From Phytophthora colocasiae (lineage: Eukaryota > Oomycota > Peronosporomycetes > Peronosporales > Peronosporaceae): 64,000 bases of DNA. The notes beneath the pieces are model-generated. The model saw only the letters and a program-made list of their open reading frames with translations. It ran no database searches and had not been told where the DNA came from. Where the stretch lies: assembly GCA_018806915.1 (NCBI GenBank), contig JAGKQI010000040.1:868001-932000 (forward strand), given 5' to 3'. Shown here piece by piece: positions 1 to 64,000 of the stretch. The translations under genes were made by a program, and so were the position numbers. Every line of letters begins with the position of its first letter. Positions within the stretch are counted from its first letter, which is position 1.

Positions 1-3000
1 TCAGACGTGCGTCCTTGAGCTTTGTGATAAACCGTAAGACATGTTCTTCCAGACATTCGAACGACTTCCTGAAATCCACGCCTGCTTTCCCAGCGGCGGA
101 GTTCAGACGATAGAAGAAGTCCAGCGGAGTCTCTGAAAATCTCATCTCCATCGTGAAATATCTCTCAGAATGTGGGGATCGAGGTTTGCAGTAGCGTTTT
201 CGGAACTCTGACGATAATCTTTTCCAGTCACGTGACACGCTTTTCGGGAGCTGGTTAAAACAGTCACGTGCTGACACCTGAAGTTTTAGCTTGAGTTCTT
301 GAATGCATTCTTTGGAAGACAAACCTTCCTGATATGCCATATTCAGAAAACGCTCCCACCAGTGAACTCGTTGTCGACGCGTGCCTCTGGGATCAAATTC
401 TTCATAAACTTGGGGTTTATGACAGGTCTGAGTGTCAGGAAAGTCGCTCCATCTTGTCCTCGAGACATAGTTGCCATGTTCACCGCCAGGAGGCGTCAAG
501 AAACCAAACGACGACCTATCCGAGTTTGAGTCTGAGTCAACTGAGCTCCCTTCGAGGTCTGGAGGTTCCACCAACTTCTCAAACTTTGGGAAGGCACCCT
601 TGCAATGTTCAGAGCATCTAGGACCCGTTTTTGGTGTCGTAACACGTCTTGGTGTCGATGCACGCCTTGTTCCTGCCTTGGCCTCGGTGCGGGAAACCGC
701 CTGGTATGTCTGGGTCGCTGTAGCGGCGCTAGTTGTGGCGCCATGCCTCTCAGTCTTCACTCGCTTCGTTCCCGTGCTTCGTGCAGGGGCAGCTTGCTGG
801 AAGGTCGCAACCTCTCGGGATTCCGTCTTGAGAACCGATGAATGCGACATGGGTTCAACCCTAACCCCACTTGCGTCACTTCTGATTTTTGACCCCGATA
901 CTGGGTACATGGTTGCAACTTCAGGGTTCCCGGTATTGAACACTTGGTTTGCAGTTGCTGAATCAGGGTGACCGACCCTTCGTGCTTCTTGAACTTAGGA
1001 TAATGTTGTTCGAAGGTTTCTCAACTGACCGGCTTGGAACCGTTGCATGTTCTGAGAATTTCTTTCTCCCTGTCGCGCTCGGCTTCCACGACTTTCATTC
1101 GCTGCTGTAAGGCTTCCATTTGAGAAATCCAGTCTCGTTTCATCTCGTCAGTTGCACGCGCACGTTCGGCTTCGGCCTTGGTATCTCTCTGTTCGCCAGC
1201 GTTCAGCAAACTGATTCCAGACGTTGGTTTTCAGAGTTCCAGAGCTCCGTTTTCAGAGTGTCCAACTATGCCGCGCTACGATTTCTGAGTTTGCTCTCAG
1301 ATACCAGACTTCTTCGTTCTTCAGCGTCGTCCGCACGTCTCTCAGCCTCCAATCTCGCGTTTTCAGACTCCAACAAGCGGTCGGTGAGCTTCTGAATCTC
1401 ACGTCTTGCTTCCAAGTCGCGTTGTTCCCAACGGTGGTCACGTTCCATGGAATCCAAGCGATGGCGGGCCAAGAACTCCATCTGCACCTGATTCACCCGG
1501 CTCTGCCACTCTTGTTGCTGCCTCATGATATACAACTCCATCTTGGCTGGGCTTGATCTTTGTGAACTTCGGGTTTCGGACTTTGTGTAGCTCAACTCAA
1601 TGGACCCCAAGCGACTGGAAGATGTTGACTGGAGACCCTCTCTCGGTTGTCGGCATCGATGACTCGCCCCTTGACTTGAAATGACCGGCTGTGAAGCTTC
1701 CGATATCTGTTGTCTGAAATCCTGTGGAGAATCTCTGAATGACAACTGGTTTTCAGACATCATCTCAGGAATTCCGGGCTTCTTCACCATATCGAATTCA
1801 TCCACATTCATTGGCATGCTCCCTAGAGTTTGAGGCACTTCAAGCCTCATGGTATCTCCATCAGTGAAACCACTGTCGCCTTGTGCAGGTATCACCAGAC
1901 CTCCTGCAGACAGTGGCATATGTGACGCCGCCCCTCGACTCAGGGACATCACGGACGAATCTGTAGAGCTTCCATGTGATGTCTGGAATCCTGTCGACTG
2001 GTCGTCAGAAGTCCCAATAAACCTGGGTACTGACACGTCCGTCATTCGAGTTCGGGGACTGCTCTGGTCTTCAGACATTGGTGTTCCAGACTCTGGCTGT
2101 GCGTCTTCAGACTGACTCTCGTACTGTGGCAGTGAAGACAACGACGGCGTCGACAAAGCTGACGGCGTTGACGGGACTTGTGGGCGCGGTGGTCTCTGCT
2201 GTAAGTGCTTGGACCGCGGTGGCTCGTCACTGCTGGAATCATCAGAACTGTGTGTCACTCGGAGTCCGGTCACCCGGAGTCGCATGATCAGTCGTCGTCC
2301 TTGTAAGTCAGCATCCTTGTCAGGTAATACACGGTCTGCTTCATCTTGGCTTGTTGTGTCTTCTCGTTTCATGTATTCCGGGAGTCGGTTTACCTGTAAC
2401 CTGGCGGTCACTGTGGCCCACTCAACCAATTCCACAGCGAGTCGACTCTGAAGTTCGGACGCCACACTGCGTACTTAAGGCTCGAAGACAGCTGACGCCT
2501 GCGTCTGAGACCATGTTGGGAGGAGGTTCTGGAATTCGAAACCTGCCTCGTACAACATTGTCTGAAGAATTGCCACACACGCTGGTGCTGTCAATGTGTT
2601 CATCGGGATCTCGACATAGGAAAGATCTTGGATTCGGCCGAAACCATGACGCCTCACGTGAAACTCTGAAATCCACATATCCTCAGGGAAGACGGAGGAA
2701 CATCGCCACTTGATGTAGTCGCCGGTCGCTGCAGCAGCTTTCTGGAAAACAATGGCACTGGGCTTCATCGTTGGCCATATATACTCGACGTTTGGCGGTA
2801 CGACCCTGCCGGCATCAATATCTCTCCAGCGGCGGAACTCACGGCGCACGTACTTCAGAACACGTTCTCCATCAAGCGAATCAGCCGTCCCAGACTCGTC
2901 AGACGGTGTCTTCAGAGAATCTTCAGACTTCATCGGCATGTCATCAGACATTGGTGCGTCTTCAGACTTTGGAGACTGCGGAACATGTTCTTCAGAGAGT

Positions 3001-3439
3001 CCGGGTTCTGGTTTCACTTCATCCACGGACAGGCCGGAAGTTGCCGAATCTGAACACAGATCGATCACCTCCGTGGACTCAACCATATCGGCGCCTCCCT
3101 CAGACGCCTCATCACCACCCTCGCAGGCAGTGGTCACCTCGTCACCAGAAACTTCGGCTTCTGACAGGCCTTCAGAACCTTGTTCACCAGAGACAGCAGG
3201 TGTCTCCTGAGCTTCTGGTTCTTCAGCAGGCTGGTCTTCGACGCCGGTTCTGGGACGCTCACACTCTCAGCTGCCTTCTTCTCTCGCGCAGCTTTCCTCT
3301 TCTCGCGGGCCGCCTTCTGGATAGCATCCAAGTCTGGTTGCTCTTCAGGCGACAAACCTTGTAGACGCTTGGATTGACGCGTCGGGTCACTTCGACCTCG
3401 ACCACGGCGTCCTCCTCTCGTAGATCCTGGCGTAGCCAT
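1..3439 (-). pseudogene. gag: Gag polyprotein, family A, broken and truncated by window edge
   Basis: Structural polyprotein expected to form the cytoplasmic virus-like particle. The start at 3439 (MATPGSTRGG...) is chosen because it opens a basic Arg/Gly-rich N-terminus found in all four copies here. An acidic region with a VIDLCSDS motif (about 3060) follows, then an unrecognised domain (2475-2900) and a Gln/Arg/Glu-rich coiled coil (about 1030-1560). Positions 1-300 read as the Gag core (RDWK..SSEFRKRYCK..RSPHSERYFTMEM type). Frames break near 3240 (one C missing relative to the other copies), at the stop near 2475, near 1075-1090 and again below 1000. The copy is therefore non-functional as given, although single-base indels could be sequencing errors. 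Confidence 0.85.
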
Positions 3440-3510
3440 GTTGAATATAGACGCTTGACAGAAAACTCTCTCTTCTTGTTCTCAAATCCGGTGATATCAC
3501 GATTTCAAAG

Positions 3511-3528
3511 ATCCGGGCACGCGCACCA
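3511..3528 (-). other. Primer-binding site (minus-strand DNA priming)
   Basis: The reverse complement is TGGTGCGCGTGCCCGGAT, two bases inside the LTR end. It starts with TGG, complementary to a tRNA 3' CCA. The identical 18-mer recurs next to three other LTRs in the window. The primer tRNA should end in a 3' acceptor strand CACGCGC plus discriminator A; I cannot name it from memory. Confidence 0.85.
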
Positions 3529-3530
3529 GT

Positions 3531-5214
3531 TGTCGCGAAGTCGGTGAAACTTTGGTCGCGGAGCAGGGGCGTATAGTGAACCCTAGTTATACGGCTACTG
3601 AAAAGTGGTTTTCAAAGCCGTATAACGACAGGTTGGCGTGTGGTACCTTGCGGTATCCTCGTGGGTTCGTTGTCTTCGGAAATATGACCCTCGCCGGAGT
3701 CTGAGAATGTGTTGTGAAGAGAAGTTGGGGTTCCCTTGGAGTCTGGTGTCGGTGTTCAGGAAATCCTTCCAGGAGCGTTCGGGAGTCGGAATCTCTGGGA
3801 ACCAAGATGGTTTCCAGGAAGTCGGCGGTCGAAAAGAGGTTAATATACCAGAGAAAGTCTGAGATCGGTGTCTGAATATCACAAATCCAGAACCGAGATA
3901 CCTGACTTTCAGAGATAAACAACCAATACACAGAGTTCGAAAATATGCAAATATATACAGCCGTTCTTATTCTTTCTAGGCCCTTGAACGGTGGGCTAAC
4001 ACTCCAGGACAACTAGGGACTTGCTACCAGACACCTGGTCTGTTTGGTATCCCTTTACGTTTGCGCACCACCCTCTAATATAGAGGGAAAATATAAACCA
4101 ATTACAATCGGCTATATATAACAGTCTACCTTGCACTCTGCTACGACTGTCTAGTTTCCAGAGCCTGTCCAAACGAGCAATATGAAATGGGCTGCTAGAG
4201 ACAAAACAAACGACCCAACTAGGATATGAAATAGGCGGGTCCTTTCAGGTCGCTACGTTACCTGATCTCCGCCTAAGGGGATTGAATAGGCGAGAGATCA
4301 CACGGCAGCGATGCTTGGCGTGGCCTTGCAGGCAGAAATACAACGACTTCTGGGTTACACAGCAAATATTGAACTATGTTTATCGTTTATCTTTCTCATA
4401 ACTATCAAATATCTCTGGTAACTCTCTCCTTCTTGTCGCCTTTTGCGTCCTTTATGCAGTCAGTCTTCGTATCTCAGGTACTCTTGGACTTTGTATATAT
4501 CAGATATCTTGACTTGGTCTCAGTATGCGGTCTGTACAGCCGATCTCGATGGGTTGACAGGTAGAGACGTCATTACGGGGGATGTGCAGGTCAGTCATCA
4601 CTTGAATGCGTGACTTGAACTTGGGTTCACTTGGTTTTAGTATGGTCTTGGATCTTCGGTGGTTTCAGAGTCTGGTATCCTGGTTTTCAGAGTCTGATAT
4701 CACTTGGTTTTCAGAGTCGTGGTCACTCAGAGTTAGAGATACCAGAGTTTTGAGTAAGAAACTAGAGTACGGAGCACATGCTTCAACGTACATGAAGATC
4801 TTGAGGGTTGCGCGGGTGCGCGGCGTCCGGCGCGCGATACTTGGTCTCTGCGGGTATATATTGTGAATCCTTGAACCATCCATCGTCGCGCTGGACGGTA
4901 ATGGGATGAGGTCTCTCAGAGATACGTTCTTCTGAGAGACTTTCCGCCAGAACTTAGGCACTCATCGTCGGGGAAAGTCCGGTGACCAGACAGAGTGTAG
5001 TTGACCTTCAGAGTTGTGTGCACACTCTGAAGTACACTTCTGGTCCTTTGGGCCCCTTTATAGTCAGGCGAAGGTTTATCCACAATCTTCCACAGATGTC
5101 GCACGGGTGCGACCGCGTCCCAAAGCCCCTTTCGCTTATAACCCATAGTATAACCAATCACATCGTAACGTAATATCCACCTGTCGCTCGAAAATCGGAA
5201 ATAACATCATGTCA
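3531..5214 (-). repeat. Family A LTR (1,684 bp), shared by two elements
   Basis: Read on the minus strand it runs from TGACATGATG to ...CTTCGCGACA, with TG/CA ends. It matches the LTRs at 41957-43643 and 57676-59366 over its whole length. A primer-binding site lies on the left and a polypurine tract on the right. It contains the 10-bp-stem inverted repeat GTCTCTCAGA...TCTGAGAGAC (near 4910-4940), the palindromic TATA-like CCCTCTA...TAGAGGG (near 4071-4086), and a cluster of TTTTCAGAGTC motifs at about 4640-4760. Confidence 0.9.
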
Positions 5215-5230
5215 ACCGCCCCTCCTGGTC
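5215..5230 (-). other. Polypurine tract
   Basis: The minus strand reads GACCAGGAGGGGCGGT directly before the TG of the LTR. The same 16-mer precedes the 3' LTRs at 39209 and 57676, so this is the plus-strand DNA primer site. Confidence 0.85.
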
Positions 5231-5269
5231 ACGATCCATCAGTGCGGAACTTTCTCCAAGCTGTGTATC

Positions 5270-8200
5270 ATGGCCAGGCCTATCAAACATTCTGATAGAC
5301 GGTTTTCAGAGCGTAGTGTAGCTGCAACTCTTTGCCAGTTACCTGGTTTTCAGAGTCTCTGGTGTCCCGTCGCACAGTCTGATTCTCTCAGACTCAGAAA
5401 CTTGAATTTGACTCGCTCAACGGGCGATCATTTTCCAATCTCCGTCCTTTCGCTCATGACTGAGGAAACAAGTACTCCCCTGGGCTCCAATGCCTCAGCA
5501 AGTGGTGGTGCAGGCGACGCCACAGGCACCTGTCCTGCTCCGGCAACTGCCAACGTGGTGCAGGGTGGAGATGTGGGCTCAGCCACATTGCCAGGTGGCA
5601 GCTCGAGCGCCCCAGCCCTCACATCCAAGCCTAAGAACTCACAGGTCGATGGTCCGATTGAGGACCTCTCTGGTGATGGTATGGACTCGGCCGGTTCTGG
5701 TGATCTTTCGCCACCGGTGGCTTCACGTGGGGAATCCTGCTCTGAATTCTCTGAGGGAACTCCTGGTGTCTTCAGACCGCGGGCTTTCGGTGCCCACGGC
5801 TTCTGCCTATTTCGTCAGGGTCTGGTGACGGCTACAGGAGACCAAGTCACGGCATTGGGGGACTCTGATGTCCCCCAGAATTATGTCGCTCCTATCGTAA
5901 AACCAGAGGGACGTGCATTTCTGGTGAGTACTCCTGCACGAGCTGAAGATTTCAGAAGAGGGCGCCACATATCGAACGCGTACGGTGGCCCCTGTGTACT
6001 CGTGGGTTACGAGACACATGATGATGAAGATCTCCGGGAACTTATAGATGCTGCAGCAGCCCGTTCTGAGTGTGAAGAAATCAAGCGCGAGTGGGTACTG
6101 CACTGCCAATACTGGAAGCACGAGCTTAAGTGTGCCCAGCAGGACGCCGGTGAGATAGAAGAACGCATGGCCTCGGAGATTTAGGATCTCAAGGCTCACT
6201 ACCAGGACCAAGTGGAAGCTCTGAAGTCGGACAAGGCAGCTCTGAAGTCCCAAGTCGCTGATCTTCAAGCGCAAGTCTCGATCCTGAAGTCGCGTCCTGA
6301 AGTCAAGCCTACAGATCCATGTGGATTCTCAGAGTTCTTACAAGAGAACTCTGAAATCTCTGGTAATTCATGATCTTCTGGTGTCGTATCAAGAGGACAC
6401 TATCGTCCCTGATAACTGGACGACCGTCATCAGTGTGACAGCCTTTGACGCGCGGAAGAAGCCCGTCCCTGATTTCAAGAAGCGGCTTTCTGATGAACGA
6501 GCTCGTCAGGCTACCAGAGTTCTAGATCTCACCCGTCCAAGTACTCAGGCTTCGGAGTCCAAGAGCGAGAGTCCACGTTATCTCTCGTACCCTCCGAAAT
6601 CCCAGACTCTGAAGTTATCCCCGAAGCGGCCGTTCAAGTGGGACCTCAAGAACTTGCAGCGTCGCCCTTCCGGACACAAGCCCGTCGAAGACTCGGTGCT
6701 TTCGGCGAATGCAGGTTCCAAGGTGGCAAAGTCTGAAGTGCACAAGAGGCTCCCTGGTGACGTGGTCTAGAAAGAAGTCCGCCCTGACCTCCGCCAAGCT
6801 CTGCTGTCTGGGATCAAGTACGATAAGGCCATGGAGTGGTTAGCGTCGGACAAAGAAGCTCACAGCCTCTTCAGCAGTCCGGTTCTCATTCAGATGCTGG
6901 TGAGTCTGGTGTTTTCGCGTCGTCTGGATTCCACTCCTTGGGCTAAGTATGTCCCTGAGGTCTACTACCAGATGGCTGACGATGTGGTGGATCGCCATAT
7001 CTCGGCTGGTACCGAGCCTGCGGCCTGGGGTGACCTGGATGGCCACGTTAATTATCCAGAAAGTGATGTCGAGTCCACCGCCGACAACCCCAAAGATGAC
7101 CCTGATTACAAGGATTCTGGTGCGGTCGAGTCTGAAGACGAAGATGACGACGAAAGCTCAGGTGACAGTGCGTCTGACGACAGCGATTCCGAGAGCGACA
7201 AGTCTGAAAACAAGAAGTCTTAAGACAATAAATCTGGGAACAAGAAGTCTGGAGACAAGAAGTCCGGGAACAAGAAGTCCGACGACCACCCGCGTCCTGG
7301 TTCCAAGCGTCCCCGAGACTCTGATGACGACTCGGACTCTGATGATGGGCCTATCATCCCCACCAAGAAGTCCAAGAGAAGTCTTGCGTCCATAAACGCC
7401 CACACCAGTCCCAAGTCTCGTCCGAAGTCCACCAGTGGAAGTGGATCGAAGCCCAAGCGTTCTTCTGGGAAGTAGCGTAGTCTGGTGTCCAAGCCCTATC
7501 TCTCTGACGGTCAAGGAGCTCCAGGTGGTGGAAACACCAGACTGTGAAGCATCCTCCTGGTTGTACTATGGTATCAGAGTACAGCGAGTGGGCTCCACCA
7601 GGACCACCACTGGTCAGACATTGGGTTTTCCAGACTACGAGGTGCACAAACACTCATGTGCCATCCTCAAGAAGCGCTGGGACTCTGAGCGGTACTGTGC
7701 AGTCATCCGCAAGAAGCGCGCCCCTTGGGAAGTCATGTTCGACACCCGATTCCCAGAGTTTTACTTCCACAAGCGGGACGAACTGGGACCCATGGTGTTG
7801 GCTGACGTGGAAGACATCGTGCGCAGCATGAAGAAGCACGCTCAAGCCTTCTGGGAGCGAACGCATTGGGTGACCATGGACGTTGAGGCTGACGACAAGT
7901 CTGCGGAGCTTCACAAGTACCGGTCCATGCGTCGAGCCGCCATGATTCGTCAACACAACGCCCTCATCCGAAAGGTCCTGGGGCATAAAGATTTCCCAGA
8001 GTCGTTGCTTTCAGAGCCTGGTATCTGGGTTGTCCCAGACAAGTCCTGTCCTTGGATCTGGCAAGATCCCAGAGTCACAGAGCTCGGGGGTCCCAAGTGT
8101 CTGAGTCTGGAGACGCAACTGGGTGACTTGGATGCGATTGAGCCTGCTCGGACGCAATGGGCCACGGTGAACGTGGACGAAGAGTGGCTCCAGTACGTCT

Positions 8201-8271
8201 CCGCCGACGTCAAGAAGGATCATATGACACCTACGGAGCGTTCCGAGAACCCGATCTCCCTTCGCTACTGA
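5270..8271 (+). pseudogene. Antisense-ORF protein, family A, degraded copy
   Basis: This is the gene opposite in strand to gag-pol, between Pol and the 3' LTR. It starts at 5270 (MARPIKHS...), only 40 bp from the polypurine tract, and ends at 8271. It is homologous to 54314-57620 (A) and 36269-39153 (B). Recognisable blocks are the N-terminal LPGFQSLWCPVAQSDS, a Ser/Gly/Ala-rich linker, a NAYGGPCVLVGYE-like block, a coiled coil (about 6070-6290), a Lys/Ser-Asp repeat tract with basic stretches (about 7150-7480) and a conserved C-terminal domain (7500-8271). It carries a stop at 6182-6184, a deletion near 6040 relative to the A copy, a deletion near 6365, a TAG near 6768 shared with the A copy, and stops near 7220 and 7473. 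I recognise no domain family. Confidence 0.8.
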
Positions 8272-8657
8272 AGCTCAGGTGTCCACCACGGTGCCCACGG
8301 GAAGGCTGCATTTTGAGAAGCCAAATAGTTGTCTGCATTTGTGACGTAAACCCCTGGCCTCAGTGTAGCTTCCTAATCCTTTAATCTTTCAATATCACTC
8401 CACTTAATCACGTTTCTTCTCATCATCTCATTGTTCATAACCCCGTATCCTTCAGCACTTAATTCTTCACAAATTTACTTCCACATTCACATTCACACAG
8501 TCGTTTTTATATAAGCAGTAACATGGTCGATCACATATCCAAACACACGAATTTCAGAAATAGGCCTCTGAAAAACATGCACTCAGACTACCATTCTCTG
8601 AAAGTCAGAGTCTGAAATCCTTCAGATATCAGACTTCCAGATGTGTTTTCAGAGTTA
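8272..8657. other. Tail-to-tail spacer between Pol and antisense gene
   Basis: No ORF of note. This is the 3' untranslated region of both converging genes. Positions 8560-8655 are dense in the family A motif in both orientations (CTCTGAAAA, TCTGATATC-like, TTTTCAGAG). The spacer is matched closely, in the opposite orientation, by 53930-54313. Confidence 0.7.
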
Positions 8658-10513
8658 TTAGACTCTGGGGTGATCGTCTCCAGCCTGCATCGCCTGAAAA
8701 CGGGCTCGTGCTCGTGCACTCTGGTTGAATTCGTAAAGTAATGCTCCACAGTTCAACTTCGATAACGGTAACCACTCAGTTTCATCGTAACCTTTCCACT
8801 TAATCAGATATTCGCGCAGGCGTCTGGACGTCCTGGTACGCTTGTTCCAGCGGGTATTCAGAATCTTCTCCACTTCATACTCGTCGTTTTCAGTATCAGG
8901 TTCCCAACTATCTTCTGGTAACAGGGCGGCGTCAAAATCATCATCTTCTGGAATCTGGAGTTCCACAGTGGGTCGTCTGGGGAATAGAGCCCTTGGCTTC
9001 AGACGGCTCACATGCATCCAGGGGTTTACGCGATAGCCGGTATCTTCAACCTTGATTCGTACTCTGAAGTCGTCCAGCATTTCCTCGATCCTGAAAGGTT
9101 CGTGCCACATGTGCGCCAGCTTTCTGCTCAATCCCGTTTGTACCTTAGGGATGTAGAGCCATACGGCGTCGCCTATAGCAAAACCTGACTTCAAACGCTC
9201 TGATAACTCGTTCCACTTTCTGATTTGTTCTTCAGACCGATCACGTTTTGCCTTCTTCTGGAGATCCTCGGCACATGCCCGAGCATAACTATAGTCTCGT
9301 TGCATCTACCTTCTCCACTCGTAAGCAGTCCGCTCCTGAGTCGTCGACGGCTTGGGTCCAAGCATAGCGGACACCGTCCCGTGAGCATCCCAACCATGCA
9401 CCAAATAGAAAGGTGTTTCCAGACGAGTGGCGTCGAATGACGTATTCAGGGCGAACATCAGACGTTCAGCATGATCATCCCAATCACTCTGATCAGCCTC
9501 AGAGATATATGCCTTAATCGCGCGCACCACAGTCTGTACTGATCGCTCTTGCTGGCCGTTGGCTTGAGGCCGGTACCCTAGAGTAGCTCGTAGTCTGCTA
9601 CCCAAAAGTTCCCTGAAACACTTGGACACCTCACTCATAAAGCGAGGGTCTTGATCATGACGAATCAGAGAGCTAGCTCCAAAGTTTCTGAAAACGCGTT
9701 CCTCATAGGCCTCTGCTACATCCTGAGCAGTGGTAACACTCATCGGCTTGCACATCACGTATCCTGAAAAAAAATATCCTGGAAGAGCAAAAGAAATGTG
9801 TTCCCCCGTGCCGATTTCGGCATGTGGGTTACAAAATCCATAGACACCACTTCAAACGGCCGGCTGGGCTCAATATTCCCAGGTGACGGTCCAGGATTTG
9901 GGGGTCGCCCCTTGACACTGGCACAGTCCACACATTCCTTCACGAATCTCTCCACATCGGCATACATACCCAACCAGTAAAACTCCGAACTCAGCTTCTC
10001 AAAGGTTCTCCTGATGCCTTGATGTCCACCTTGGTAGTCTTCATGAGCATAGTGTAACAGATCTGAATACAAGTCTCTGGAAACCACCAGTCTGAGTTCG
10101 TCAACATTGTCCCGGGGCCGCTCTCGAAAGCAGCCCAAGGGTTCGCGTGCGGAATGACAACAAACGGTCTGGTTCGGTCTGGGTGTCTGAGTAGTGGAGT
10201 AGAGACTATCTTGCGTTTCAGAATCTCGAATGCCTGTTTCGCACGAGTCACGTCTCGTCCAGCACGAATGCTCGTCTGTCAGCTCATAGAGAGTAGCAGC
10301 GATCACCGGTAAATCCTCAATAAACTTGTTGTACTAATTGAGACTTCCCATGAAACTCTGAACTCCCTTCAGCGTAGACGGAAATGGCAGTTCTTCAACT
10401 CCTTTGACGATCTTGGGTGTTGCCCTCAGACCTTCGGCACTGATTTCGTGGGAGAGGTACGGTATCGACAACTTTCCGAACTTGCTCTTGGGCAGACTCA
10501 CAGAAATGTTCCA
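8658..10513 (-). pseudogene. pol: Pol 3' part, family A (RT end, integrase, chromodomain), internally deleted
   Basis: Minus strand. 10513-10310 encodes the end of RT (LSHEISAEGLRATPKIVKG) with a stop in SLN*YNKF. A piece of the first RNase H follows (VVIPHANPWAA). At about 10132 the frame jumps to integrase (GPGTMLTNSD..., the shifted frame of RPRDNVDELRL), which deletes the rest of that domain and the entire second RNase H, about 1.3 kb compared with the copy at 49577-53929. The integrase zinc site (HAHEDYQGGH...C..C) and catalytic core (IRHDQDPRFMS, QANGQQERS) follow, with frame breaks near 9755-9770 and 9305. A GPF-like motif and a chromodomain (YEVEKILNTRW...EYLIKWKGYDETEWLP) end at the stop 8658-8660. 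Confidence 0.85.
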
Positions 10514-13500
10514 TACATACCAATCCAGTAGAACTCGGAGCTCAGCTTCTCGAACGTACGTTTGATTCCCTGGTGAGCACCCTGGTAATCCCCATGATCA
10601 TAGTGCAGCATATCGGCATGCAAGTCTCTGGGAACCACAAGTCTGAGCTCATCAACCATGTCTCTCGGACGTTTCCTGGTAGCACGGCTGAGGCGGTTCA
10701 AAACGTCTCTGGAATCCAAGATGAAATCATCGGCAATCCTGGCAAGTTTCCTTACTCGGGGTCGTGGTAGATCTCCCACGTCACACTTAAGGAACTTGAT
10801 GAGTTCTGCCAGATGAACATCTTGAGTCTGGTGAACTTTGATCCGCCGCCAGCGTTCTTCCTGAAACTCCAATGGGCCCATGGGTTCACGAGCCTCCACG
10901 TCCTCTGGTGGATTTGCTTCTTCCTAATTGCGTGCACGAGTGATGGCAGCAAGCACCTTGGCAGCATGAGGCAGGGGTGCAGACTCTGGTCCCGGGTCAT
11001 CCATCTCCGGTGTACAATCATGTTCACCAGAGGTCTGGTGAACATCGTCCGGAGTTTCAGAAGACATCACTTCGGGAGGCTTCATCAACTTCTCTGGGAT
11101 CTTGGACACCAGTTTCAGATGAGTCAGTTCGTCAGGGTCTTGGACTTGCCAGGACTCACCAAGGACGAGGGTCTTGAACGTCAAATAATCAGCTGCTTGG
11201 TTGAACTCACGCTTCACGTGCACTAATCTCAGAGGCTGGAACTTGGTTTTCAGAGACTCAAACTCGGCCAATTTCCGCTGCTGGTTCGGCTGATTACAAC
11301 TAACCAGACCTTGAGCCTGCTGGATAGCGATACGGGAGTCTCCGACAACCACCAAGTCTCGGATATCACGTTCCAAAGCCAACTTCAATACATTGATTAG
11401 ACCACAGTATTCTGAGTCATTCACAGTGACGTCTTTCAGAGCGAACCCTTGGGCTTCCAGGATATTCCACCCCGGGAGCTCCCAGAGCACACATCCGCAG
11501 CTTCCCAGGCGAGTGGATGTCTTGGCGGCACCATCAAAACTTAGAACACAACCTCGGTAATCAGCCTCTAGCATCTCCACGCTAATGGGTGCCGGAGGTT
11601 TGACTCGCCCCTTGACGGGGATGAGGTTTTCGGAGACCTCATCGAGGTGTTCACGGGGTGTGATGCCCGCTCCAAGAATAGCCGGGAGACCATCTTCATC
11701 TCGCTGGATCCTGCGAATATCCAAATTCCAGTGCGACAACTTCAATCCCCACTTCACGTTCCGACCGTCAGCCGAACTGGATGACAGGAGCCATTTCAAC
11801 ACCGAATGTCTGGTGTACACCGTGATCACGGGACTCGTGTTTACCAGAGCCCGAAAGTTCTCCAGAACCCTGAGAATCGCGATGACCTCCTTCTCTGCGA
11901 TGTGATACCGGAGTTCTGCCTCATTCAGCACACGTCCAGTGAACCGTACGGGGTGTATCACTCCATCATACTCCTGTCCCAAGACGGCTGAAGCAGCCCA
12001 CGGGTTCGCATGAGGTATAATAACGAAAGGTCTGGTGCGATCTGGATGTCTGAGGAGCGGTGTCGAGACAATCTTGCGCTTCAGGATCTCAAAGGCTTCC
12101 TTAGCTCAAGCCAAATCTCGACCAGCGCGAATCTGTTCACCGGACAACTCGTAGAGCACAGCAGCGATCACCGGTAAGTCTTCGATAAACTTGTTGTAGT
12201 AATTCAGACTTCCCGTGAAACTCTGTACTCCCTTGAGTGTCGACGGGAACGGCAATTCTTCCACTCCCTTGACGATCTTCGGCGTGGCTCTCAGTCCTTC
12301 AGCACTGATCTCATGCGACAGATAAGGAATCGTCAGCTTCCCGAACTCGCTCTTGGGTAAGCTCACAGACATGTTCCAGTATCTGAGTCTGAAAAGCAAG
12401 GCGTTCAGGTCTTTACAAAGTTGATCCCAGGTGGGCGCCCCATGAGCAATGTCGTCAATGTAGGAACTTCGACCGAGTACCGGTCCCATGAAGGACGGGA
12501 CTGGGATGTTCCTCTGAAAGACAGTCATTTGGTCGGTGAGCACCGGAACCTCTGGTATGTGTTCATCAGAGTCCTGAAGTTGTTCACCAGACATCAGATC
12601 ATGTACATCAGAGTTCTGGGGCTCTAACTTCAGGAATTCCAACACATCGGGATCAACGACGGCCTCTTCTTCAGGTGACAATCGCACGAACCCCCACAGG
12701 CAGTTATCCAGCATAGCCTGGTACACCAGAGGGGCGTTCTTCAGACCGAAGGGAATTTTTACCCACTGGAAGTGTCCAAATGGGCAGATGAACGCTGAGA
12801 TCAGCCTTGCACGCTCCGTCATTCGAATAGCCCAAAAATTAATCGCCATATCCAGACTCATAAACCACAGTGCTGCCTCAAAACCAATCAACAGATCGTC
12901 TATCAGGGGCAACGGATAACGTGACAACTGGATAAAACCATTCACCACTCGATAATCAATACACATGCGTATGTCCACACCATTCTTCTTGAGGACAATC
13001 ACTATTTGTGATGCCCAAGGCGAAGTCGAGTACTCGATGAGCCCGGTCTCCAGGAGCTTCTTCAGCAGTTCGTACACCTTGATCATCATGTGGGGGGCAA
13101 CGGACCTCGGACGTTGGGCAACAGGTTTAGCGTCTCCCACGTCCAAGTCACAGACCACGCCCCTTGCCGGGGCAGGTGCGGCATTGCCGTCTCCCAGAAA
13201 GATTTTCCGATGATACTTCAGGATGTCCCTGAGTTTCTTCTCCATCTCCGGCGTCGTTTTCCCGGGTACTCCGGAATCAGCCTTGTCGATGTCGCATTCA
13301 GGGGTCAAATCTTCCAATTCAGGTAGCATAACCAGCTGGTCACGTAATTGAGAGAGCAGCTCTGTTCCTTCCCGTATATAGATACCGGGTTCCAGATCCA
13401 GTTCTTCATTCGTGACTCGCATGCACCGCTCGTACCCGGCTCGGAGCTTTTCCAGAGGGGTGCCTGGCATACTCTGGATTGGGATGTCCCATGAACAGTC

Positions 13501-13960
13501 TGTCGGATCCTCATCTCTCATGGACAGTTCACCAGAAACACTCAGGGCGACTCCATCCTCGACAATGTTACTCGAAATCCCAGACGTGGCCTCAGAGTGT
13601 TTCCGGGCCACTCTCTTTGACAGCAACCCCAAATCTCCGGTGTCCACAGCGGTATCTCGGGTCTCCTCTTCTCCGGCACCCACCCAGTCATCTGTCTGCG
13701 TAGCCACATCCAAAGTGAAACGAACTCGTTTTGTTCGTGGGACCGAAGTATACCGGGTGATCCACACACGGAGATTGAGGTATCAAATCCTCCAACTCAG
13801 CTTCGGCCTTCCGACGTCTCTTCGTTTCTGGTGACGGAGTGTTCTCCAGAATCAAAACTTCCCAGTCACGATAGGCTGCAGAGCCTGGCCGTACGAAGCG
13901 ACCATGTCGTGGGAAAAATACATACTCCACAATCCTTGCAACGTCAGAAAATTCATTCAA
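10514..13960 (-). pseudogene. pol: Pol, family B (linker, RT, two RNase H domains, start of integrase)
   Basis: The domain order on the minus strand is as follows. A linker with KRVRFTLDVATQTDD (about 13735-13690) leads to RT (VLKKNGVDIRMCIDYR to SYIDDIAHGA, 13000-12440). RT contains an acidic insert carrying SGEQ and SDEH (about 12660-12540). Then comes a Ty3-type RNase H whose catalytic Asp is His (IPHANPWA) and whose YTDH is YTRH. A second RNase H follows with acidic residues in place (SFDGAAK, NDSEYCG, VVGDSRIAI, NQAADYL; about 11560-11170), and then the integrase N-terminus. Breaks are a stop in RDLA*AKEAF (about 12104, shared with the copy at 32996), a stop near 10921, a frameshift near 13750, and loss of everything after FYWIGMY at 10514. 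Confidence 0.88.
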
Positions 13961-14806
13961 CTAAGTATCCTTCTCAGAGATGTTCACCACGCGCACCGCC
14001 ACAGGGCATGACCGGGCTGCATAAATCAATTGAGTCACCCAACGGTCTCCACGTCCCGACCACACGACTTCTCGTTGTGGGTTCGTCGGACCGTAATCAA
14101 TGCGAACAACAAATTCTTCACCAGGTCTCAGAAGTACAGCTTCACTTGGTCTGATGGACCTGTTCCTGCCGATATGATCACCAGGCTCCCAGCTGCACAT
14201 CATCACCACAACTTCATCTGGCATAGATACCAGTCCCTCACGGACGCTGATCCTCAGACCAGCAGCGAACATGAATCCCATTCCCAATAGCACGTTTATA
14301 CCTTCGCCGATATTCGCGACCCAGACATCAACAATGTAAACCACTCTCGGTCCGAGAGTCAGCTTGATCTCAGCACTGGCACCAATGTACGTCGGAACTC
14401 CTCCCATCCCGGACACCCGAGTTTGTTTGTGTGACTTAAGCCTGAGTCCGAGCTTACGCGCAAAGTCGTAACTCAGGATGTTAATAGTCGCACCGGTGTC
14501 CAGGAGAATCTTGGTCCGATGATCATTGACGGCGCCATGCACCATAACCATATCACGCTTCGCAGGATCAGGGTTGTGATCCTCCCACCAGCCATAACAC
14601 TCTCCGTCTTTCAGACGAAACTGGATTGTATCGTCCGGAGGCGATTCATTGTCCTTCGGAACGTCCGGTGAACAGTCTCTCGGAAAGTCCGATGAACTGT
14701 CGGTCAGACGCGGAATTTCTGAAGACATGGCTGATTCTTGAGCTAAAGCGGTCATGCAATGTTGATTTTTAGGTTGGGTCGTTTTCAGCTCCGGTCCTAC
14801 GTACAC
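13961..14806 (-). pseudogene. pro: Retropepsin-type aspartic protease, family B
   Basis: Protease that cleaves Gag-Pol during particle maturation. The catalytic motif is ILLDTGATINILSYDFARKLG, and a later hydrophobic-Gly pair (NVLLGMGFMFAAG) is typical of the fold. It has the same strand as Gag and Pol, which is the expected arrangement and the reference for recognising the inverted copies elsewhere in this window. It lies in the +1 frame relative to Gag. The ORF ends at TAG (SEKDT*), where the A copy has Trp. The reading frame continues past it into the linker (NEFSDVARIVEYVFFPRHGRF). Confidence 0.9.
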
Positions 14807-14837
14807 TAAAACACATAACTCTGGGGGGGGGTGCCTT

Positions 14838-14870
14838 GCCCGGCGCGTTTCGGATCCCCATCCGACGGGC
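14838..14870 (-). promoter_or_regulatory. Conserved stem-loop at the gag/pro boundary
   Basis: In the sense orientation GCCCG / TCGGAT-GGGG-ATCCGA / ... / CGGGC forms a nested hairpin (inner stem 6 bp, loop GGGG; outer stem 5 bp). It begins three bases after the Gag stop TAG-CAA. The same element occurs in copies A (47963-47999) and E (31557-31591). It may stimulate recoding from Gag into protease, or serve as a packaging element. The function is inferred. Confidence 0.55.
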
Positions 14871-14873
14871 TTG

Positions 14874-17800
14874 CTAGTTTAACTGTTTCCCAGAATCAGC
14901 CTCGTCACCCAGGAGTTTCTCCAGTAGGTGATCCGGCAGGTCCTTCAGTGTACCTTGACGGGCTAGTTTCTTGAGGGATTCCAGAGTCTTGATGTCTTCG
15001 CATGGCCTCCCAGAGTGCACCTTTCCGCAAACCTCACACGGCGGTACTCGGCACATCCTGCTCGGGTGGCCTTTCTCCTGACACCGATCACAGATAATGT
15101 CTCTCCAGCAGCTCTCCTCCGAATGACCTGAGAATTATCACGACGTGTCTGCTGGAAGTCTTGACCTGAGGATCCTCGGGGAGAATGAGGCGGCGGTCGC
15201 CATCCCATGTTGTCCATGACCCGGTAGACTTCGTTTGTCAGAGTCTGAGTCCAATCAGTACCACCAGGCGCCTGAGAGGCAGCTTGTACACCAGACGAAG
15301 ATTGTACACCAGACATCTCGCGATCGTGTTCTGGCGACGAGGCTCTGGCATCCTTCTGGTATCCGCATCGACATCGTCAGAGGTATCCGGGTCTGCTTCT
15401 CGGGCGACGTAAGTCTTCCCCATACGCTTTGGCTTAAACTGTCCGCGTGGGAGATTGTCTGCTCGGAAGTCCCGATGTCTGGTGGTCGTAGTATCTTGAT
15501 CAGCAGTTCGCCAGACATCTTCGTCCTCTTGCAGAGCATATTCCAAGTCCGAGATACTCCTGAACTTTCGGCCTTGTAAGGCGATCTTCAGACGCTCGTC
15601 CTTCAGCTTGGTGATGTACCTCAGAACGTGTTTCTCCAGGCGTCTGGAGGACTTTCTGAAGCCCACCTCAGCTTTCCCGGCGGCCGAGTTCATGCGATAG
15701 AAGAAGTCCAACGGAGTCTCGGAACTCTTCATTTCCATCGTGAAGTATCTCTCGGAGTATGATGACCGGGCCTTGCAATAGCGCCTGCGAAACTCCGATG
15801 ATAATTCCTTCCAGTCACGGGAAACACGCTTCGGAAGCTGGTTGAACCAATCTCTGGCGGACACCGGGAGCTTCAGCTTGAGTTCTTGTATGCGGGTCTT
15901 ATTCGTCCACGCTCCCTGAGATGCCATGTTCACGAAGCGCTCCCACCAGTGAACCCGTTCTCGTAATGTCGCTCGGGGATCAAATTCTCCGATGATACTT
16001 GAGTTTATAAAGGGCCTCATGGTCAGCAGAGTCGCTCCAGCTTGTCCATGGGACGCAGAAGTCAGGTTAACTACCTCCGGAGGATCCAAGTCATCAGACG
16101 ACGAGTTACTGGAGTCCGAGCTTGAGTCACTGGAGCTTCCACCCGGGTCTGGGTCATTCCTGCGTCTTCCAGGTCTTCGAGGAGCGTCCCGGCCATCTTC
16201 AGAGCGTCTTTCACTGGGTTTCCGGTGTCCATCGCGCCTGGGAGTCGCTGGGCGCCTTCCTTCGGTCTTGACCTCGGTCAGGGGAGCCGCTTGAGCCGTC
16301 TGGGTCGTCGTAGCGGCCGCGGTGGCCGCGCCATGCCTTCCAGCCTTCGCGCGCTTGGTTTCGGTCGCTCTCCGTAGGGGAAGAGGCGTATGGAAGGCCT
16401 CCGTCGTTTTAATGGGTGTAACCCTACCCCTACTGGCGACTCCTTCTGATCCCCTAACCCCAGGTGTGCAATCTCCCGTATCCCGACTGTTCACCAGAGG
16501 TCCGGTTGCCGGTTTAGGGTCATGTTCACCGGAGATCCGACTTGAAGTTGCTACTTCAGGGTAGGCGACCCCTTGAGCTTGGGACAATGTTGCACGAAGA
16601 TTCCTCAATTCTGCGGCATGGAAACGCTGCATGTTCTGGAACTTTCCCGCTCCCTGTCGCGCTCCGATTCCACGTCGTGCACCCGCTGTCGTAAGGTCTC
16701 CATTTGCGAAATCCAGTCACGTTTCAGCTCGTCTGCCCAGCGCGCACGTTCGGCTTCGGCCTCGGCTTCCTGTTGTTTCCAGCGTTCTGCAAACTCGGTC
16801 TCCAGACGCTGTCTGTCGGAAAACTGTTCACCAGAAACTTGTTCGTCGGACACCTGTCTCTCAGACGATTTCGAATGGTACTTGAGCTTGGACTCTGACG
16901 CTTGACTCCGACGTTCTTCCAAGTCATCCACGCGTCTCTGGGCTTCCAGCCTGGCGCTTTCAGACTCAAGTAGTCGGTCGGTGAGGGTCTGGATCTGCTG
17001 GCGCGTATCAAGTTTCCGTTGTTCACGTCGACGTTCACGCTCCATGGATTCCAGACGTTCTCTGGCCAGAAATTCCTTCTGCTCCTGTTCCATTCGACGC
17101 TGCCATTCCTGTTGCTGCCGCATAGCGTTCAATTCGATCTGCGCTGGGCCTGATATCTGGGAACTTCGTGTGTGGCTTGACGCAACGGAACTCAAGCGTC
17201 TGGAAGACACTTTCTGGCGATCTTCGCTCTTCAGACTCTCATGCCTGCTCTGGTGGCTTCTACCTCGACTCGAGACGGACGATGATGGAGCTTCTGGCGT
17301 CCGGTGAACAGAATCTCTGGTAGACAACTGTCTCTCGGACTTCACTTCTGGAAACTCCGGCTTCTCTTCCAACATCTCGAAGTCATCGGGCTCCGACTTA
17401 CGCGAGGTCCCAATGACACTTGGCACAGGCGCATCAGTCATCAGAGAGCTACCTCGATCTTCCGACATTGGAACACCAGACTCCAAATGAGTGCTATCAG
17501 AGTGACTCTCGTATACCGGCAGCGAACTTAGCGACGGCGTCGACAGTGCAGATGGTATCGACGAGACTTGTGGGCGTGGTGGACCATGTTGCAGGCGCTT
17601 GGACTGCGGCGGTTCTCCACTGCTGGACCCGTCAGAACTATGTGAGACTCTGAGTCCGGTCACCCGGAGTCTCATAATCAGCTGTCGTCCTTGTAGGTCA
17701 GCATTCACATCGCGTAATATACCATCAGCTTCGCCTCGACGTGCTTCGTTGTCCGCCTTTGTGTCTTCTGGGAGTCGATTAACTTGTGACCTGGCGGTCA

Positions 17801-18834
17801 CAGTGGTCCACTCAACCAGTTCTTCAGCAAGACGGCTCTGAAGCTCCGTCGACACACTGCGCACTTGGGGTTCGAAGATAGCAGACGCTTGGGTCTGAGA
17901 CCACCTCGGTAGCAGGTTCTGGAACTCAATTCCTGCTTCATACAGCATCGTCTGAAGGACAGCGACGCACTCGGGTGCCGTCAGAGTATTCATCGAGATC
18001 TCGACGTGCGACAAGTCTTGGACTCGGCCAAAACTATGGCGCCTCAAGCGGAATTCCGATATCCACATGTCTTCTGGAAATACTGAAGAACACCGCCACT
18101 TGATGTAGTCGCCCGTCGCTGCCGCAGCCTTCTGAAACACATTTGCGTCAGGCTTCGATGTTTGCCAGGCGTATTCGACGTTCGGCGGAACAATTCTTCC
18201 AGCGTCCATGTCCCTCCAGCGGCGGAACTCACGGCGTACATACTTCAGAGCACGTTCTCCATCCAGCGAATCAGCCCTCCCAGACTCATCAGACGGTGTC
18301 TTCAGAGAATCTTCGGACTTCATCGGCATGTCATCAGACAGGAGTGTCTTCGGACTTTGGAGTCTTCGAGACACGTTCATCAACCAGTCCGGGTTCCGTC
18401 TTCACTTCTCCCACGGACTTCCCAGAAGCCGTCGACTCAGAACACAAGTCAATGATCTCCGGGGACTCAACCACGTCGGCGCCTCCCTCAGACGCCTCAT
18501 CACCACCCTCACGGTCAGTGGCCACCTCGTCACCAGAAGCTTCAGCTTCGGACGGACCTTCCTCAGAACCTTGTTCGCCAGACACATCGGGTGTCTCTTG
18601 GGCTTCAGGCTCCGCAGCAGGCTGGTCTTCGACCGCCGGTTCCGGGACGTTCACCTCCTCGGCTGCTTCCTTTTCACGTGCAACCTTCCTCCTCTCGCGT
18701 GTCGCCTTCTGAGCAGCATCCAAGTCGGGTTGTTCGTCAGGCGGAAGACCTTGAAGACGCTTCGACTGACGTGTCGCCATACTGCGACCACCGCGTCCCT
18801 GACGTCCTCCTCTCGTAGTTCCATGTGAAGCCAT
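14874..18834 (-). pseudogene. gag: Gag polyprotein, family B
   Basis: Starts at 18834 (MASHGTTRGGRQGRGG). In order: a basic N-terminus; an acidic segment with EIIDLCSES (a SUMO-interacting-like motif); an unrecognised domain (KYVRREFRRWRDMD...DMWISEF, about 18250-17850); Ser/Pro-rich linkers; a long coiled coil (about 17140-16620); the Gag core (GEFDPRATLRERVHWWERF to DLEYALQEDEDVWRT, 15990-15500); and zinc knuckles ending CEVCGKVHSGRPC (about 15110-14990). The stop at 14874 (TAG) is followed at once by a stem-loop. Frame changes occur near 18345 and near 16630 (both shared with the copy at 27170-30592) and near 15380-15320. The total is about 1,300 codons, far larger than a typical Ty3 Gag. 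Confidence 0.88.
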
Positions 18835-18906
18835 CTTGAATATAGACGCTTGTTAGGAAACCCTCTTCTCAAACTCTCTTAGATCCGGTGATATCACAAT
18901 ACCAAG

Positions 18907-18924
18907 ATCCGGGCACGCGCACCA
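18907..18924 (-). other. Primer-binding site
   Basis: The same 18-mer as at 3511-3528, two bases inside the B-type LTR. Both families therefore appear to use the same tRNA primer. Confidence 0.85.
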
Positions 18925-18926
18925 GT

Positions 18927-20769
18927 TGTCGCGAAGTCGGTGCAACTTTTACCGCGGTGCAGGGGCGTACAGTGAATCTGGAAGTGTGACTACCGGTAGT
19001 GATACCAGAGTCGCACAGCAAGGTGGGCGTGTGTTACCTTGTGCTGTCCTCGTAGGTTCGTTGTCTTGGTAATGAGACCCTCGCCGGGGTCGTGAGAGTG
19101 TTGATGAGAGTGAGGGTTCCTTGCGTAGACCGTCGGATGCCCTTCTGGTCCTCACAGGAGCGCTTGAGAGTCGAACGTTTTCCGGTGAACAGTTGTGTAC
19201 ACCAGAGATTTCTGAAGTCAAAAGAGAAATTAATACAAATGGGAAGTCCTGTCACTAGACTTCCGAGATAACCGCAATATAGAGTTCCGATATACAAATA
19301 TATAGCTGCTCTTATTCTTTCCTGGCCCTTGAGCAGTGGGCTAGTTCTCCAGGTCAACTAGGGAAATATTCACCAGACACCCGGTCTGTCTGGTATTCCC
19401 GTAACTTTCGCGCACCACCCTCTAATATATAGAGGGAAAATAAACCAATACACTATCAGTTATATAACAGTCTACCGAGCGTCTTGAGAGCGACTGTCTA
19501 GCTCCCAAAACCTGTCCAAACCTACAATATGAAATGGGCTACCGCTAGAGATAAGACAAACGACCCAACTAGTAAATGGAATAGGCGGGTCCTTTCAGGT
19601 CTCTACGTTACGCTGATCTCCACCTAACGGGGCTTGATAGGTGAGAGATCACACGACTCAAAGCTTTGTTGTGGCCTTACACTTTCCAATGAACCGACGA
19701 ATCGACCTTAGGGTTATAACGCAATTTGAACTCTGGTTATCTATCTCGTATCTCTCTGTCTTCTGTCTTCCATATTCTCATATACACTTGGTCAGTATAA
19801 CTCAGGAACCTTCACTTGGGTTCACTATGGTAGGCGGTACAGCGGATCTTGTTGAGTCGACACTTAATGATGTCATTACAGGGACGTTTCACTTGATTGC
19901 GTGAAGTCGTGTTGGGTACACTTGGTTTCAGTATGGGGTGGACTTCAGAGTGTCAGAGTCTGGTATCCTGTTCGTCAGGGTCTGGAATCATGTGCGTCGG
20001 AGACATGTTCATCAGAACCATGTACTCCGGAATCATGTACATCAGAGTCATAAATACCAGAGTCGTGACACTTGGGTCTGTTCATCGGAGTCTTGTACGT
20101 CGGAGTCTGTTCATCGGAAACTGGTAAATGTCTGGAATATTGCTTGTATAAGCCGGACACATCAGACTTGTTTACCAGAATCATGTTCGTCAGACTCATG
20201 TACGTCGGACTTCATGTACGTCGGACTCATGTACGTCAGACTTCATGGTGTGATATCAGAGTTTCCATGCGTGATACCAGATATCCATGAGTGTTTTCAG
20301 GGTGCGGAGCACGTATGCTGCAACGCACGAAGTCCAGTTGGAATATGCGCGGGGCGCGCTACGTCCGGTGCGCGATACTTGTTATCTTGTGGGTAAAATT
20401 GTATTCCTTGAACCATCATCGTCACACAGGACGGCAACGGGATGAGGTCTCTCAGAGATACGTTCTTCTGAGAGACTTTCTGCCAGCCTTTAGGCACTCA
20501 TCGTCGGGGAATGTCCGGTGATCAGACTGAGTGTTGTTGTCTCTCGCAGTTTTTGCACTTTTTCGAGGAACACTTCTGATCTCTTGGGCCCCATTGCAGT
20601 ACAGGTGAAGGTTAATATATAGCAGTTTTCTTCCACAGATCCATCATATTGTCGCACGGGGCATAACCTCGTCCCACATCTCCCTTTCTCCCATAATCCA
20701 GTGTATATCCAATCACATCACAGCGTAACGTCCATATCCACTCGAAAAATCGTAATTAGCAATGTGTCA
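18927..20769 (-). repeat. Family B LTR (1,843 bp) lacking the inverted duplication
   Basis: On the minus strand it runs from TGACACATTGCTAATTACG to ...CTTCGCGACA. It is very similar to 24751-27077 but lacks about 460 bp present there. Outside its start (20770 on) the third family's RT is interrupted after ...GTGGACTGG. The last four bases, CTGG, recur beyond the far B LTR at about 59692-59695 and look like a target-site duplication. Confidence 0.88.
19955..20290. repeat. Array of degenerate family B motifs inside the LTR
   Basis: About 15 near-copies of TGTWCRYCRGA (for example TGTTCATCAGA, TGTACATCAGA, TGTACGTCGGA, TGTTCGTCAGA) plus GATATCAGAG and GGTATCC variants occur every 15-30 bp, with no fixed period. 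The closest versions follow one another at 20160-20250. The same motif occurs in B-family coding regions and spacers. Confidence 0.7.
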
Positions 20770-21935
20770 CCAGTCCACAATGGCCTTGACCTTTGCTGGA
20801 TCAGCACGTAGAGGAAATGGATTTCTTCGATTAAATTCGCACTAGTCCGCGTTGGCGTACAACTTGTTCGTGCGCATGCACTCAAACACAGCTCCCACGT
20901 GTTCCACGTGCACCTTGACGTCAATCTTGCCGTGTTCGGCCTTACTGTGGACGAACACGTCGTCAAAATTCGTCTGTGCGAATGCCCGCATGGGCCTGAA
21001 CAGTTGCGTCACTAGACGATTGAACGTGGCAGGCGCGTTGGAGTGACCTTGGGGCATTACGAGCCACTCCCAGAGCATACCGCTCGCAGTGCTCGCTCAC
21101 CGCTGTAAGCGGGATATCACTGGCTCGCATGAGCAGCTGATAGTAGCCATCGACTAAGTCGAGCGCACTATACATGGTGCAGCCCACCATGTTGTTCTGA
21201 AGAACGTCCTTCCCAGGAATCGGTGTCTGCGCCGGAATCGTGGCGGCGTTGAGCTTATTGAAAGAGTGAACGATACGCCACTTGCCATTCGGCTTTCTGA
21301 CACAGAACGTCGGTGCGGAGTGCGGAGACTTGCTCTCGCGCACGAGACCAGCCGCGTGCTTCGCACGGAAGAAGGCGTCAATGACGTCGCATTGCTATTT
21401 AGGAAGAGGCCACTGTCGGGTCACGCAGTATTTAGTTCCGGGAACTAAGTCGATCTCGTGACGAACGCCTCGGTCAGGAGGCAGGCCACTCGGTGGTTCC
21501 TTCGAGACAACGTCTCCATATTCCTTCAGCAAGGAGTAGAAGGGATCCGAGGGATTCTTGAGGATCTCCGATCCACTCCTGGCGTTCAACACCTTCTTGA
21601 CCTCGGCCAAGACGGACTCGTCAACGAGGGACGATGAGTTTAACTCCTCTTCAGGTCGAACGATGACCACCTCGGCGAATTCGCCAGCCTTCAAGGCATC
21701 GCCAAAGTCGGCGAATGACATCTCCTCTAACTCAAGGAGTTTGTCGACACTCGGCAGTCTGTCCAGCCGGACACTGCCTTCGCCACTGCCGTCCACTCCA
21801 TCGACCAGAGTGTATAGCTGTCCACAGCCCTCCTGTGCGCTGGCACTTGACGTCACGGACGACTCAGACGCAGAGCGTCTCGCACATAGGGCCTTACGAC
21901 ATCGTCGCCTAGCCGACGAACGTCCACACGACGAT
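20770..21935 (-). pseudogene. pol: Third Ty3/Gypsy family (F): pre-RT and RT, left half
   Basis: Minus strand. 21856-21395 encodes the linker after the protease (LPSVDKLLELEEMSFADFG ... YGDVVSKEPPSGLPPDRGVRHEIDLVPG), ending in a stop after QWPLPK. RT follows (FCVRKPNGKWRIVHSFNKLN; YSALDLVDGYYQ), frameshifted near 21080. It then shows MPQGHSNAPATFNRL and the catalytic NFDDVFVHSKAE. The text ends at ...VKAIVDW exactly where the B LTR starts. The continuation (NQKDLRKWLGLANYLHKY) is at 59709 on the PLUS strand, so the two halves of F now face in opposite directions. Confidence 0.88.
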
Positions 21936-22127
21936 TAAAAAAAATTATGATTAAAATATTAAAAAAAAATAAAACAATAAAAAATAAAAATTTTTTTAAA
22001 AGTTCTTTAGGAAATATTCAACTTTTTTTTATAGATAAAATTTTTATTGTTCCAACTGAAATAAAAATTTATAATAAAAATAAAATAATTTTTTTTGAAA
22101 CTTCTTTGGGTTTATTATCTTCCCTGA
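21936..22127 (+). other. Mitochondrial-like AT-rich insertion (candidate NUMT)
   Basis: About 190 bp of extremely AT-rich DNA with sharp edges in otherwise GC-rich sequence. The plus strand translates without a stop as a Lys/Ile/Phe/Asn-rich peptide. Its second half (FFIDKIFIVPTEIKIYNKN, then IIFFETSLGLLS) resembles the start of ribosomal protein L6, a gene carried by oomycete mitochondrial genomes. The L6 assignment is from memory of the fold (IP..V.I...N.I..KGPLG pattern) and is tentative; the mitochondrial base composition is seen directly. Confidence 0.55.
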
Positions 22128-22271
22128 CACTCAGTGACTGACTCGATCTACCGCCGACGTCACTAGACGGAGTACGTGCCGCCGCACAGCTTACGGCCCC
22201 TTCAGGCCCAGTGTCAGTGAAACTCTACGATCCACTCGGTCGACGACCGATGCCGCTCAGCGGAGTACGTG
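22128..22271 (-). other. Short remnant, probably of element F upstream of Pol
   Basis: GC-rich and without a usable ORF. The minus strand contains VDRRVSLTLGLKGP-like text, resembling the linker before the protease in this type of element, so F was probably continuous here before the AT-rich insert. Confidence 0.35.
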
Positions 22272-23746
22272 TGTCGCGAAGTCGGTGAAACTTTAGTCGC
22301 GGAGCAGGGGCGTATAGTGAACCCTAGTTGTACGACTACTGAAAAGTGGTTTTCAAAGCCGTATAACGACAGGTTGGCGTGTGGTACCTTGCGGTATCCT
22401 CGTGGGTTAGTTGTCTTCGGAAATATGACCCTCGCCGGGGTCTGAGAGCGTGGTGTGAGGAAAAGTTGGGGTTCCCTTGGAGTCTGGAATCGGTATTCAG
22501 GAAATCCTTCCAGGAGCGTTCGGGAGTCGGAGTCTCTGGAAACCAAGTTGGTTCCCCGGAAGTCGGCGGTCGAAAAGAGGTTAATATACCAGAGAAAGTC
22601 TGAAATCAGTGTCTGAATATCACAAATCCAGAACCGAGACACTTGACTTTCAGAGATAAGCAACAAATATACAGAGTTCGAAAATATACAAATATATACA
22701 GCCGTTCTTATTCTTTCTAGGCCCTTGAACGGTGGGCTAACACTCCAGGTCAACTAGGGACTTGCTACCAGACACCTGGTCTGTCTGGTATCCCTTTACG
22801 TTCGCGCACCACCCTCTAATATAGAGGGAAAATAAACCAATACACTATCAGTTATATAACAGTCTACCGAGCGTCTTGAGAGCGACTGTCTAGCTCCCAA
22901 AACCTGTCCAAACCTACAATATGAAATAGGCTACCGCTAGAGATAAGACAAACGACCCAACTAGTAAATGAAATAGGCGGGTCCTTTCAGGTCGCTACGT
23001 TACCTGATCTCCGCCTAAGGGGATTGAATTTGGTGGAGATCACACGACATCTTGACTTGGTCTCAGTATGCAGTCTGTACAGCCGATCTCAATGGGTTGA
23101 CAGGTAGAGACGTCATTACGGGGGATGTGCAGGTCAGTAATTACTTGAATGCGTGTTGAACTTGGTTTCAGTATGGTCTTGGATCTTCGTTGGTTTCAGA
23201 GTCTGGTATCCTGGCTTTCAGAGTCTGATATCACTTGGTTTTCAGAGTCTTGGTCACTCAGAGTTAGAGATACCAGAGTTTTGAGTAACAAAACCAGAGT
23301 ACGGAGCACCAATGCTACAACGTACATGAAGATCCTGAGGGTTGCGCGGGTGCGCGGCGTCCGGCGCGCGATACTTAGTCTCTGCGGGTATATATTGTGA
23401 ATCCTTGAACCATCCATAGTCGCGCTGGACGGTAACGGGATGAGGTCTCTCAGAGATACGTTCTTCTGAGAGACTTTCCGCCAGAACTTAGGCACTCATC
23501 GTCGGGGAAAGTCCGGTGACCAGACAGAGTGTAGTTGGTCTTCAGAGTTGTGCACACTCTGAAGTACACTTCTGGTCTTTTGGGCCCCTTTACAGTCAGG
23601 CGAAGGTTTATCCACAATCTTCCACAGATGTCGCACGGGTGCGGCCGCGTCCCAAAGTCCCTTTCGCTTATAACCGATAGTATAACCAATCACATCGTAA
23701 CGTAATATCCACCTGTCGCTCGAAAATCGGAAATAACATCATGTCA
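22272..23746 (-). repeat. Isolated family A LTR
   Basis: Runs on the minus strand from TGACATGATG (23746) to CGCGACA (22272). At 1,475 bp it is shorter than the other A LTRs: a segment around 23035-23055 is missing (the sequence jumps from GGTGGAGATCACACGACAT to CTTGACTTGG). No Gag or Pol adjoins it. Flanks ...ACGTG and TAGT do not give a 4-bp target duplication, so it is either a solo LTR whose flank was rearranged or a remnant. Confidence 0.85.
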
Positions 23747-24068
23747 TAGTCCACTCAAACACTGAAGTGGTCCTCCCCTTTGTGGCAAACGTCGGTAGCG
23801 ATGGAATCACCGTACACCATGGCACTGTTGATAGTTACGAATAATACTCACAGTTGCCCTTCGAATCGACACCCACAGCCCAGCACTCTACTAGGATATC
23901 GTAGAGGCACAGTAACCAATATACAAACGATTTTCATCGCATTCCAGAGTATGAATAACCGGAGCGCTCGTCTGGTCGAAGTGTCAATATGTTTACTTTT
24001 TTCTTTTCTTAAATATCAAAATATCAAGGCGTAAGACGTGAAGAGTCAATCTGCGGCTCATATCTGGA
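23747..24068. other. No gene recognised
   Basis: About 320 bp of mixed composition with a T-rich stretch near 23995-24030. I see no coding, repeat or terminal structure. It may be the 3' flank of the ORF at 24069-24695. Confidence 0.4.
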
Positions 24069-24695
24069 CTATGCCACCACCCTGCTCCTATACTTCCAAT
24101 TTTCGACTTCGATGAAAATAATTGTCATACCAGCACCATATCTCGTTTCATGAAGAGGTGGATCTTCTCGTGCCTCCATGAGTTCTGGAAATTCCTTCAG
24201 CATTCCGTCCATCCCGTATCCAATTCTCGCTATGCGATAAAACTTGGCATGTTGCAGCTTGAATCTTTCCAAGAACTCGGATGCGGTCTCATTTGCTTCA
24301 GCTTTTTTCTTTCGGCCTCCCTTTTTTTGGCCTGCCGTGGACTTGGTTGATGCGGGTATCTTGGCAGAAGTTGCATCCTTCGACTCAGCGACCGATTCAG
24401 AGGAGGGATTTGCCGACCCAGACTTCGCCGGTCTGAAGTATGTTTTCTGAAGACTTTTCACCAATACCAAGTGAACCTTCGTCGTCGACGGTGTCGCATT
24501 GAGAACGCTCTTCAGCACCGACAGAGTAAAGTGTTTCCGGTCTTTGCACTCGCCTGTGAGAGTACCAGTATCGACCGAGAAATCTCCCAATTCATACAAC
24601 AGCCTGCCAAATAATAACTTGAACTTGATTCCATAAAACCCACCTTGATGACTTGCCAGAACAACAGCACCCGCGGCTAGAGTTTCGAGACACAT
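24069..24695 (-). CDS. Unrecognised 208-residue protein, possibly a host gene or gene fragment
   Basis: Uninterrupted ORF in a region where nearly every other ORF is broken. ATG at 24695 is the first Met, but the frame stays open upstream to an in-frame TAA about 57 bases earlier, so the true N-terminus could be longer or removed. The N-terminal half is hydrophobic/globular (LETLAAGAVVLASHQGGFYG..., LLFGRLLYELGDFSVDTG). The middle holds a Ser/Lys/Ala-rich linker with a strongly basic GQKKGGRKKKAEA, a possible nuclear localisation signal. The C-terminal part (SEFLERFKLQHAKFYRIARIGYGMDG) is helical. The 5' LTR of a B element begins 55 bp upstream of the ATG, so it could act as an alternative promoter only in its antisense direction. 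No family is recognised. Confidence 0.55.
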   Translation of the reverse strand: MCLETLAAGAVVLASHQGGFYGIKFKLLFGRLLYELGDFSVDTGTLTGECKDRKHFTLSVLKSVLNATPSTTKVHLVLVKSLQKTYFRPAKSGSANPSSESVAESKDATSAKIPASTKSTAGQKKGGRKKKAEANETASEFLERFKLQHAKFYRIARIGYGMDGMLKEFPELMEAREDPPLHETRYGAGMTIIFIEVENWKYRSRVVA

Positions 24696-25043
24696 TCCAT
24701 CGTTTGTATCATGAGCCGTATTGCGAGTGGTTTTTTGGTTTTAGCGCAATTGACACGTTGCTAATTACGATTTTTCGAGTGGATATGGACGTTACGCTGT
24801 GATGTGATTGGATATACACTGGATTATGGGAGAAAGGGAGATGTGGGACGAGGTTATGCCCCGTGCGACAATATGATGGATCTGTGGAAGAAAACTGCTA
24901 TATATTAACCTTCACCTGTACTGCAATGGGGCCCAAGAGATCAGAAGTGTTCCTCGAAAAAGTGCAAAAACTGCGAGAGACAACAACACTCAGTCTGATC
25001 ACCGGACATTCCCCGACGATGAGTGCCTAATGACTGGCAGAAA

Positions 25044-25073
25044 GTCTCTCAGAAGAATGTATCTCTGAGAGAC
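25044..25073 (+). promoter_or_regulatory. Conserved LTR inverted repeat
   Basis: GTCTCTCAGA, a 10-base loop, then TCTGAGAGAC: a perfect 10-bp stem. It is present at the same place (about 270-300 bp from the LTR start) in every A and B LTR here, although the surrounding sequence differs between families. It is probably a protein-binding palindrome or an RNA hairpin. The role is inferred. Confidence 0.5.
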
Positions 25074-25253
25074 CTCATCCCGTTGCCGTCCTGTGTGACG
25101 ATGATGGTTCAAGGAATACAATTTTACCCACAAGATAACAAGTATCGCGCACCGGACGTAGCGCGCCCCGCGCATATTCCAACTGGACTTCGTGCGTTGC
25201 AGCATACGTGCTCCGCACCCTGAAAACACTCATGGATATCTGGTATCACGCAT

Positions 25254-26132
25254 GGAAACTCTGATATCACACCATGAAGTCTGACGTACATGAGTCCGAC
25301 GTACATAAAGTCCGACGTACATGAAGTCCGACGTACATGAGTCTGATGAACATGATTCTGGTAAACAAGTCTGATGTGTCCTGCTTATACAAGCAATATT
25401 CCAGACATTTTCCAGTTTCCGATGAACAGACTCCGACGTACAAGACTCCGATGAACAGACCCAAGTGTCACGACTCTGGTATTACGACTCTGATGTACAT
25501 GATTCCGGAGTACATGGTTCCGATGAACATGTCTCCGACGCACATGATTCCAGACCCAGATGAACAGGATACCAGACTCTGACACTCTGAATTCCACCAC
25601 CATACTGAAACCAAGTGTACCCAACACGACCTCACGCAATCAAGTGAAACGCAACCTGCTCATCCCTGTAATGACATCATTAAGTGTCGACTCGACAAGA
25701 TCTGCAGCATCGACTACCATAGTGAGCATAAGTGAAAGTTCCTGAGTTATACTGAGACCAAGTGTATATGAGAATATGGAAGACAGAAGACAGAGAGATA
25801 CGAGATAGATAACCAGAGTTCAATTTGACAGCTTCAGTATGGGGTGGACTTCAGAGTGTCAGAGTCTGGTATCCTGTTCGTCAGGGTCTGGAATCATGAA
25901 AGTGCGTCGGAGACATGTCTTATCGGAACCATGCACTCCGGAATCATGTACATCAGAGTCGTAATACCAGAGTCGTGACACTTGGGTCTAATCATCGGAG
26001 TCTTTGTACGTCGGAGTCTGTTCATCGGAAACTGGCAATGTCTGAATATTGCTTGTATAAAGCTGGACACATCAATTATCACTGGTGTTACCAGAATCAT
26101 GTTCGTCAGTCATGGTGTGATATCAGAGTTTC
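25254..26132. repeat. Inverted duplication within the element E LTR
   Basis: About 25254-25606 and 25832-26132 are reverse complements of each other with minor differences, around a 225-bp spacer. Both arms consist of the motif array (TGTACATGA, TGTTCATCGGA and related). The extra arm is followed by about 145 bp of unrelated sequence (26133-26276). The whole extra block is bounded by AGTTCAATTT on both sides (about 25826 and 26271). The same block is in the 3' LTR (41060-41500) but absent from 18927-20769. Confidence 0.7.
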
Positions 26133-26569
26133 TAACAATTAGCATACCGGCGCTTGCGCCTCACATTAGCTTGCGGTATACGCCAACCAGGTCATAAGTC
26201 ACAAATATGTGTAAGATACATAGTGTTTCTCACACGTCACATATGTAGCCAGTTGCTGGCAGTTAGCAGTTAGTTCAATTTTGCGTTACAACCCTAAGGT
26301 CGATTCGTCGGTTCATTGGAAAGTGTAAGGCCACAACAAAGCTTTGAGTCGTGTGATCTCTCACCTATCAAGCCCCGTTAGGTGGAGATCAGCGTAACGT
26401 AGAGACCTGAAAGGACCCGCCTATTCCATTTACTAGTTGGGTCGTTTGTCTTATCTCTAGCGGTAGCCCATTTCATATTGTAGGTTTGGACAGGTTTTGG
26501 GAGCTAGACAGTCGCTCTCAAGACGCTCGGTAGACTGTTATATAACTGATAGTGTATTGGTTTATTTTC

Positions 26570-26588
26570 CCTCTATATATTAGAGGGT
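26570..26588 (+). promoter_or_regulatory. Palindromic TATA-like element in LTR
   Basis: CCCTCTATATATTAGAGGG: a 7-bp inverted repeat enclosing TATATA. It is the best core-promoter candidate in the LTR. Family A has the related CCCTCTATACTAGAGGG. The palindromic shape would suit a promoter active in both directions. No transcription start can be read from the sequence. Confidence 0.4.
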
Positions 26589-27079
26589 GGTGCGCGAAAG
26601 TTACGGGAATACCAGACAGACCGGGTGTCTGGTGAATATTTCCCTAGTTGACCTGGAGAACTAGCCCACTGCTCAAGGGCCAGGAAAGAATAAGAGCAGC
26701 TATATATTTGTATATCGGAACTCTATATTGCGGTTATCTCGGAAGTCTAGTGACAGGACTTTCCATTTGTATTAATTTCTCTTTTGACTTCAGAAATCTC
26801 TGGTGTACACAACTGTTCACCGGAAAACGTTCGACTCTCAAGCGCTCCTGTGAGGACCAGAAGGGCATCCGACGGTCTACGCAAGGAACCCTCACTCTCA
26901 CAAGACTCCCACGACCCCGGCGAGGGTCTCATTACCAAGACAACGAACCTACGAGGACAGCACAAGGTAACACACGCCCACCTTGCTGTGCGACTCTGGT
27001 ATCACTACCGGTAGTCACACTTCCAGATTCACTGTACGCCCCTGCACCGCGGTAAAAGTTGCACCGACTTCGCGACAAC

Positions 27080-27097
27080 TGGTGCGCGTGCCCGGAT
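27080..27097 (+). other. Primer-binding site
   Basis: TGGTGCGCGTGCCCGGAT, two bases after the LTR end; identical to the other copies. Confidence 0.88.
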
Positions 27098-27169
27098 CTT
27101 GGTATTGTGATATCACCGGATCTAAGAGAGTTTGAGAAGAGGGTTTCCTAACAAGCGTCTATATTCAAG

Positions 27170-30100
27170 ATGGCTTCACATGGAACTACGAGAGGAGGAC
27201 GTCAGGGACGCGGTGGTCGCAGTATGGCGACACGTCAGTCGAAGCGTCTTCAAGGTCTTCCGCCTGACGAACAACCCGACTTGGATGCTGCTCAGAAGGC
27301 GACACGCGAGAGGAGGAAGGTTGCACGTGAAAAGGAAGCAGTAGAGGAGGTGAACGTCCCGGAACAGGCGGTCGAAGACCAGCCTGCTGCGGACCCTGAA
27401 GCCCAAGAGACACCCGATGTGTCTGGCGAACAAGGTTCTGAGGAAGGTCCGTCCGAAGCTGAAGCTTCTGGTGACGAGGTGGCCACTGACCGTGAGGGTG
27501 GTGATGAGGCGTCTGAGGGAGGCGCCGACGTGGTTGAGTCCCCGGAGATCATTGACTTGTGTTCTGAGTCGACGGCTTCTGGGAAGTCCGTGGGAGAAGT
27601 GAAGACGGAACCCGGACTGGTTGATGAACGTGTCTCGAAGACTCCAAAGTCCGAAGACACTCCTGTCTGATGACATGCCGATGAAGTCCGAAGATTCTCT
27701 GAAGACACCGTCTGATGAGTCTGGGAGGGCTGATTCGCTGGATGGAGAACGTGCTCTGAAGTATGTACGCCGTGAGTTCCGCCGCTGGAGGGACATGGAC
27801 GCTGGAAGAATTGTTCCGCCGAACGTCGAATACGCCTGGCAAACATCGAAGCCTGACGCAAATGTGTTTCAGAAGGCTGCGGCAGCGACGGGCGACTACA
27901 TCAAGTGGCGGTGTTCTTCAGTATTTCCAGAAGACATGTGGATATCGGAATTCCGCTTGAGGCGCCATAGTTTTGGCCGAGTCCAAGACTTGTCGTACGT
28001 CGAGATCTCGATGAATACTCTGACGGCACCCGAGTGCGTCGCTGTCCTTCAGACGATGCTGTATGAAGCAGGATTTGAGTTCCAGAACCTGCTACCGAGG
28101 TGGTCTCAGACCCAAGCGTCTGTTATCTTTGAACCTCAAGTGCGCAGTGTGTCGACGGAGCTTCAGAGCCGTCTTGCTGAAGAACTGGTTGAGTGGACCA
28201 CTGTGACCGCCAGGTCACAAGTTAATCGACTCCCAGAAGACACAAAGGCGGACAACGAAGCACGTCGAGGCGAAGCTGATGGTATATTACGCGATGTGAA
28301 TGCTGACCTACAAGGACGACAGCTGATTATGAGACTCCGGGTGACCGGACTCAGAGTCTCACATAGTTCTGTCGGGTCCAGCAGTGGAGAACCGCCGCAG
28401 TCCAAGCGCCTGCAACATGGTCCACCACGGCCACAAGTCTCGTCGATACCATCTGCACTGTCGACGCCGTCGCTAAGTTCGCTGCCGGTATACGAGAGTC
28501 ACTCTGATAGCACTCATTTGGAGTCTGGTGTTCCAATGTCGGAAGATCGAGGTAGCTCTCTGATGACTGATGCGCCTGTGCCAAGTGTCATTGGGACCTC
28601 GCGTAAGTCGGAGCCCGATGACTTCGAGATGTTGGAAGAGAAGCCGGAGTTTCCAGAAGTGAAGTCCGAGAGACAGTTGTCTACCAGAGATTCTGTTCAC
28701 CGGACGCCAGAAGCTCCATCATCGTCCGTCTCGAGTCGAGGTAGAAGCCACCAGAGCAGGCATGAGAGTCTGAAGAGCGAAGATCGCCAGAAAGTGTCTT
28801 CCAGACGCTTGAGTTCCGTTGCGTCAAGCCACACACGAAGTTCCCAGATATCAGGCCCAGCGCAGATCGAATTGAACGCTATGCGGCAGCAACAGGAATG
28901 GCAGCGTCGAATGGAACAGGAGCAGAAGGAATTTCTGGCCAGAGAACGTCTGGAATCCATGGAGCGTGAACGTCGACGTGAACAACGGAAACTTGATACG
29001 CGCCAGCAGATCCAGACCCTCACCGACCGACTACTTGAGTCTGAAGCGCCAGGCTGGAAGCCAGAGACGCGTGGATGACTTGGAAGAACGTCGGAGTCAA
29101 GCGTCAGAGTCCAAGCTCAGTACCATTCGAAATCGTCTGAGAGACAGGTGTCCGACGAACAAGTTTCTGGTGAACAGTTTTCCGACAGACAGCGTCTGGA
29201 GACCGAGTTTGCAGAACGCTGGAAACAACAGGAAGCCGAGGCCGAAGCCGAACGTGCGCGCTGGGCAGACGAGCTGAAACGTGACTGGATTTCGCAAATG
29301 GAGACCTTACGACAGCGGGTGCACGACGTGGAATCGGAGCGCGACAGGGAGCGGGAAAGTTCCAGAACATGCAGCGTTTCCATGCCGCAGAATTGAGGAA
29401 TCTTCGTGCAACATTGTCCCAAGCTCAAGGGGTCGCCTACCCTGAAGTAGCAACTTCAAGTCGGATCTCCGGTGAACATGACCCTAAACCGGCAACCGGA
29501 CCTCTGGTGAACAGTCGGGATACGGGAGATTGCACACCTGGGGTTAGGGGATCAGACGGAGTCGCCAGTAGGGGTAGGGTTACCCATTAAAACGACGGAG
29601 GCCTTCCATACGCCTCTTCTCCTACGGAGAACGACCGACACCAAGCGCGCGAAGGCTGGAAGGCATGGCGCGGACACCGCGGCCGCTACGACGACCCAGA
29701 CGGCTCAAGCGGCTCCCCTGACCGAGGTCAAGACCGAAGGAAGGCGCCCAGCGACTCCCAGGCGCGATGGACACTGGAAACCCAGTGAAAGACGGTCGAG
29801 ACGCTTCGCGAAAGCCCGGGAGATGCAGGAACACCCCAGACCCTGGTGGAAGCTCCAGTGACTCAAGCTCGGACTCCGGGAACTCGTCGTCTGATGACCT
29901 GGACCCTCCGGAGGGCGTTAACCTGACTACGTCTCACGGACAAGCTGGAACGACCCTGTTGACTATGAGGCCCTTCACAAACTCAAGTATCATCGGAGAA
30001 TTTGATCCCCGAGCGACATTACGAGAACGGGTTCACTGGTGGGAGCGCTTTGTGAACATGGCATCTCAGGGAGCATGGACGAACAAGACCCGCATTCAAG

Positions 30101-30592
30101 AGCTCAAGCTGAAGCTCCCCGTGTCTGCCAGAGATTGGTTCAACCAGCTTCTGAAGAGTGTTTCCCGCGACTGGAAGGAATTATCATCGGAGTTTCACAG
30201 GCGCTATTGCAAGGCCCGGTCATCATACTCCGAGAGATACTTCACGATGAAAATGAAGAGTTCCGAGACTCCGTTGGACTTCTTCTATCGCATGAACTCG
30301 GCCGCCGGGAAAGCTGAGGTGGGCTTCAGAAAATACTCCAGACGCCTGGAGAAACACGTTCTGAGGTACATCACCAAGCTGAAGGACGAGCGTCTGAAGA
30401 TCGCCTTACAAGGCCGAAAGTTCAGGAGTATCTCGGACTTGGAATATGCTCTGCAACAGGACGAAGATGTCTGGCGAACTGCTGATCAAGATACTACGAC
30501 CACCAGACATCGGGACTTCCGAGCAGACAATCTCCCACGCGGACAGTTTAAGCCAAAGCGTATGGGGAAGACTTATGTTGCCCGAGAAGCAG
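27170..30592 (+). pseudogene. gag: Gag polyprotein, family B (element E), core intact but ends lost
   Basis: Starts at 27170 (MASHGTTRGG). ORF1 runs to 27670 and includes EIIDLCSES. The next frame (from about 27650) carries the unknown domain (KYVRREFRRWRDMDAGR...), Ser/Pro linkers and the coiled coil to 29078. The frame changes near 29045 (one A missing relative to 16605-18383), again near 29370 and in 29590-29760. The Gag core is at 29990-30590 (GEFDPRATLRERVHWW ... DVWRTADQDTTTT). The protein stops being Gag at 30592, inside the linker before the zinc knuckles, where an inverted segment begins. It is almost identical to the minus-strand copy 15390-18834. Confidence 0.88.
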
Positions 30593-32119
30593 TAGGCTAC
30601 AGAGCCTGGCCGTACGAAGCGACCATGTCGTGGGAAAAATACATACTCCACAATCCTTGCAACGTCAGAAAATTCATTCACCCAAGTATCCTTGTCAGAG
30701 ATGTTCACCACGCGCACCGCCACAGGCCATGACCGGGCTGCAAAAATCAATTGAGTCACCCAACGGTCTCCGCGTCCCGCCCACACGAATTCTCGTTGTG
30801 GGTTCGTCGGTCCATAGTCGATCCGAACAATGAATTCTTCACCATGTCTCAGAAGTACAGCTTCACTTGGTCTGATGGACCTGTTCCTGCCGATATGATC
30901 ACCAGGCTCCCAGCTGCACATCATCACCACAACTTCATCTGGCATAGATACCAGTCCCTCACGGACGCTGATCCTCAGACCAGCAGCGAACATGAATCCC
31001 ATTCCCAATAGCACGTTTATACCTTCGCCGATATTCGCGACCCAGACATCAACAATGTAAACCACTCTCGGTCCGAGAGTCAGCTTGATCTCAGCACTGG
31101 CGCCAATGTACGTCGGAACTCCTCCCATCCCGGACACCCGAGTTTGTTTGTGTGACTTAAGCCTGAGTCCGAGCTTACGCGCAAAGTCGTAACTCAGGAT
31201 GTTAATAGTCGCACCGGTGTCCAGGAGAATCTTGGTCCGATGATCATTGACGGCGCCATGCACCATAACCACATCACGCTTCGCAGGATCAGGGTTGTGA
31301 TCCTCCCACCAGCCATAACACTCTCCGTCTTTCAGACGAAACTGGATTGTATCGTCCGGAGGCGATTCATTGTCCTTCGGAACGTCCGGTGAACAGTCTC
31401 TCGGAAAGTCCGATGAACTGTCGGTCAGACGCGGAATTTCTGAAGACATGGCTGATTCTTGAGCTAAAGCGGTCATGCAATGTTGATTTTTAGGTTGGGT
31501 CGTTTTCAGCTCCGGTCCTACGTACACTAAAACACATAACTCTGGGGGTGTGCCTTGCCCGGCGCGTTTTTCGGATCCCCATCCGACGGGCTTGCCAGTT
31601 TAACTGTTTCCCAGAGTCAGCCTCGTCACCCAGGGGTTTCTCCAGTAGGTGATCCGGCAGGTCCTTCAGTGTACCTTGACGGGCTAGTTTCTTGAGGGAT
31701 TCCAGAGTCTTGATGTCTTCGCATGGCCTCCCAGAGTGCACCTTTCCGCAAACCTCACACGGCGGTACTCGGCACATCCTGCTCGGGTGGCCTTTCTCCT
31801 GACACCGATCACAGACAATGTCTCTCCAGCAGCTCTCCTCCGAATGACCTGAGAATTATCACGACGTGTCTGCTGGAAGTCTTGACCTGAGGATCCTCGG
31901 GGAGACTGGGGCGGCGGTCGCCATCCCATGTTGTCCATGACCCGGTAGACTTCGTTTGTCAGAGTCTGAGTCCAATCAGTACCACCAGGCGCCTGAGAGG
32001 CAGCTTGTACGCCAGACGAAGATTGTACACCAGACATTTCGCGATCGTGTTCTGGCGACGAGGCTCTGGCATCCTTCTCTTGAATTCTGGTATCCGCATC
32101 GACATCGTCAGAGGTATCC
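30593..32119 (-). pseudogene. pro: Inverted segment: zinc knuckles, gag/pro stem-loop and protease (element E)
   Basis: This segment lies on the minus strand although Gag (left) and Pol (right) are on the plus strand. Read on the minus strand it holds the Gag linker and zinc knuckles (SGVQSSSGVQAASQAPGG ... CEVCGKVHSGRPC, 32037-31650), the stem-loop (31557-31591), and the protease (31527 on, catalytic LLDTGATINIL) running to VEYVFFPRHGRFVRPG near 30600. It corresponds to 13873-15385 of element C, which is uninverted relative to its own Gag and Pol. About 880 bp that should join the protease linker to RT (C positions 12991-13872) are missing. In this copy the codon before the stem-loop is TGG, not a stop. 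Confidence 0.88.
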
Positions 32120-35100
32120 AGAAGAAAAATGGTGTGGATATATGCATGTGCATTGATAATCGAGTGGTGAATGGTTTTATCCAGTTGTCGCGTTATCCTT
32201 TGCCCCTGATAGACGATTTGTTGATTGGTTTCGAGGCAGCGCTGTGGTTTATGAGTCTGGATATGGTGAGTGGTTTTTGGGCTATTCGAATGACGGAGCG
32301 CGCAAGGCTGATCTCAGCGTTCATCTGCCCATTTGGACACTTCCAGTGGGTAAGAATGCCCTTCGGTCTGAAGAACGCCCCTCCGGGGTACCAGGCTATG
32401 CCTGTGGGGATTTGTGCGATTGTCACCTGAAGAAGAGGCCGACGTTGATCCCGATGTGCTGGAATTCCTGAAGTTAGATCCCCAGAACTCTGATGTACAT
32501 GGTCTGATGTCTGGTGAACAACTTCAGGACTCTGATGAACACATGCCAGAGGTTCCGGTGCTCACCGACCAAATGACTGTCTTTCAGAGGAACAACCCCA
32601 GTCCCGTCCTTCATGGGACCGGTACTCGGTCGAAGTTCCTACATTGACGACATTGCTCATGGGGCGCCCACCTGGGATCAACTTTGTGAAGACCTGAACG
32701 CCTTGCTTTTCAGACTCAGATACTGGAACATGTCTGTGAGCTTACCCAAGAGCGAGTTCGGGAAGCTGACGATTCCTTATCTGTCGCATGAGATCAGTGC
32801 TGAAGGACTGAGAGCCACGCCGAAGATCGTCAAGGGAGTGGAAGAATTGCCGTTCCCGTCGACACTCAAGGGAGTACAGAGTTTCACGGGAAGTCTGAAT
32901 TACTACAACAAGTTTATCGAAGACTTAGCGGTGATCGCTGCTGTGCTCTACGAGTTGTCCGGTGAACAGATTCGCGCTGGTCGAGATTTGGCTTGAGCTA
33001 AGGAAGCCTTTGAGATCCTGAAGCGCAAGATTGTCTCGACACCGCTCCTCAGACATCCAGATCGCACCAGACCTTTCGTTATTATACCTCATGCGAACCC
33101 GTGGGCTGCTTCAGCCGTCTTGGGACAGGAGTATGATGGAGTGATACACCCCGTACGGTTCACTGGACGTGTGCTGAATGAGGCAGAACTCCGGTATCAC
33201 ATCGCAGAGAAAGAAGTCATAGCGATCCTCAGGGTTCTGGAGAACTTTCGGGCTCTGGTAAACACGAGTCCCGTGTGTACACCAGACATTCGGTTTTGAA
33301 ATGGCTCCTGTCATCCAGTTCGGCTGACGGTCGGAACGTGAAGTGGGGATTGAAGTTGTCGCACTGGAATTTGGATATTCGCAGGATCCAGCGAGATGAA
33401 GATGGTCTCCCGGCTATTCTTGGAGCGGGCATCACACCCCGTGAACACCTCGACGAGGTCTCCGAAAACCTCATCCCCGTCAAGGGGCGAGTCAAACCTC
33501 CAGCGCCCATTAGCGTGGAGATGCTAGAGGCTGACAACCGAGGTTGTGTCCTGAGTTTCGATGGGGCTGCCAAAACGTCCACTCGCTTGGGAAGCTGCGG
33601 ATGTGTGCTCTGGGAGCTCCCGTGGTGGAACATCTTAGAAGCTCAAGGGTTTGCTCTGAAAGACGTCACAGTGAATGACTCAGAATACTGTGGTTTGATC
33701 AATGGATTGCAGTTGGCTTTGGAACGTGATATCCGAGACTTGGTGGTTGTCGGAGACTCCCGTATCGCTATCCAGCAGGCTCAAGGTCTGGTTAGTTGTA
33801 ATCAGCCGAACCAGCAGCGGAAATTGGCCGAGTTTGAGTCTCTGAAAACCAAGTTCCAGCCTCTGAGATTAGTGCACGTGAAGCGTGAGTTCAACCAAGC
33901 AGCTGATTATTTGACGTCCAAGACCCTCGTTCTTGGCGAGTCCTGGCAGGTTCAAGACCCTGACGAACTGACTCATCTGAAACTGGTGTCCAAGATCCCT
34001 GAGAAGTTGATGAAGCCTCCCGAAGTGATGTCTTCTGAAACTCCGGACGATGTTCACCAGACCTCTGGTGAACATGATTGTACACCGGAGATGGGTGACC
34101 CGGAACCAGAGTCTGCACCCCTGCCTCATGCTGCCAAGGTACTTGCTGCCATCACTCGTGCACGCAATCAGGAAGAAGCAAATCCACCAGAGGACGTGGA
34201 GGCTCGTGAACCCATGGGCCCATTGGAGTTTCAGGAAGAACGCTGGCGGCGGATCAAAGTTCACCAGACTCAAGATGTTCATCTGGCAGAACTCATCAAG
34301 TTCCTCAAGTGTGACGTGGGAGATCTACCACGACCCCGAGTAAGGAAACTTGCCAGGATTGCCGATGATTTCATCTTGGATTTCAGAGACGTTCTGTACC
34401 GCCTTAGCCGTGCTACCAGGGAACGTCCGAGAGGCATGGTCGATGAACTCAGACTTGTGGTTCCCAGAGACTTGCATGGTGATATGCTGCACTATGCTCA
34501 CGGGGACTACCAGGGTGCTCACCAGGGAATCAAACGTACGTTCGAGAAGCTGAGCTCCGAGTTCTACTGGATTGGTATGTACGCTGATGTGGAAAGGTTC
34601 GTCAAGGAGTGTATGGACTGTGCTAGCGGCAAGGGGCGTCCCCCGAATCCTGGACCGTCGCCCGGCAACATCGAGCCCAGTCGACCTTTTGAAGTGGTGT
34701 CCATGGATTTTCGTGACGCACATGCCAAAGTCCGCCAGAGGCAACACGTTTCTGTTGCTGTTCCAAGACATGTTCTCAGGTTATGTGATGTGCAAGCCTA
34801 TGAGTATCACTACGGCTCAAGATGTCGCTGAGGCCTACGAGGAGCGTGTCTTCCGGAACTTCGGAGCTAGTTCTCTGATACGCCACGATCAGGACCCTCG
34901 TTTCATGAGTGAAGTGTTCAGGTGTTTCCGGAACCTGCTTGGAAGCAGACAGCGAGCGACTCTGGCGTACCGTCCTCAGGCGAACGGCCAGCATGAGCGG
35001 TCTGTTTAGACGGTCGTGCGTGCCATCAAGGCCTACATCGCCGAAGCTGATCAGAGTGACTGGGACGACCACGACGAACGTCTGATGTTCGCATTGAACA

Positions 35101-35884
35101 CTTCCTTTGATGCGACCCGTCTGGAAACACCATTTTTTCTGGTGCACGGATGGGATGCTCACGGGACTGTGTCCGCGATGCTTGGTCCAAAGCCTTCTGG
35201 TGTACAAGAGCGCACTGCTTACGAGTGGCGTCGGAAGATGCAACGAGATTATAGCTACGCTCAAGCCTGTGCGGAAGAACTTCAGAAGAAGGCCAAGCGG
35301 GAGCGTTCTGAAGAACAGACCCCAAAGTGGAAGGAATTGTCGGAACGTCTGAAGTCTGGATTTGCCGTTGGTGATGCCGTGTGGTTATACATCCCAAGGT
35401 ACAAACGGGGTTGAGACGAAAACTCGCACACATGTGGCATGGTCCTTTCCGATTTGAAGAGATGTTGGATGATTTTCGTGTGAAACTGAAGGTCGAAGAC
35501 ACCGGGTATCGGGTGAACCCTTGGGTTCATATAAGTCGCCTGAAGCCGAGAGCCTTGTTTCCCAGAAGACCGACTGTGGAACTTGATGTCCATGAGGATG
35601 ATGACTTTGATGCAGCACTGTTGCCAGAAGACAGTTGGGAGCCCGACACCGAGAATGATGAATACGAAGTGGAAAAAATACTAGAAACTCGGTGGAGCAA
35701 GCGTACCAGAACCTCCAAGAGACTTCGCGAATACCTGGTCAAGTGGAAGGGATACGATGAGACAGAGTGGCTGCCCTTGTCAAAGCTGAACTGTGGCGCT
35801 CTGTTATATGAGTTCAATCAGAGCGCACGAGCGCGAGCTCGTTTCCAAGCAATGCAAGCTGGGGACGATCACCGCAGAGTTTAA
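32120..35884 (+). pseudogene. pol: Pol, family B (RT, two RNase H, integrase, chromodomain), element E
   Basis: Begins abruptly inside RT at KKNGVDI. RT is broken by an 11-base deletion near 32400 and a frameshift near 32593; YIDD is at about 32640. A shared stop lies at 32994-32996. The Ty3-type RNase H has His for Asp (IPHANPWA) and ends in a frameshift near 33270. The second RNase H (SFDGAAK, NDSEYCG, VVGDSRI, NQAADYL) is open at 33560-33920. Integrase (zinc site HAHGDYQGAH...CMDCASGKG; IRHDQDPRF; QANGQHERS) is frameshifted near 34710 and has a TAG at about 35008. The GPF-like region is frameshifted near 35400. The chromodomain (YEVEKILETRW...LVKWKGYDETEWLP) ends at 35884. Confidence 0.88.
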
Positions 35885-36268
35885 ACTCTAAAACCTATTC
35901 TGAAAACACTGGTGAACAGTGATGTTCACCAGTCGATGTATTTCAGAGATGAGGTGTCTGAGAGACATGTTTTTCGGAAATGTGATTTCGGGGATACGTG
36001 ACTCCCAGAGATGGTGATTGTTATGTGAATTTGTATGAAGATGATTTTGTGATTGTGTGTTTATGATGGAATTTTACGAGTGGTTTATGATGATGCTATG
36101 AGAAGAAGATGAATGAACGACATATGAGGATGTTAAAGGAAAAGGTCGCTGGGGAACTATATTTGGAATTAGTATTACGCTACGATATGCAGACGACTAA
36201 GTTGTTCTGGAAGAAGTAGTGTAGTTCCCCGGAGATGCCATGAAGAGTACACCAGACTTCTGGCGTAC
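35885..36268. other. Tail-to-tail spacer with a family B motif palindrome
   Basis: No ORF. 35909-35932 is a perfect inverted repeat CTGGTGAACA-gtga-TGTTCACCAG, that is, two family B motifs head to head. The same spacer in family A copies (53930-54313, 8272-8657) carries TCTGAAAAC/GTTTTCAGA motifs instead. Confidence 0.65.
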
Positions 36269-39153
36269 TTACTTCAGAGAGACAGGATTTTCGGCGCGTT
36301 CAGCGGGCGTCAGAGCTTGTTTCCGGAGATCGGATGGCACGAATTGCATCCAGTCCTTGTCGGAAGGCGCTGTGGCCCACTGCGTGCGCGCCGGATCCGC
36401 CGCGTCGATTGCTTCAAGTTGCTTGCGCAAGCTCAGGCACTTGGTACCTCCGATCTCGCGTGCACGCGGGTCCTGCCAGATCCATGGGCAATATTTGTCC
36501 GGGACCTTCCAGATGCCAGGCTCGAACATGAGTGTCTTGTGCTGTTCACCCGACAGCAAGTCAACATCGGGATCCATTATCACTCAGTGAGTGCGTTCCC
36601 ACAGCGCTTGAGCGTGCTTGCGCATGAGAGACACGAGTTCTTCAATGTCCGCCTGAACCAAGGGGCAGAGGTCTTCACGCCGGTGAAAATTCAGCTCGGT
36701 CCGACGGTTCTGGTACATAACTTCCCAGGGAGCTGGGTACTTCTTGGAATTCCAGCGTTGCTTCAGGCGTGCCAGACTGTGTCTGTGGGGCTCCAAGTCT
36801 GAGAACACGGGAGTCTGCCCGATGGCCGTTTTGGTGTCACTGGTCGGCTGGACCGGGATGCCGTGGTATAGCCATGACGAACAATATGTGCCCGGGGCCT
36901 CAATTGTCAGCAATTCCTTTGGTGTCAGCGACTTGTACGACTTGATCACCAGACTTGATTTCCGGAGTTTACCAGAAGGTTACACCCGAAGAAGTCTTGG
37001 GCGGCTGGGAGAGCCACCGGACTTCTTGCTCTTGGGACTTGTCGTGGAGGTGCCACCGTACTTCTGACTGCTTGACTTGGACCTGGACGCCTCGTGTACA
37101 CTACCCCGCTTGGATTTCTTGGTGGGGATTATCGGACCCGAGTCATCTGAATCGCTGGACTGCTAGTCTCGTGGGCGCTTGTTACCGGCATGCGAATGAC
37201 CATCAGACTCATCGTCGTCAGAGTCATCACCGCTGTCGCTCGACTTTTCGCCACCAGACTCACTGTCGCTGGATGCAGATTCTTGTTCGCCAGGCTCCTT
37301 GAAGTCCGGGTCCTTCTGAGGGTCATCCTCTGTGGACTCAGGTTCACTGATGGGGTACGGGACGTGAGCATCCAGTGCCTCCCAGACCGGTGGCTCCACG
37401 TCGTTTTTCTGGAGACGGCGCAGTTCTTCTTCTGCCATCTTGTAGTACGTCTCTGGGACGTACGAAGTCCACGGGGTCTAATTCAGTTTGCGCCATAACA
37501 TCATGCTCACCAGCATTTGTACCAAGGGGCGCCCCGTGAACAGACTGTGGGCAGGCTTGTCCGTGCGAAGCCATTTCATCGCAGTCTCGTAAGAGATGCC
37601 AGCGAGTAGAGCCAAGCGAAAGTCCGGACGAACTTCTTCCCAGACGACTCCAGCCGGTAACGTGGTGTGAACTGCGTCCTTGGACACCGGAGACTTGGCG
37701 TTCGCCGGACGCACTGAATCGATGCCAGGCGTGTAGTTCTTGGGGCAATCCTGAGGGACACGGACCCGATGTTTCCCGGAAGGTCTGGCAGGCTTGAGCG
37801 GCGGAGAACCCGAAGATTTAGTCGACCTACAGACTTGTTCACTGGGCGAGTGCCTGACTTCGTGGGATCGCCAGCATGTTCACCGGAGACTGTCACACCA
37901 CTGCCAGCTCCCGTTAGATCCAGCACTTTGACCGATTTCTTGGCCTCTGCTGCTCGGTCGGACCGATGTTTAGCGAGACGTTCGTGGAAGTCAGGGATTA
38001 CAGTCTTCCGCTGATCCATCGCAGTCACACTGATGATGGTGTCCCAGTCTTCAGGCGGCGCCTTGCCCTCTTGGAAGTTCACCAGAAGCTCCCGAAGACG
38101 CACCCAGCTGCCATTCAACTCCCCGTGTTCAAACAGGTACACCAGGAAACCCCAGGAGTCTGTGGCCGTTGTCTTGGGGCGTGCCTTTAGCAATCAGACC
38201 TCCGCTTGAGAGTCCTCCAGGCGTTCTTCCAAGGCCAATTTCTCGGCTTCCAGGGCGTCTATCTGGTCCTGATAGTGCGACACGAGGCTCTTGGACTCCG
38301 CATTCATACGATCTTCGACTTCACTAGCAGTACGCCGGGCGTCCAGCACTTCGTGACGCCAATACTGGCAGTTGAAGACCCACTGACGCTTGAGATCTTC
38401 AGACTCGTTCTGCACGGTAGCCATGTCCACCAGAGATGCGCCGCCCTGGGACTCTGCTTGAAGTCGAAGCCGACGGTGAGCACCGGCCATCTGCTTCAGA
38501 TAGCCATGTGTCTTGTACACCCGCTCAGCGAGACGCTGATGAGGGAGGTGCAGGAGGATTGCCGCCAACTCCCGGAGAACATTAACGGACTCTATGTGCG
38601 CTTTTTAGCCTCAGCCGGTTACGGCTGTCCACGTGAGGAACGAGCATCTGACTTTCAGTGAAGTCGGGGATAACACGCTCGAGCTCCGAGATGTCTGCCG
38701 GTGTGAAGCCTTCGAGGCCAACCAGTACACCAGGCCCACCATAGATGTTCGCAATGTGGTTGCCCACGCGAAGGTCCTCGGCAAGCGCTGGAACGCCAAC
38801 CAAGAATGGTTGCCCCTCAGGCCTTGGCTCAGGATCCACCCAGTTGGAAGGGACGTCAGACTTCTCTTCGACCAACGGTTGTTGCCCAGGCCCAAACAGA
38901 TCGTCCACCTCGGTGGTAGAGAGGATATGTGGCCCTCTGGGGAACGGGACTGCGACGCCAGAAGAAGGATTCGTAGAAACAGAGGCCGCAGACGTGTCAG
39001 ATGGCCGTTTGTGGGATACGACAGTTGGCTATTTCTGAGTCCGATGGAATCAGACTGAGCGACAGGACACCAGAGACTCTGAAATCCTGGAAGTTCTGAA
39101 AGCGTCACAGCTACACTATGTTCACGGGACTTCTTACGTACTGGCCTAGCCAT
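36269..39153 (-). pseudogene. Antisense-ORF protein, family B
   Basis: On the strand opposite to gag-pol. Starts at 39153 (MARPVRKKSREHS), 40 bp from the polypurine tract, and ends at 36269 (...ALTPAERAENPVSLK). It is clearly homologous along its length to the A protein but diverged: LPGFQSLWCPVAQSDS, then NIYGGPGVLVGLEG with ISELERVIP, a coiled coil (about 38500-38200), VPDFHERLAKHR, EEVRPDFRLALLAGISY, an acidic Ser/Asp/Glu tract with NKRPRD (about 37300-37170), and a C-terminal CSSWLYHGIPVQ ... WERTH ... CPWIWQDPRA domain. Frame breaks occur near 39000, 38600, 38190, 37700, 37480, 37165 and 36950. Trp is present where A copies have TAG. No known family is recognised. Confidence 0.75.
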
Positions 39154-39192
39154 GATGCTCAGTTTGGAGAAAGTTCCGCACTGACGAATTAT

Positions 39193-39208
39193 GACCAGGA
39201 GGGGCGGT
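39193..39208 (+). other. Polypurine tract of element E
   Basis: GACCAGGAGGGGCGGT immediately 5' of the 3' LTR TG. Identical to the other two in the window. Confidence 0.88.
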
Positions 39209-41956
39209 TGACACGTTGCTAATTACGATTTTTCGAGTGAATATGGACGTTACGCTGTGATGTGATTGGATATACACTGGATTGTGGGAGAAAGGGAGAT
39301 GTGGGACGAGGTTATGTCCCGTGCGACAATATAATGGATCTGTGGAAGAAAACTGCTATATATATATTAACCTTCACCTGTACTGCAAAGGGGGCCAAGA
39401 GATCAGAAGTGTTCCTCGGAAAAGTGCACAAACTCCGAGAGACAACAACACTCAGTCTGATCACCGGACTTTCCCCGACGATGAGTGCCTAAAGGTTGGC
39501 AGAAAGTCTCTCAGAAGAATGTATCTCTGAGAGACCTCATCCCGTTGCCGTCCTGTGTGACGATGATGGTTCAAGGAATACAATTTTATCCTCAAGATAC
39601 CAAGTATCGCGCACCGGACGTAGCGCACCCCGCGCATATCCAACTGGACTTCGTGCGTTGCAGCATACGTGCTCCGCACCCTGAAAACACTCATGGATTT
39701 CTGATATCACGCATGGAAAACTCTGATATCACACCATGAAGTCTGACGTACATGAGTCCGACGTACATGAAGTCCGACGTACAAGAGTCTGACGAACATG
39801 ATTCTGGTGAATGAGTCTGATGTGTCCGGCTTATATAAGCAATATTCCAGACATTGCCAGTTTCCGATGAACAGACTCCGACGTACAAGACTCCGATGAT
39901 CAGACCCAAGTGTCACGACTCTGGTATTACGACTCTGATGTACATGATTCCGGAGTACATGGTTCCGATGAACATGTCTCCGACGCACATGATTCCAGAC
40001 CCTGACGAACAGGATACCAGACTCTGACACTCTGAAGTCCACCCCATACTGAAACCAAGTGTACCCAACACGACCTCACGCAATCAAGTGAAACGCAACC
40101 CACTCATCCCTGTAATGACATCATTACCCCCCCCCCCTCCCCGCTCTCAACCGTTGTATATGACTACATTAGTGGTACACACCAGAATTGGTTTATTCTT
40201 AACATGTTGTATAATACAACATGTTAAAAACCGTGAAATACACGCGGGTAGGTGAATATTGTAACAAGAAAAGCCAGAAAAGTGCTAAGGCCAAGACACA
40301 GATAGATTCCCTGATTTGTGACAAGACTCCGGATCTTGGTGGCCGCGTGGCCACCAAGATGCTGAGGACAGGGGCCGCAGGAGGAAGATGAAGAAGAGAA
40401 AGAGAACGAGCAGGAGGGAGAAGAAGAAGCGAAAAAAGACGAGCAGGAGGAAGCGGAAGAGGAGGAGGTGGGCGAGGAGGAGTCGTAAGAAGCGTTAGGA
40501 CGATGGTAGCGAACAAGACAAGTAGGAACACTGATGATTACAATCGCAAAGAAAAGATTGCTTGGAACATGATGTTCAATCCCTCTGGAGCTGAAGCGTG
40601 GTATAGCTAGGCAAAAATGTTTGCTCTGTGTCAACTTCAAATAAAAAGGCCCAAACCAGTCGCAGTATATACAACATACGCCCACCTGCGAGACTGGAGA
40701 AGGTGTATATGACAACTTCGCTGGTTAGCGCTGCGCACGATGTGCAAGCAATCTTGACCGATCAGGTTGCCTTCCCGCAGTACAGACCTTACACTCGTAC
40801 TTATTACAGGCTATACAAAAATCAAGATTAGACTGTCCTTAACATGTAGTATTATACAACATGTTAAAGACTTGCCAGGGGGTCAAAATAGGCTTGAGAG
40901 CGGGGGGGTTAAGTGTCGACTCGACAAGATCCGCTGTACCGACTACCATAGTGAGCCCAAGTGAAGATTCCTGAGTTATACTGAGACCAAGTGTATATGA
41001 GAATATGGAAGACAGAAGACAGAGAGATACGAGATAGATAACCAGAGTTCAATTTGACAGCTTCAGTATGGGGTGGACTTCAGAGTGTCAGAGTCTGGTA
41101 TCCTGTTCGTCAGGGTCTGGAATCATGTGCGTCGGAGACATGTTCATCGGAACCATGTACTCCGGAATCATGTACATCAGAGTCGTAATACCAGAGTCGT
41201 GACACTTGGGTCTAATCATCGGAGTCTTGTACGTCGGAGTCTGTTCATCGGAAACTGGCAATGTCTGGAATATTGCTTGTATAAGCCGGACACATCAGCC
41301 TTGTGTTACCAGAATCATGTTCGTCAGTCATGGTGTGATATCAGAGTTTCTGTAACGGGGTTACACGGCGCTGCGCGCCTTGGCTAAAGTTGGTGTGGTA
41401 TACGCCAACCAGGTCACAAGTCACAAATATGTGTAAGACACATAGTGTTTCTCACACGTCACATATGTAGCCAGTTGCTGGCAGTTAGCAGTTAGTTCAA
41501 TTTGCGTTATAACCCCAAAGTCCATTCGTCGGTTCATTGGAAAGTGTAAGGCCACAACAAAGCTTTGAATCGTGTGATCTCTCACCTATCAAGCCCCGTT
41601 AGGTGGAGATCAGCGTAACGTAGAGACCTGAGAGGACCCACCTATTCCATTTACTAGTTGGGTCGTTTGTCTTATCTCTAGCGGTAGCCCATTTCATATT
41701 GTAGGTTTGGACAGGTTTTGGGAGCTAGACAGTCGCTCTCAAGACGCTCGGTAGACTGTTATATAACTGATAGTGTATTGGTTTATTTTCCCTCTATATA
41801 TTAGAGGGTGGTGCGCGAAAGTTACGGGAATACCAGACAGACCGGGTGTCTGGTGAATATTTCCCTAGTTGACCTGGAGAACTAGCCCACTGCTCAAGGG
41901 CCAGGAAAGAATAAGAGCAGCTACATATTTGTATATCGGAACTCTATATTGCGGTT
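39209..41956 (+). repeat. 3' LTR of element E, left part (continues at 59367)
   Basis: B-type LTR starting TGACACGTTGC. It contains the DNA element 40127-40908 and the extra inverted-motif block (41060-41500). It is cut at ...TTGCGGTT (41956) by the family A insertion; the text resumes at 59367 with GGTTATCTCGG, as in the uninterrupted LTR at 26735. Confidence 0.9.
40127..40908. mobile_element. Small non-autonomous DNA transposon, superfamily unassigned
   Basis: Inserted in the LTR relative to 25670-25680. TTA is present on both sides (40124-40126, 40909-40911). Terminal inverted repeats are C-run then CCCCGCTCTCAA on the left, and TTGAGAGCGGGGGGG on the right. Near each end lies a 29-bp almost perfect palindrome, TTAACATGTTGTA..TACAACATGTTAA (40199-40227) and a close copy (40839-40867). 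The interior has a purine-rich Glu/Arg-coding-like tract (40375-40500) but no convincing transposase. Confidence 0.7.
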
Positions 41957-42228
41957 TGACATGATGTTAATTCCGATTTTCGAGCGACAGGTGGATATTA
42001 CGTTACGATGTGATTGGTTATACTATGGGTTATAAGCGAAAGGGACTTTGGGACGCGGCCGCACCCGTGCGACATCTGTGGAAGATTGTGGATAAACCTT
42101 CGCCTGACTGTAAAGGGGCCCAAAGGACCAGAAGTGTACTTCAGAGTGTGCACAACTCTGAAGATCAACTACACTCTGTCTGGTCACCGGACTTTCCCCG
42201 ACGATGAGTGCCTAAGTTCTGGCGGAAA

Positions 42229-42258
42229 GTCTCTCAGAAGAACGTATCTCTGAGAGAC
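42229..42258 (+). promoter_or_regulatory. Conserved LTR inverted repeat
   Basis: GTCTCTCAGA-AGAACGTATC-TCTGAGAGAC. The stem is identical to the family B version at 25044-25073; only the loop differs (C for T at one place). Confidence 0.5.
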
Positions 42259-42397
42259 CTCATCCCGTTACCGTCCAGCGCGACGATGGATGGTTCAAGG
42301 ATTCACAATATATACCCGCAGAGACCAAGTATCGCGCGCCGGACGCCGCGCACCCGCGCAACTCTCAAGATCTTCGTGTACGTTGTAGCATTGGTGC

Positions 42398-42512
42398 TCC
42401 GTACTCTGGTTTCTTATTCAAAACTCTGATATCTCTAACTCTGAGTGACCAAGACTCTGAAAACCAAGTGATATCAGACTCTGAAAACCAGGATACCAGA
42501 CTCTGAAACCAC
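42398..42512. repeat. Cluster of family A motifs in LTR
   Basis: Successive copies of ACTCTGAAAACCA, ACTCTGATATC, ACTCTGGTTT and GATACCAGACTCTGAAACC at about 15-25 bp intervals. The reverse complement, TGGTTTTCAGAGT, is the clearest form. The same words recur throughout this element's coding regions. Confidence 0.7.
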
Positions 42513-43084
42513 CGAAGATTCAAGACCATACTGAAACCAAGTGAACCCAAGTTCAAGTCACGCATTCAAGTGATTACTGACCTGCACATCCCCCGTAATG
42601 ACGTCTCTACCTGTCAACCCATCGAGATCGGCTGCACAGATTGCATACTGAGATCAAGTCAAGATATCTTATACATACAAGAGCCAAGTATACCTGACAC
42701 ATGAAGACTGACTGCTGAAAGGACGCAAAAGATGACAAGAAGAAGAGAGATACCAGAAAGATATGATAGTTATGAGGAAGATAAACGATAAACAGAGTTC
42801 AATTTGCTTGCTACTGCACAAGTCCGCTTGAGAGGTATCCAAGCCACTGCGTCATCACGTACGTCGTGTGATCTCCACCAAATTCAATCCCCTTAGGTGG
42901 AGATCAGGTAACGTAGAGACCTGAAAGGACCCGCCTATTCCATATCCTAGTTGGGTCGTTTGTTTTGTCTCTAGCGGTAGCCCATTTCATATTGCTCGTT
43001 TGGACAGGCTCTGGAAACTAGACAGTCGTTTTCAGAGTGCAAGGTAGACTGTTATATATAGCCGATTGTATTGGTTTATATTTT

Positions 43085-43101
43085 CCCTCTATACTAGAGG
43101 G
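43085..43101 (+). promoter_or_regulatory. Palindromic TATA-like element
   Basis: CCCTCTATACTAGAGGG, at the position corresponding to 26570-26588 of the B LTR. Core-promoter candidate by position and conservation only. Confidence 0.4.
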
Positions 43102-43645
43102 TGGTGCGCGAACGTAAAGGGATACCAGACAGACCAGGTGTCTGGTAGCAAGTCCCTAGTTTACTTGGAGTGTTAGCCCACCGTTCAAGGGCCGAGAAAG
43201 AATAAGAACGGCTGTATACATTTGTATATTTTCGAACTCTGTGTATTGGTTGTTTACCTCTGAAAGTCAGGTATCTCGGTTCCGGATTTGTGATATTCAG
43301 ACACCGATTTCAGACTTTCTCTGGTATATTAACCTCTTTTCGACCGCCGACTCCCTGGAAACCATCTTGGTTCCCAGAGATTCCGACTCCCAAACGCTCC
43401 TGGAAGGATTTCCTGAATACCGACACCAGACTCCAAGGGAACCCCAACTTCTCTTCACAAAACATTCTCAGACTCCGGCGAGGGTCATATTTCCGAAGAC
43501 AACGAACCCACGAGGATACCGCAAGGTACCACACGCCAACCTACCGTTGTACGGCTCTGAAAACCCCTTTTCAGTAGTCGTATAACTAGGGCTCACTATA
43601 CGCCCCCCTGCTCCGCGACCAAAGTTTCACCGACTTCGCGACAAC

Positions 43646-43663
43646 TGGTGCGCGTGCCCGGAT
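43646..43663 (+). other. Primer-binding site
   Basis: TGGTGCGCGTGCCCGGAT, two bases after the LTR. Confidence 0.9.
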
Positions 43664-43736
43664 CTTTGGAATCGTGCTATCACCGGATTTGAGAGTACAA
43701 GAAGAGAAAGTTTCCTGTCAAGTGTCTATATTCAAG

Positions 43737-44234
43737 ATGGCTACACCAGGATCTACGAGAGGAGGACGCCGTGGTCGTGGTCGGAGTATTCCGACACGTC
43801 AATCCAAGCGTCTACAAGGTTTGTCGCCTGAAGAGCAACCAGACTTGGATGCTATCCAGAAGGCGGCCCGCGAGAAGAGGAAAGCTGCGCGAGAGAAGAA
43901 GGCAGCTGAGAGTGTGAGCGTCCCAGAACCGGCGGTCGAAGACCAGCCTGCTGAAGAACCAGAAGCTCAGGAGACACCTGCTGTCTCTGGTGAACAAGGT
44001 TCTGAAGGCCCGTCAGAAGTCGAAGCTGCTGGTGACGAGGTGACCACTGCCCGCGAGGGTGGTGATGAGGCGTCTGAGGGAGGCGCCGATATGGTTGAGT
44101 CCCCAGAAGTGATTGATCTGTGTTCAGATTCGGCGACTTCCGGACAATCCGTGGATGAAGTGAAACCAGAACCTGGACTCTCTGAAAACCAAGCTCCACA
44201 GTCCCCAGAGTCTGAAAGACACGCCGATGTCTGA
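43737..44234 (+). CDS. gag: Gag N-terminal ORF (ORF1), family A
   Basis: Starts at 43737 (MATPGSTRGGRRGRGRS), conserved with three other copies. About 165 residues: an Arg/Gly-rich start, a basic helix (IQKAAREKRKAAREKKAAE), and a long acidic region with EVIDLCSDS, which fits a SUMO-interacting motif (hydrophobic VIDL core followed by acidic/Ser residues). Its stop overlaps the next frame's start (ATGTCTGA, 44227-44234). The two family B copies show the same frame relation, by a different indel relative to copy D, in which the frames are fused. Either a recurrent break or a real two-ORF arrangement. Confidence 0.7.
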   Translation: MATPGSTRGGRRGRGRSIPTRQSKRLQGLSPEEQPDLDAIQKAAREKRKAAREKKAAESVSVPEPAVEDQPAEEPEAQETPAVSGEQGSEGPSEVEAAGDEVTTAREGGDEASEGGADMVESPEVIDLCSDSATSGQSVDEVKPEPGLSENQAPQSPESERHADV

Positions 44235-46750
44235 TGACGTGTTGATCAAGTCCGAAGATTCTCTGAAGACACCGTCTGAAGAGTCTGGGAGGGCTGACTC
44301 GCTTGATGGGGAACGTGCTCTGAAGTATGTGCGTCGTGAGTTCCGTCGTTGGAGAGATATGGACACAGGCAAGGTCGTCCCGCCAAGCATCGAGTATATG
44401 TGGCCGACGATGAAGCCTAGTGCTGATGCTTTCCAGAAAGCTGCTGCGGCGACCGGCGACTACATCAAGTGGCGATGCTCCTCCGTCTTCCCTTAGGATA
44501 TGTGGATCTCAGAGTTTCACGTGAGACGTCATGGTTTTGGTCGAATCCAAGACCTTTCCTACGTAGAGATTCCGATGAGCACATTGACAGCACCAGAGTG
44601 TGTGGCTGTTCTCCAGACAATGCTGTATGAGGCGGGCTTTGAATTCCAGAACCTGCTCCCGACGTGGTCTCAGACCCAGGCGTCAGCCGTCTTTGAGTCT
44701 CAAATACGCACTGTGGCGTCCGAACTTCAGAGTCGACTCGCAGTGGAACTGGTAGAGTGGGCCACAGTGACCGCCAGGTTACAAGTTAGCAGACTCCCAG
44801 AAGAAATGAAACAAGAAGACACCACAAGTCAAGACAAAGCAGACCATATATTACCTGACAAGGACGCTGACCTACAAGGACGACGGCTGATCATGCTACT
44901 CCGGGTGACCGGACTCCGAGTGACGCACAGTTCTGATGGTTCCAGCAGTGACGAGCCACCGTGGCCCAAGCGCTTGCAGCAGAGACCACCGCGCCCACAA
45001 GTCCCGTCAACACCGTCAGCTTTATCGACGCCGTCGCTGTCTTCACTGCCACAGTATGAGAGTCGCTCTGATAACACGCGACCGGAGTCTGAAACTCCAA
45101 TGTCTGAAGGTCCCAGTACTTCTCAGACTCGAGTGTCGGACGTGCCAATTCCCAGTGTCATTGGGACCTCGGACGATCAGTCGTCGGGATTCCAGACTTC
45201 GCGCGGAAGCTCTACAGACTCGTCCTTGATGTCCATGAGTCGAGGGGCGGCATCACACATGTCGCCATCCACAGGAGGTCTGGCGTTAATTGCTCAAGGT
45301 GTTGATGCGGGAGGAGCAATCTCTGAGGGCATGGGGATCCAAGTGACGCGAACGCTGTTACCAGTGAAACCAGAGATCGAAGATGTTGACATGCCGGAAG
45401 AGAAACCAGGGGTGCCGGACGCGAAGCCGGGAAACCAGGTGTCTGTCGGAAGTTCTTCACGGGATTTCAGACAATTGGCTCCGGAGATTCCGCCTGTATC
45501 TGTCTCCACCCGAGGCGAAAGTCACCAGAGCCACCGCCAAAGTGTGAAGAGTGACGACCTTCCAAGACCACCGTCCCGACGCTTGAGTTCCATCGCGTCG
45601 AGTCGTACGAAGTCTGAAGCTCGAAGTTCTCAGAGATCAGGACCTGCCCAGATCGAGTTGAACGTCATGAGGCAACAGCAGGAGTGGCAAAGCCGGATGG
45701 AGCAAGCGCAGATGGAGTTCTTGGCCCGAGAACGCTTGGAGTCCATGGAACGCGATCGTCGTCGAGAGCAACGTGACTTGGAGGCAAGGCGCGAAATTCA
45801 GACGCTCACCGAGCGCTTGTTGAAGTCGGAAAACGCGAGGCTGGAGGCTGAGAGACGTGCCGACGATGCTGAAGAACGCAGAAGTCTGGTATCTGAGAGC
45901 AAACTCAGGAATCGCAGCGCGGCAGAGTTGGAAACTCTGAAAACGGAGCTCCAGAACTCTGAAAACCAACGTCTGGAATCAGAGTTTGTTGAACGCTGGC
46001 GACAGAGAGAGGCCGAGACCGAAGCCGAACGTGCGCGTGCGACTGACGAAATGAAACGGGACTGGATTTCTCAAATGGAAGCCTTACAGCAGCAGATGAA
46101 AGTCATGGAAGCCGAGCGCGACAGGGAGAAAGAAAGTTCTCAGAACATGCAACGGTTCCAAGCCGGTCAATTGAGAAACCTTCGGGCGACATTATCCCAA
46201 GTTCAAGAGGCGCGAAGGGTCGGTCACCCTGATTCGGCAACCTCAAACCAAGTATTACATACCGGCAACCCTGAAGTTGCAACTATGTATGGGTCGGAAA
46301 TCAGAAGTGACGCAAGAAGGGTTGGGGTTGAACCCATGTCACATTCACCGGCTCTCAAGACGGAATCTCGAGAGGTTGCAACCTTCCAGCAAGGCACCCC
46401 TGCACGAAGCACGGGGACGAAGCGAGTGAAGCCTGAGAGGAATGGCGGCGCTACTACTGCTACGGCCACCCAGGTGACTCAAGCGACCTCGGTGACAGAG
46501 ACCAAGGGTGATACTAGACGTGCGCCTACTCCGAGACGAGATCCGCCGCAGAAAACTGAAGCTAGACGGCCTAATGGAGATCGAAGAGCGTCTCGCAGAG
46601 CGAAGCGTCATGATAGAGCGCCAGACTCTGTGGAGACTCTGACGATTCAAGTTCAGACTCTGCGAGCTCGTCATCGGAGAACTCGGAGCCAGGTGAAGTG
46701 CAGCAACTCAAGCGCAAGCCGGAACCACACTTCTGACGCTAAGGCCGTTC
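44227..46750 (+). pseudogene. gag: Gag central region: unknown domain and coiled coil, family A
   Basis: Opens with MSDDVLIKSEDSLKTPSEESG. It holds an unrecognised domain (LKYVRREFRRWRDMD ... TGDYIKWRCSSVF ... MWISEFHVRRHGFGRIQDLSYVEI ... TMLYEAGFEFQNLLPTWSQTQ). A nonsense codon TAG at 44494-44496 replaces the Glu seen in other copies. From 44500 the frame is open to 46860. A Ser/Pro-rich segment follows, then a coiled coil of about 170 residues (QIELNVMRQQQEWQSRMEQ through EAERDREKESSQNMQRF, about 45650-46160), then a basic linker. Between about 46620 and 46750 at least one more shift is needed to enter the Gag core. Confidence 0.8.
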
Positions 46751-47926
46751 ATGAACTCGAACAACCTTGGGGAATTCGACCCCAGAGCTACCCTCAGGGA
46801 ACGTGTCCACTGGTGGGAGCGGTTTACGAATATGGCTTCTCAAGGAGGTTGGTCGACTAAGACGCGCATCCAGGAACTTAAGTTGAAGCTCCCTGTGTCT
46901 GCGCGAGACTGGTTTAACCAGCTTCCCAAAAGTGTGTCCCGTGACTGGAAAGAGCTGTCTTCAGAGTTCAAGAAACGTTATTGCAAAGCTCGGTCATCGT
47001 ATTCTGAGAGATACTTCACTATGGCTATGAAAGACTCTGAGACTCCTCTTGAATTTTTCTACCGACTTAATTCTGCCGCTGGAAAAGCTGACATCGATTT
47101 CCGGAAGTCGTCCAAGCGTCTTGAGAAGCATGTACTGCGATTCATCACGAAGCTTAAGGATGCACGCCTGAAAACGTCGCTGCAAGGTCAGAGATTTCGA
47201 CGAATTTCAGACTTGGAATATGCGTTGCAGCAAGATGAAGATGTGTGGCGAACTGGTGACCAAGAAATGACCCCTGCCAAGTCTCGAGATTTCCGGGCTG
47301 ACAATATTCCGCGAGGACAGTTCAAGCCCAAGCGTGTGCATCGGACTTATGTCGCAAGAGATATGGATTCTGAAGACTATGACTCTGAAAACTCAGAAAA
47401 TCATAAGGAATCTCTGAAATCCAATCAGGATACCAGAGATCAGACGGGTGATTCCAGACCTCCGAGTGCGACATCAGAGTCTACCCGTGATGAGAGTACT
47501 GCGCAGGCATCTTCGAACAATTCAAAGGCTCCACCAAGTGCAGATTGGACGCAGACTCAGACGAATGAAGTATATCGAGTGATGGATAACATGGGATGGC
47601 GTCCGCCGCCCCAGTCCCCGTCTGGATCGTCAGGTAAAGGATTCCACCAAAGGCGTCATGAGAATAGTGGCTACTGGAACAAGTTCTGTGAAAAATGTCA
47701 ACGCTCAGGACACTCAGAAGAAGATTGCTGGAGAGACGTCACGTGTGACCGATGTCAGGAAAAGGGACACCCGAGTCGAATGTGTCGGATGCCACCCTGT
47801 GAAGTATGTGGAAGAGTACACCCTGGAAAACCCTGTGAAGATCTGAAAACTCTGGAAGCACTCAAGCAACTCGCTCGACAAGGTGCACTCAAGGACATGC
47901 CGAACCACCTACGGGAGAACTCCTGA
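46751..47926 (+). CDS. gag: Gag core (capsid-like) and nucleocapsid zinc knuckles, family A
   Basis: Continuation of Gag; the ATG at 46751 is internal rather than a likely true start. The capsid-like Gag core of Ty3 elements covers GEFDPRATLRERVHWWERF to YALQQDEDVWRT (about 46770-47260). A Ser/Gln-rich linker follows, with DSENSEN and SNQDT. Three zinc knuckles come next: CEKCQRSGHSEEDC and CDRCQEKGHPSRMC (both CX2CX4HX4C), then a shortened CEVCGRVHPGKPC (CX2CX3HX4C). It ends at TGA 47926 after one A is lost (GAGAACTCC for GAGAAACTCC). Without that indel it would end at TAA about 47958, next to the stem-loop. Confidence 0.88.
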   Translation: MNSNNLGEFDPRATLRERVHWWERFTNMASQGGWSTKTRIQELKLKLPVSARDWFNQLPKSVSRDWKELSSEFKKRYCKARSSYSERYFTMAMKDSETPLEFFYRLNSAAGKADIDFRKSSKRLEKHVLRFITKLKDARLKTSLQGQRFRRISDLEYALQQDEDVWRTGDQEMTPAKSRDFRADNIPRGQFKPKRVHRTYVARDMDSEDYDSENSENHKESLKSNQDTRDQTGDSRPPSATSESTRDESTAQASSNNSKAPPSADWTQTQTNEVYRVMDNMGWRPPPQSPSGSSGKGFHQRRHENSGYWNKFCEKCQRSGHSEEDCWRDVTCDRCQEKGHPSRMCRMPPCEVCGRVHPGKPCEDLKTLEALKQLARQGALKDMPNHLRENS

Positions 47927-47962
47927 GTGATGAGGCAGACTCTGGGAAGCCGTTAAACTAAT

Positions 47963-47999
47963 ATGCCCGTCGGATGGGGATCCGAAACGCGTCGGGCAT
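47963..47999 (+). promoter_or_regulatory. Conserved stem-loop at the gag/pro boundary
   Basis: ATGCCCG ... CGGGCAT (7-bp outer stem) encloses TCGGAT-GGGG-ATCCGA (6-bp inner stem). The Gag-frame stop TAA lies two bases upstream. Protease is in the +1 frame. Same structure as at 14838-14870 and 31557-31591. Confidence 0.6.
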
Positions 48000-48146
48000 G
48001 GCGTTACCCCAGAGTTGTGTGTTCTAGTGTGTGTAGGACCAGAGCTGAGAAAGACTAAAGATAACACTCAACAATGCATGACTACTTTTGCCCAAGAATC
48101 GACCATACCTTCTGGAAACTCAGGGAACGAGTTACCTGAGATCGCC

Positions 48147-49282
48147 GACGACGTCGTCAATAGCAGCGGAGGTGTCACCAGAGTCTGTATGCGAAATACT
48201 TTCAGAGAATGTTTTCAAATCTCTGATATCTGTACCGATGTCCACTCTTCCTGTTGATTCGCCGTGGCAGCCATCTTCCGTCTGGGTAAATGCATCCAGG
48301 GCGAAGCGTACTCGTTTCACGGTCGGTGGTGACTCTGGTTTCACGAACTGCACTCGAGCATTATCAAACCTTGGACGTTGCAGTATTTCAGTCGGCCATG
48401 GGTAGCGGCATCAAGGCCTCCATCTCCGCCTCTCTCTTCATACGTTTCTTAGTCTCTGGTGACGGGGTGCTTTCCAGAATCAGAACTTCCCAATCACGAT
48501 AAGCAGCGGAACCTGGACGCACGAAACGTCCATGCCTTGGGAAGAAACCATATTCCACGATCCTCGCGACATCAGAAAAAAGTTCATTGACCCACGTGTT
48601 TTTATCAGAGATGTTTACCACGCGAACGGCCACAGGCCAAGATCGAGCCGCATAGATCAGCTGGGTAACCAACCCAGCGGTCACCGCGTCCGGCCCACAC
48701 GACTTCCCTTTGGGGATTCGTTGGTCCATAGTCGATTCGGACAATAAATTCTTCGCCTGGACTCAGAAGAACCGCCTCACATGGTCTAACCGACCTGTTA
48801 CGACCAATGTGATCACCAGGTTCCCAATTACACATCATCACCACTACCTCGTCTGGTAACGATACCAGACCTTCACGAGCGCTAATTCTCACTCCGGCGG
48901 CAAACATAAAACCCATTCCCAGAAGCACGTCAATTCCTTCACCGATATTCGCGACCCAAACATCTACAATGTATACCACTCTTGGCCCAAGTGTCAACTT
49001 GATCTCAGCGCTGGCACCGATATATGTTGGAACACCACCCATCCCCGACACTTTGGTCTGCTTGTGCGACTTGAGTCTGAGTCCGAGCTTACGCGCAAAG
49101 TCGTAACTCAGAATATTTATGGTCGCACCAGTGTCCAGAAGAATCTTGGTTCGATGGTCATTCACAGCACCATACACCATCACCACATCCCTCTTTGAAC
49201 GGTCAGGATAGTTGTCTTCCCACCAGCCATAACACTCGCCATCCTTCAACCTGAACGACACTGAGTCGTCTGGTGTCGGATC
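48147..49282 (-). pseudogene. pro: Protease and linker, inverted within family A element
   Basis: Lies on the minus strand between Gag and Pol that are both plus. Read on the minus strand: SVSFRLKDGECYGWWED, the catalytic ILLDTGATINILSYDFARKLG, VLLGMGFMFAAG, a frameshift near 48690, then VRVVNISDKNTWVNELFSDVARIVEYGFFPRHGRF, stops near 48400, and KRVRFALDAFTQTEDG (about 48310). The plus-strand start of the same protein (VGPELRKT ... TTFAQEST) survives at 48040-48110, so only the central segment is flipped. Both edges of the flipped block carry CGACGACGTC (48146-48155 and 49567-49576), part of the palindrome GACGACGTCGTC on the left. As it stands Gag-protease-Pol cannot be made from one transcript. 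Confidence 0.88.
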
Positions 49283-49576
49283 GGTGTCGTCGACGCCGTT
49301 GTCGTCCTTGGCATAGCCGTAGCACTGGCAACAGACACCGTGGGAGCCGGCGATGTCGGCGTCGTTCATGTCAACGTTGAAGATGTCGATGCTAACGCCG
49401 GTCGCAGCATCCTGAATGCGACGCACGTAGAATCGGTCCTCCAGGGCCCATCGGTCGTCGTTGGGACTCGTGTAGTCTGCCTGGTACCGGAACTTGTTCT
49501 CCAGTCCCTGTAGCATCTCCGCCGTGGTGTTGCACTCGACGAGTTTGTCGCCGACGTTGCAGACGGCGACGACGTC
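49283..49576 (-). pseudogene. Captured gene fragment resembling a tartrate-resistant-type acid phosphatase
   Basis: About 98 codons on the minus strand, in frame with the protease that follows, and absent from the family B copies at this position (they have SSDFPRDCSPDVPKDNESPPDD). The text includes LENKFRYQADYTSPNDDRW, EDRFYVRRI, VSIDIFNVDMNDADIAG and CCQCYGYAKDDNG. This resembles the segment of calcineurin-like purple/tartrate-resistant acid phosphatases after the GNHD motif (Y....RW..P..FY ... VD); the CCQC insertion is unlike animal enzymes. It is GC-rich with third-position C/G bias, unlike the element. The metal-ligand motifs are not included, so it is not an active enzyme. The family assignment is from memory and unverified. 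Confidence 0.5.
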
Positions 49577-51589
49577 TTTAACTCAAAACCTGAGAGTCTC
49601 TTAGGTGATCCTCAGACTCCTGAGTTACCCGCGGATGATTTCGACTTAATGGATGAGTCTTGGGATATCCCCATTCGAGGGATGCCTGGAACACCTGTGG
49701 AAAAATTACGAGTGGAATACGAGCGGTGCATGAACGTTTCGAATGAAGAGTTGGACCTGGAGCCGGGTGTGTATATGCGAGAAGGCACGGAACTCCTCGC
49801 TCAATTACGTGACCAACTGGTCATGTTGCCTGAGCTGGAAGAATTGACACCAGAGTGTGATATCGACAACGCTGATGTTGGAGAACCAGGAAAGACGACC
49901 CCAGAAATGGAGAAGAAACTGCGTGATATTCTGAGGCACCACAGGAAAATATTCCTGGGAGATGGCAATGCAGCGCCCGCACCGGCAAGGGGCGTGGTCT
50001 GTGATCTGGATGTGGGAGATGCAAAACCGATAGCCCAACGTCCGAGATCTGTCGCTCCTCATCTCATGCTGAAGGTGTACGAGCTTCTAAAGAAACTCCT
50101 GGAAACTGGTTTGATCGAGTACTCCAACTCGCCATGGGCATCTCCCATCGTGATCGTTCTAAAGAAGAATGGTGTTGACATACGAATGTGCATCGACTAC
50201 CGTATTGTGAATGGCTATATTCAATTATCACGTTACCCTCTGCCTCTTATTGACGACCTTCTAATCGGTTTTGAGGCTGCTATGTGGTTCATGAGCCTAG
50301 ATATGGCTAGTGGTTTTTGGGCAATCAGAATGACGAAGCGTGCACGATTGATATCAGCTTTCGTTTGTCCGTTTGGACACTTTCAGTGGGTGAGAATGCC
50401 GTTCGGTCTGAAAAACGCCCCTCTGGTGTATCAAGCTATGTTGGATAATTGCCTGTGGGGTTTCGTGAGACTGTCACCAGAAGAAGAAGCTGAAGTTGAT
50501 GCGGAGGTTCTGGAATTTCTGCAACTCCAGCCTCAGGACTCTGAAAAGCATCTTTCAGACTCTGAGAACCATACTCCGATTTCAGAGATGCCAACACTCA
50601 CAAGTCAGATGACCGTCTTTCAGAGGAATATTCCCGTCCCCACATGCATGGGCCCAGTCCTGGGGAGGAGTTCATACATCGACGACATCGCACATGGAGC
50701 ACCGACTTGGGACCAATTATGTGACGATTTGAACGCCCTGCTTTTCAGACTTCGCTATTGGAACATTTCTGTGAGTTTGCCCAAGAGCGAGTTCGGGAAG
50801 TTGTCGATACCGTACCTATCCCACGAGATCAGTGCCGAGGGTCTGAGGGCAACGCCCAAGATCGTCAAAGGAGTTGAAGGGCTGCCCTTTCCGTCTACGC
50901 TGAAGGGAGTTCAGAGTTTCATGGGAAGCCTCAATTATTACAACAAGTTTATTGAGGATTTACCGGTGATTGCTGCTACCCTCTATGAGCTGACGGACGA
51001 GCAGATTCGTGCTGGACGAGACCTGACTCGTGCGAAAGAGGCGTTCGAGATTCTGAAACGCAAGATAGTCTCTACTCCACTACTCAGACATCCAGACCGA
51101 ACCAGACCGTTTGTTGTCATTCCGCATGCGAACCCTTGGGCTGCTTCAGCAGTCTTGGGACAAGAATATGAAGGAATAATACACCCAGTCCGGTTCACGG
51201 GTCGTGTCCTGAACGATGCCGAACTCAGGTATCATATCGCTGAGAAGGAGGTGATTGCGATCCTCAGAGTTTTGGAAAACTTTAGAGCTCTGGTGGAGTC
51301 AAGTCCGGTGATTGTGGTCTATACCAGATACTCTGTCCTGAAATGGTTGCTGACATCGAACTCCACCGACGGCAGAAACGTCAAGTGGGGTCTGAAGTTG
51401 TCGCAGTGGAACTTGGAGATCCGCCGGGTTCAGCGTGATGAAGATGGACTCCCAGCTATACTCGGTGCGGGCATCACCCCCAGGGAGCATCTGGACGAAG
51501 TCTCTGAAAATCTGATCCCAGTCAAGGGGCGAGTCAAGCCGCCAGTTCCTATCAGTGTGGAAATACTGGAAGCAGATTATCAGGGTTAA
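49577..51589 (+). pseudogene. pol: Pol N-terminal part, family A: RT and degenerate RNase H
   Basis: Open from about 49577; the first Met is at 49649 (MDESWDIPIRGMPG), but the true N-terminus is upstream in the inverted block. RT spans about 50030-50980: VLKKNGVDIRMCIDYR, SLDMASGFWAIRMT, MPFGLKNAPLVYQAML, catalytic SSYIDDIAHGA (YIDD, not YVDD/YLDD). About 70 residues are inserted between the last two, including SEKHLSDSENHTP. The Ty3-type RNase H (51090-51440) retains EKEV but has IPHANPWA for the usual D-A-S, YTRYS for YTDH, and no final Asp, so it is probably structural only. TAA at 51587-51589 replaces the Cys seen in both B copies. Confidence 0.9.
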
Positions 51590-53929
51590 GTTCTGAGTTT
51601 TGATGGTGCCGCAAAGACGTCTACCCGTCTGGGAAGCTGTGGGTGTATACTCTGGGAACTCCCGGGTTGGAGCGTTCTGGAAGCCCGAGGGTTTCCCCTG
51701 ACGGATGTCACGGTGAATGACTCGGAATACTGTGGCCTGAATTATGGTCTGAAGATGGCACTCGACCACGGAATACAGGAGTTGGTGGTTGTGGGAGATT
51801 CGCGCATCGCGATACAACAGGCTCAGGGACTAATCAACTGCAATCAGCCCAACTTGCAACGGAGGTTGGCCGAATTTGAGTCTCTGAAAACCAAGTTTCG
51901 GACTCTGAAGTTGGTGCATGTGAAGCGCGAGCTTAACCAAGCGGCGGATTACCTGACCTCGAAGACTTTGACCCTTGGGGAAGATTGGCAGGTGCGAGAC
52001 GAGGATGAACTTATGCACCTGCAATTGGTATCCAAAGTTCATGAGAAACTGATGAAGCCTTGTTCAACCCCGGACCTGGAAGTTCAAGAGTCAAAAATAC
52101 CAGACTCTGAAAATCATAATGCGTCACCAGAGTCTGAGAATGTTTTTGATCCGGAATCCGCACCCCTACCTCGATCGGTCAGAATATTGATTGCTGTAAC
52201 CCGTGCCCAAGCTCCACCTGACGCTAATCTGCCTGAGGATGATGACGACCGAGAACCTTTGGGGCCTTTAGAGTTCCAGGCAGAACGCTGGCGACGGATC
52301 AAGGCGCATCAGAGCCAGGACCCGTACTTGGTTGAACTCATGAAGTTTCTGAAAGGTGACGTGGGAGATTTACCACGACCCCGAGTCAGGAAGCTTGCCA
52401 GAGTTGCTGAGGACTTCGTTCTGGATTCTAGAGATGTACTGTATCGCCTGAGTCGCGCTACTCGAGAACGGCCCCGGGACAATGTTGACGAACTCAGACT
52501 GGTGGTTCCCAGAGACTTGTATCCAGACCTGTTACACTATGCTCATGAAGACTACCAAGGTGGACATCAAGGAATCAGGAGAACCTTTGAGAAGCTGAGT
52601 TCGGAGTTTTACTGGTTGGGTATGTATGCCGATGTGGAGAGATTTGTGAAGGAATGCGTAGACTGTGCCAGTGGCAAGGGGCGACCCCCAAATCCTGGAC
52701 CGTCCCCTGGAAATATTGAGCCCAGCCGGCCATTTGAAGTGGTGTCTATGGATTTTGTGACCCACATGCCGAAATCAGCACGTGGAAACACATTTCTCTT
52801 GCTGTTCCAGGATATGTTTTCAGGATACGTGATGTGCAAGCCAATGAGTGTCACCACTGCTCAGGATGTAGCAGAGGCTTATGAGGAACGCGTTTTCAGA
52901 AACTTTGGTGCTAGCTCTCTGATTCGTCATGATCAAGATCCTCGCTTTATGAGTGAGGTGTTCAAGTGTTTCAGGGAACTTTTGGGTAGCAGACAACGAG
53001 CTACTCTAGGGTACCGGCCTCAAGCCAACGGCCAGCAAGAGAGATCAGTACAGACTGTGGTGCGCGCGATTAAGGCATATATCTCTGAAGCTGATCAAAG
53101 TGACTGGGATGATCACGCCGAACGTCTGATGTTTGCCCTGAATACGTCATTCGATGCCACCCGTCTGGAAACGCCTTTCTACCTGGTACATGGTTGGGAT
53201 GCTCACGGGACGGTGTCCGCTATGCTTGGACCCAAGCCATCGACGACTCAGGAGCGAACTGCGTACGAATGGAGACGGAAGATGCAACGAGACTATAGCT
53301 ATGCTCTGGCATGTGCCGAAGATCTCCAGAAGAAGGCAAAGCGTGACCGGTCTGAAGAACAGACCAGAAAGTGGAACGAGTTATCAGAGCGTCTGAAGTC
53401 AGGTTTCGCTATAGGCGACGCCGTATGGCTCTACATCCCTAAGGTGCAAACGGGATTGAGCAGAAAACTAGCACACATGTGGCACGGACCCTTCAGGATC
53501 GAGGAGATGCTGGACGATTTCAGAGTACGACTCAAGGTTGAAGATACCGGCTACCGCGTGAACCCCTGGGTGCATGTGAGCTGTCTGAAGCCAAGGGCTC
53601 TATTCCCCAGACGACCCACTGTGGAACTCCAGATTCCAGAAGATGATGATTTTGACGCCGCCCTGTTACCAGAAGATAGTTGGGAACCTGATACTGAAAA
53701 CGACGAGTATGAAGTGGAGAAGATTCTGAATACCCGCTGGAACAAGCGTACCAGGACGTCCAGACGCCTGCGCGAATATCTGATTAAGTGGAAAGGTTAC
53801 GATGAAACTGAGTGGTTACCGTTATCGAAGTTGAACTGTGGAGCATTACTTTACGAATTCAACCAGAGTGCACGAGCACGAGCCCGTTTTCAGGCGATGC
53901 AGGCTGGAGACGATCACCCCAGAGTCTAA
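51590..53929 (+). CDS. pol: Pol C-terminal part, family A: second RNase H, integrase, chromodomain
   Basis: Open from the stop at 51589 to TAA 53929, with no internal break. Second RNase H (51596-51965): SFDGAAK, NDSEYCGL, VVGDSRIAIQQ, LNQAADYL, with all four acidic positions present. A linker follows with PDSENHNASPESEN. Integrase: zinc site HYAHEDYQGGHQG ... ECVDCASGKG; DDE core at SMDFVTHMPKSARG, IRHDQDPRFMS and QANGQQERS; then HMWHGPFRIEEML, a GPY/F-like module. The chromodomain is at about 53705-53850 (YEVEKILNTRW ... LREYLIKWKGYDETEWLP), expected to bind histone marks and steer integration. This is the best-preserved enzyme segment in the window. Confidence 0.92.
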   Translation, partial: VLSFDGAAKTSTRLGSCGCILWELPGWSVLEARGFPLTDVTVNDSEYCGLNYGLKMALDHGIQELVVVGDSRIAIQQAQGLINCNQPNLQRRLAEFESLKTKFRTLKLVHVKRELNQAADYLTSKTLTLGEDWQVRDEDELMHLQLVSKVHEKLMKPCSTPDLEVQESKIPDSENHNASPESENVFDPESAPLPRSVRILIAVTRAQAPPDANLPEDDDDREPLGPLEFQAERWRRIKAHQSQDPYLVELMKFLKGDVGDLPRPRVRKLARVAEDFVLDSRDVLYRLSRATRERPRDNVDELRLVVPRDLYPDLLHYAHEDYQGGHQGIRRTFEKLSSEFYWLGMYADVERFVKECVDCASGKGRPPNPGPSPGNIEPSRPFEVVSMDFVTHMPKSARGNTFLLLFQDMFSGYVMCKPMSVTTAQDVAEAYEERVFRNFGASSLIRHDQDPRFMSEVFKCFRELLGSRQRATLGYRPQANGQQERSVQTVVRAIKAYISEADQSDWDDHAERLMFALNTSFDATRLETPFYLVHGWDAHGTVSAMLGPKPSTTQERTAYEWRRKMQRDYSYALACAEDLQKKAKRDRSEEQTRKWNELSERLKSGFAIGDAVWLYIPKVQTGLSRKLAHMWHGPFRIEEMLDDFRVRLKVEDTGYRVNPWVHVSCLKPRALFPRRPTVELQIPEDDDFDAALLPEDSWEPDTENDEYEVEKILNTRWNKRTRTSRRLREYLIKWKGYDETEWLPLSKLNCGALLYEFNQSARARARFQAMQAGDDHPRV

Positions 53930-54313
53930 TAACTCTGAAAACACATCTGGAAGTCTGATATCTGAAGGATTTCAGACATTGACTTTTAGAGTGTGGTAGT
54001 CTGAGTGCGTGTTTTCAGAGACCTATTTCTGAAATTCGTGCGTTTGGATATGTGATCGACCATGTTACTACTTATATAAAACGACTGTGTGAATGTGAAT
54101 ATGGAAGTGAGTTTGTGGAGAATTAAGTGCTAGAGGATACGAGGTTATGAACAATGAGATGATGAGAAGAAGTGTGATTACGTGGAATGATATTGAAAGA
54201 TTAAGAGATTAGGAAGCTACAATGAGGCCAGGGGTTTACGTCACAAATGCAGACAACTATTTGGCTTCTCGAAAATGCAGCCTTCCCGTGGGCACCATGG
54301 TGGACACCTGAGT
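53930..54313. other. Tail-to-tail spacer rich in family A motifs
   Basis: No ORF. 53930-54035 holds CTCTGAAAACACA, TCTGATATCTGA, GTGTTTTCAGAGA and TTTCTGAAAT within about 100 bp. The rest is A/G-rich. It is expected to contain the polyadenylation regions of both converging genes. Confidence 0.65.
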
Positions 54314-57300
54314 TCAGTAGTGAAGGGAGATCGGGTTCTCGGAACGCTCCGTAGGTGTCATATGATCCTTCTTGATGTCAGCGGGGACGTACTGGAGCCA
54401 CTCTTCGTCCACATTCACCGTGGCTCATTGCATCCGAGCAGGCTCAATAGCGTCCAAGTCACCCAGTTGCGTCTCCAGACTCAGACACTTGGGACCCCCG
54501 AGCTCCGCGACTCTGGGATCTTGCCAGATCCAAGGGCAGGACTTGTCTGGGACAACCCAGATTCCAGGCTCTGAAAGCAACGACTCTGGGAAATCTTTGT
54601 TCCCCAGGACCTTTCGGATGAGGGCGTTGTGCTGACGAATCATGGCGGCTCGACGCATGGACCGGTACTTGTGAAGCTCCGCAGACTTGTCGTCAGCCTC
54701 AACATCCATGGTCACCCAATGCGTACGCTCCCAGAAGGCTTGAGCATGCTTCTTCATGCTGCGCACGATGTCTTCCACGTCAGCCAACACCATGGGCCCC
54801 AGTTCCTCCCGCTTGTGGAAGTAAAACTCTGAGAATCGGTTGTCGAACATGACTTTCCCAGGGGCGCGCTTCTTGCGGAGGACTGCACAGTACCGCTCAG
54901 AGTCCCAGCGCTTCTTGAGGATGGCACATGAGTGTTTGTGCACCTCGTAGTCTGGGAAACCCAATGTCTGGCCAGTGGTGGACTTGGTAGAGCTCACTCG
55001 TTGTACCCTGATACCATAGTACAACCAGGAGGATGCCTCACAGTCTGGTGTTTCCACCACCTGGAGCTCCTTGACCGTCAGGGAGTTGTAGGGCTTGGAC
55101 ACCAGACTACGCGCTTTCCCAGAAGAACTTTTGGACTTCGATCCACTTCCACTGGTGGACTTCGGGCGAGACTTGGGACTGGTATGGGCCTTTACGGATG
55201 CGATACTTTTCTTGGACTTCTTGGTGGGGATGATAGGTCCATCATCAGAGTCTGAGTCGTCATCAGAGTCCCGGGGACGCTTGGAACCAGGACGCGGGTG
55301 GTCATCGGACTTCTTGCTCCCGGACTTCTTGCCCCCAGAGTTCTTGTTCCTAGACTTCTTGTCTTCAGACTTCTTGTCTTCAGACTTGTCGCTCTCGGAA
55401 TCGCTGTCGACAGACGCACCATCACCAGAGCTCTCGTCGTCATCTTCATCTCCAGACTCGATCACACCAGAATCCTTGTAATCCGGATCATCCTTGGGGT
55501 TGTCGGCGGTGGACTCGACATCACTTTCTGGATAATTTACGTGACCATCCAGATCACCCCAGGCTGCAGGCTCGGTACCAGCTGAGATGTGACGATCCAC
55601 CACCTCGTCGGCCATCTGGTAATACACTTCGGGGACGTACTTGGCCCAGAGAGTGGAATCCAGGTGACGAGAGAATACCAGGCTCACCAACATCTGAATG
55701 AGAACCGGACTGCTGAAGAGACTGTGAGCCGCTTTGTCCGACGCTAACCACTCCATGGCTTTATCATACTTGATCCCAGATAGCAGGGCTTGGCGGAGGT
55801 CGGGTCGAACTTCCTTCTAGACCACGTCACCAGGGAGCCTCTTGTGGACCTCAGACTTTGCCACCTTAGAATCTGCATTCGCCGGAAGCGCCGAGTCTTC
55901 AACGGGCTTGTGTCCGGACAGGCGACGCTGCAAATTCTTGGAGTCCCACTTGAACGGCCGCTTCGGAGATGATTTCAGAGTCTGGGGCTTCGGTGGATAT
56001 GACAGGTACCGTGGGCTCTCGCTCTTGGACTCTGAGGTTTCAGCACTTGGACGAGTAAGATCCAGAACTCTGGTGGTCTTCGCAGCCTTCTCAGCAGCCC
56101 GACGAGCTCGTTCTTCAGAAAGCCGTTTCTTGAAATCAGGAACAGGCTTCTTCTGTGCGTCCAAAGCTGTCACACTGATGACAGTCGTCCAGTTATCAGG
56201 AACGATAGTATTCTCCTGAAACGACACCAGAAGGTCATGGAGCCGATCCCAATTACCGGAGATTTCAGAGTTCTCTTGTAAGAACTCTGAGAATCCCCAT
56301 GGATCTGTGGGTTTGACTTCAAGACGCGATTTCAGAATCGAGACCTGCGCTTGAAGATCAGCGACTTGGGATTTCAGAGCAGCCTTGTCCGACTTCAGAG
56401 CTTCCACTTGGTCCTGGTAGTGAGCCTTGAGATCCTGAATCTCCGAAGTCATGCGTTCTTCTACCACACCGGCGTCTTGCTGGGCACACTTAAGCTCGTG
56501 TTTCCAGTATTGACAGTGCAGTACCCACTCACGCTTGATTTCTTCGCATTCAGAGCGCGCTGCTGCAGCATCAATCAAGGCGACACCGTTCTGAGAACCA
56601 ACACGTTCCCGAAGGCGACGGTGAGCAGCAGTCATAAGTTTTAGGCATCCGGCCGTCCGAAAGACTTTTTCGGCAAGCCGAGTGGGGGAGACGTGAGAAA
56701 CCAGAGACCCCAGTTCCCGGCGAACATCCACAGACGACGTCAAAGCATCCAGAGTGCGCACGTCTGGAGTCTGGGCGCACGGAGACACGACTTCGTCAGG
56801 ATCGAAGCTTGGGATCACCCGCTCCAGCTCCCGGAAGTCTTCATCAGTGAGTGCCTCGTAACCCACGAGTACACAGGGGCCACCATACGCGTTCGCTATG
56901 TGACGCCCTCTTCTGAAATCTTCAGCCCGTTCAGGAGTACTCACCAGAAAGGCACGTCCCTCTGGTTTGACGATGGGAGCAATATAATTCTGGGGAACAT
57001 CAGAGTCCCCCAACGCCGTGACTTGGTCTCCTGTGGACGTCACCAGACCCTGACGAAACAGCCGATCGACCTCTTCCGTGGACAAGAGCCGTGGGGCGCC
57101 GAAAGCTCGCGGTCTGAAAACGCCAGGAGTTCCCTCAGGAGAATTCAGAACTGGAACCTCCATGTGAAACAGCCGTTGGCGAAAGATCACCGGAGCCAAC
57201 CGAGTCAATAGTGCCACCGGGGGGATTCTCACCCAGATCATCGACTTGTGAATGCTTAGGCTCGGACGCACGGGCTGGGGCGCTAGAGCTGCCACCTGGC

Positions 57301-57620
57301 GATGTGGCTGAACCAACATCTCCACCCTGCACCACACTGGCAGTTGCCGAAGCAGGACAGGTGCCTGTGGCGTCGCCTGCCACCCCACTCGCTGAGGCGT
57401 TCGAGCTCAGGGAAGTGTTCGTTTCCTCAGTCATGAGCGAAAGGACGGAGTTTTGAAAATGATCGCCTGTTAGGCAAGTCAAATTCAAGTTTCTGAGTCT
57501 GAGAGAATCAGATTGTGCGACGGGACACCAGAGACTCTGAAAACCAGGCAACTGGCAAAGAGTTGCAGCTACGCTACGCTCTGAAAACCGTCTATCAGAA
57601 TGTTTGATAGGCCTGGCCAT
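54314..57620 (-). pseudogene. Antisense-ORF protein, family A (about 1,100 codons), best copy
   Basis: Starts at 57620 (MARPIKHSDRRFSERSV), 40 bp inside the polypurine tract. Frame 1 runs to 57135; frame 2, entered near 57150 and open to 55817, continues it. TAG at 55817-55819 replaces the Trp of the B copy; the next part is open to 54425, where TGA replaces another Trp; homology ends at 54314. Content: a conserved N-terminal block; a Ser/Gly/Ala linker; NAYGGPCVLVGYE with FRELERVIPSF; a helical region and coiled coil (KSDKAALKSQVADLQAQV); VPDFKKRLSEERARRAAEK; an acidic Asp/Ser/Glu tract and Lys-Ser repeats with GSKRPRD and PTKKSKK, likely nuclear localisation signals; and a folded C-terminal domain (SSWLYYGIRVQR ... 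WERTHWVTM ... CPWIWQDPRVAE). No family is recognised. The promoter must lie antisense in the 3' LTR. Confidence 0.8.
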
Positions 57621-57659
57621 GATACACAGCTTGGAGAAAGTTCCGCACTGATGGATCGT

Positions 57660-57675
57660 GACCAGGAGGGGCGGT
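57660..57675 (+). other. Polypurine tract
   Basis: GACCAGGAGGGGCGGT next to the 3' LTR. Confidence 0.9.
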
Positions 57676-59366
57676 TGACATGATGTTAATTCCGATTTTC
57701 GAGCGACAGGTGGATATTACGTTACGATGTGATTGGTTATACTATGGGTTATAAGCGAAAGGGACTTTGGGACGCGGCCGCACCCGTGCGACATCTGTGG
57801 AAGATTGTGGATAAACCTTCGCCTGACTGTAAAGGGGCCCAAAGGACCAGAAGTGTACTTCAGAGTGTGCACAACTCTGAAGATTAACTACACTCTGTCT
57901 GGTCACCGGACTTTCCCCGACGATGAGTGCCTAAGTTCTGGCGGAAAGTCTCTCAGAAGAACGTATCTCTGAGAGACCTCATCCCGTTACCGTCCAGCGC
58001 GACGATGGATGGTTCAAGGATTCACAATATATACCCGCAGAAACCAAGTATCGCGCGCCGGACGCCGCGCACCCGCGCAACTCTCAAGATCTTCGTGTAC
58101 GTTGTAGCATTGGTGCTCCGTACTCTGGTTTCTTATTCAAAACTCTGATATCTCTAACTCTGAGTGACCAAGACTCTGAAAACCAAGTGATATCAGACTC
58201 TGAAAACCAGGATACCAGACTCTGAAACCACCGAAGATTCAAGACCATACTGAAACCAAGCGAACCCAAGTTCAAGTCACGCATTCAAGTGATTACTGAC
58301 CTGCACATCCCCCGTAATGACGTCTCTACCTGTCAACCCATCGAGATCGGCTGCACAGATTGCATACTGAGATCAAGTCAAGATATCTTATACATACAAG
58401 AGCCAAGTATACCTGAGATATGAAGACTGACTGCTGAAAGGACGCAAAGATGACAAGAAGAAGAGAGATACCAGAGATATATGATAGTTATGAGGAAGAT
58501 AAACGATAAACAGAGTTCAATTTGCCTTGCTACTGCACAAGTCGCTTGTAGAGGTATCTGCAAGCCACTGCGTCATCACGTAGTTGCCGTGTGATCTCCA
58601 CCAAATTCAATCCCCTTAGGTGGAGATCAGGTAACGTAGAGACCTGAAAGGACCCGCCTATTCCATATCCTAGTTGGGTCGTTTGTTTTGTCTCTAGCGG
58701 TAGCCCATTTCATATTGCTCGTTTGGACAGGCTCTGGAAACTAGACAGTCGTTTTCAGAGTGCAAGGTAGACTGTTATATATAGCCGATTGTATTGGTTT
58801 ATATTTTCCCTCTATACTAGAGGGTGGTGCGCGAACGTAAAGGGATACCAGACAGACCAGGTGTCTGGTAGCAAGTCCCTAGTTGACCTGGAGTGTTAGC
58901 CCACCGTTCAAGGGCCTAGAAAGAATAAGAACGGCTGTATATATTTGTATATTTTCGAACTCTGTGTATTGGTTGTTTACCTCTGAAAGTCAGGTATCTC
59001 GGTTCCGGATTTGTGATATTCAGGCACCGATTTCAGACTTTCTCTGGTATATTAACCTCTTTTCGACCGCCGACTCCCTGGAAACCATCTTGGTTCCCAG
59101 AGATTCCGACTCCCAAACGCTCCTGGAAGGATTTCCTGAATACCGACACCAGACTCCAAGGGAACCCCAACTTCTCTTCACAAAACATTCTCAGACTCCG
59201 GCGAGGGTCATATTTCTGAAGACAACGAACCCACGAGGATACCGCAAGGTACCACACGCCAACCTACCGTTGTACGGCTCTGAAAACCCCTTTTCAGTAG
59301 TCGTATAACTAGGGCTCACTATACGCCCCCCTGCTCCGCGACCAAAGTTTTACCGACTTCGCGACA
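57676..59366 (+). repeat. 3' LTR, family A (1,691 bp)
   Basis: Pairs with 41957-43643 at roughly 98-99% by eye. It carries the same palindromes and motif cluster. In antisense it is the presumed promoter of the gene starting at 57620. Confidence 0.93.
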
Positions 59367-59688
59367 GGTTATCTCGGAAGTCTAGTGACAGGATGTATTA
59401 ATTTCTCTTTTGACTTCAGAAATCTCTGGTGTACACAACTGTTCACCGGAAAACGTTCGACTCTCAAGTGCTCCTGTGAGGACCAGAAGGACATCCGACG
59501 GTCTACGCAAGGAACCTCACTCTCAGCAACACTCTCACGACCCCGGCGAGGGTCTCATTATCAAGACAACGAACCTACGAGGACAGCACAAGGTAACACA
59601 CGCCCACCTTGCTGTGCGACTCTGGTATCACTACCGGTAGTCACACTTCCAGGTTCACTGTACGCCCCTGCACCGCGGTAAAAGTTGA
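59367..59688 (+). repeat. 3' LTR of element E, right part
   Basis: Resumes the B LTR after the family A insertion (GGTT repeated). It lacks TTCCATTTG near 59395 and ends ...AAAAGTTG-ACA, about 13 bp short of the normal terminus, retaining a CA end. It is directly followed by CTGG and element F. Confidence 0.88.
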
Positions 59689-60720
59689 CACTGGCCGGTT
59701 CCCTTGAACCAGAAGGACTTGCGTAAGTGGCTGGGCTTGGCCAACTACTTGCACAAGTACAGCGAGAATTACGCTGAGTTGGCTCGGCCACTGTCGGATC
59801 TCCTTAGAAACGATACCGATTGGGTATGGCGTGCTGAGCACGATAGTGCGTTCACTCGCATCAAGGATAGCCTGCTTCAGGCACCGATACTGGCGTTGCC
59901 AGACCCCGATCGTCCGTTCATCGTCGTCTGTGACGCCTCGGACTTTGCCATCGGCAGTGCTTTGCTACAAGCGGACGCCGAAGGGCGCGAACGCGTCATT
60001 GCGTTTGAGTCTCGGCAGCTCAAGGCTGCTGAGAAGAACTATTCAGTTCATGACAAGGAGCTACTTGCGATGAAGTACGTTCTCGTCAAATTCAGGGTTC
60101 ACCTGCTCGGCTCCAAGCCGTTTGTGATCTACACGGATCATGCGTCACTACGCACAGCGACGCAGTCGCCTCACCTCTCGCAGAGGATGGCCCGATGGCT
60201 CTCCTTCTTTGCGGAGTATGACTTCGAGATGAAGTACAATCCTGGCAGGCACAACGTCCTCGCTGACGCGTTATCACGTCGCCCGGACTATGAGTTATCT
60301 CATGGCACCTCGGTGACGTCGTCCGTGAGGGACATGGTACGAGCAGCGTACGCTCAGGAGGACTCTTGTGTCGCGCTGCTTCAAGATCTAGGGAGCGATG
60401 AGTTTAAGGACTCAAAGGTTACTAGGACTCAAAGGTGACTCTGTCACGCCAGACTCCAGCGCTATCGCCTGATCTGCTGTACTACAGCACGGGTCAGGAT
60501 GATATACCACGTGTGGTGGTTCCTCACGATGAGGACCTGAAGTATCGCATCCTCTATGGGGCCCACCACACGCCCACAAGCGGCCACCTCGGTCGCGAGA
60601 TAACCTACGGCTCGGTGAGCTCCATGTACTGGTGACCGAAGCTGTACAAGTGGGTCAGCACATACGTGCGCACGTGCGAGACGTGTGAGCGGGTTAAACC
60701 CTCGCCGCATGCGGCGGCGG
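59689..60720 (+). pseudogene. pol: Element F right half: RT end, RNase H, integrase zinc site
   Basis: NQKDLRKWLGLANYLHKYSEN (RT thumb region); then a canonical Ty3-type RNase H with all catalytic residues: VVCDASDFAIGSALL, VHDKELLAMKY, YTDHASLR, NVLADALSRR (to about 60290). The frame breaks after KVTRTQR (stop 60436) and resumes from about 60435 with the integrase zinc-binding domain (GAHHTPTSGHLGREITYG ... CETCERVKPSPHAAA), with a stop at 60633-60635. At 60720/60721 the coding text ends at the LTR-like TGTGTTCC. The partner left half is at 20770-21935 on the minus strand. Confidence 0.9.
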
Positions 60721-61769
60721 TGTGTTCCACACCATTATGTACCCACATTAATGTATCCACGTGTGTCACACACCAACGAGAAACATTCGTGTAACATTCC
60801 CGTTACACTCTCCCCCACCAAGATTCCGGAGACTGTATCAGTGTAAACACACGACGCGACTATCGGCCGATAGCCACGGCACCCGACGGCCCTCTCTCTC
60901 GTGCGTGTTACACGCATCCGTACGCGATGCCACTTTGCACACACTTGGGCCCAATGCTTACCAAGCATATGAGTCCACTGGCTCGGGTCAAGGGACTCTA
61001 TGGGCGTCGGAAGAAGGCCACAGGTGGCGTATCTATGATACTTCTGGATAAGTGAACCACAGGTCAAGCCTTCCAGGCTACCAACGGCTTCACGAACCAC
61101 AAGGCAGTGGGTCCCACTCGCTTCACAGTTATTGTGACCCTCGGATGACCACTGTGTGCAGGGCTTGATACCCAAGTTGTCCGTGAAGCAGGCGCAAGCG
61201 TCACTATGTGTCACAGACACTGTGTATTGCGAACACACGTGCTCAACAGAGCCGTAGACACGGCAACGAGCACCAGACAGGTAAGCTGTCGCTCAGGAGC
61301 ACACTCACCTCCTACTGCTACGCAGCATGGGGGGGGGGTTAAACACCAGATGCATTGGCATCCCTGGCATCCAGAGTGCCTCGTGACATAGTCATATCCA
61401 TTGAACGCTTCTAGCGTAAGGTGATCGGGTATAATCCGCTTCCATCACTACTTGTCGCTTAGACAGAACGTCATTAATACGGTTGTTCATCACGAACCAT
61501 CTTCGCTTCATGATCGCAAAGCTCCGGGCCATAGGCCAGTGTTGTTAAAGTGTCATGGACCCTTGACACACGCGCGCCGGGTGTATGTAGCTCTACTGCG
61601 CTTGCAGTTTTGAGCATTCGATGCTACGTCGACGGCATCTACGTGCTCACTGCAAGTATTGCAGCTACGGGTCAAAGCCTGAGCTCGGCAACGACCCCGT
61701 GGACTCCCACCTTAGTGGGAGGTGCTTGGCACCTGGCGACTCTGTCGTACGCCCATCGGGCAGTCTGAC
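60721..61769 (-). repeat. Probable LTR and 3' region of an F-family element, inverted
   Basis: Begins TGTGTTCCACACC exactly where coding text stops; the minus-strand view ends ...GGTGTGGAACACA, a plausible LTR terminus. There is no supported ORF. A run of ten G (61331-61340) followed by TTAAAC could be a polypurine-type tract or internal LTR sequence. The inner LTR boundary cannot be fixed without a second copy. Confidence 0.45.
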
Positions 61770-63250
61770 ACCGGGTGTGCCCGATCATATGCGTCACCGA
61801 CGTCGGGGCTATCCTGCCGTAGTGGCACCTCGAACTACCACGAGTTCTGTGAGTGAGGGTAACCTCGCCGCTTCATCAGATACTGGTTGTGACCTTGGCG
61901 ACGACGCCGCGCCATCAGGCGGTCTACATGATAGTGAAGCTCACCGTGCTCATCGAGCAGCGCAGGAGGAGGACGAGTGGTCGATGAATTCTCGCGCTTC
62001 AAGTGTAGACGCGCTGTATTGCTTGCAGGTGCGGGTCGGTTCGGTGCAGGAGCACGACCTCAACGCTGGTCGTCCGACCCATCGCTTAGCGACTGGTCTC
62101 GACGAGACCTAGAGTCACGGGGACCGGTCTAAGTCGCCTCTGATGCTGCATCAGCGGGTCTATGACCTCGAGCATCACGTTACTCATTTGAAGGATCAAC
62201 TAGACCTGCTGGTTCGGATGCAACGACCTGTGGCTGTGCCACCTGCTTCCTTGCAGCCGCCTGTGCATCCACACCCTGCTGCCGAGCATCCTTCGTCCGA
62301 CCCGGCGCCAGCGCCTCAGAGCTCACAAGAGAAGGATCCCGATATGGCTTAAGCATGCCCACGTGTGTTTGCATCCGCTTGGCAAGTCAAGCGTGTATGC
62401 CAGGCCTTCTTGGCCACGACTGTAAATGGTCCGATGAAGCGCGGGCGCAATTTCGTCTTAAAGACACTCGACACTGCATGTGTAGGTTCTTAGCGTTTAA
62501 TAAAACTTGGTCACCGACCTTAAATTCCCACACATTGCCTCTACCTTTTGCATCTGCTTGTTCCTTCTGAACGTCATGGCTTTCAGCCATCGCGTCACGC
62601 ACACGACGTAATACGCTCAATCTTACCGAGAGGAAGTCATCGACTTGTTTACGCACAGCAAGAGGGCTGACATCAGCAAGCTCAGAGTCGAGCGAGGGCA
62701 CAGCCTCTCCCCCACTAAGCCCGAGGCCACCGCGTGGCGGAGTGAGCGAGACGCGCGGATGCGCGAGGCCGTTCACGTAGAACGGGGTGAAGCCTGTCAA
62801 GGCATGCACCGCATTGTTCATTGAGAACTCAACGAGAGGAAGCATAACGCTTCGCGTTTCAGCGCATACGCTGCGGAGGAAGTCCTCCAGGACGCGATTC
62901 ACGCGCTCAGTCTGACCGTCGGTCTGCGGATGATCCGCCGTGGACATGTCCAGTCGAGTGCCAAGCACTTTAAAGAGAGACGTCCAGAATTGACTCGTGA
63001 AACGGGGGACTCGATCCGAGACAATGGTCTCTGGCAGCCCATGCTGGAGGAAGACCCGATCAATAAAGATCGTCGCTGTACCAGCGCCATCGACGGTGTC
63101 CGGTACAGCCGTTAGGTGAGCCATCTTGCTCAAACGGTCAACAAAGACCACAACGCCCGTGTTGCCTGCCGAATCCTTCGGTAGGCCAAACACAAAGTCC
63201 ATACTCATAGTCTGCCAACACCCAGAGGGTACAGGCAAGCTCGCCAAAGG
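61770..63250 (-). pseudogene. pol: Element F integrase core, C-terminal module and chromodomain, inverted
   Basis: Minus strand. SLPVPSGCWQTMSMDFVFGLPKD starts the integrase catalytic core (VVVFVDRLSKMAHL; IVSDRVPRFTSQFW; HPQTDGQTERVNRV, with D, D and E in place). Then FKVGDQVLLNAKN, a frameshift near 62450, HVGMLKPYRDPSLVSSEALAPG (about 62370-62310), and finally a degraded chromodomain with YHVDRLMARRRRQGHNQYL and RRGYPHSQNSW (about 61950-61830). It continues the zinc-site text at 60715 in meaning but on the opposite strand, so the element has a head-to-head break at 60720/60721 and 63250. Confidence 0.85.
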
Positions 63251-63539
63251 AGTTGATACGTAGATGGCCTCAGAACCTCACGTTGCATTTTGATTAGGAT
63301 TTAGTATATTAGATACTAACTCCGTTACATTTAGGATTAGGGCAATTAAGTCAATAAAAATCAGTTTGCATTTTACATAATTAGTGTTAGTCCTTTAATT
63401 ATAGGGACACTGATTGTGTGAGTCCCGTATTAAGTGGACTACTTGGTTCTTGTATAGAACCGAAGGCTAGTGCCTTGCAAGCAGGACTCTACGAGTCAAC
63501 TAAACTTCCTCTGTGCCGTGCACACCTACGCAGCCCCGC
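63251..63539. other. AT-rich intergenic or LTR fragment
   Basis: No ORF. 63280-63420 is AT-rich with no repeat partner in the window; it may be the edge of another element's LTR. Nothing further can be supported. Confidence 0.4.
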
Positions 63540-64000
63540 TGCATCCTCTTCAGGAGGCAATCTGACGAATCCCCACAGGCAGTTATTAATTACTGCCTGA
63601 TAAACCAGTGGTGCATTTTAGAGTCCAAATGGCATACGAATCCATTAGAAATGTCCAATTGGACATACAAAGGCTGAAATCAGCTTTGCACGTTCTGATA
63701 TTCGAATTGCCCAGAATCCACTTGCCATGTCGAGACTCATAAACCACATCACGCTTTCAAAACCGAAACGAAGATCGTCGATCTGAGGTATCGGATAGTT
63801 CAACAATGCGAAGAACCCATTCACGACTCGATAATCAGTACACACCCGGATGTCAACTCCATTTTTCTTCAAAACGATAACGATTGGTGATGCCTAAGGG
63901 GACTCCGAATGTTCAGTCAGTCCGGTCTCCATAAGTTTCTTGAGCAACTCGTACACCTTGACAGTCAAATGAGATGCAATCGACCGTGGTCGTTGTGCAA
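63540..64000 (-). pseudogene. pol: RT of a further element (G), partial
   Basis: Minus strand, continuing beyond the window. AQRPRS, VKVYELLKKLMETGLTEHSESP (TAG where the others have Trp), VLKKNGVDIRVCTDYRVVNGFF, SLDMASGFWAIRISERAKLISAFVCPIGHF followed by a stop, MPFGL-stop-NAPLVYQAV, then NCLWGFVRLPPEED, after which similarity ends near 63540. It belongs to the same lineage as A and B but is clearly distinct. At least three stops. Confidence 0.85.

Follow-up and report, generated by a model that had tools for sequence, protein, structure and literature searches.

Two related retrotransposon families in one stretch of a Phytophthora genome carry different short DNA words in their LTRs, spacers and genes, which raises the question of whether each family marks its own DNA and, if so, what reads the mark. 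The locus (henceforth the window, i.e., the whole 64,000-nucleotide stretch analysed) contains families A and B, which by their sequence features are sister families of Chronos-like LTR retrotransposons of ~17 kb. The A copy lies in plus orientation between a 5′ LTR at 41957..43643 (+; ends TGACATG...GCGACA) and a 3′ LTR at 57676..59366 (+), the former being 98.5% identical to 57671-59366. It sits in a B LTR (junction between 41956 and 59367) and interrupts the B 3′ LTR region at 39208..41956 (+), while the same B copy, running to ~41956, also supplies an LTR part at 24750..26735 (+). A pol (49514..53929, +) encodes reverse transcriptase, RNase H, a second RNase H (RVT_3), integrase and a chromodomain. 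Specifically, Pfam matches identified the dual RNase H (RT_RNaseH 7.2e-21, RVT_3 1.8e-17), which B pol also has, and a chromodomain near the integrase at the pol 3′ end (1.1e-07 at 1068-1120 of an A pol part, and 1.7e-07 in the window copy; the chromodomain scan covered A). Chronos elements, described as Ty3/gypsy elements of Peronosporales and Pythiales, are alike in their dual RNase H and C-terminal chromodomain (PMC5348765); they differ in that 'antisense' is absent from the main text of that paper, the available text of which mentions no private motif. An accessory gene, our candidate motif reader, runs antisense at 54425..57406 (−), the window copy consisting of two open pieces (54425-55816 and 55817-57406). 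Open pieces at the same place and strand in B span 37344..39222 (−; 37344-37817, 37576-38193 and 38611-39222, the last being the sole one used as a query). No Rfam match was found within the window at gathering thresholds.

The private motif of A is TGGTTTTCAGAGT and that of B is TGTWCRYCRGA, and the two share a frame with a switched centre (TG-GTTT-TCAGAGT in A, TG-TWCR-YCRGA in B). Counted over the whole genome, inside and outside elements together, the exact A word occurs 730 times vs. 5 for the reversed word, and the exact B word 7036 times vs. 511. Within the window there are 54 matches to the A word with at most 2 mismatches and 80 exact matches to the B pattern, vs. 2.2 and 0.59, respectively, in dinucleotide shuffles. 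Nor are the two motif types equally frequent in the two families: in the copies examined, exact TTTTCAGAG was found 18 times in A and twice in B, and exact B words 53 times in B and never in A. Both families hold closely spaced arrays of their own motif in the non-coding DNA of the LTR, further sites in the spacer, and, across gag, pol and the antisense gene, sites that stand alone or form small groups. Site density per kb is 3.7 (A) and 10.3 (B) in LTRs and 7.7 in either spacer, vs. 1.3-1.8 (A) and 3.9-4.4 (B) in genes. Close pairs are mostly 15-16 bp apart in B (23/39) and 21-25 bp apart in A (6/8), and are inverted in 8/39 and 0/8 cases, respectively.

The initial annotation had called the A LTR packed with the word at 42398-42512; the word is there, as three minus-strand sites including two exact 13-mers (42454, 42478 and 42500, in 42454..42512 and 22-24 bp apart), and 'packed' amounts to three per array, with matching sites at 58173, 58197 and 58219 in the 3′ LTR. 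Its placement of the B word at 19955..20290 (+) was borne out by 13 B-type sites with at most one mismatch, in an inverted neighbouring copy. Further B arrays lie at 25280-25544 (−) and 25875-26110 (+) in the LTR part, and at 39742-40011 (−) and 41104-41328 (+) in the interrupted region. Both spacers carry their family's word as claimed: in A, the region 53930-54035, between pol and the antisense gene, has two sites (53932..54024; 53932 on −, 54012 on +), and in B an inverted pair occupies 35908..35933 (one mismatch each), within 35905-35935. Within genes, an A pair in gag (45934..45968, −) has B motifs at the homologous place in the copies compared (29151..29176 of B gag, −), and further A motifs lie in the C-terminal part of gag (47382..47403, −). 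An A pair in pol (50538..50571, −; in the same codons of the B copies compared, TGTTCATCAGA / TGTACGTCGGA) is homologous to three B motifs 21 bp apart (32489..32541, −). The A pol motifs at 51881..52116 (−) divide: site 52104 is a B motif in B, where three motifs in both orientations lie at 34051..34089, and site 51881 stays an A-type word. As for the LTDEQ/LSGEQ codons, said earlier to create the B motif, they are present as described, but since A has no A motif there, they show a B site that no A site matches, and not a swap.

The chance controls proposed in the initial annotation were run. We took words from the LTR arrays and counted them in coding DNA against shuffles that fix protein and codon usage. 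LTR-derived A words occurred 12 times in A coding DNA (2.15 expected) and LTR-derived B words, with at most one mismatch, 37 times in B coding DNA (7.3 expected), and none of 300 shuffles reached either count. Synonymous-codon shuffles scored for the motifs themselves gave a similar picture, with 24 exact B sites vs. 2.2 expected (highest of 500: 8) and 8 occurrences of TTTTCAGAG in A vs. 0.75 expected (highest of 500: 4). Unguided ranking of 7-mers placed the motif core on top in both families, i.e., TTCAGAG in A (29 vs. 6.0 expected, z 9.4) and CACCAGA in B (26 vs. 4.7 expected, z 9.8), both above the best word of 100 shuffles (6.5 and 8.3, respectively); in the 8-mer ranking the top B word did not exceed the best shuffle (8.2 vs. 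9.3). Chance and codon effects are thus ruled out by the synonymous shuffles, LTR-derived words included. Family separation is strong, yet not absolute: the wider B pattern is in excess in A coding DNA (10 vs. 4.0 expected; 1/500 shuffles), as are TTTTCAGAG (2 vs. 0.13; 4/500) and TTTTCAGAGT with at most one mismatch (4 vs. 1.1; 15/500) in B coding DNA, which may in part be due to the YCRGA core common to both motifs. The earlier proposal that the kind of motif follows the family in the DNA itself is supported for LTRs, spacers and, beyond codon-matched chance, coding DNA.

The same controls bear on a reading with no DNA-level function, in which repeated acidic peptides (SGEH, SDEQ, DSENH) under protein constraint, or local duplication, leave the words behind as a by-product. 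Frame sharing is indeed common (11/17 B gag sites lie in a single frame and strand), several sites are in weakly conserved stretches, and some pairs are spaced 15, 18 or 21 bp apart. Against this, shuffles that keep the peptides yield counts 5-11 fold too low, LTRs and spacer are full of the same words, and the flanks of the sites differ, so that this reading is already disfavoured and, in our view, scarcely credible. Copying of a longer repeat is also disfavoured: flanks are only weakly alike, and with so slight a bias in the bases beside the word the sites do not resemble duplicates of some larger unit. Coding sites occupy several reading frames and both strands. That each family carries a real tag at the DNA level is, in our judgement, highly likely.

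To see whether the words are a generic feature of gypsy elements, related elements were compared. Five other gypsy loci of this genome (possibly fewer than five independent families, since L047 and L048 have enriched words in common and may be related) contained, per 9 kb, 0-1 near-matches to the A word and 1-2 to the B word; their pol genes had no private 7-mer, and there the LTR-derived words were at chance level (A 0, B 3). A generic gypsy feature is ruled out on these loci. At a threshold of 0.001, RVT_3 was matched in 0/5 of them, and a chromodomain was found in 1/5, meaning that they belong to other gypsy groups; a Chronos family lacking the antisense gene, which would be a better control, was not found.

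We then asked how the words differ between the sister families at homologous positions. Among the 17 alignable sites of 19 A coding sites, 6 lie within 3 bp of a B site on the same strand, where 0.21 would be expected (0/2000 draws), compared with 13/241 other CAGA words of A (Fisher P 0.0005). In the reverse direction, 6/48 B sites face an A site vs. 5/340 other CRGA words (P 0.0008). The remaining 11/17 A sites are not switched, including 5/5 in the antisense gene. Conservation tests were mixed. Across 29 A copies, sites in the antisense ORF had 4.0% mismatches vs. 4.2% in the rest, i.e., no extra conservation, and LTR sites were more variable (10.2% vs. 2.9%); only relative to one older copy were coding sites better kept (8.3 vs. 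20.6%; 6 sites, P 0.022) and LTR sites were not (10.0 vs. 9.3%). Several coding sites fall in weakly conserved stretches.

Orientation of the sites is uneven. A sites favour the element-antisense strand by 20:7 (P 0.019), which a symmetric DNA-binding model does not predict. In B, 29/41 gag-pol sites lie on the element-antisense strand and 13/16 sites of the antisense-gene region on the opposite one, and B coding strands therefore mostly carry the complement. Such bias would suit a signal acting in the transcript, where the word or its complement in sense and antisense RNAs could serve Gag packaging, nuclear export or RNA stability. However, the bias within the antisense gene is opposite in A (5/6 sites on the coding strand), both orientations are present, and B has inverted pairs; a splice-acceptor version of this reading, based on the TTTTCAG in TTTTCAGAG, is ruled out because the B word at switched places lacks TTTTCAG. 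We consider an RNA-level signal quite improbable.

The probable reader of the tag is a DNA-binding protein encoded by the element. The foremost candidate is the antisense protein (~1,120-1,140 aa, with its gene placed between pol and the 3′ LTR in both families; 1118 aa in several B copies), although we rate its chance of being the reader as slightly below even. A genome search with the A antisense gene returned at least 84 matches (82 of 657 candidates scored), and among the 84 matches listed, 18 lay in open reading frames 1,100+ aa long and had no stop within the match. The protein is under purifying selection, with third codon positions ~4 times more variable than first and second positions (28 copies). 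Identity between A and B is 53% for the antisense protein, 74-75% for gag and 82-88% for pol, with dN of 0.41, 0.16 and 0.08-0.12, respectively; on these sequence comparisons it is the fastest-diverging product of the element, and its co-divergence with the motif is a single contrast, as two families were available. These values also speak to self-targeting, in which the motif would guide the integrase, or a chromodomain partner, so that new insertions land in copies of the same family. The elements here are nested, which would favour it, but the A copy lies in a B LTR and not in its own family, and pol, integrase included, is best conserved despite the different motif; we hold self-targeting to be very unlikely. 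Antisense proteins of both families contain a basic stretch of the KRPR...KKSKR type, a putative nuclear signal. A third family in this genome was sought with a P. capsici antisense protein (44% to A) as query. There were at least 113 matches (47 of 1049 candidates were scored), with ~44-51% identity in the longer ones, and among the matches listed none stood out as clearly closer to this query than A and B are.

No Pfam family matched the antisense protein above cut-off, so it has no recognised DNA-binding domain; nor was there a PDB relative (best E 0.068), and its AlphaFold model was unusable (pLDDT 40.6). A candidate without a recognisable DNA-binding domain, together with the higher motif density of the non-coding parts, would fit an enhancer model in which the motifs bind host transcription factors recruited by each family, with coding sites as extra enhancers and no element-encoded reader. 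That explanation would nonetheless require a switch of host factor carried site by site through the coding DNA of sister families, and the five other gypsy loci have not recruited the motifs. We regard it as unlikely, though the strongest of the alternatives.

A protein reader recalls the VANDAL/VANC system of Arabidopsis, the analogy drawn in the initial annotation. The likeness lies in short motifs that are private to a family, differ from those of its sister family and stand in close arrays, and in a fast-diverging accessory protein, proposed here from sequence as the reader (PMC5735166, PMC10398659). The analogy stops short in three respects. VANDAL is a MULE-type DNA transposon, whereas A and B have LTRs, reverse transcriptase and integrase; VANC21 sites are described as non-coding (PMC5735166), whereas here coding DNA also has more of the words than expected, and gag, pol and the antisense gene all contain them; and VANC removes 5mC, which according to the available text of PMC6211444 was detected neither in P. 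infestans nor in P. sojae. Antisense extra ORFs between pol and the 3′ LTR (aORF-3R) are described in the plant elements Grande, RIRE2 and Retand, with function unknown and a nuclear protein in Grande; position and orientation match the gene studied here, and the available part of PMC7264820 mentions no family-private motif. Abstract openings in the literature found hold no report of such motifs in oomycete retrotransposons.

On balance, we assign a probability of about 50% to family-specific recognition of DNA, probably by an element protein, in a system that follows VANC-like logic without being a VANC. Each family has a private word, repeated many times in its own DNA, that would serve as an address and be bound by an element-encoded protein, the best candidate being the antisense product. 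By coating copies of its own family along their length, from one LTR to the other, the reader would leave them open to transcription despite host silencing. It would be a transactivator and anti-silencer specific to self, with sister family and host untouched; this activating or anti-silencing effect we rate as less likely than not. When reader specificity changed, sites would be replaced singly, partly at the same codons. DNA uptake sequences of Neisseriaceae are likewise short self-identity words, found inside and outside coding DNA; relatives use different dialects, and there is a cognate reader. They are an analogy only, belonging to a bacterial transformation system. In its fullest form, which we put forward as a possibility somewhat against the odds, a retrotransposon would write a family identity code in its own coding DNA, an antisense-encoded nuclear protein and the DNA dialect would co-evolve, each sister family within one nucleus would cover and activate its own copies only, and a change of dialect would become fixed one site at a time across gag, pol, spacer and LTR.

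If true, sequence-specific self-recognition by selfish DNA would no longer be known from just one plant DNA-transposon group but would have arisen in stramenopile LTR retrotransposons too, and protein-coding DNA could harbour a recognition code, paid for in amino-acid changes. Antisense genes of gypsy elements, so far enigmatic, would gain a concrete and testable role, and the two families would offer a natural protein and motif pair with switched specificity. LTR retrotransposons would then distinguish self from non-self, here in a genus with 5mC undetected in two species.

Nested LTR retrotransposons make up the window, which corresponds to 868001-932000 of contig 105 in the genome analysed. 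The family A copy (41957-59366, with LTRs of ~1.69 kb and TG...CA ends) is inserted within the 3' LTR of a copy of its sister family B whose start lies near 24750: at the junction 41956|59367 the B LTR continues at ~59367, beyond the A copy, and the GGTT present on both sides of the latter is likely a 4-bp target duplication. The pol domains (reverse transcriptase, gypsy RNase H, a second RNase H (RVT_3), integrase and a chromodomain) form a set which, through its second RNase H and chromodomain, is a hallmark of the oomycete group Chronos (PMC5348765). An antisense gene occupies the region between pol and the 3' LTR; it is split into two pieces in the window A copy and encodes 1118 aa in B copies. 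Of the 84 antisense-gene matches listed genome-wide, 18 are free of stops and lie in an open frame of at least 1,100 aa.

Several rearrangements accompany this architecture. In the A copy (48155-49292) as well as the B copy (30593-32119), a protease segment of 1.1-1.5 kb that contains the retropepsin region runs in the opposite direction to the remainder of the element, and in A the protease domain (Asp_protease_2, 3.8e-15) is encoded on the minus strand; in two other copies, L040 and the B copy L041, it is in sense orientation. Because the breakpoints differ between the A and B copies, these inversions look like two separate events. A reverse-orientation element (3531-20769) has a 3' part of family A (3531-10513) and a 5' part of family B (10514-20769), arranged as by recombination between the families. 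Both window B LTRs carry a second, inverted motif array (25833-26114; 41062-41332), and a stretch matching it is present once in the LTR of L041. On another contig (G000:C34:276208-366301), a segment of 75 residues from the B antisense ORF is matched repeatedly along ~90 kb of a single strand, with a step of ~3.56 kb or multiples among the matches listed; the pattern resembles a tandem, satellite-like array built from part of the element.

A family-specific tag at the DNA level is well supported. Aligned in one frame, the two words (TG-GTTT-TCAGAGT in A, TG-TWCR-YCRGA in B) have common ends and a different centre. The window contains 54 matches to the A word TGGTTTTCAGAGT with up to 2 mismatches (2.2 expected) and 80 exact matches to the B pattern TGTWCRYCRGA (0.59 expected). 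Exact totals over the 92.5-Mb genome, element and non-element DNA together, were 730 for the A word and 7036 for the B pattern, the reversed words giving 5 and 511, respectively. An A copy, examined as two halves, had 34 A sites (at most one mismatch of TTTTCAGAGT) and 14 B sites with at most one mismatch, with no exact B word; an older A-like stretch, 82% identical to A at the DNA level, had 11 A sites and likewise no exact B word. A B copy had 94 B sites (53 exact) against 5 A sites, and a second B stretch had 44 B sites, 21 of them exact. Near-matches in five other 9-kb gypsy loci of the same genome (L045-L049) numbered 0-1 for A and 1-2 for B, and none of the 7-mers in their pol genes exceeded the best of 60 shuffles. 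None of the five matched RVT_3 at 0.001 and one had a chromodomain, so that on domain content they class as gypsy groups other than the A/B type; two of them look related to one another.

The excess extends to coding DNA when synonymous codons are shuffled, keeping protein and codon usage constant. Exact sites in B coding DNA numbered 24 against 2.2 expected (maximum in 500 shuffles, 8), and TTTTCAGAG in A coding DNA 8 against 0.75 (maximum in 500 shuffles, 4). Slight excesses were also found across families, for the wider B pattern in A (10 vs. 4.0; 1/500 shuffles) and for TTTTCAGAG in B (2 vs. 0.13; 4/500). In a second codon test the words were taken from the LTR arrays by visual inspection, which lowers the risk of choosing them from the DNA tested. 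The A word thus obtained occurred 12 times in A coding DNA (2.15 expected), and the B word in B coding DNA 6 times exactly (0.55 expected) and 37 times with one mismatch (7.3 expected), counts reached by 0/300 shuffles. This B word was at chance in A coding DNA (5 vs. 3.1; 47/300), the A word was slightly raised in B (3 vs. 0.67; 11/300), and both were at chance level in the pol genes of the five other gypsy loci. An unguided 7-mer ranking placed the motif core at the top in A (9.4 vs. 6.5 for the best of 100 shuffles) and in B (9.8 vs. 8.3); the 8-mer ranking gave 10.5 in A, above the best shuffle (9.2), and 8.2 in B, below it (9.3).

Some sites differ in type at the same place. A protein-guided alignment of the A and B genes could place 17 of 19 A coding sites, six of which faced a B site on the same strand at a distance of no more than 3 bp (expected 0.21; 0/2000 random draws). 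Since YCRGA is common to both words, other CAGA words of A served as control, and 13 of 241 lay opposite a B site (Fisher P 0.0005 against motif sites). In the reverse direction, 6 of 48 B sites faced an A site; among other CRGA words the figure was 5 of 340 (P 0.0008). Examples are found in gag (A GGATTTTCAGACT vs. B GGTACACCAGACT) and pol (A TGGTTCTCAGAGT vs. B TGTTCATCAGAGT). The other 11 alignable A sites are unswitched, including all 5 in the antisense gene. The initial annotation had pointed to matching codons reading LTDEQ in A and LSGEQ in B; the codons are correct, but the B site there is without an A counterpart. Synonymous divergence between the families is near or past saturation (dS 1.2-2.9, with one of the four estimates undefined), so that equivalent words at matching positions are unlikely to have simply been retained.

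Positions flanking the word were compared over 29 A and 90 B sites: none has a base at more than ~55%, and a longer copied unit therefore does not appear to be the source of the sites. Close pairs are mostly spaced by 15-16 bp in B (23/39) and 21-25 bp in A (6/8), and duplication may have enlarged the LTR arrays. Other results speak against a protein-read tag. Among 29 A copies, motif sites were no better kept than the rest in the antisense gene (mismatches 4.0% vs. 4.2%) and worse kept in the LTR (10.2% vs. 2.9%); only in the older copy were gene motif sites better kept (8.3% vs. 20.6%; 6 sites, P 0.022), its LTR sites being no better kept than the rest. Strand use is biased, with 20/27 sites in A, 29/41 in B gag-pol and 16/18 in the B LTR on the element-antisense strand and 13/16 in the B antisense-gene region on the opposite strand; close pairs are inverted in 8/39 cases in B and 0/8 in A. 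Given these patterns the motif could act at the RNA level, though strand use in the antisense gene differs between the families.

For a tag in DNA, a reader encoded by the element itself is the simplest account, and the best candidate for this putative reader is the antisense protein. It is the most diverged A/B product (53% identity, dN 0.41; gag 74-75%, dN 0.16; pol 82-88%, dN 0.08-0.12), as a reader with altered specificity should look, the two families amounting to a single contrast. Across 28 A copies, variation is 7.7% at third codon positions vs. 1.8-1.9% at first and second positions (~4-fold), so purifying selection acts on the encoded protein. The protein has acidic low-complexity stretches and a basic KRPR...KKSKR stretch; domain and structural-relative searches recognised no domain in it, and its structure model, too poor for interpretation, predicts with low confidence a long helix (residues 282-367 of the modelled sequence, P0003). 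The 10 database relatives reported, from scoring the 8000 candidates with most words in common, are all from Phytophthora (citrophthora, palmivora, capsici), which makes a Phytophthora host very probable. Antisense proteins from these three species are 43-80% identical to that of A.

The tag system resembles in outline the VANC system of Arabidopsis, the analogy drawn by the initial annotation, although the A/B elements are not VANDALs and their sites in coding DNA are a real difference. By this analogy with VANC (PMC5735166, PMC10398659), the antisense protein would have an anti-silencing role. In neither P. infestans nor P. sojae was 5mC detected (PMC6211444), so what is countered would have to lie in histone marks, 6mA or small RNAs.
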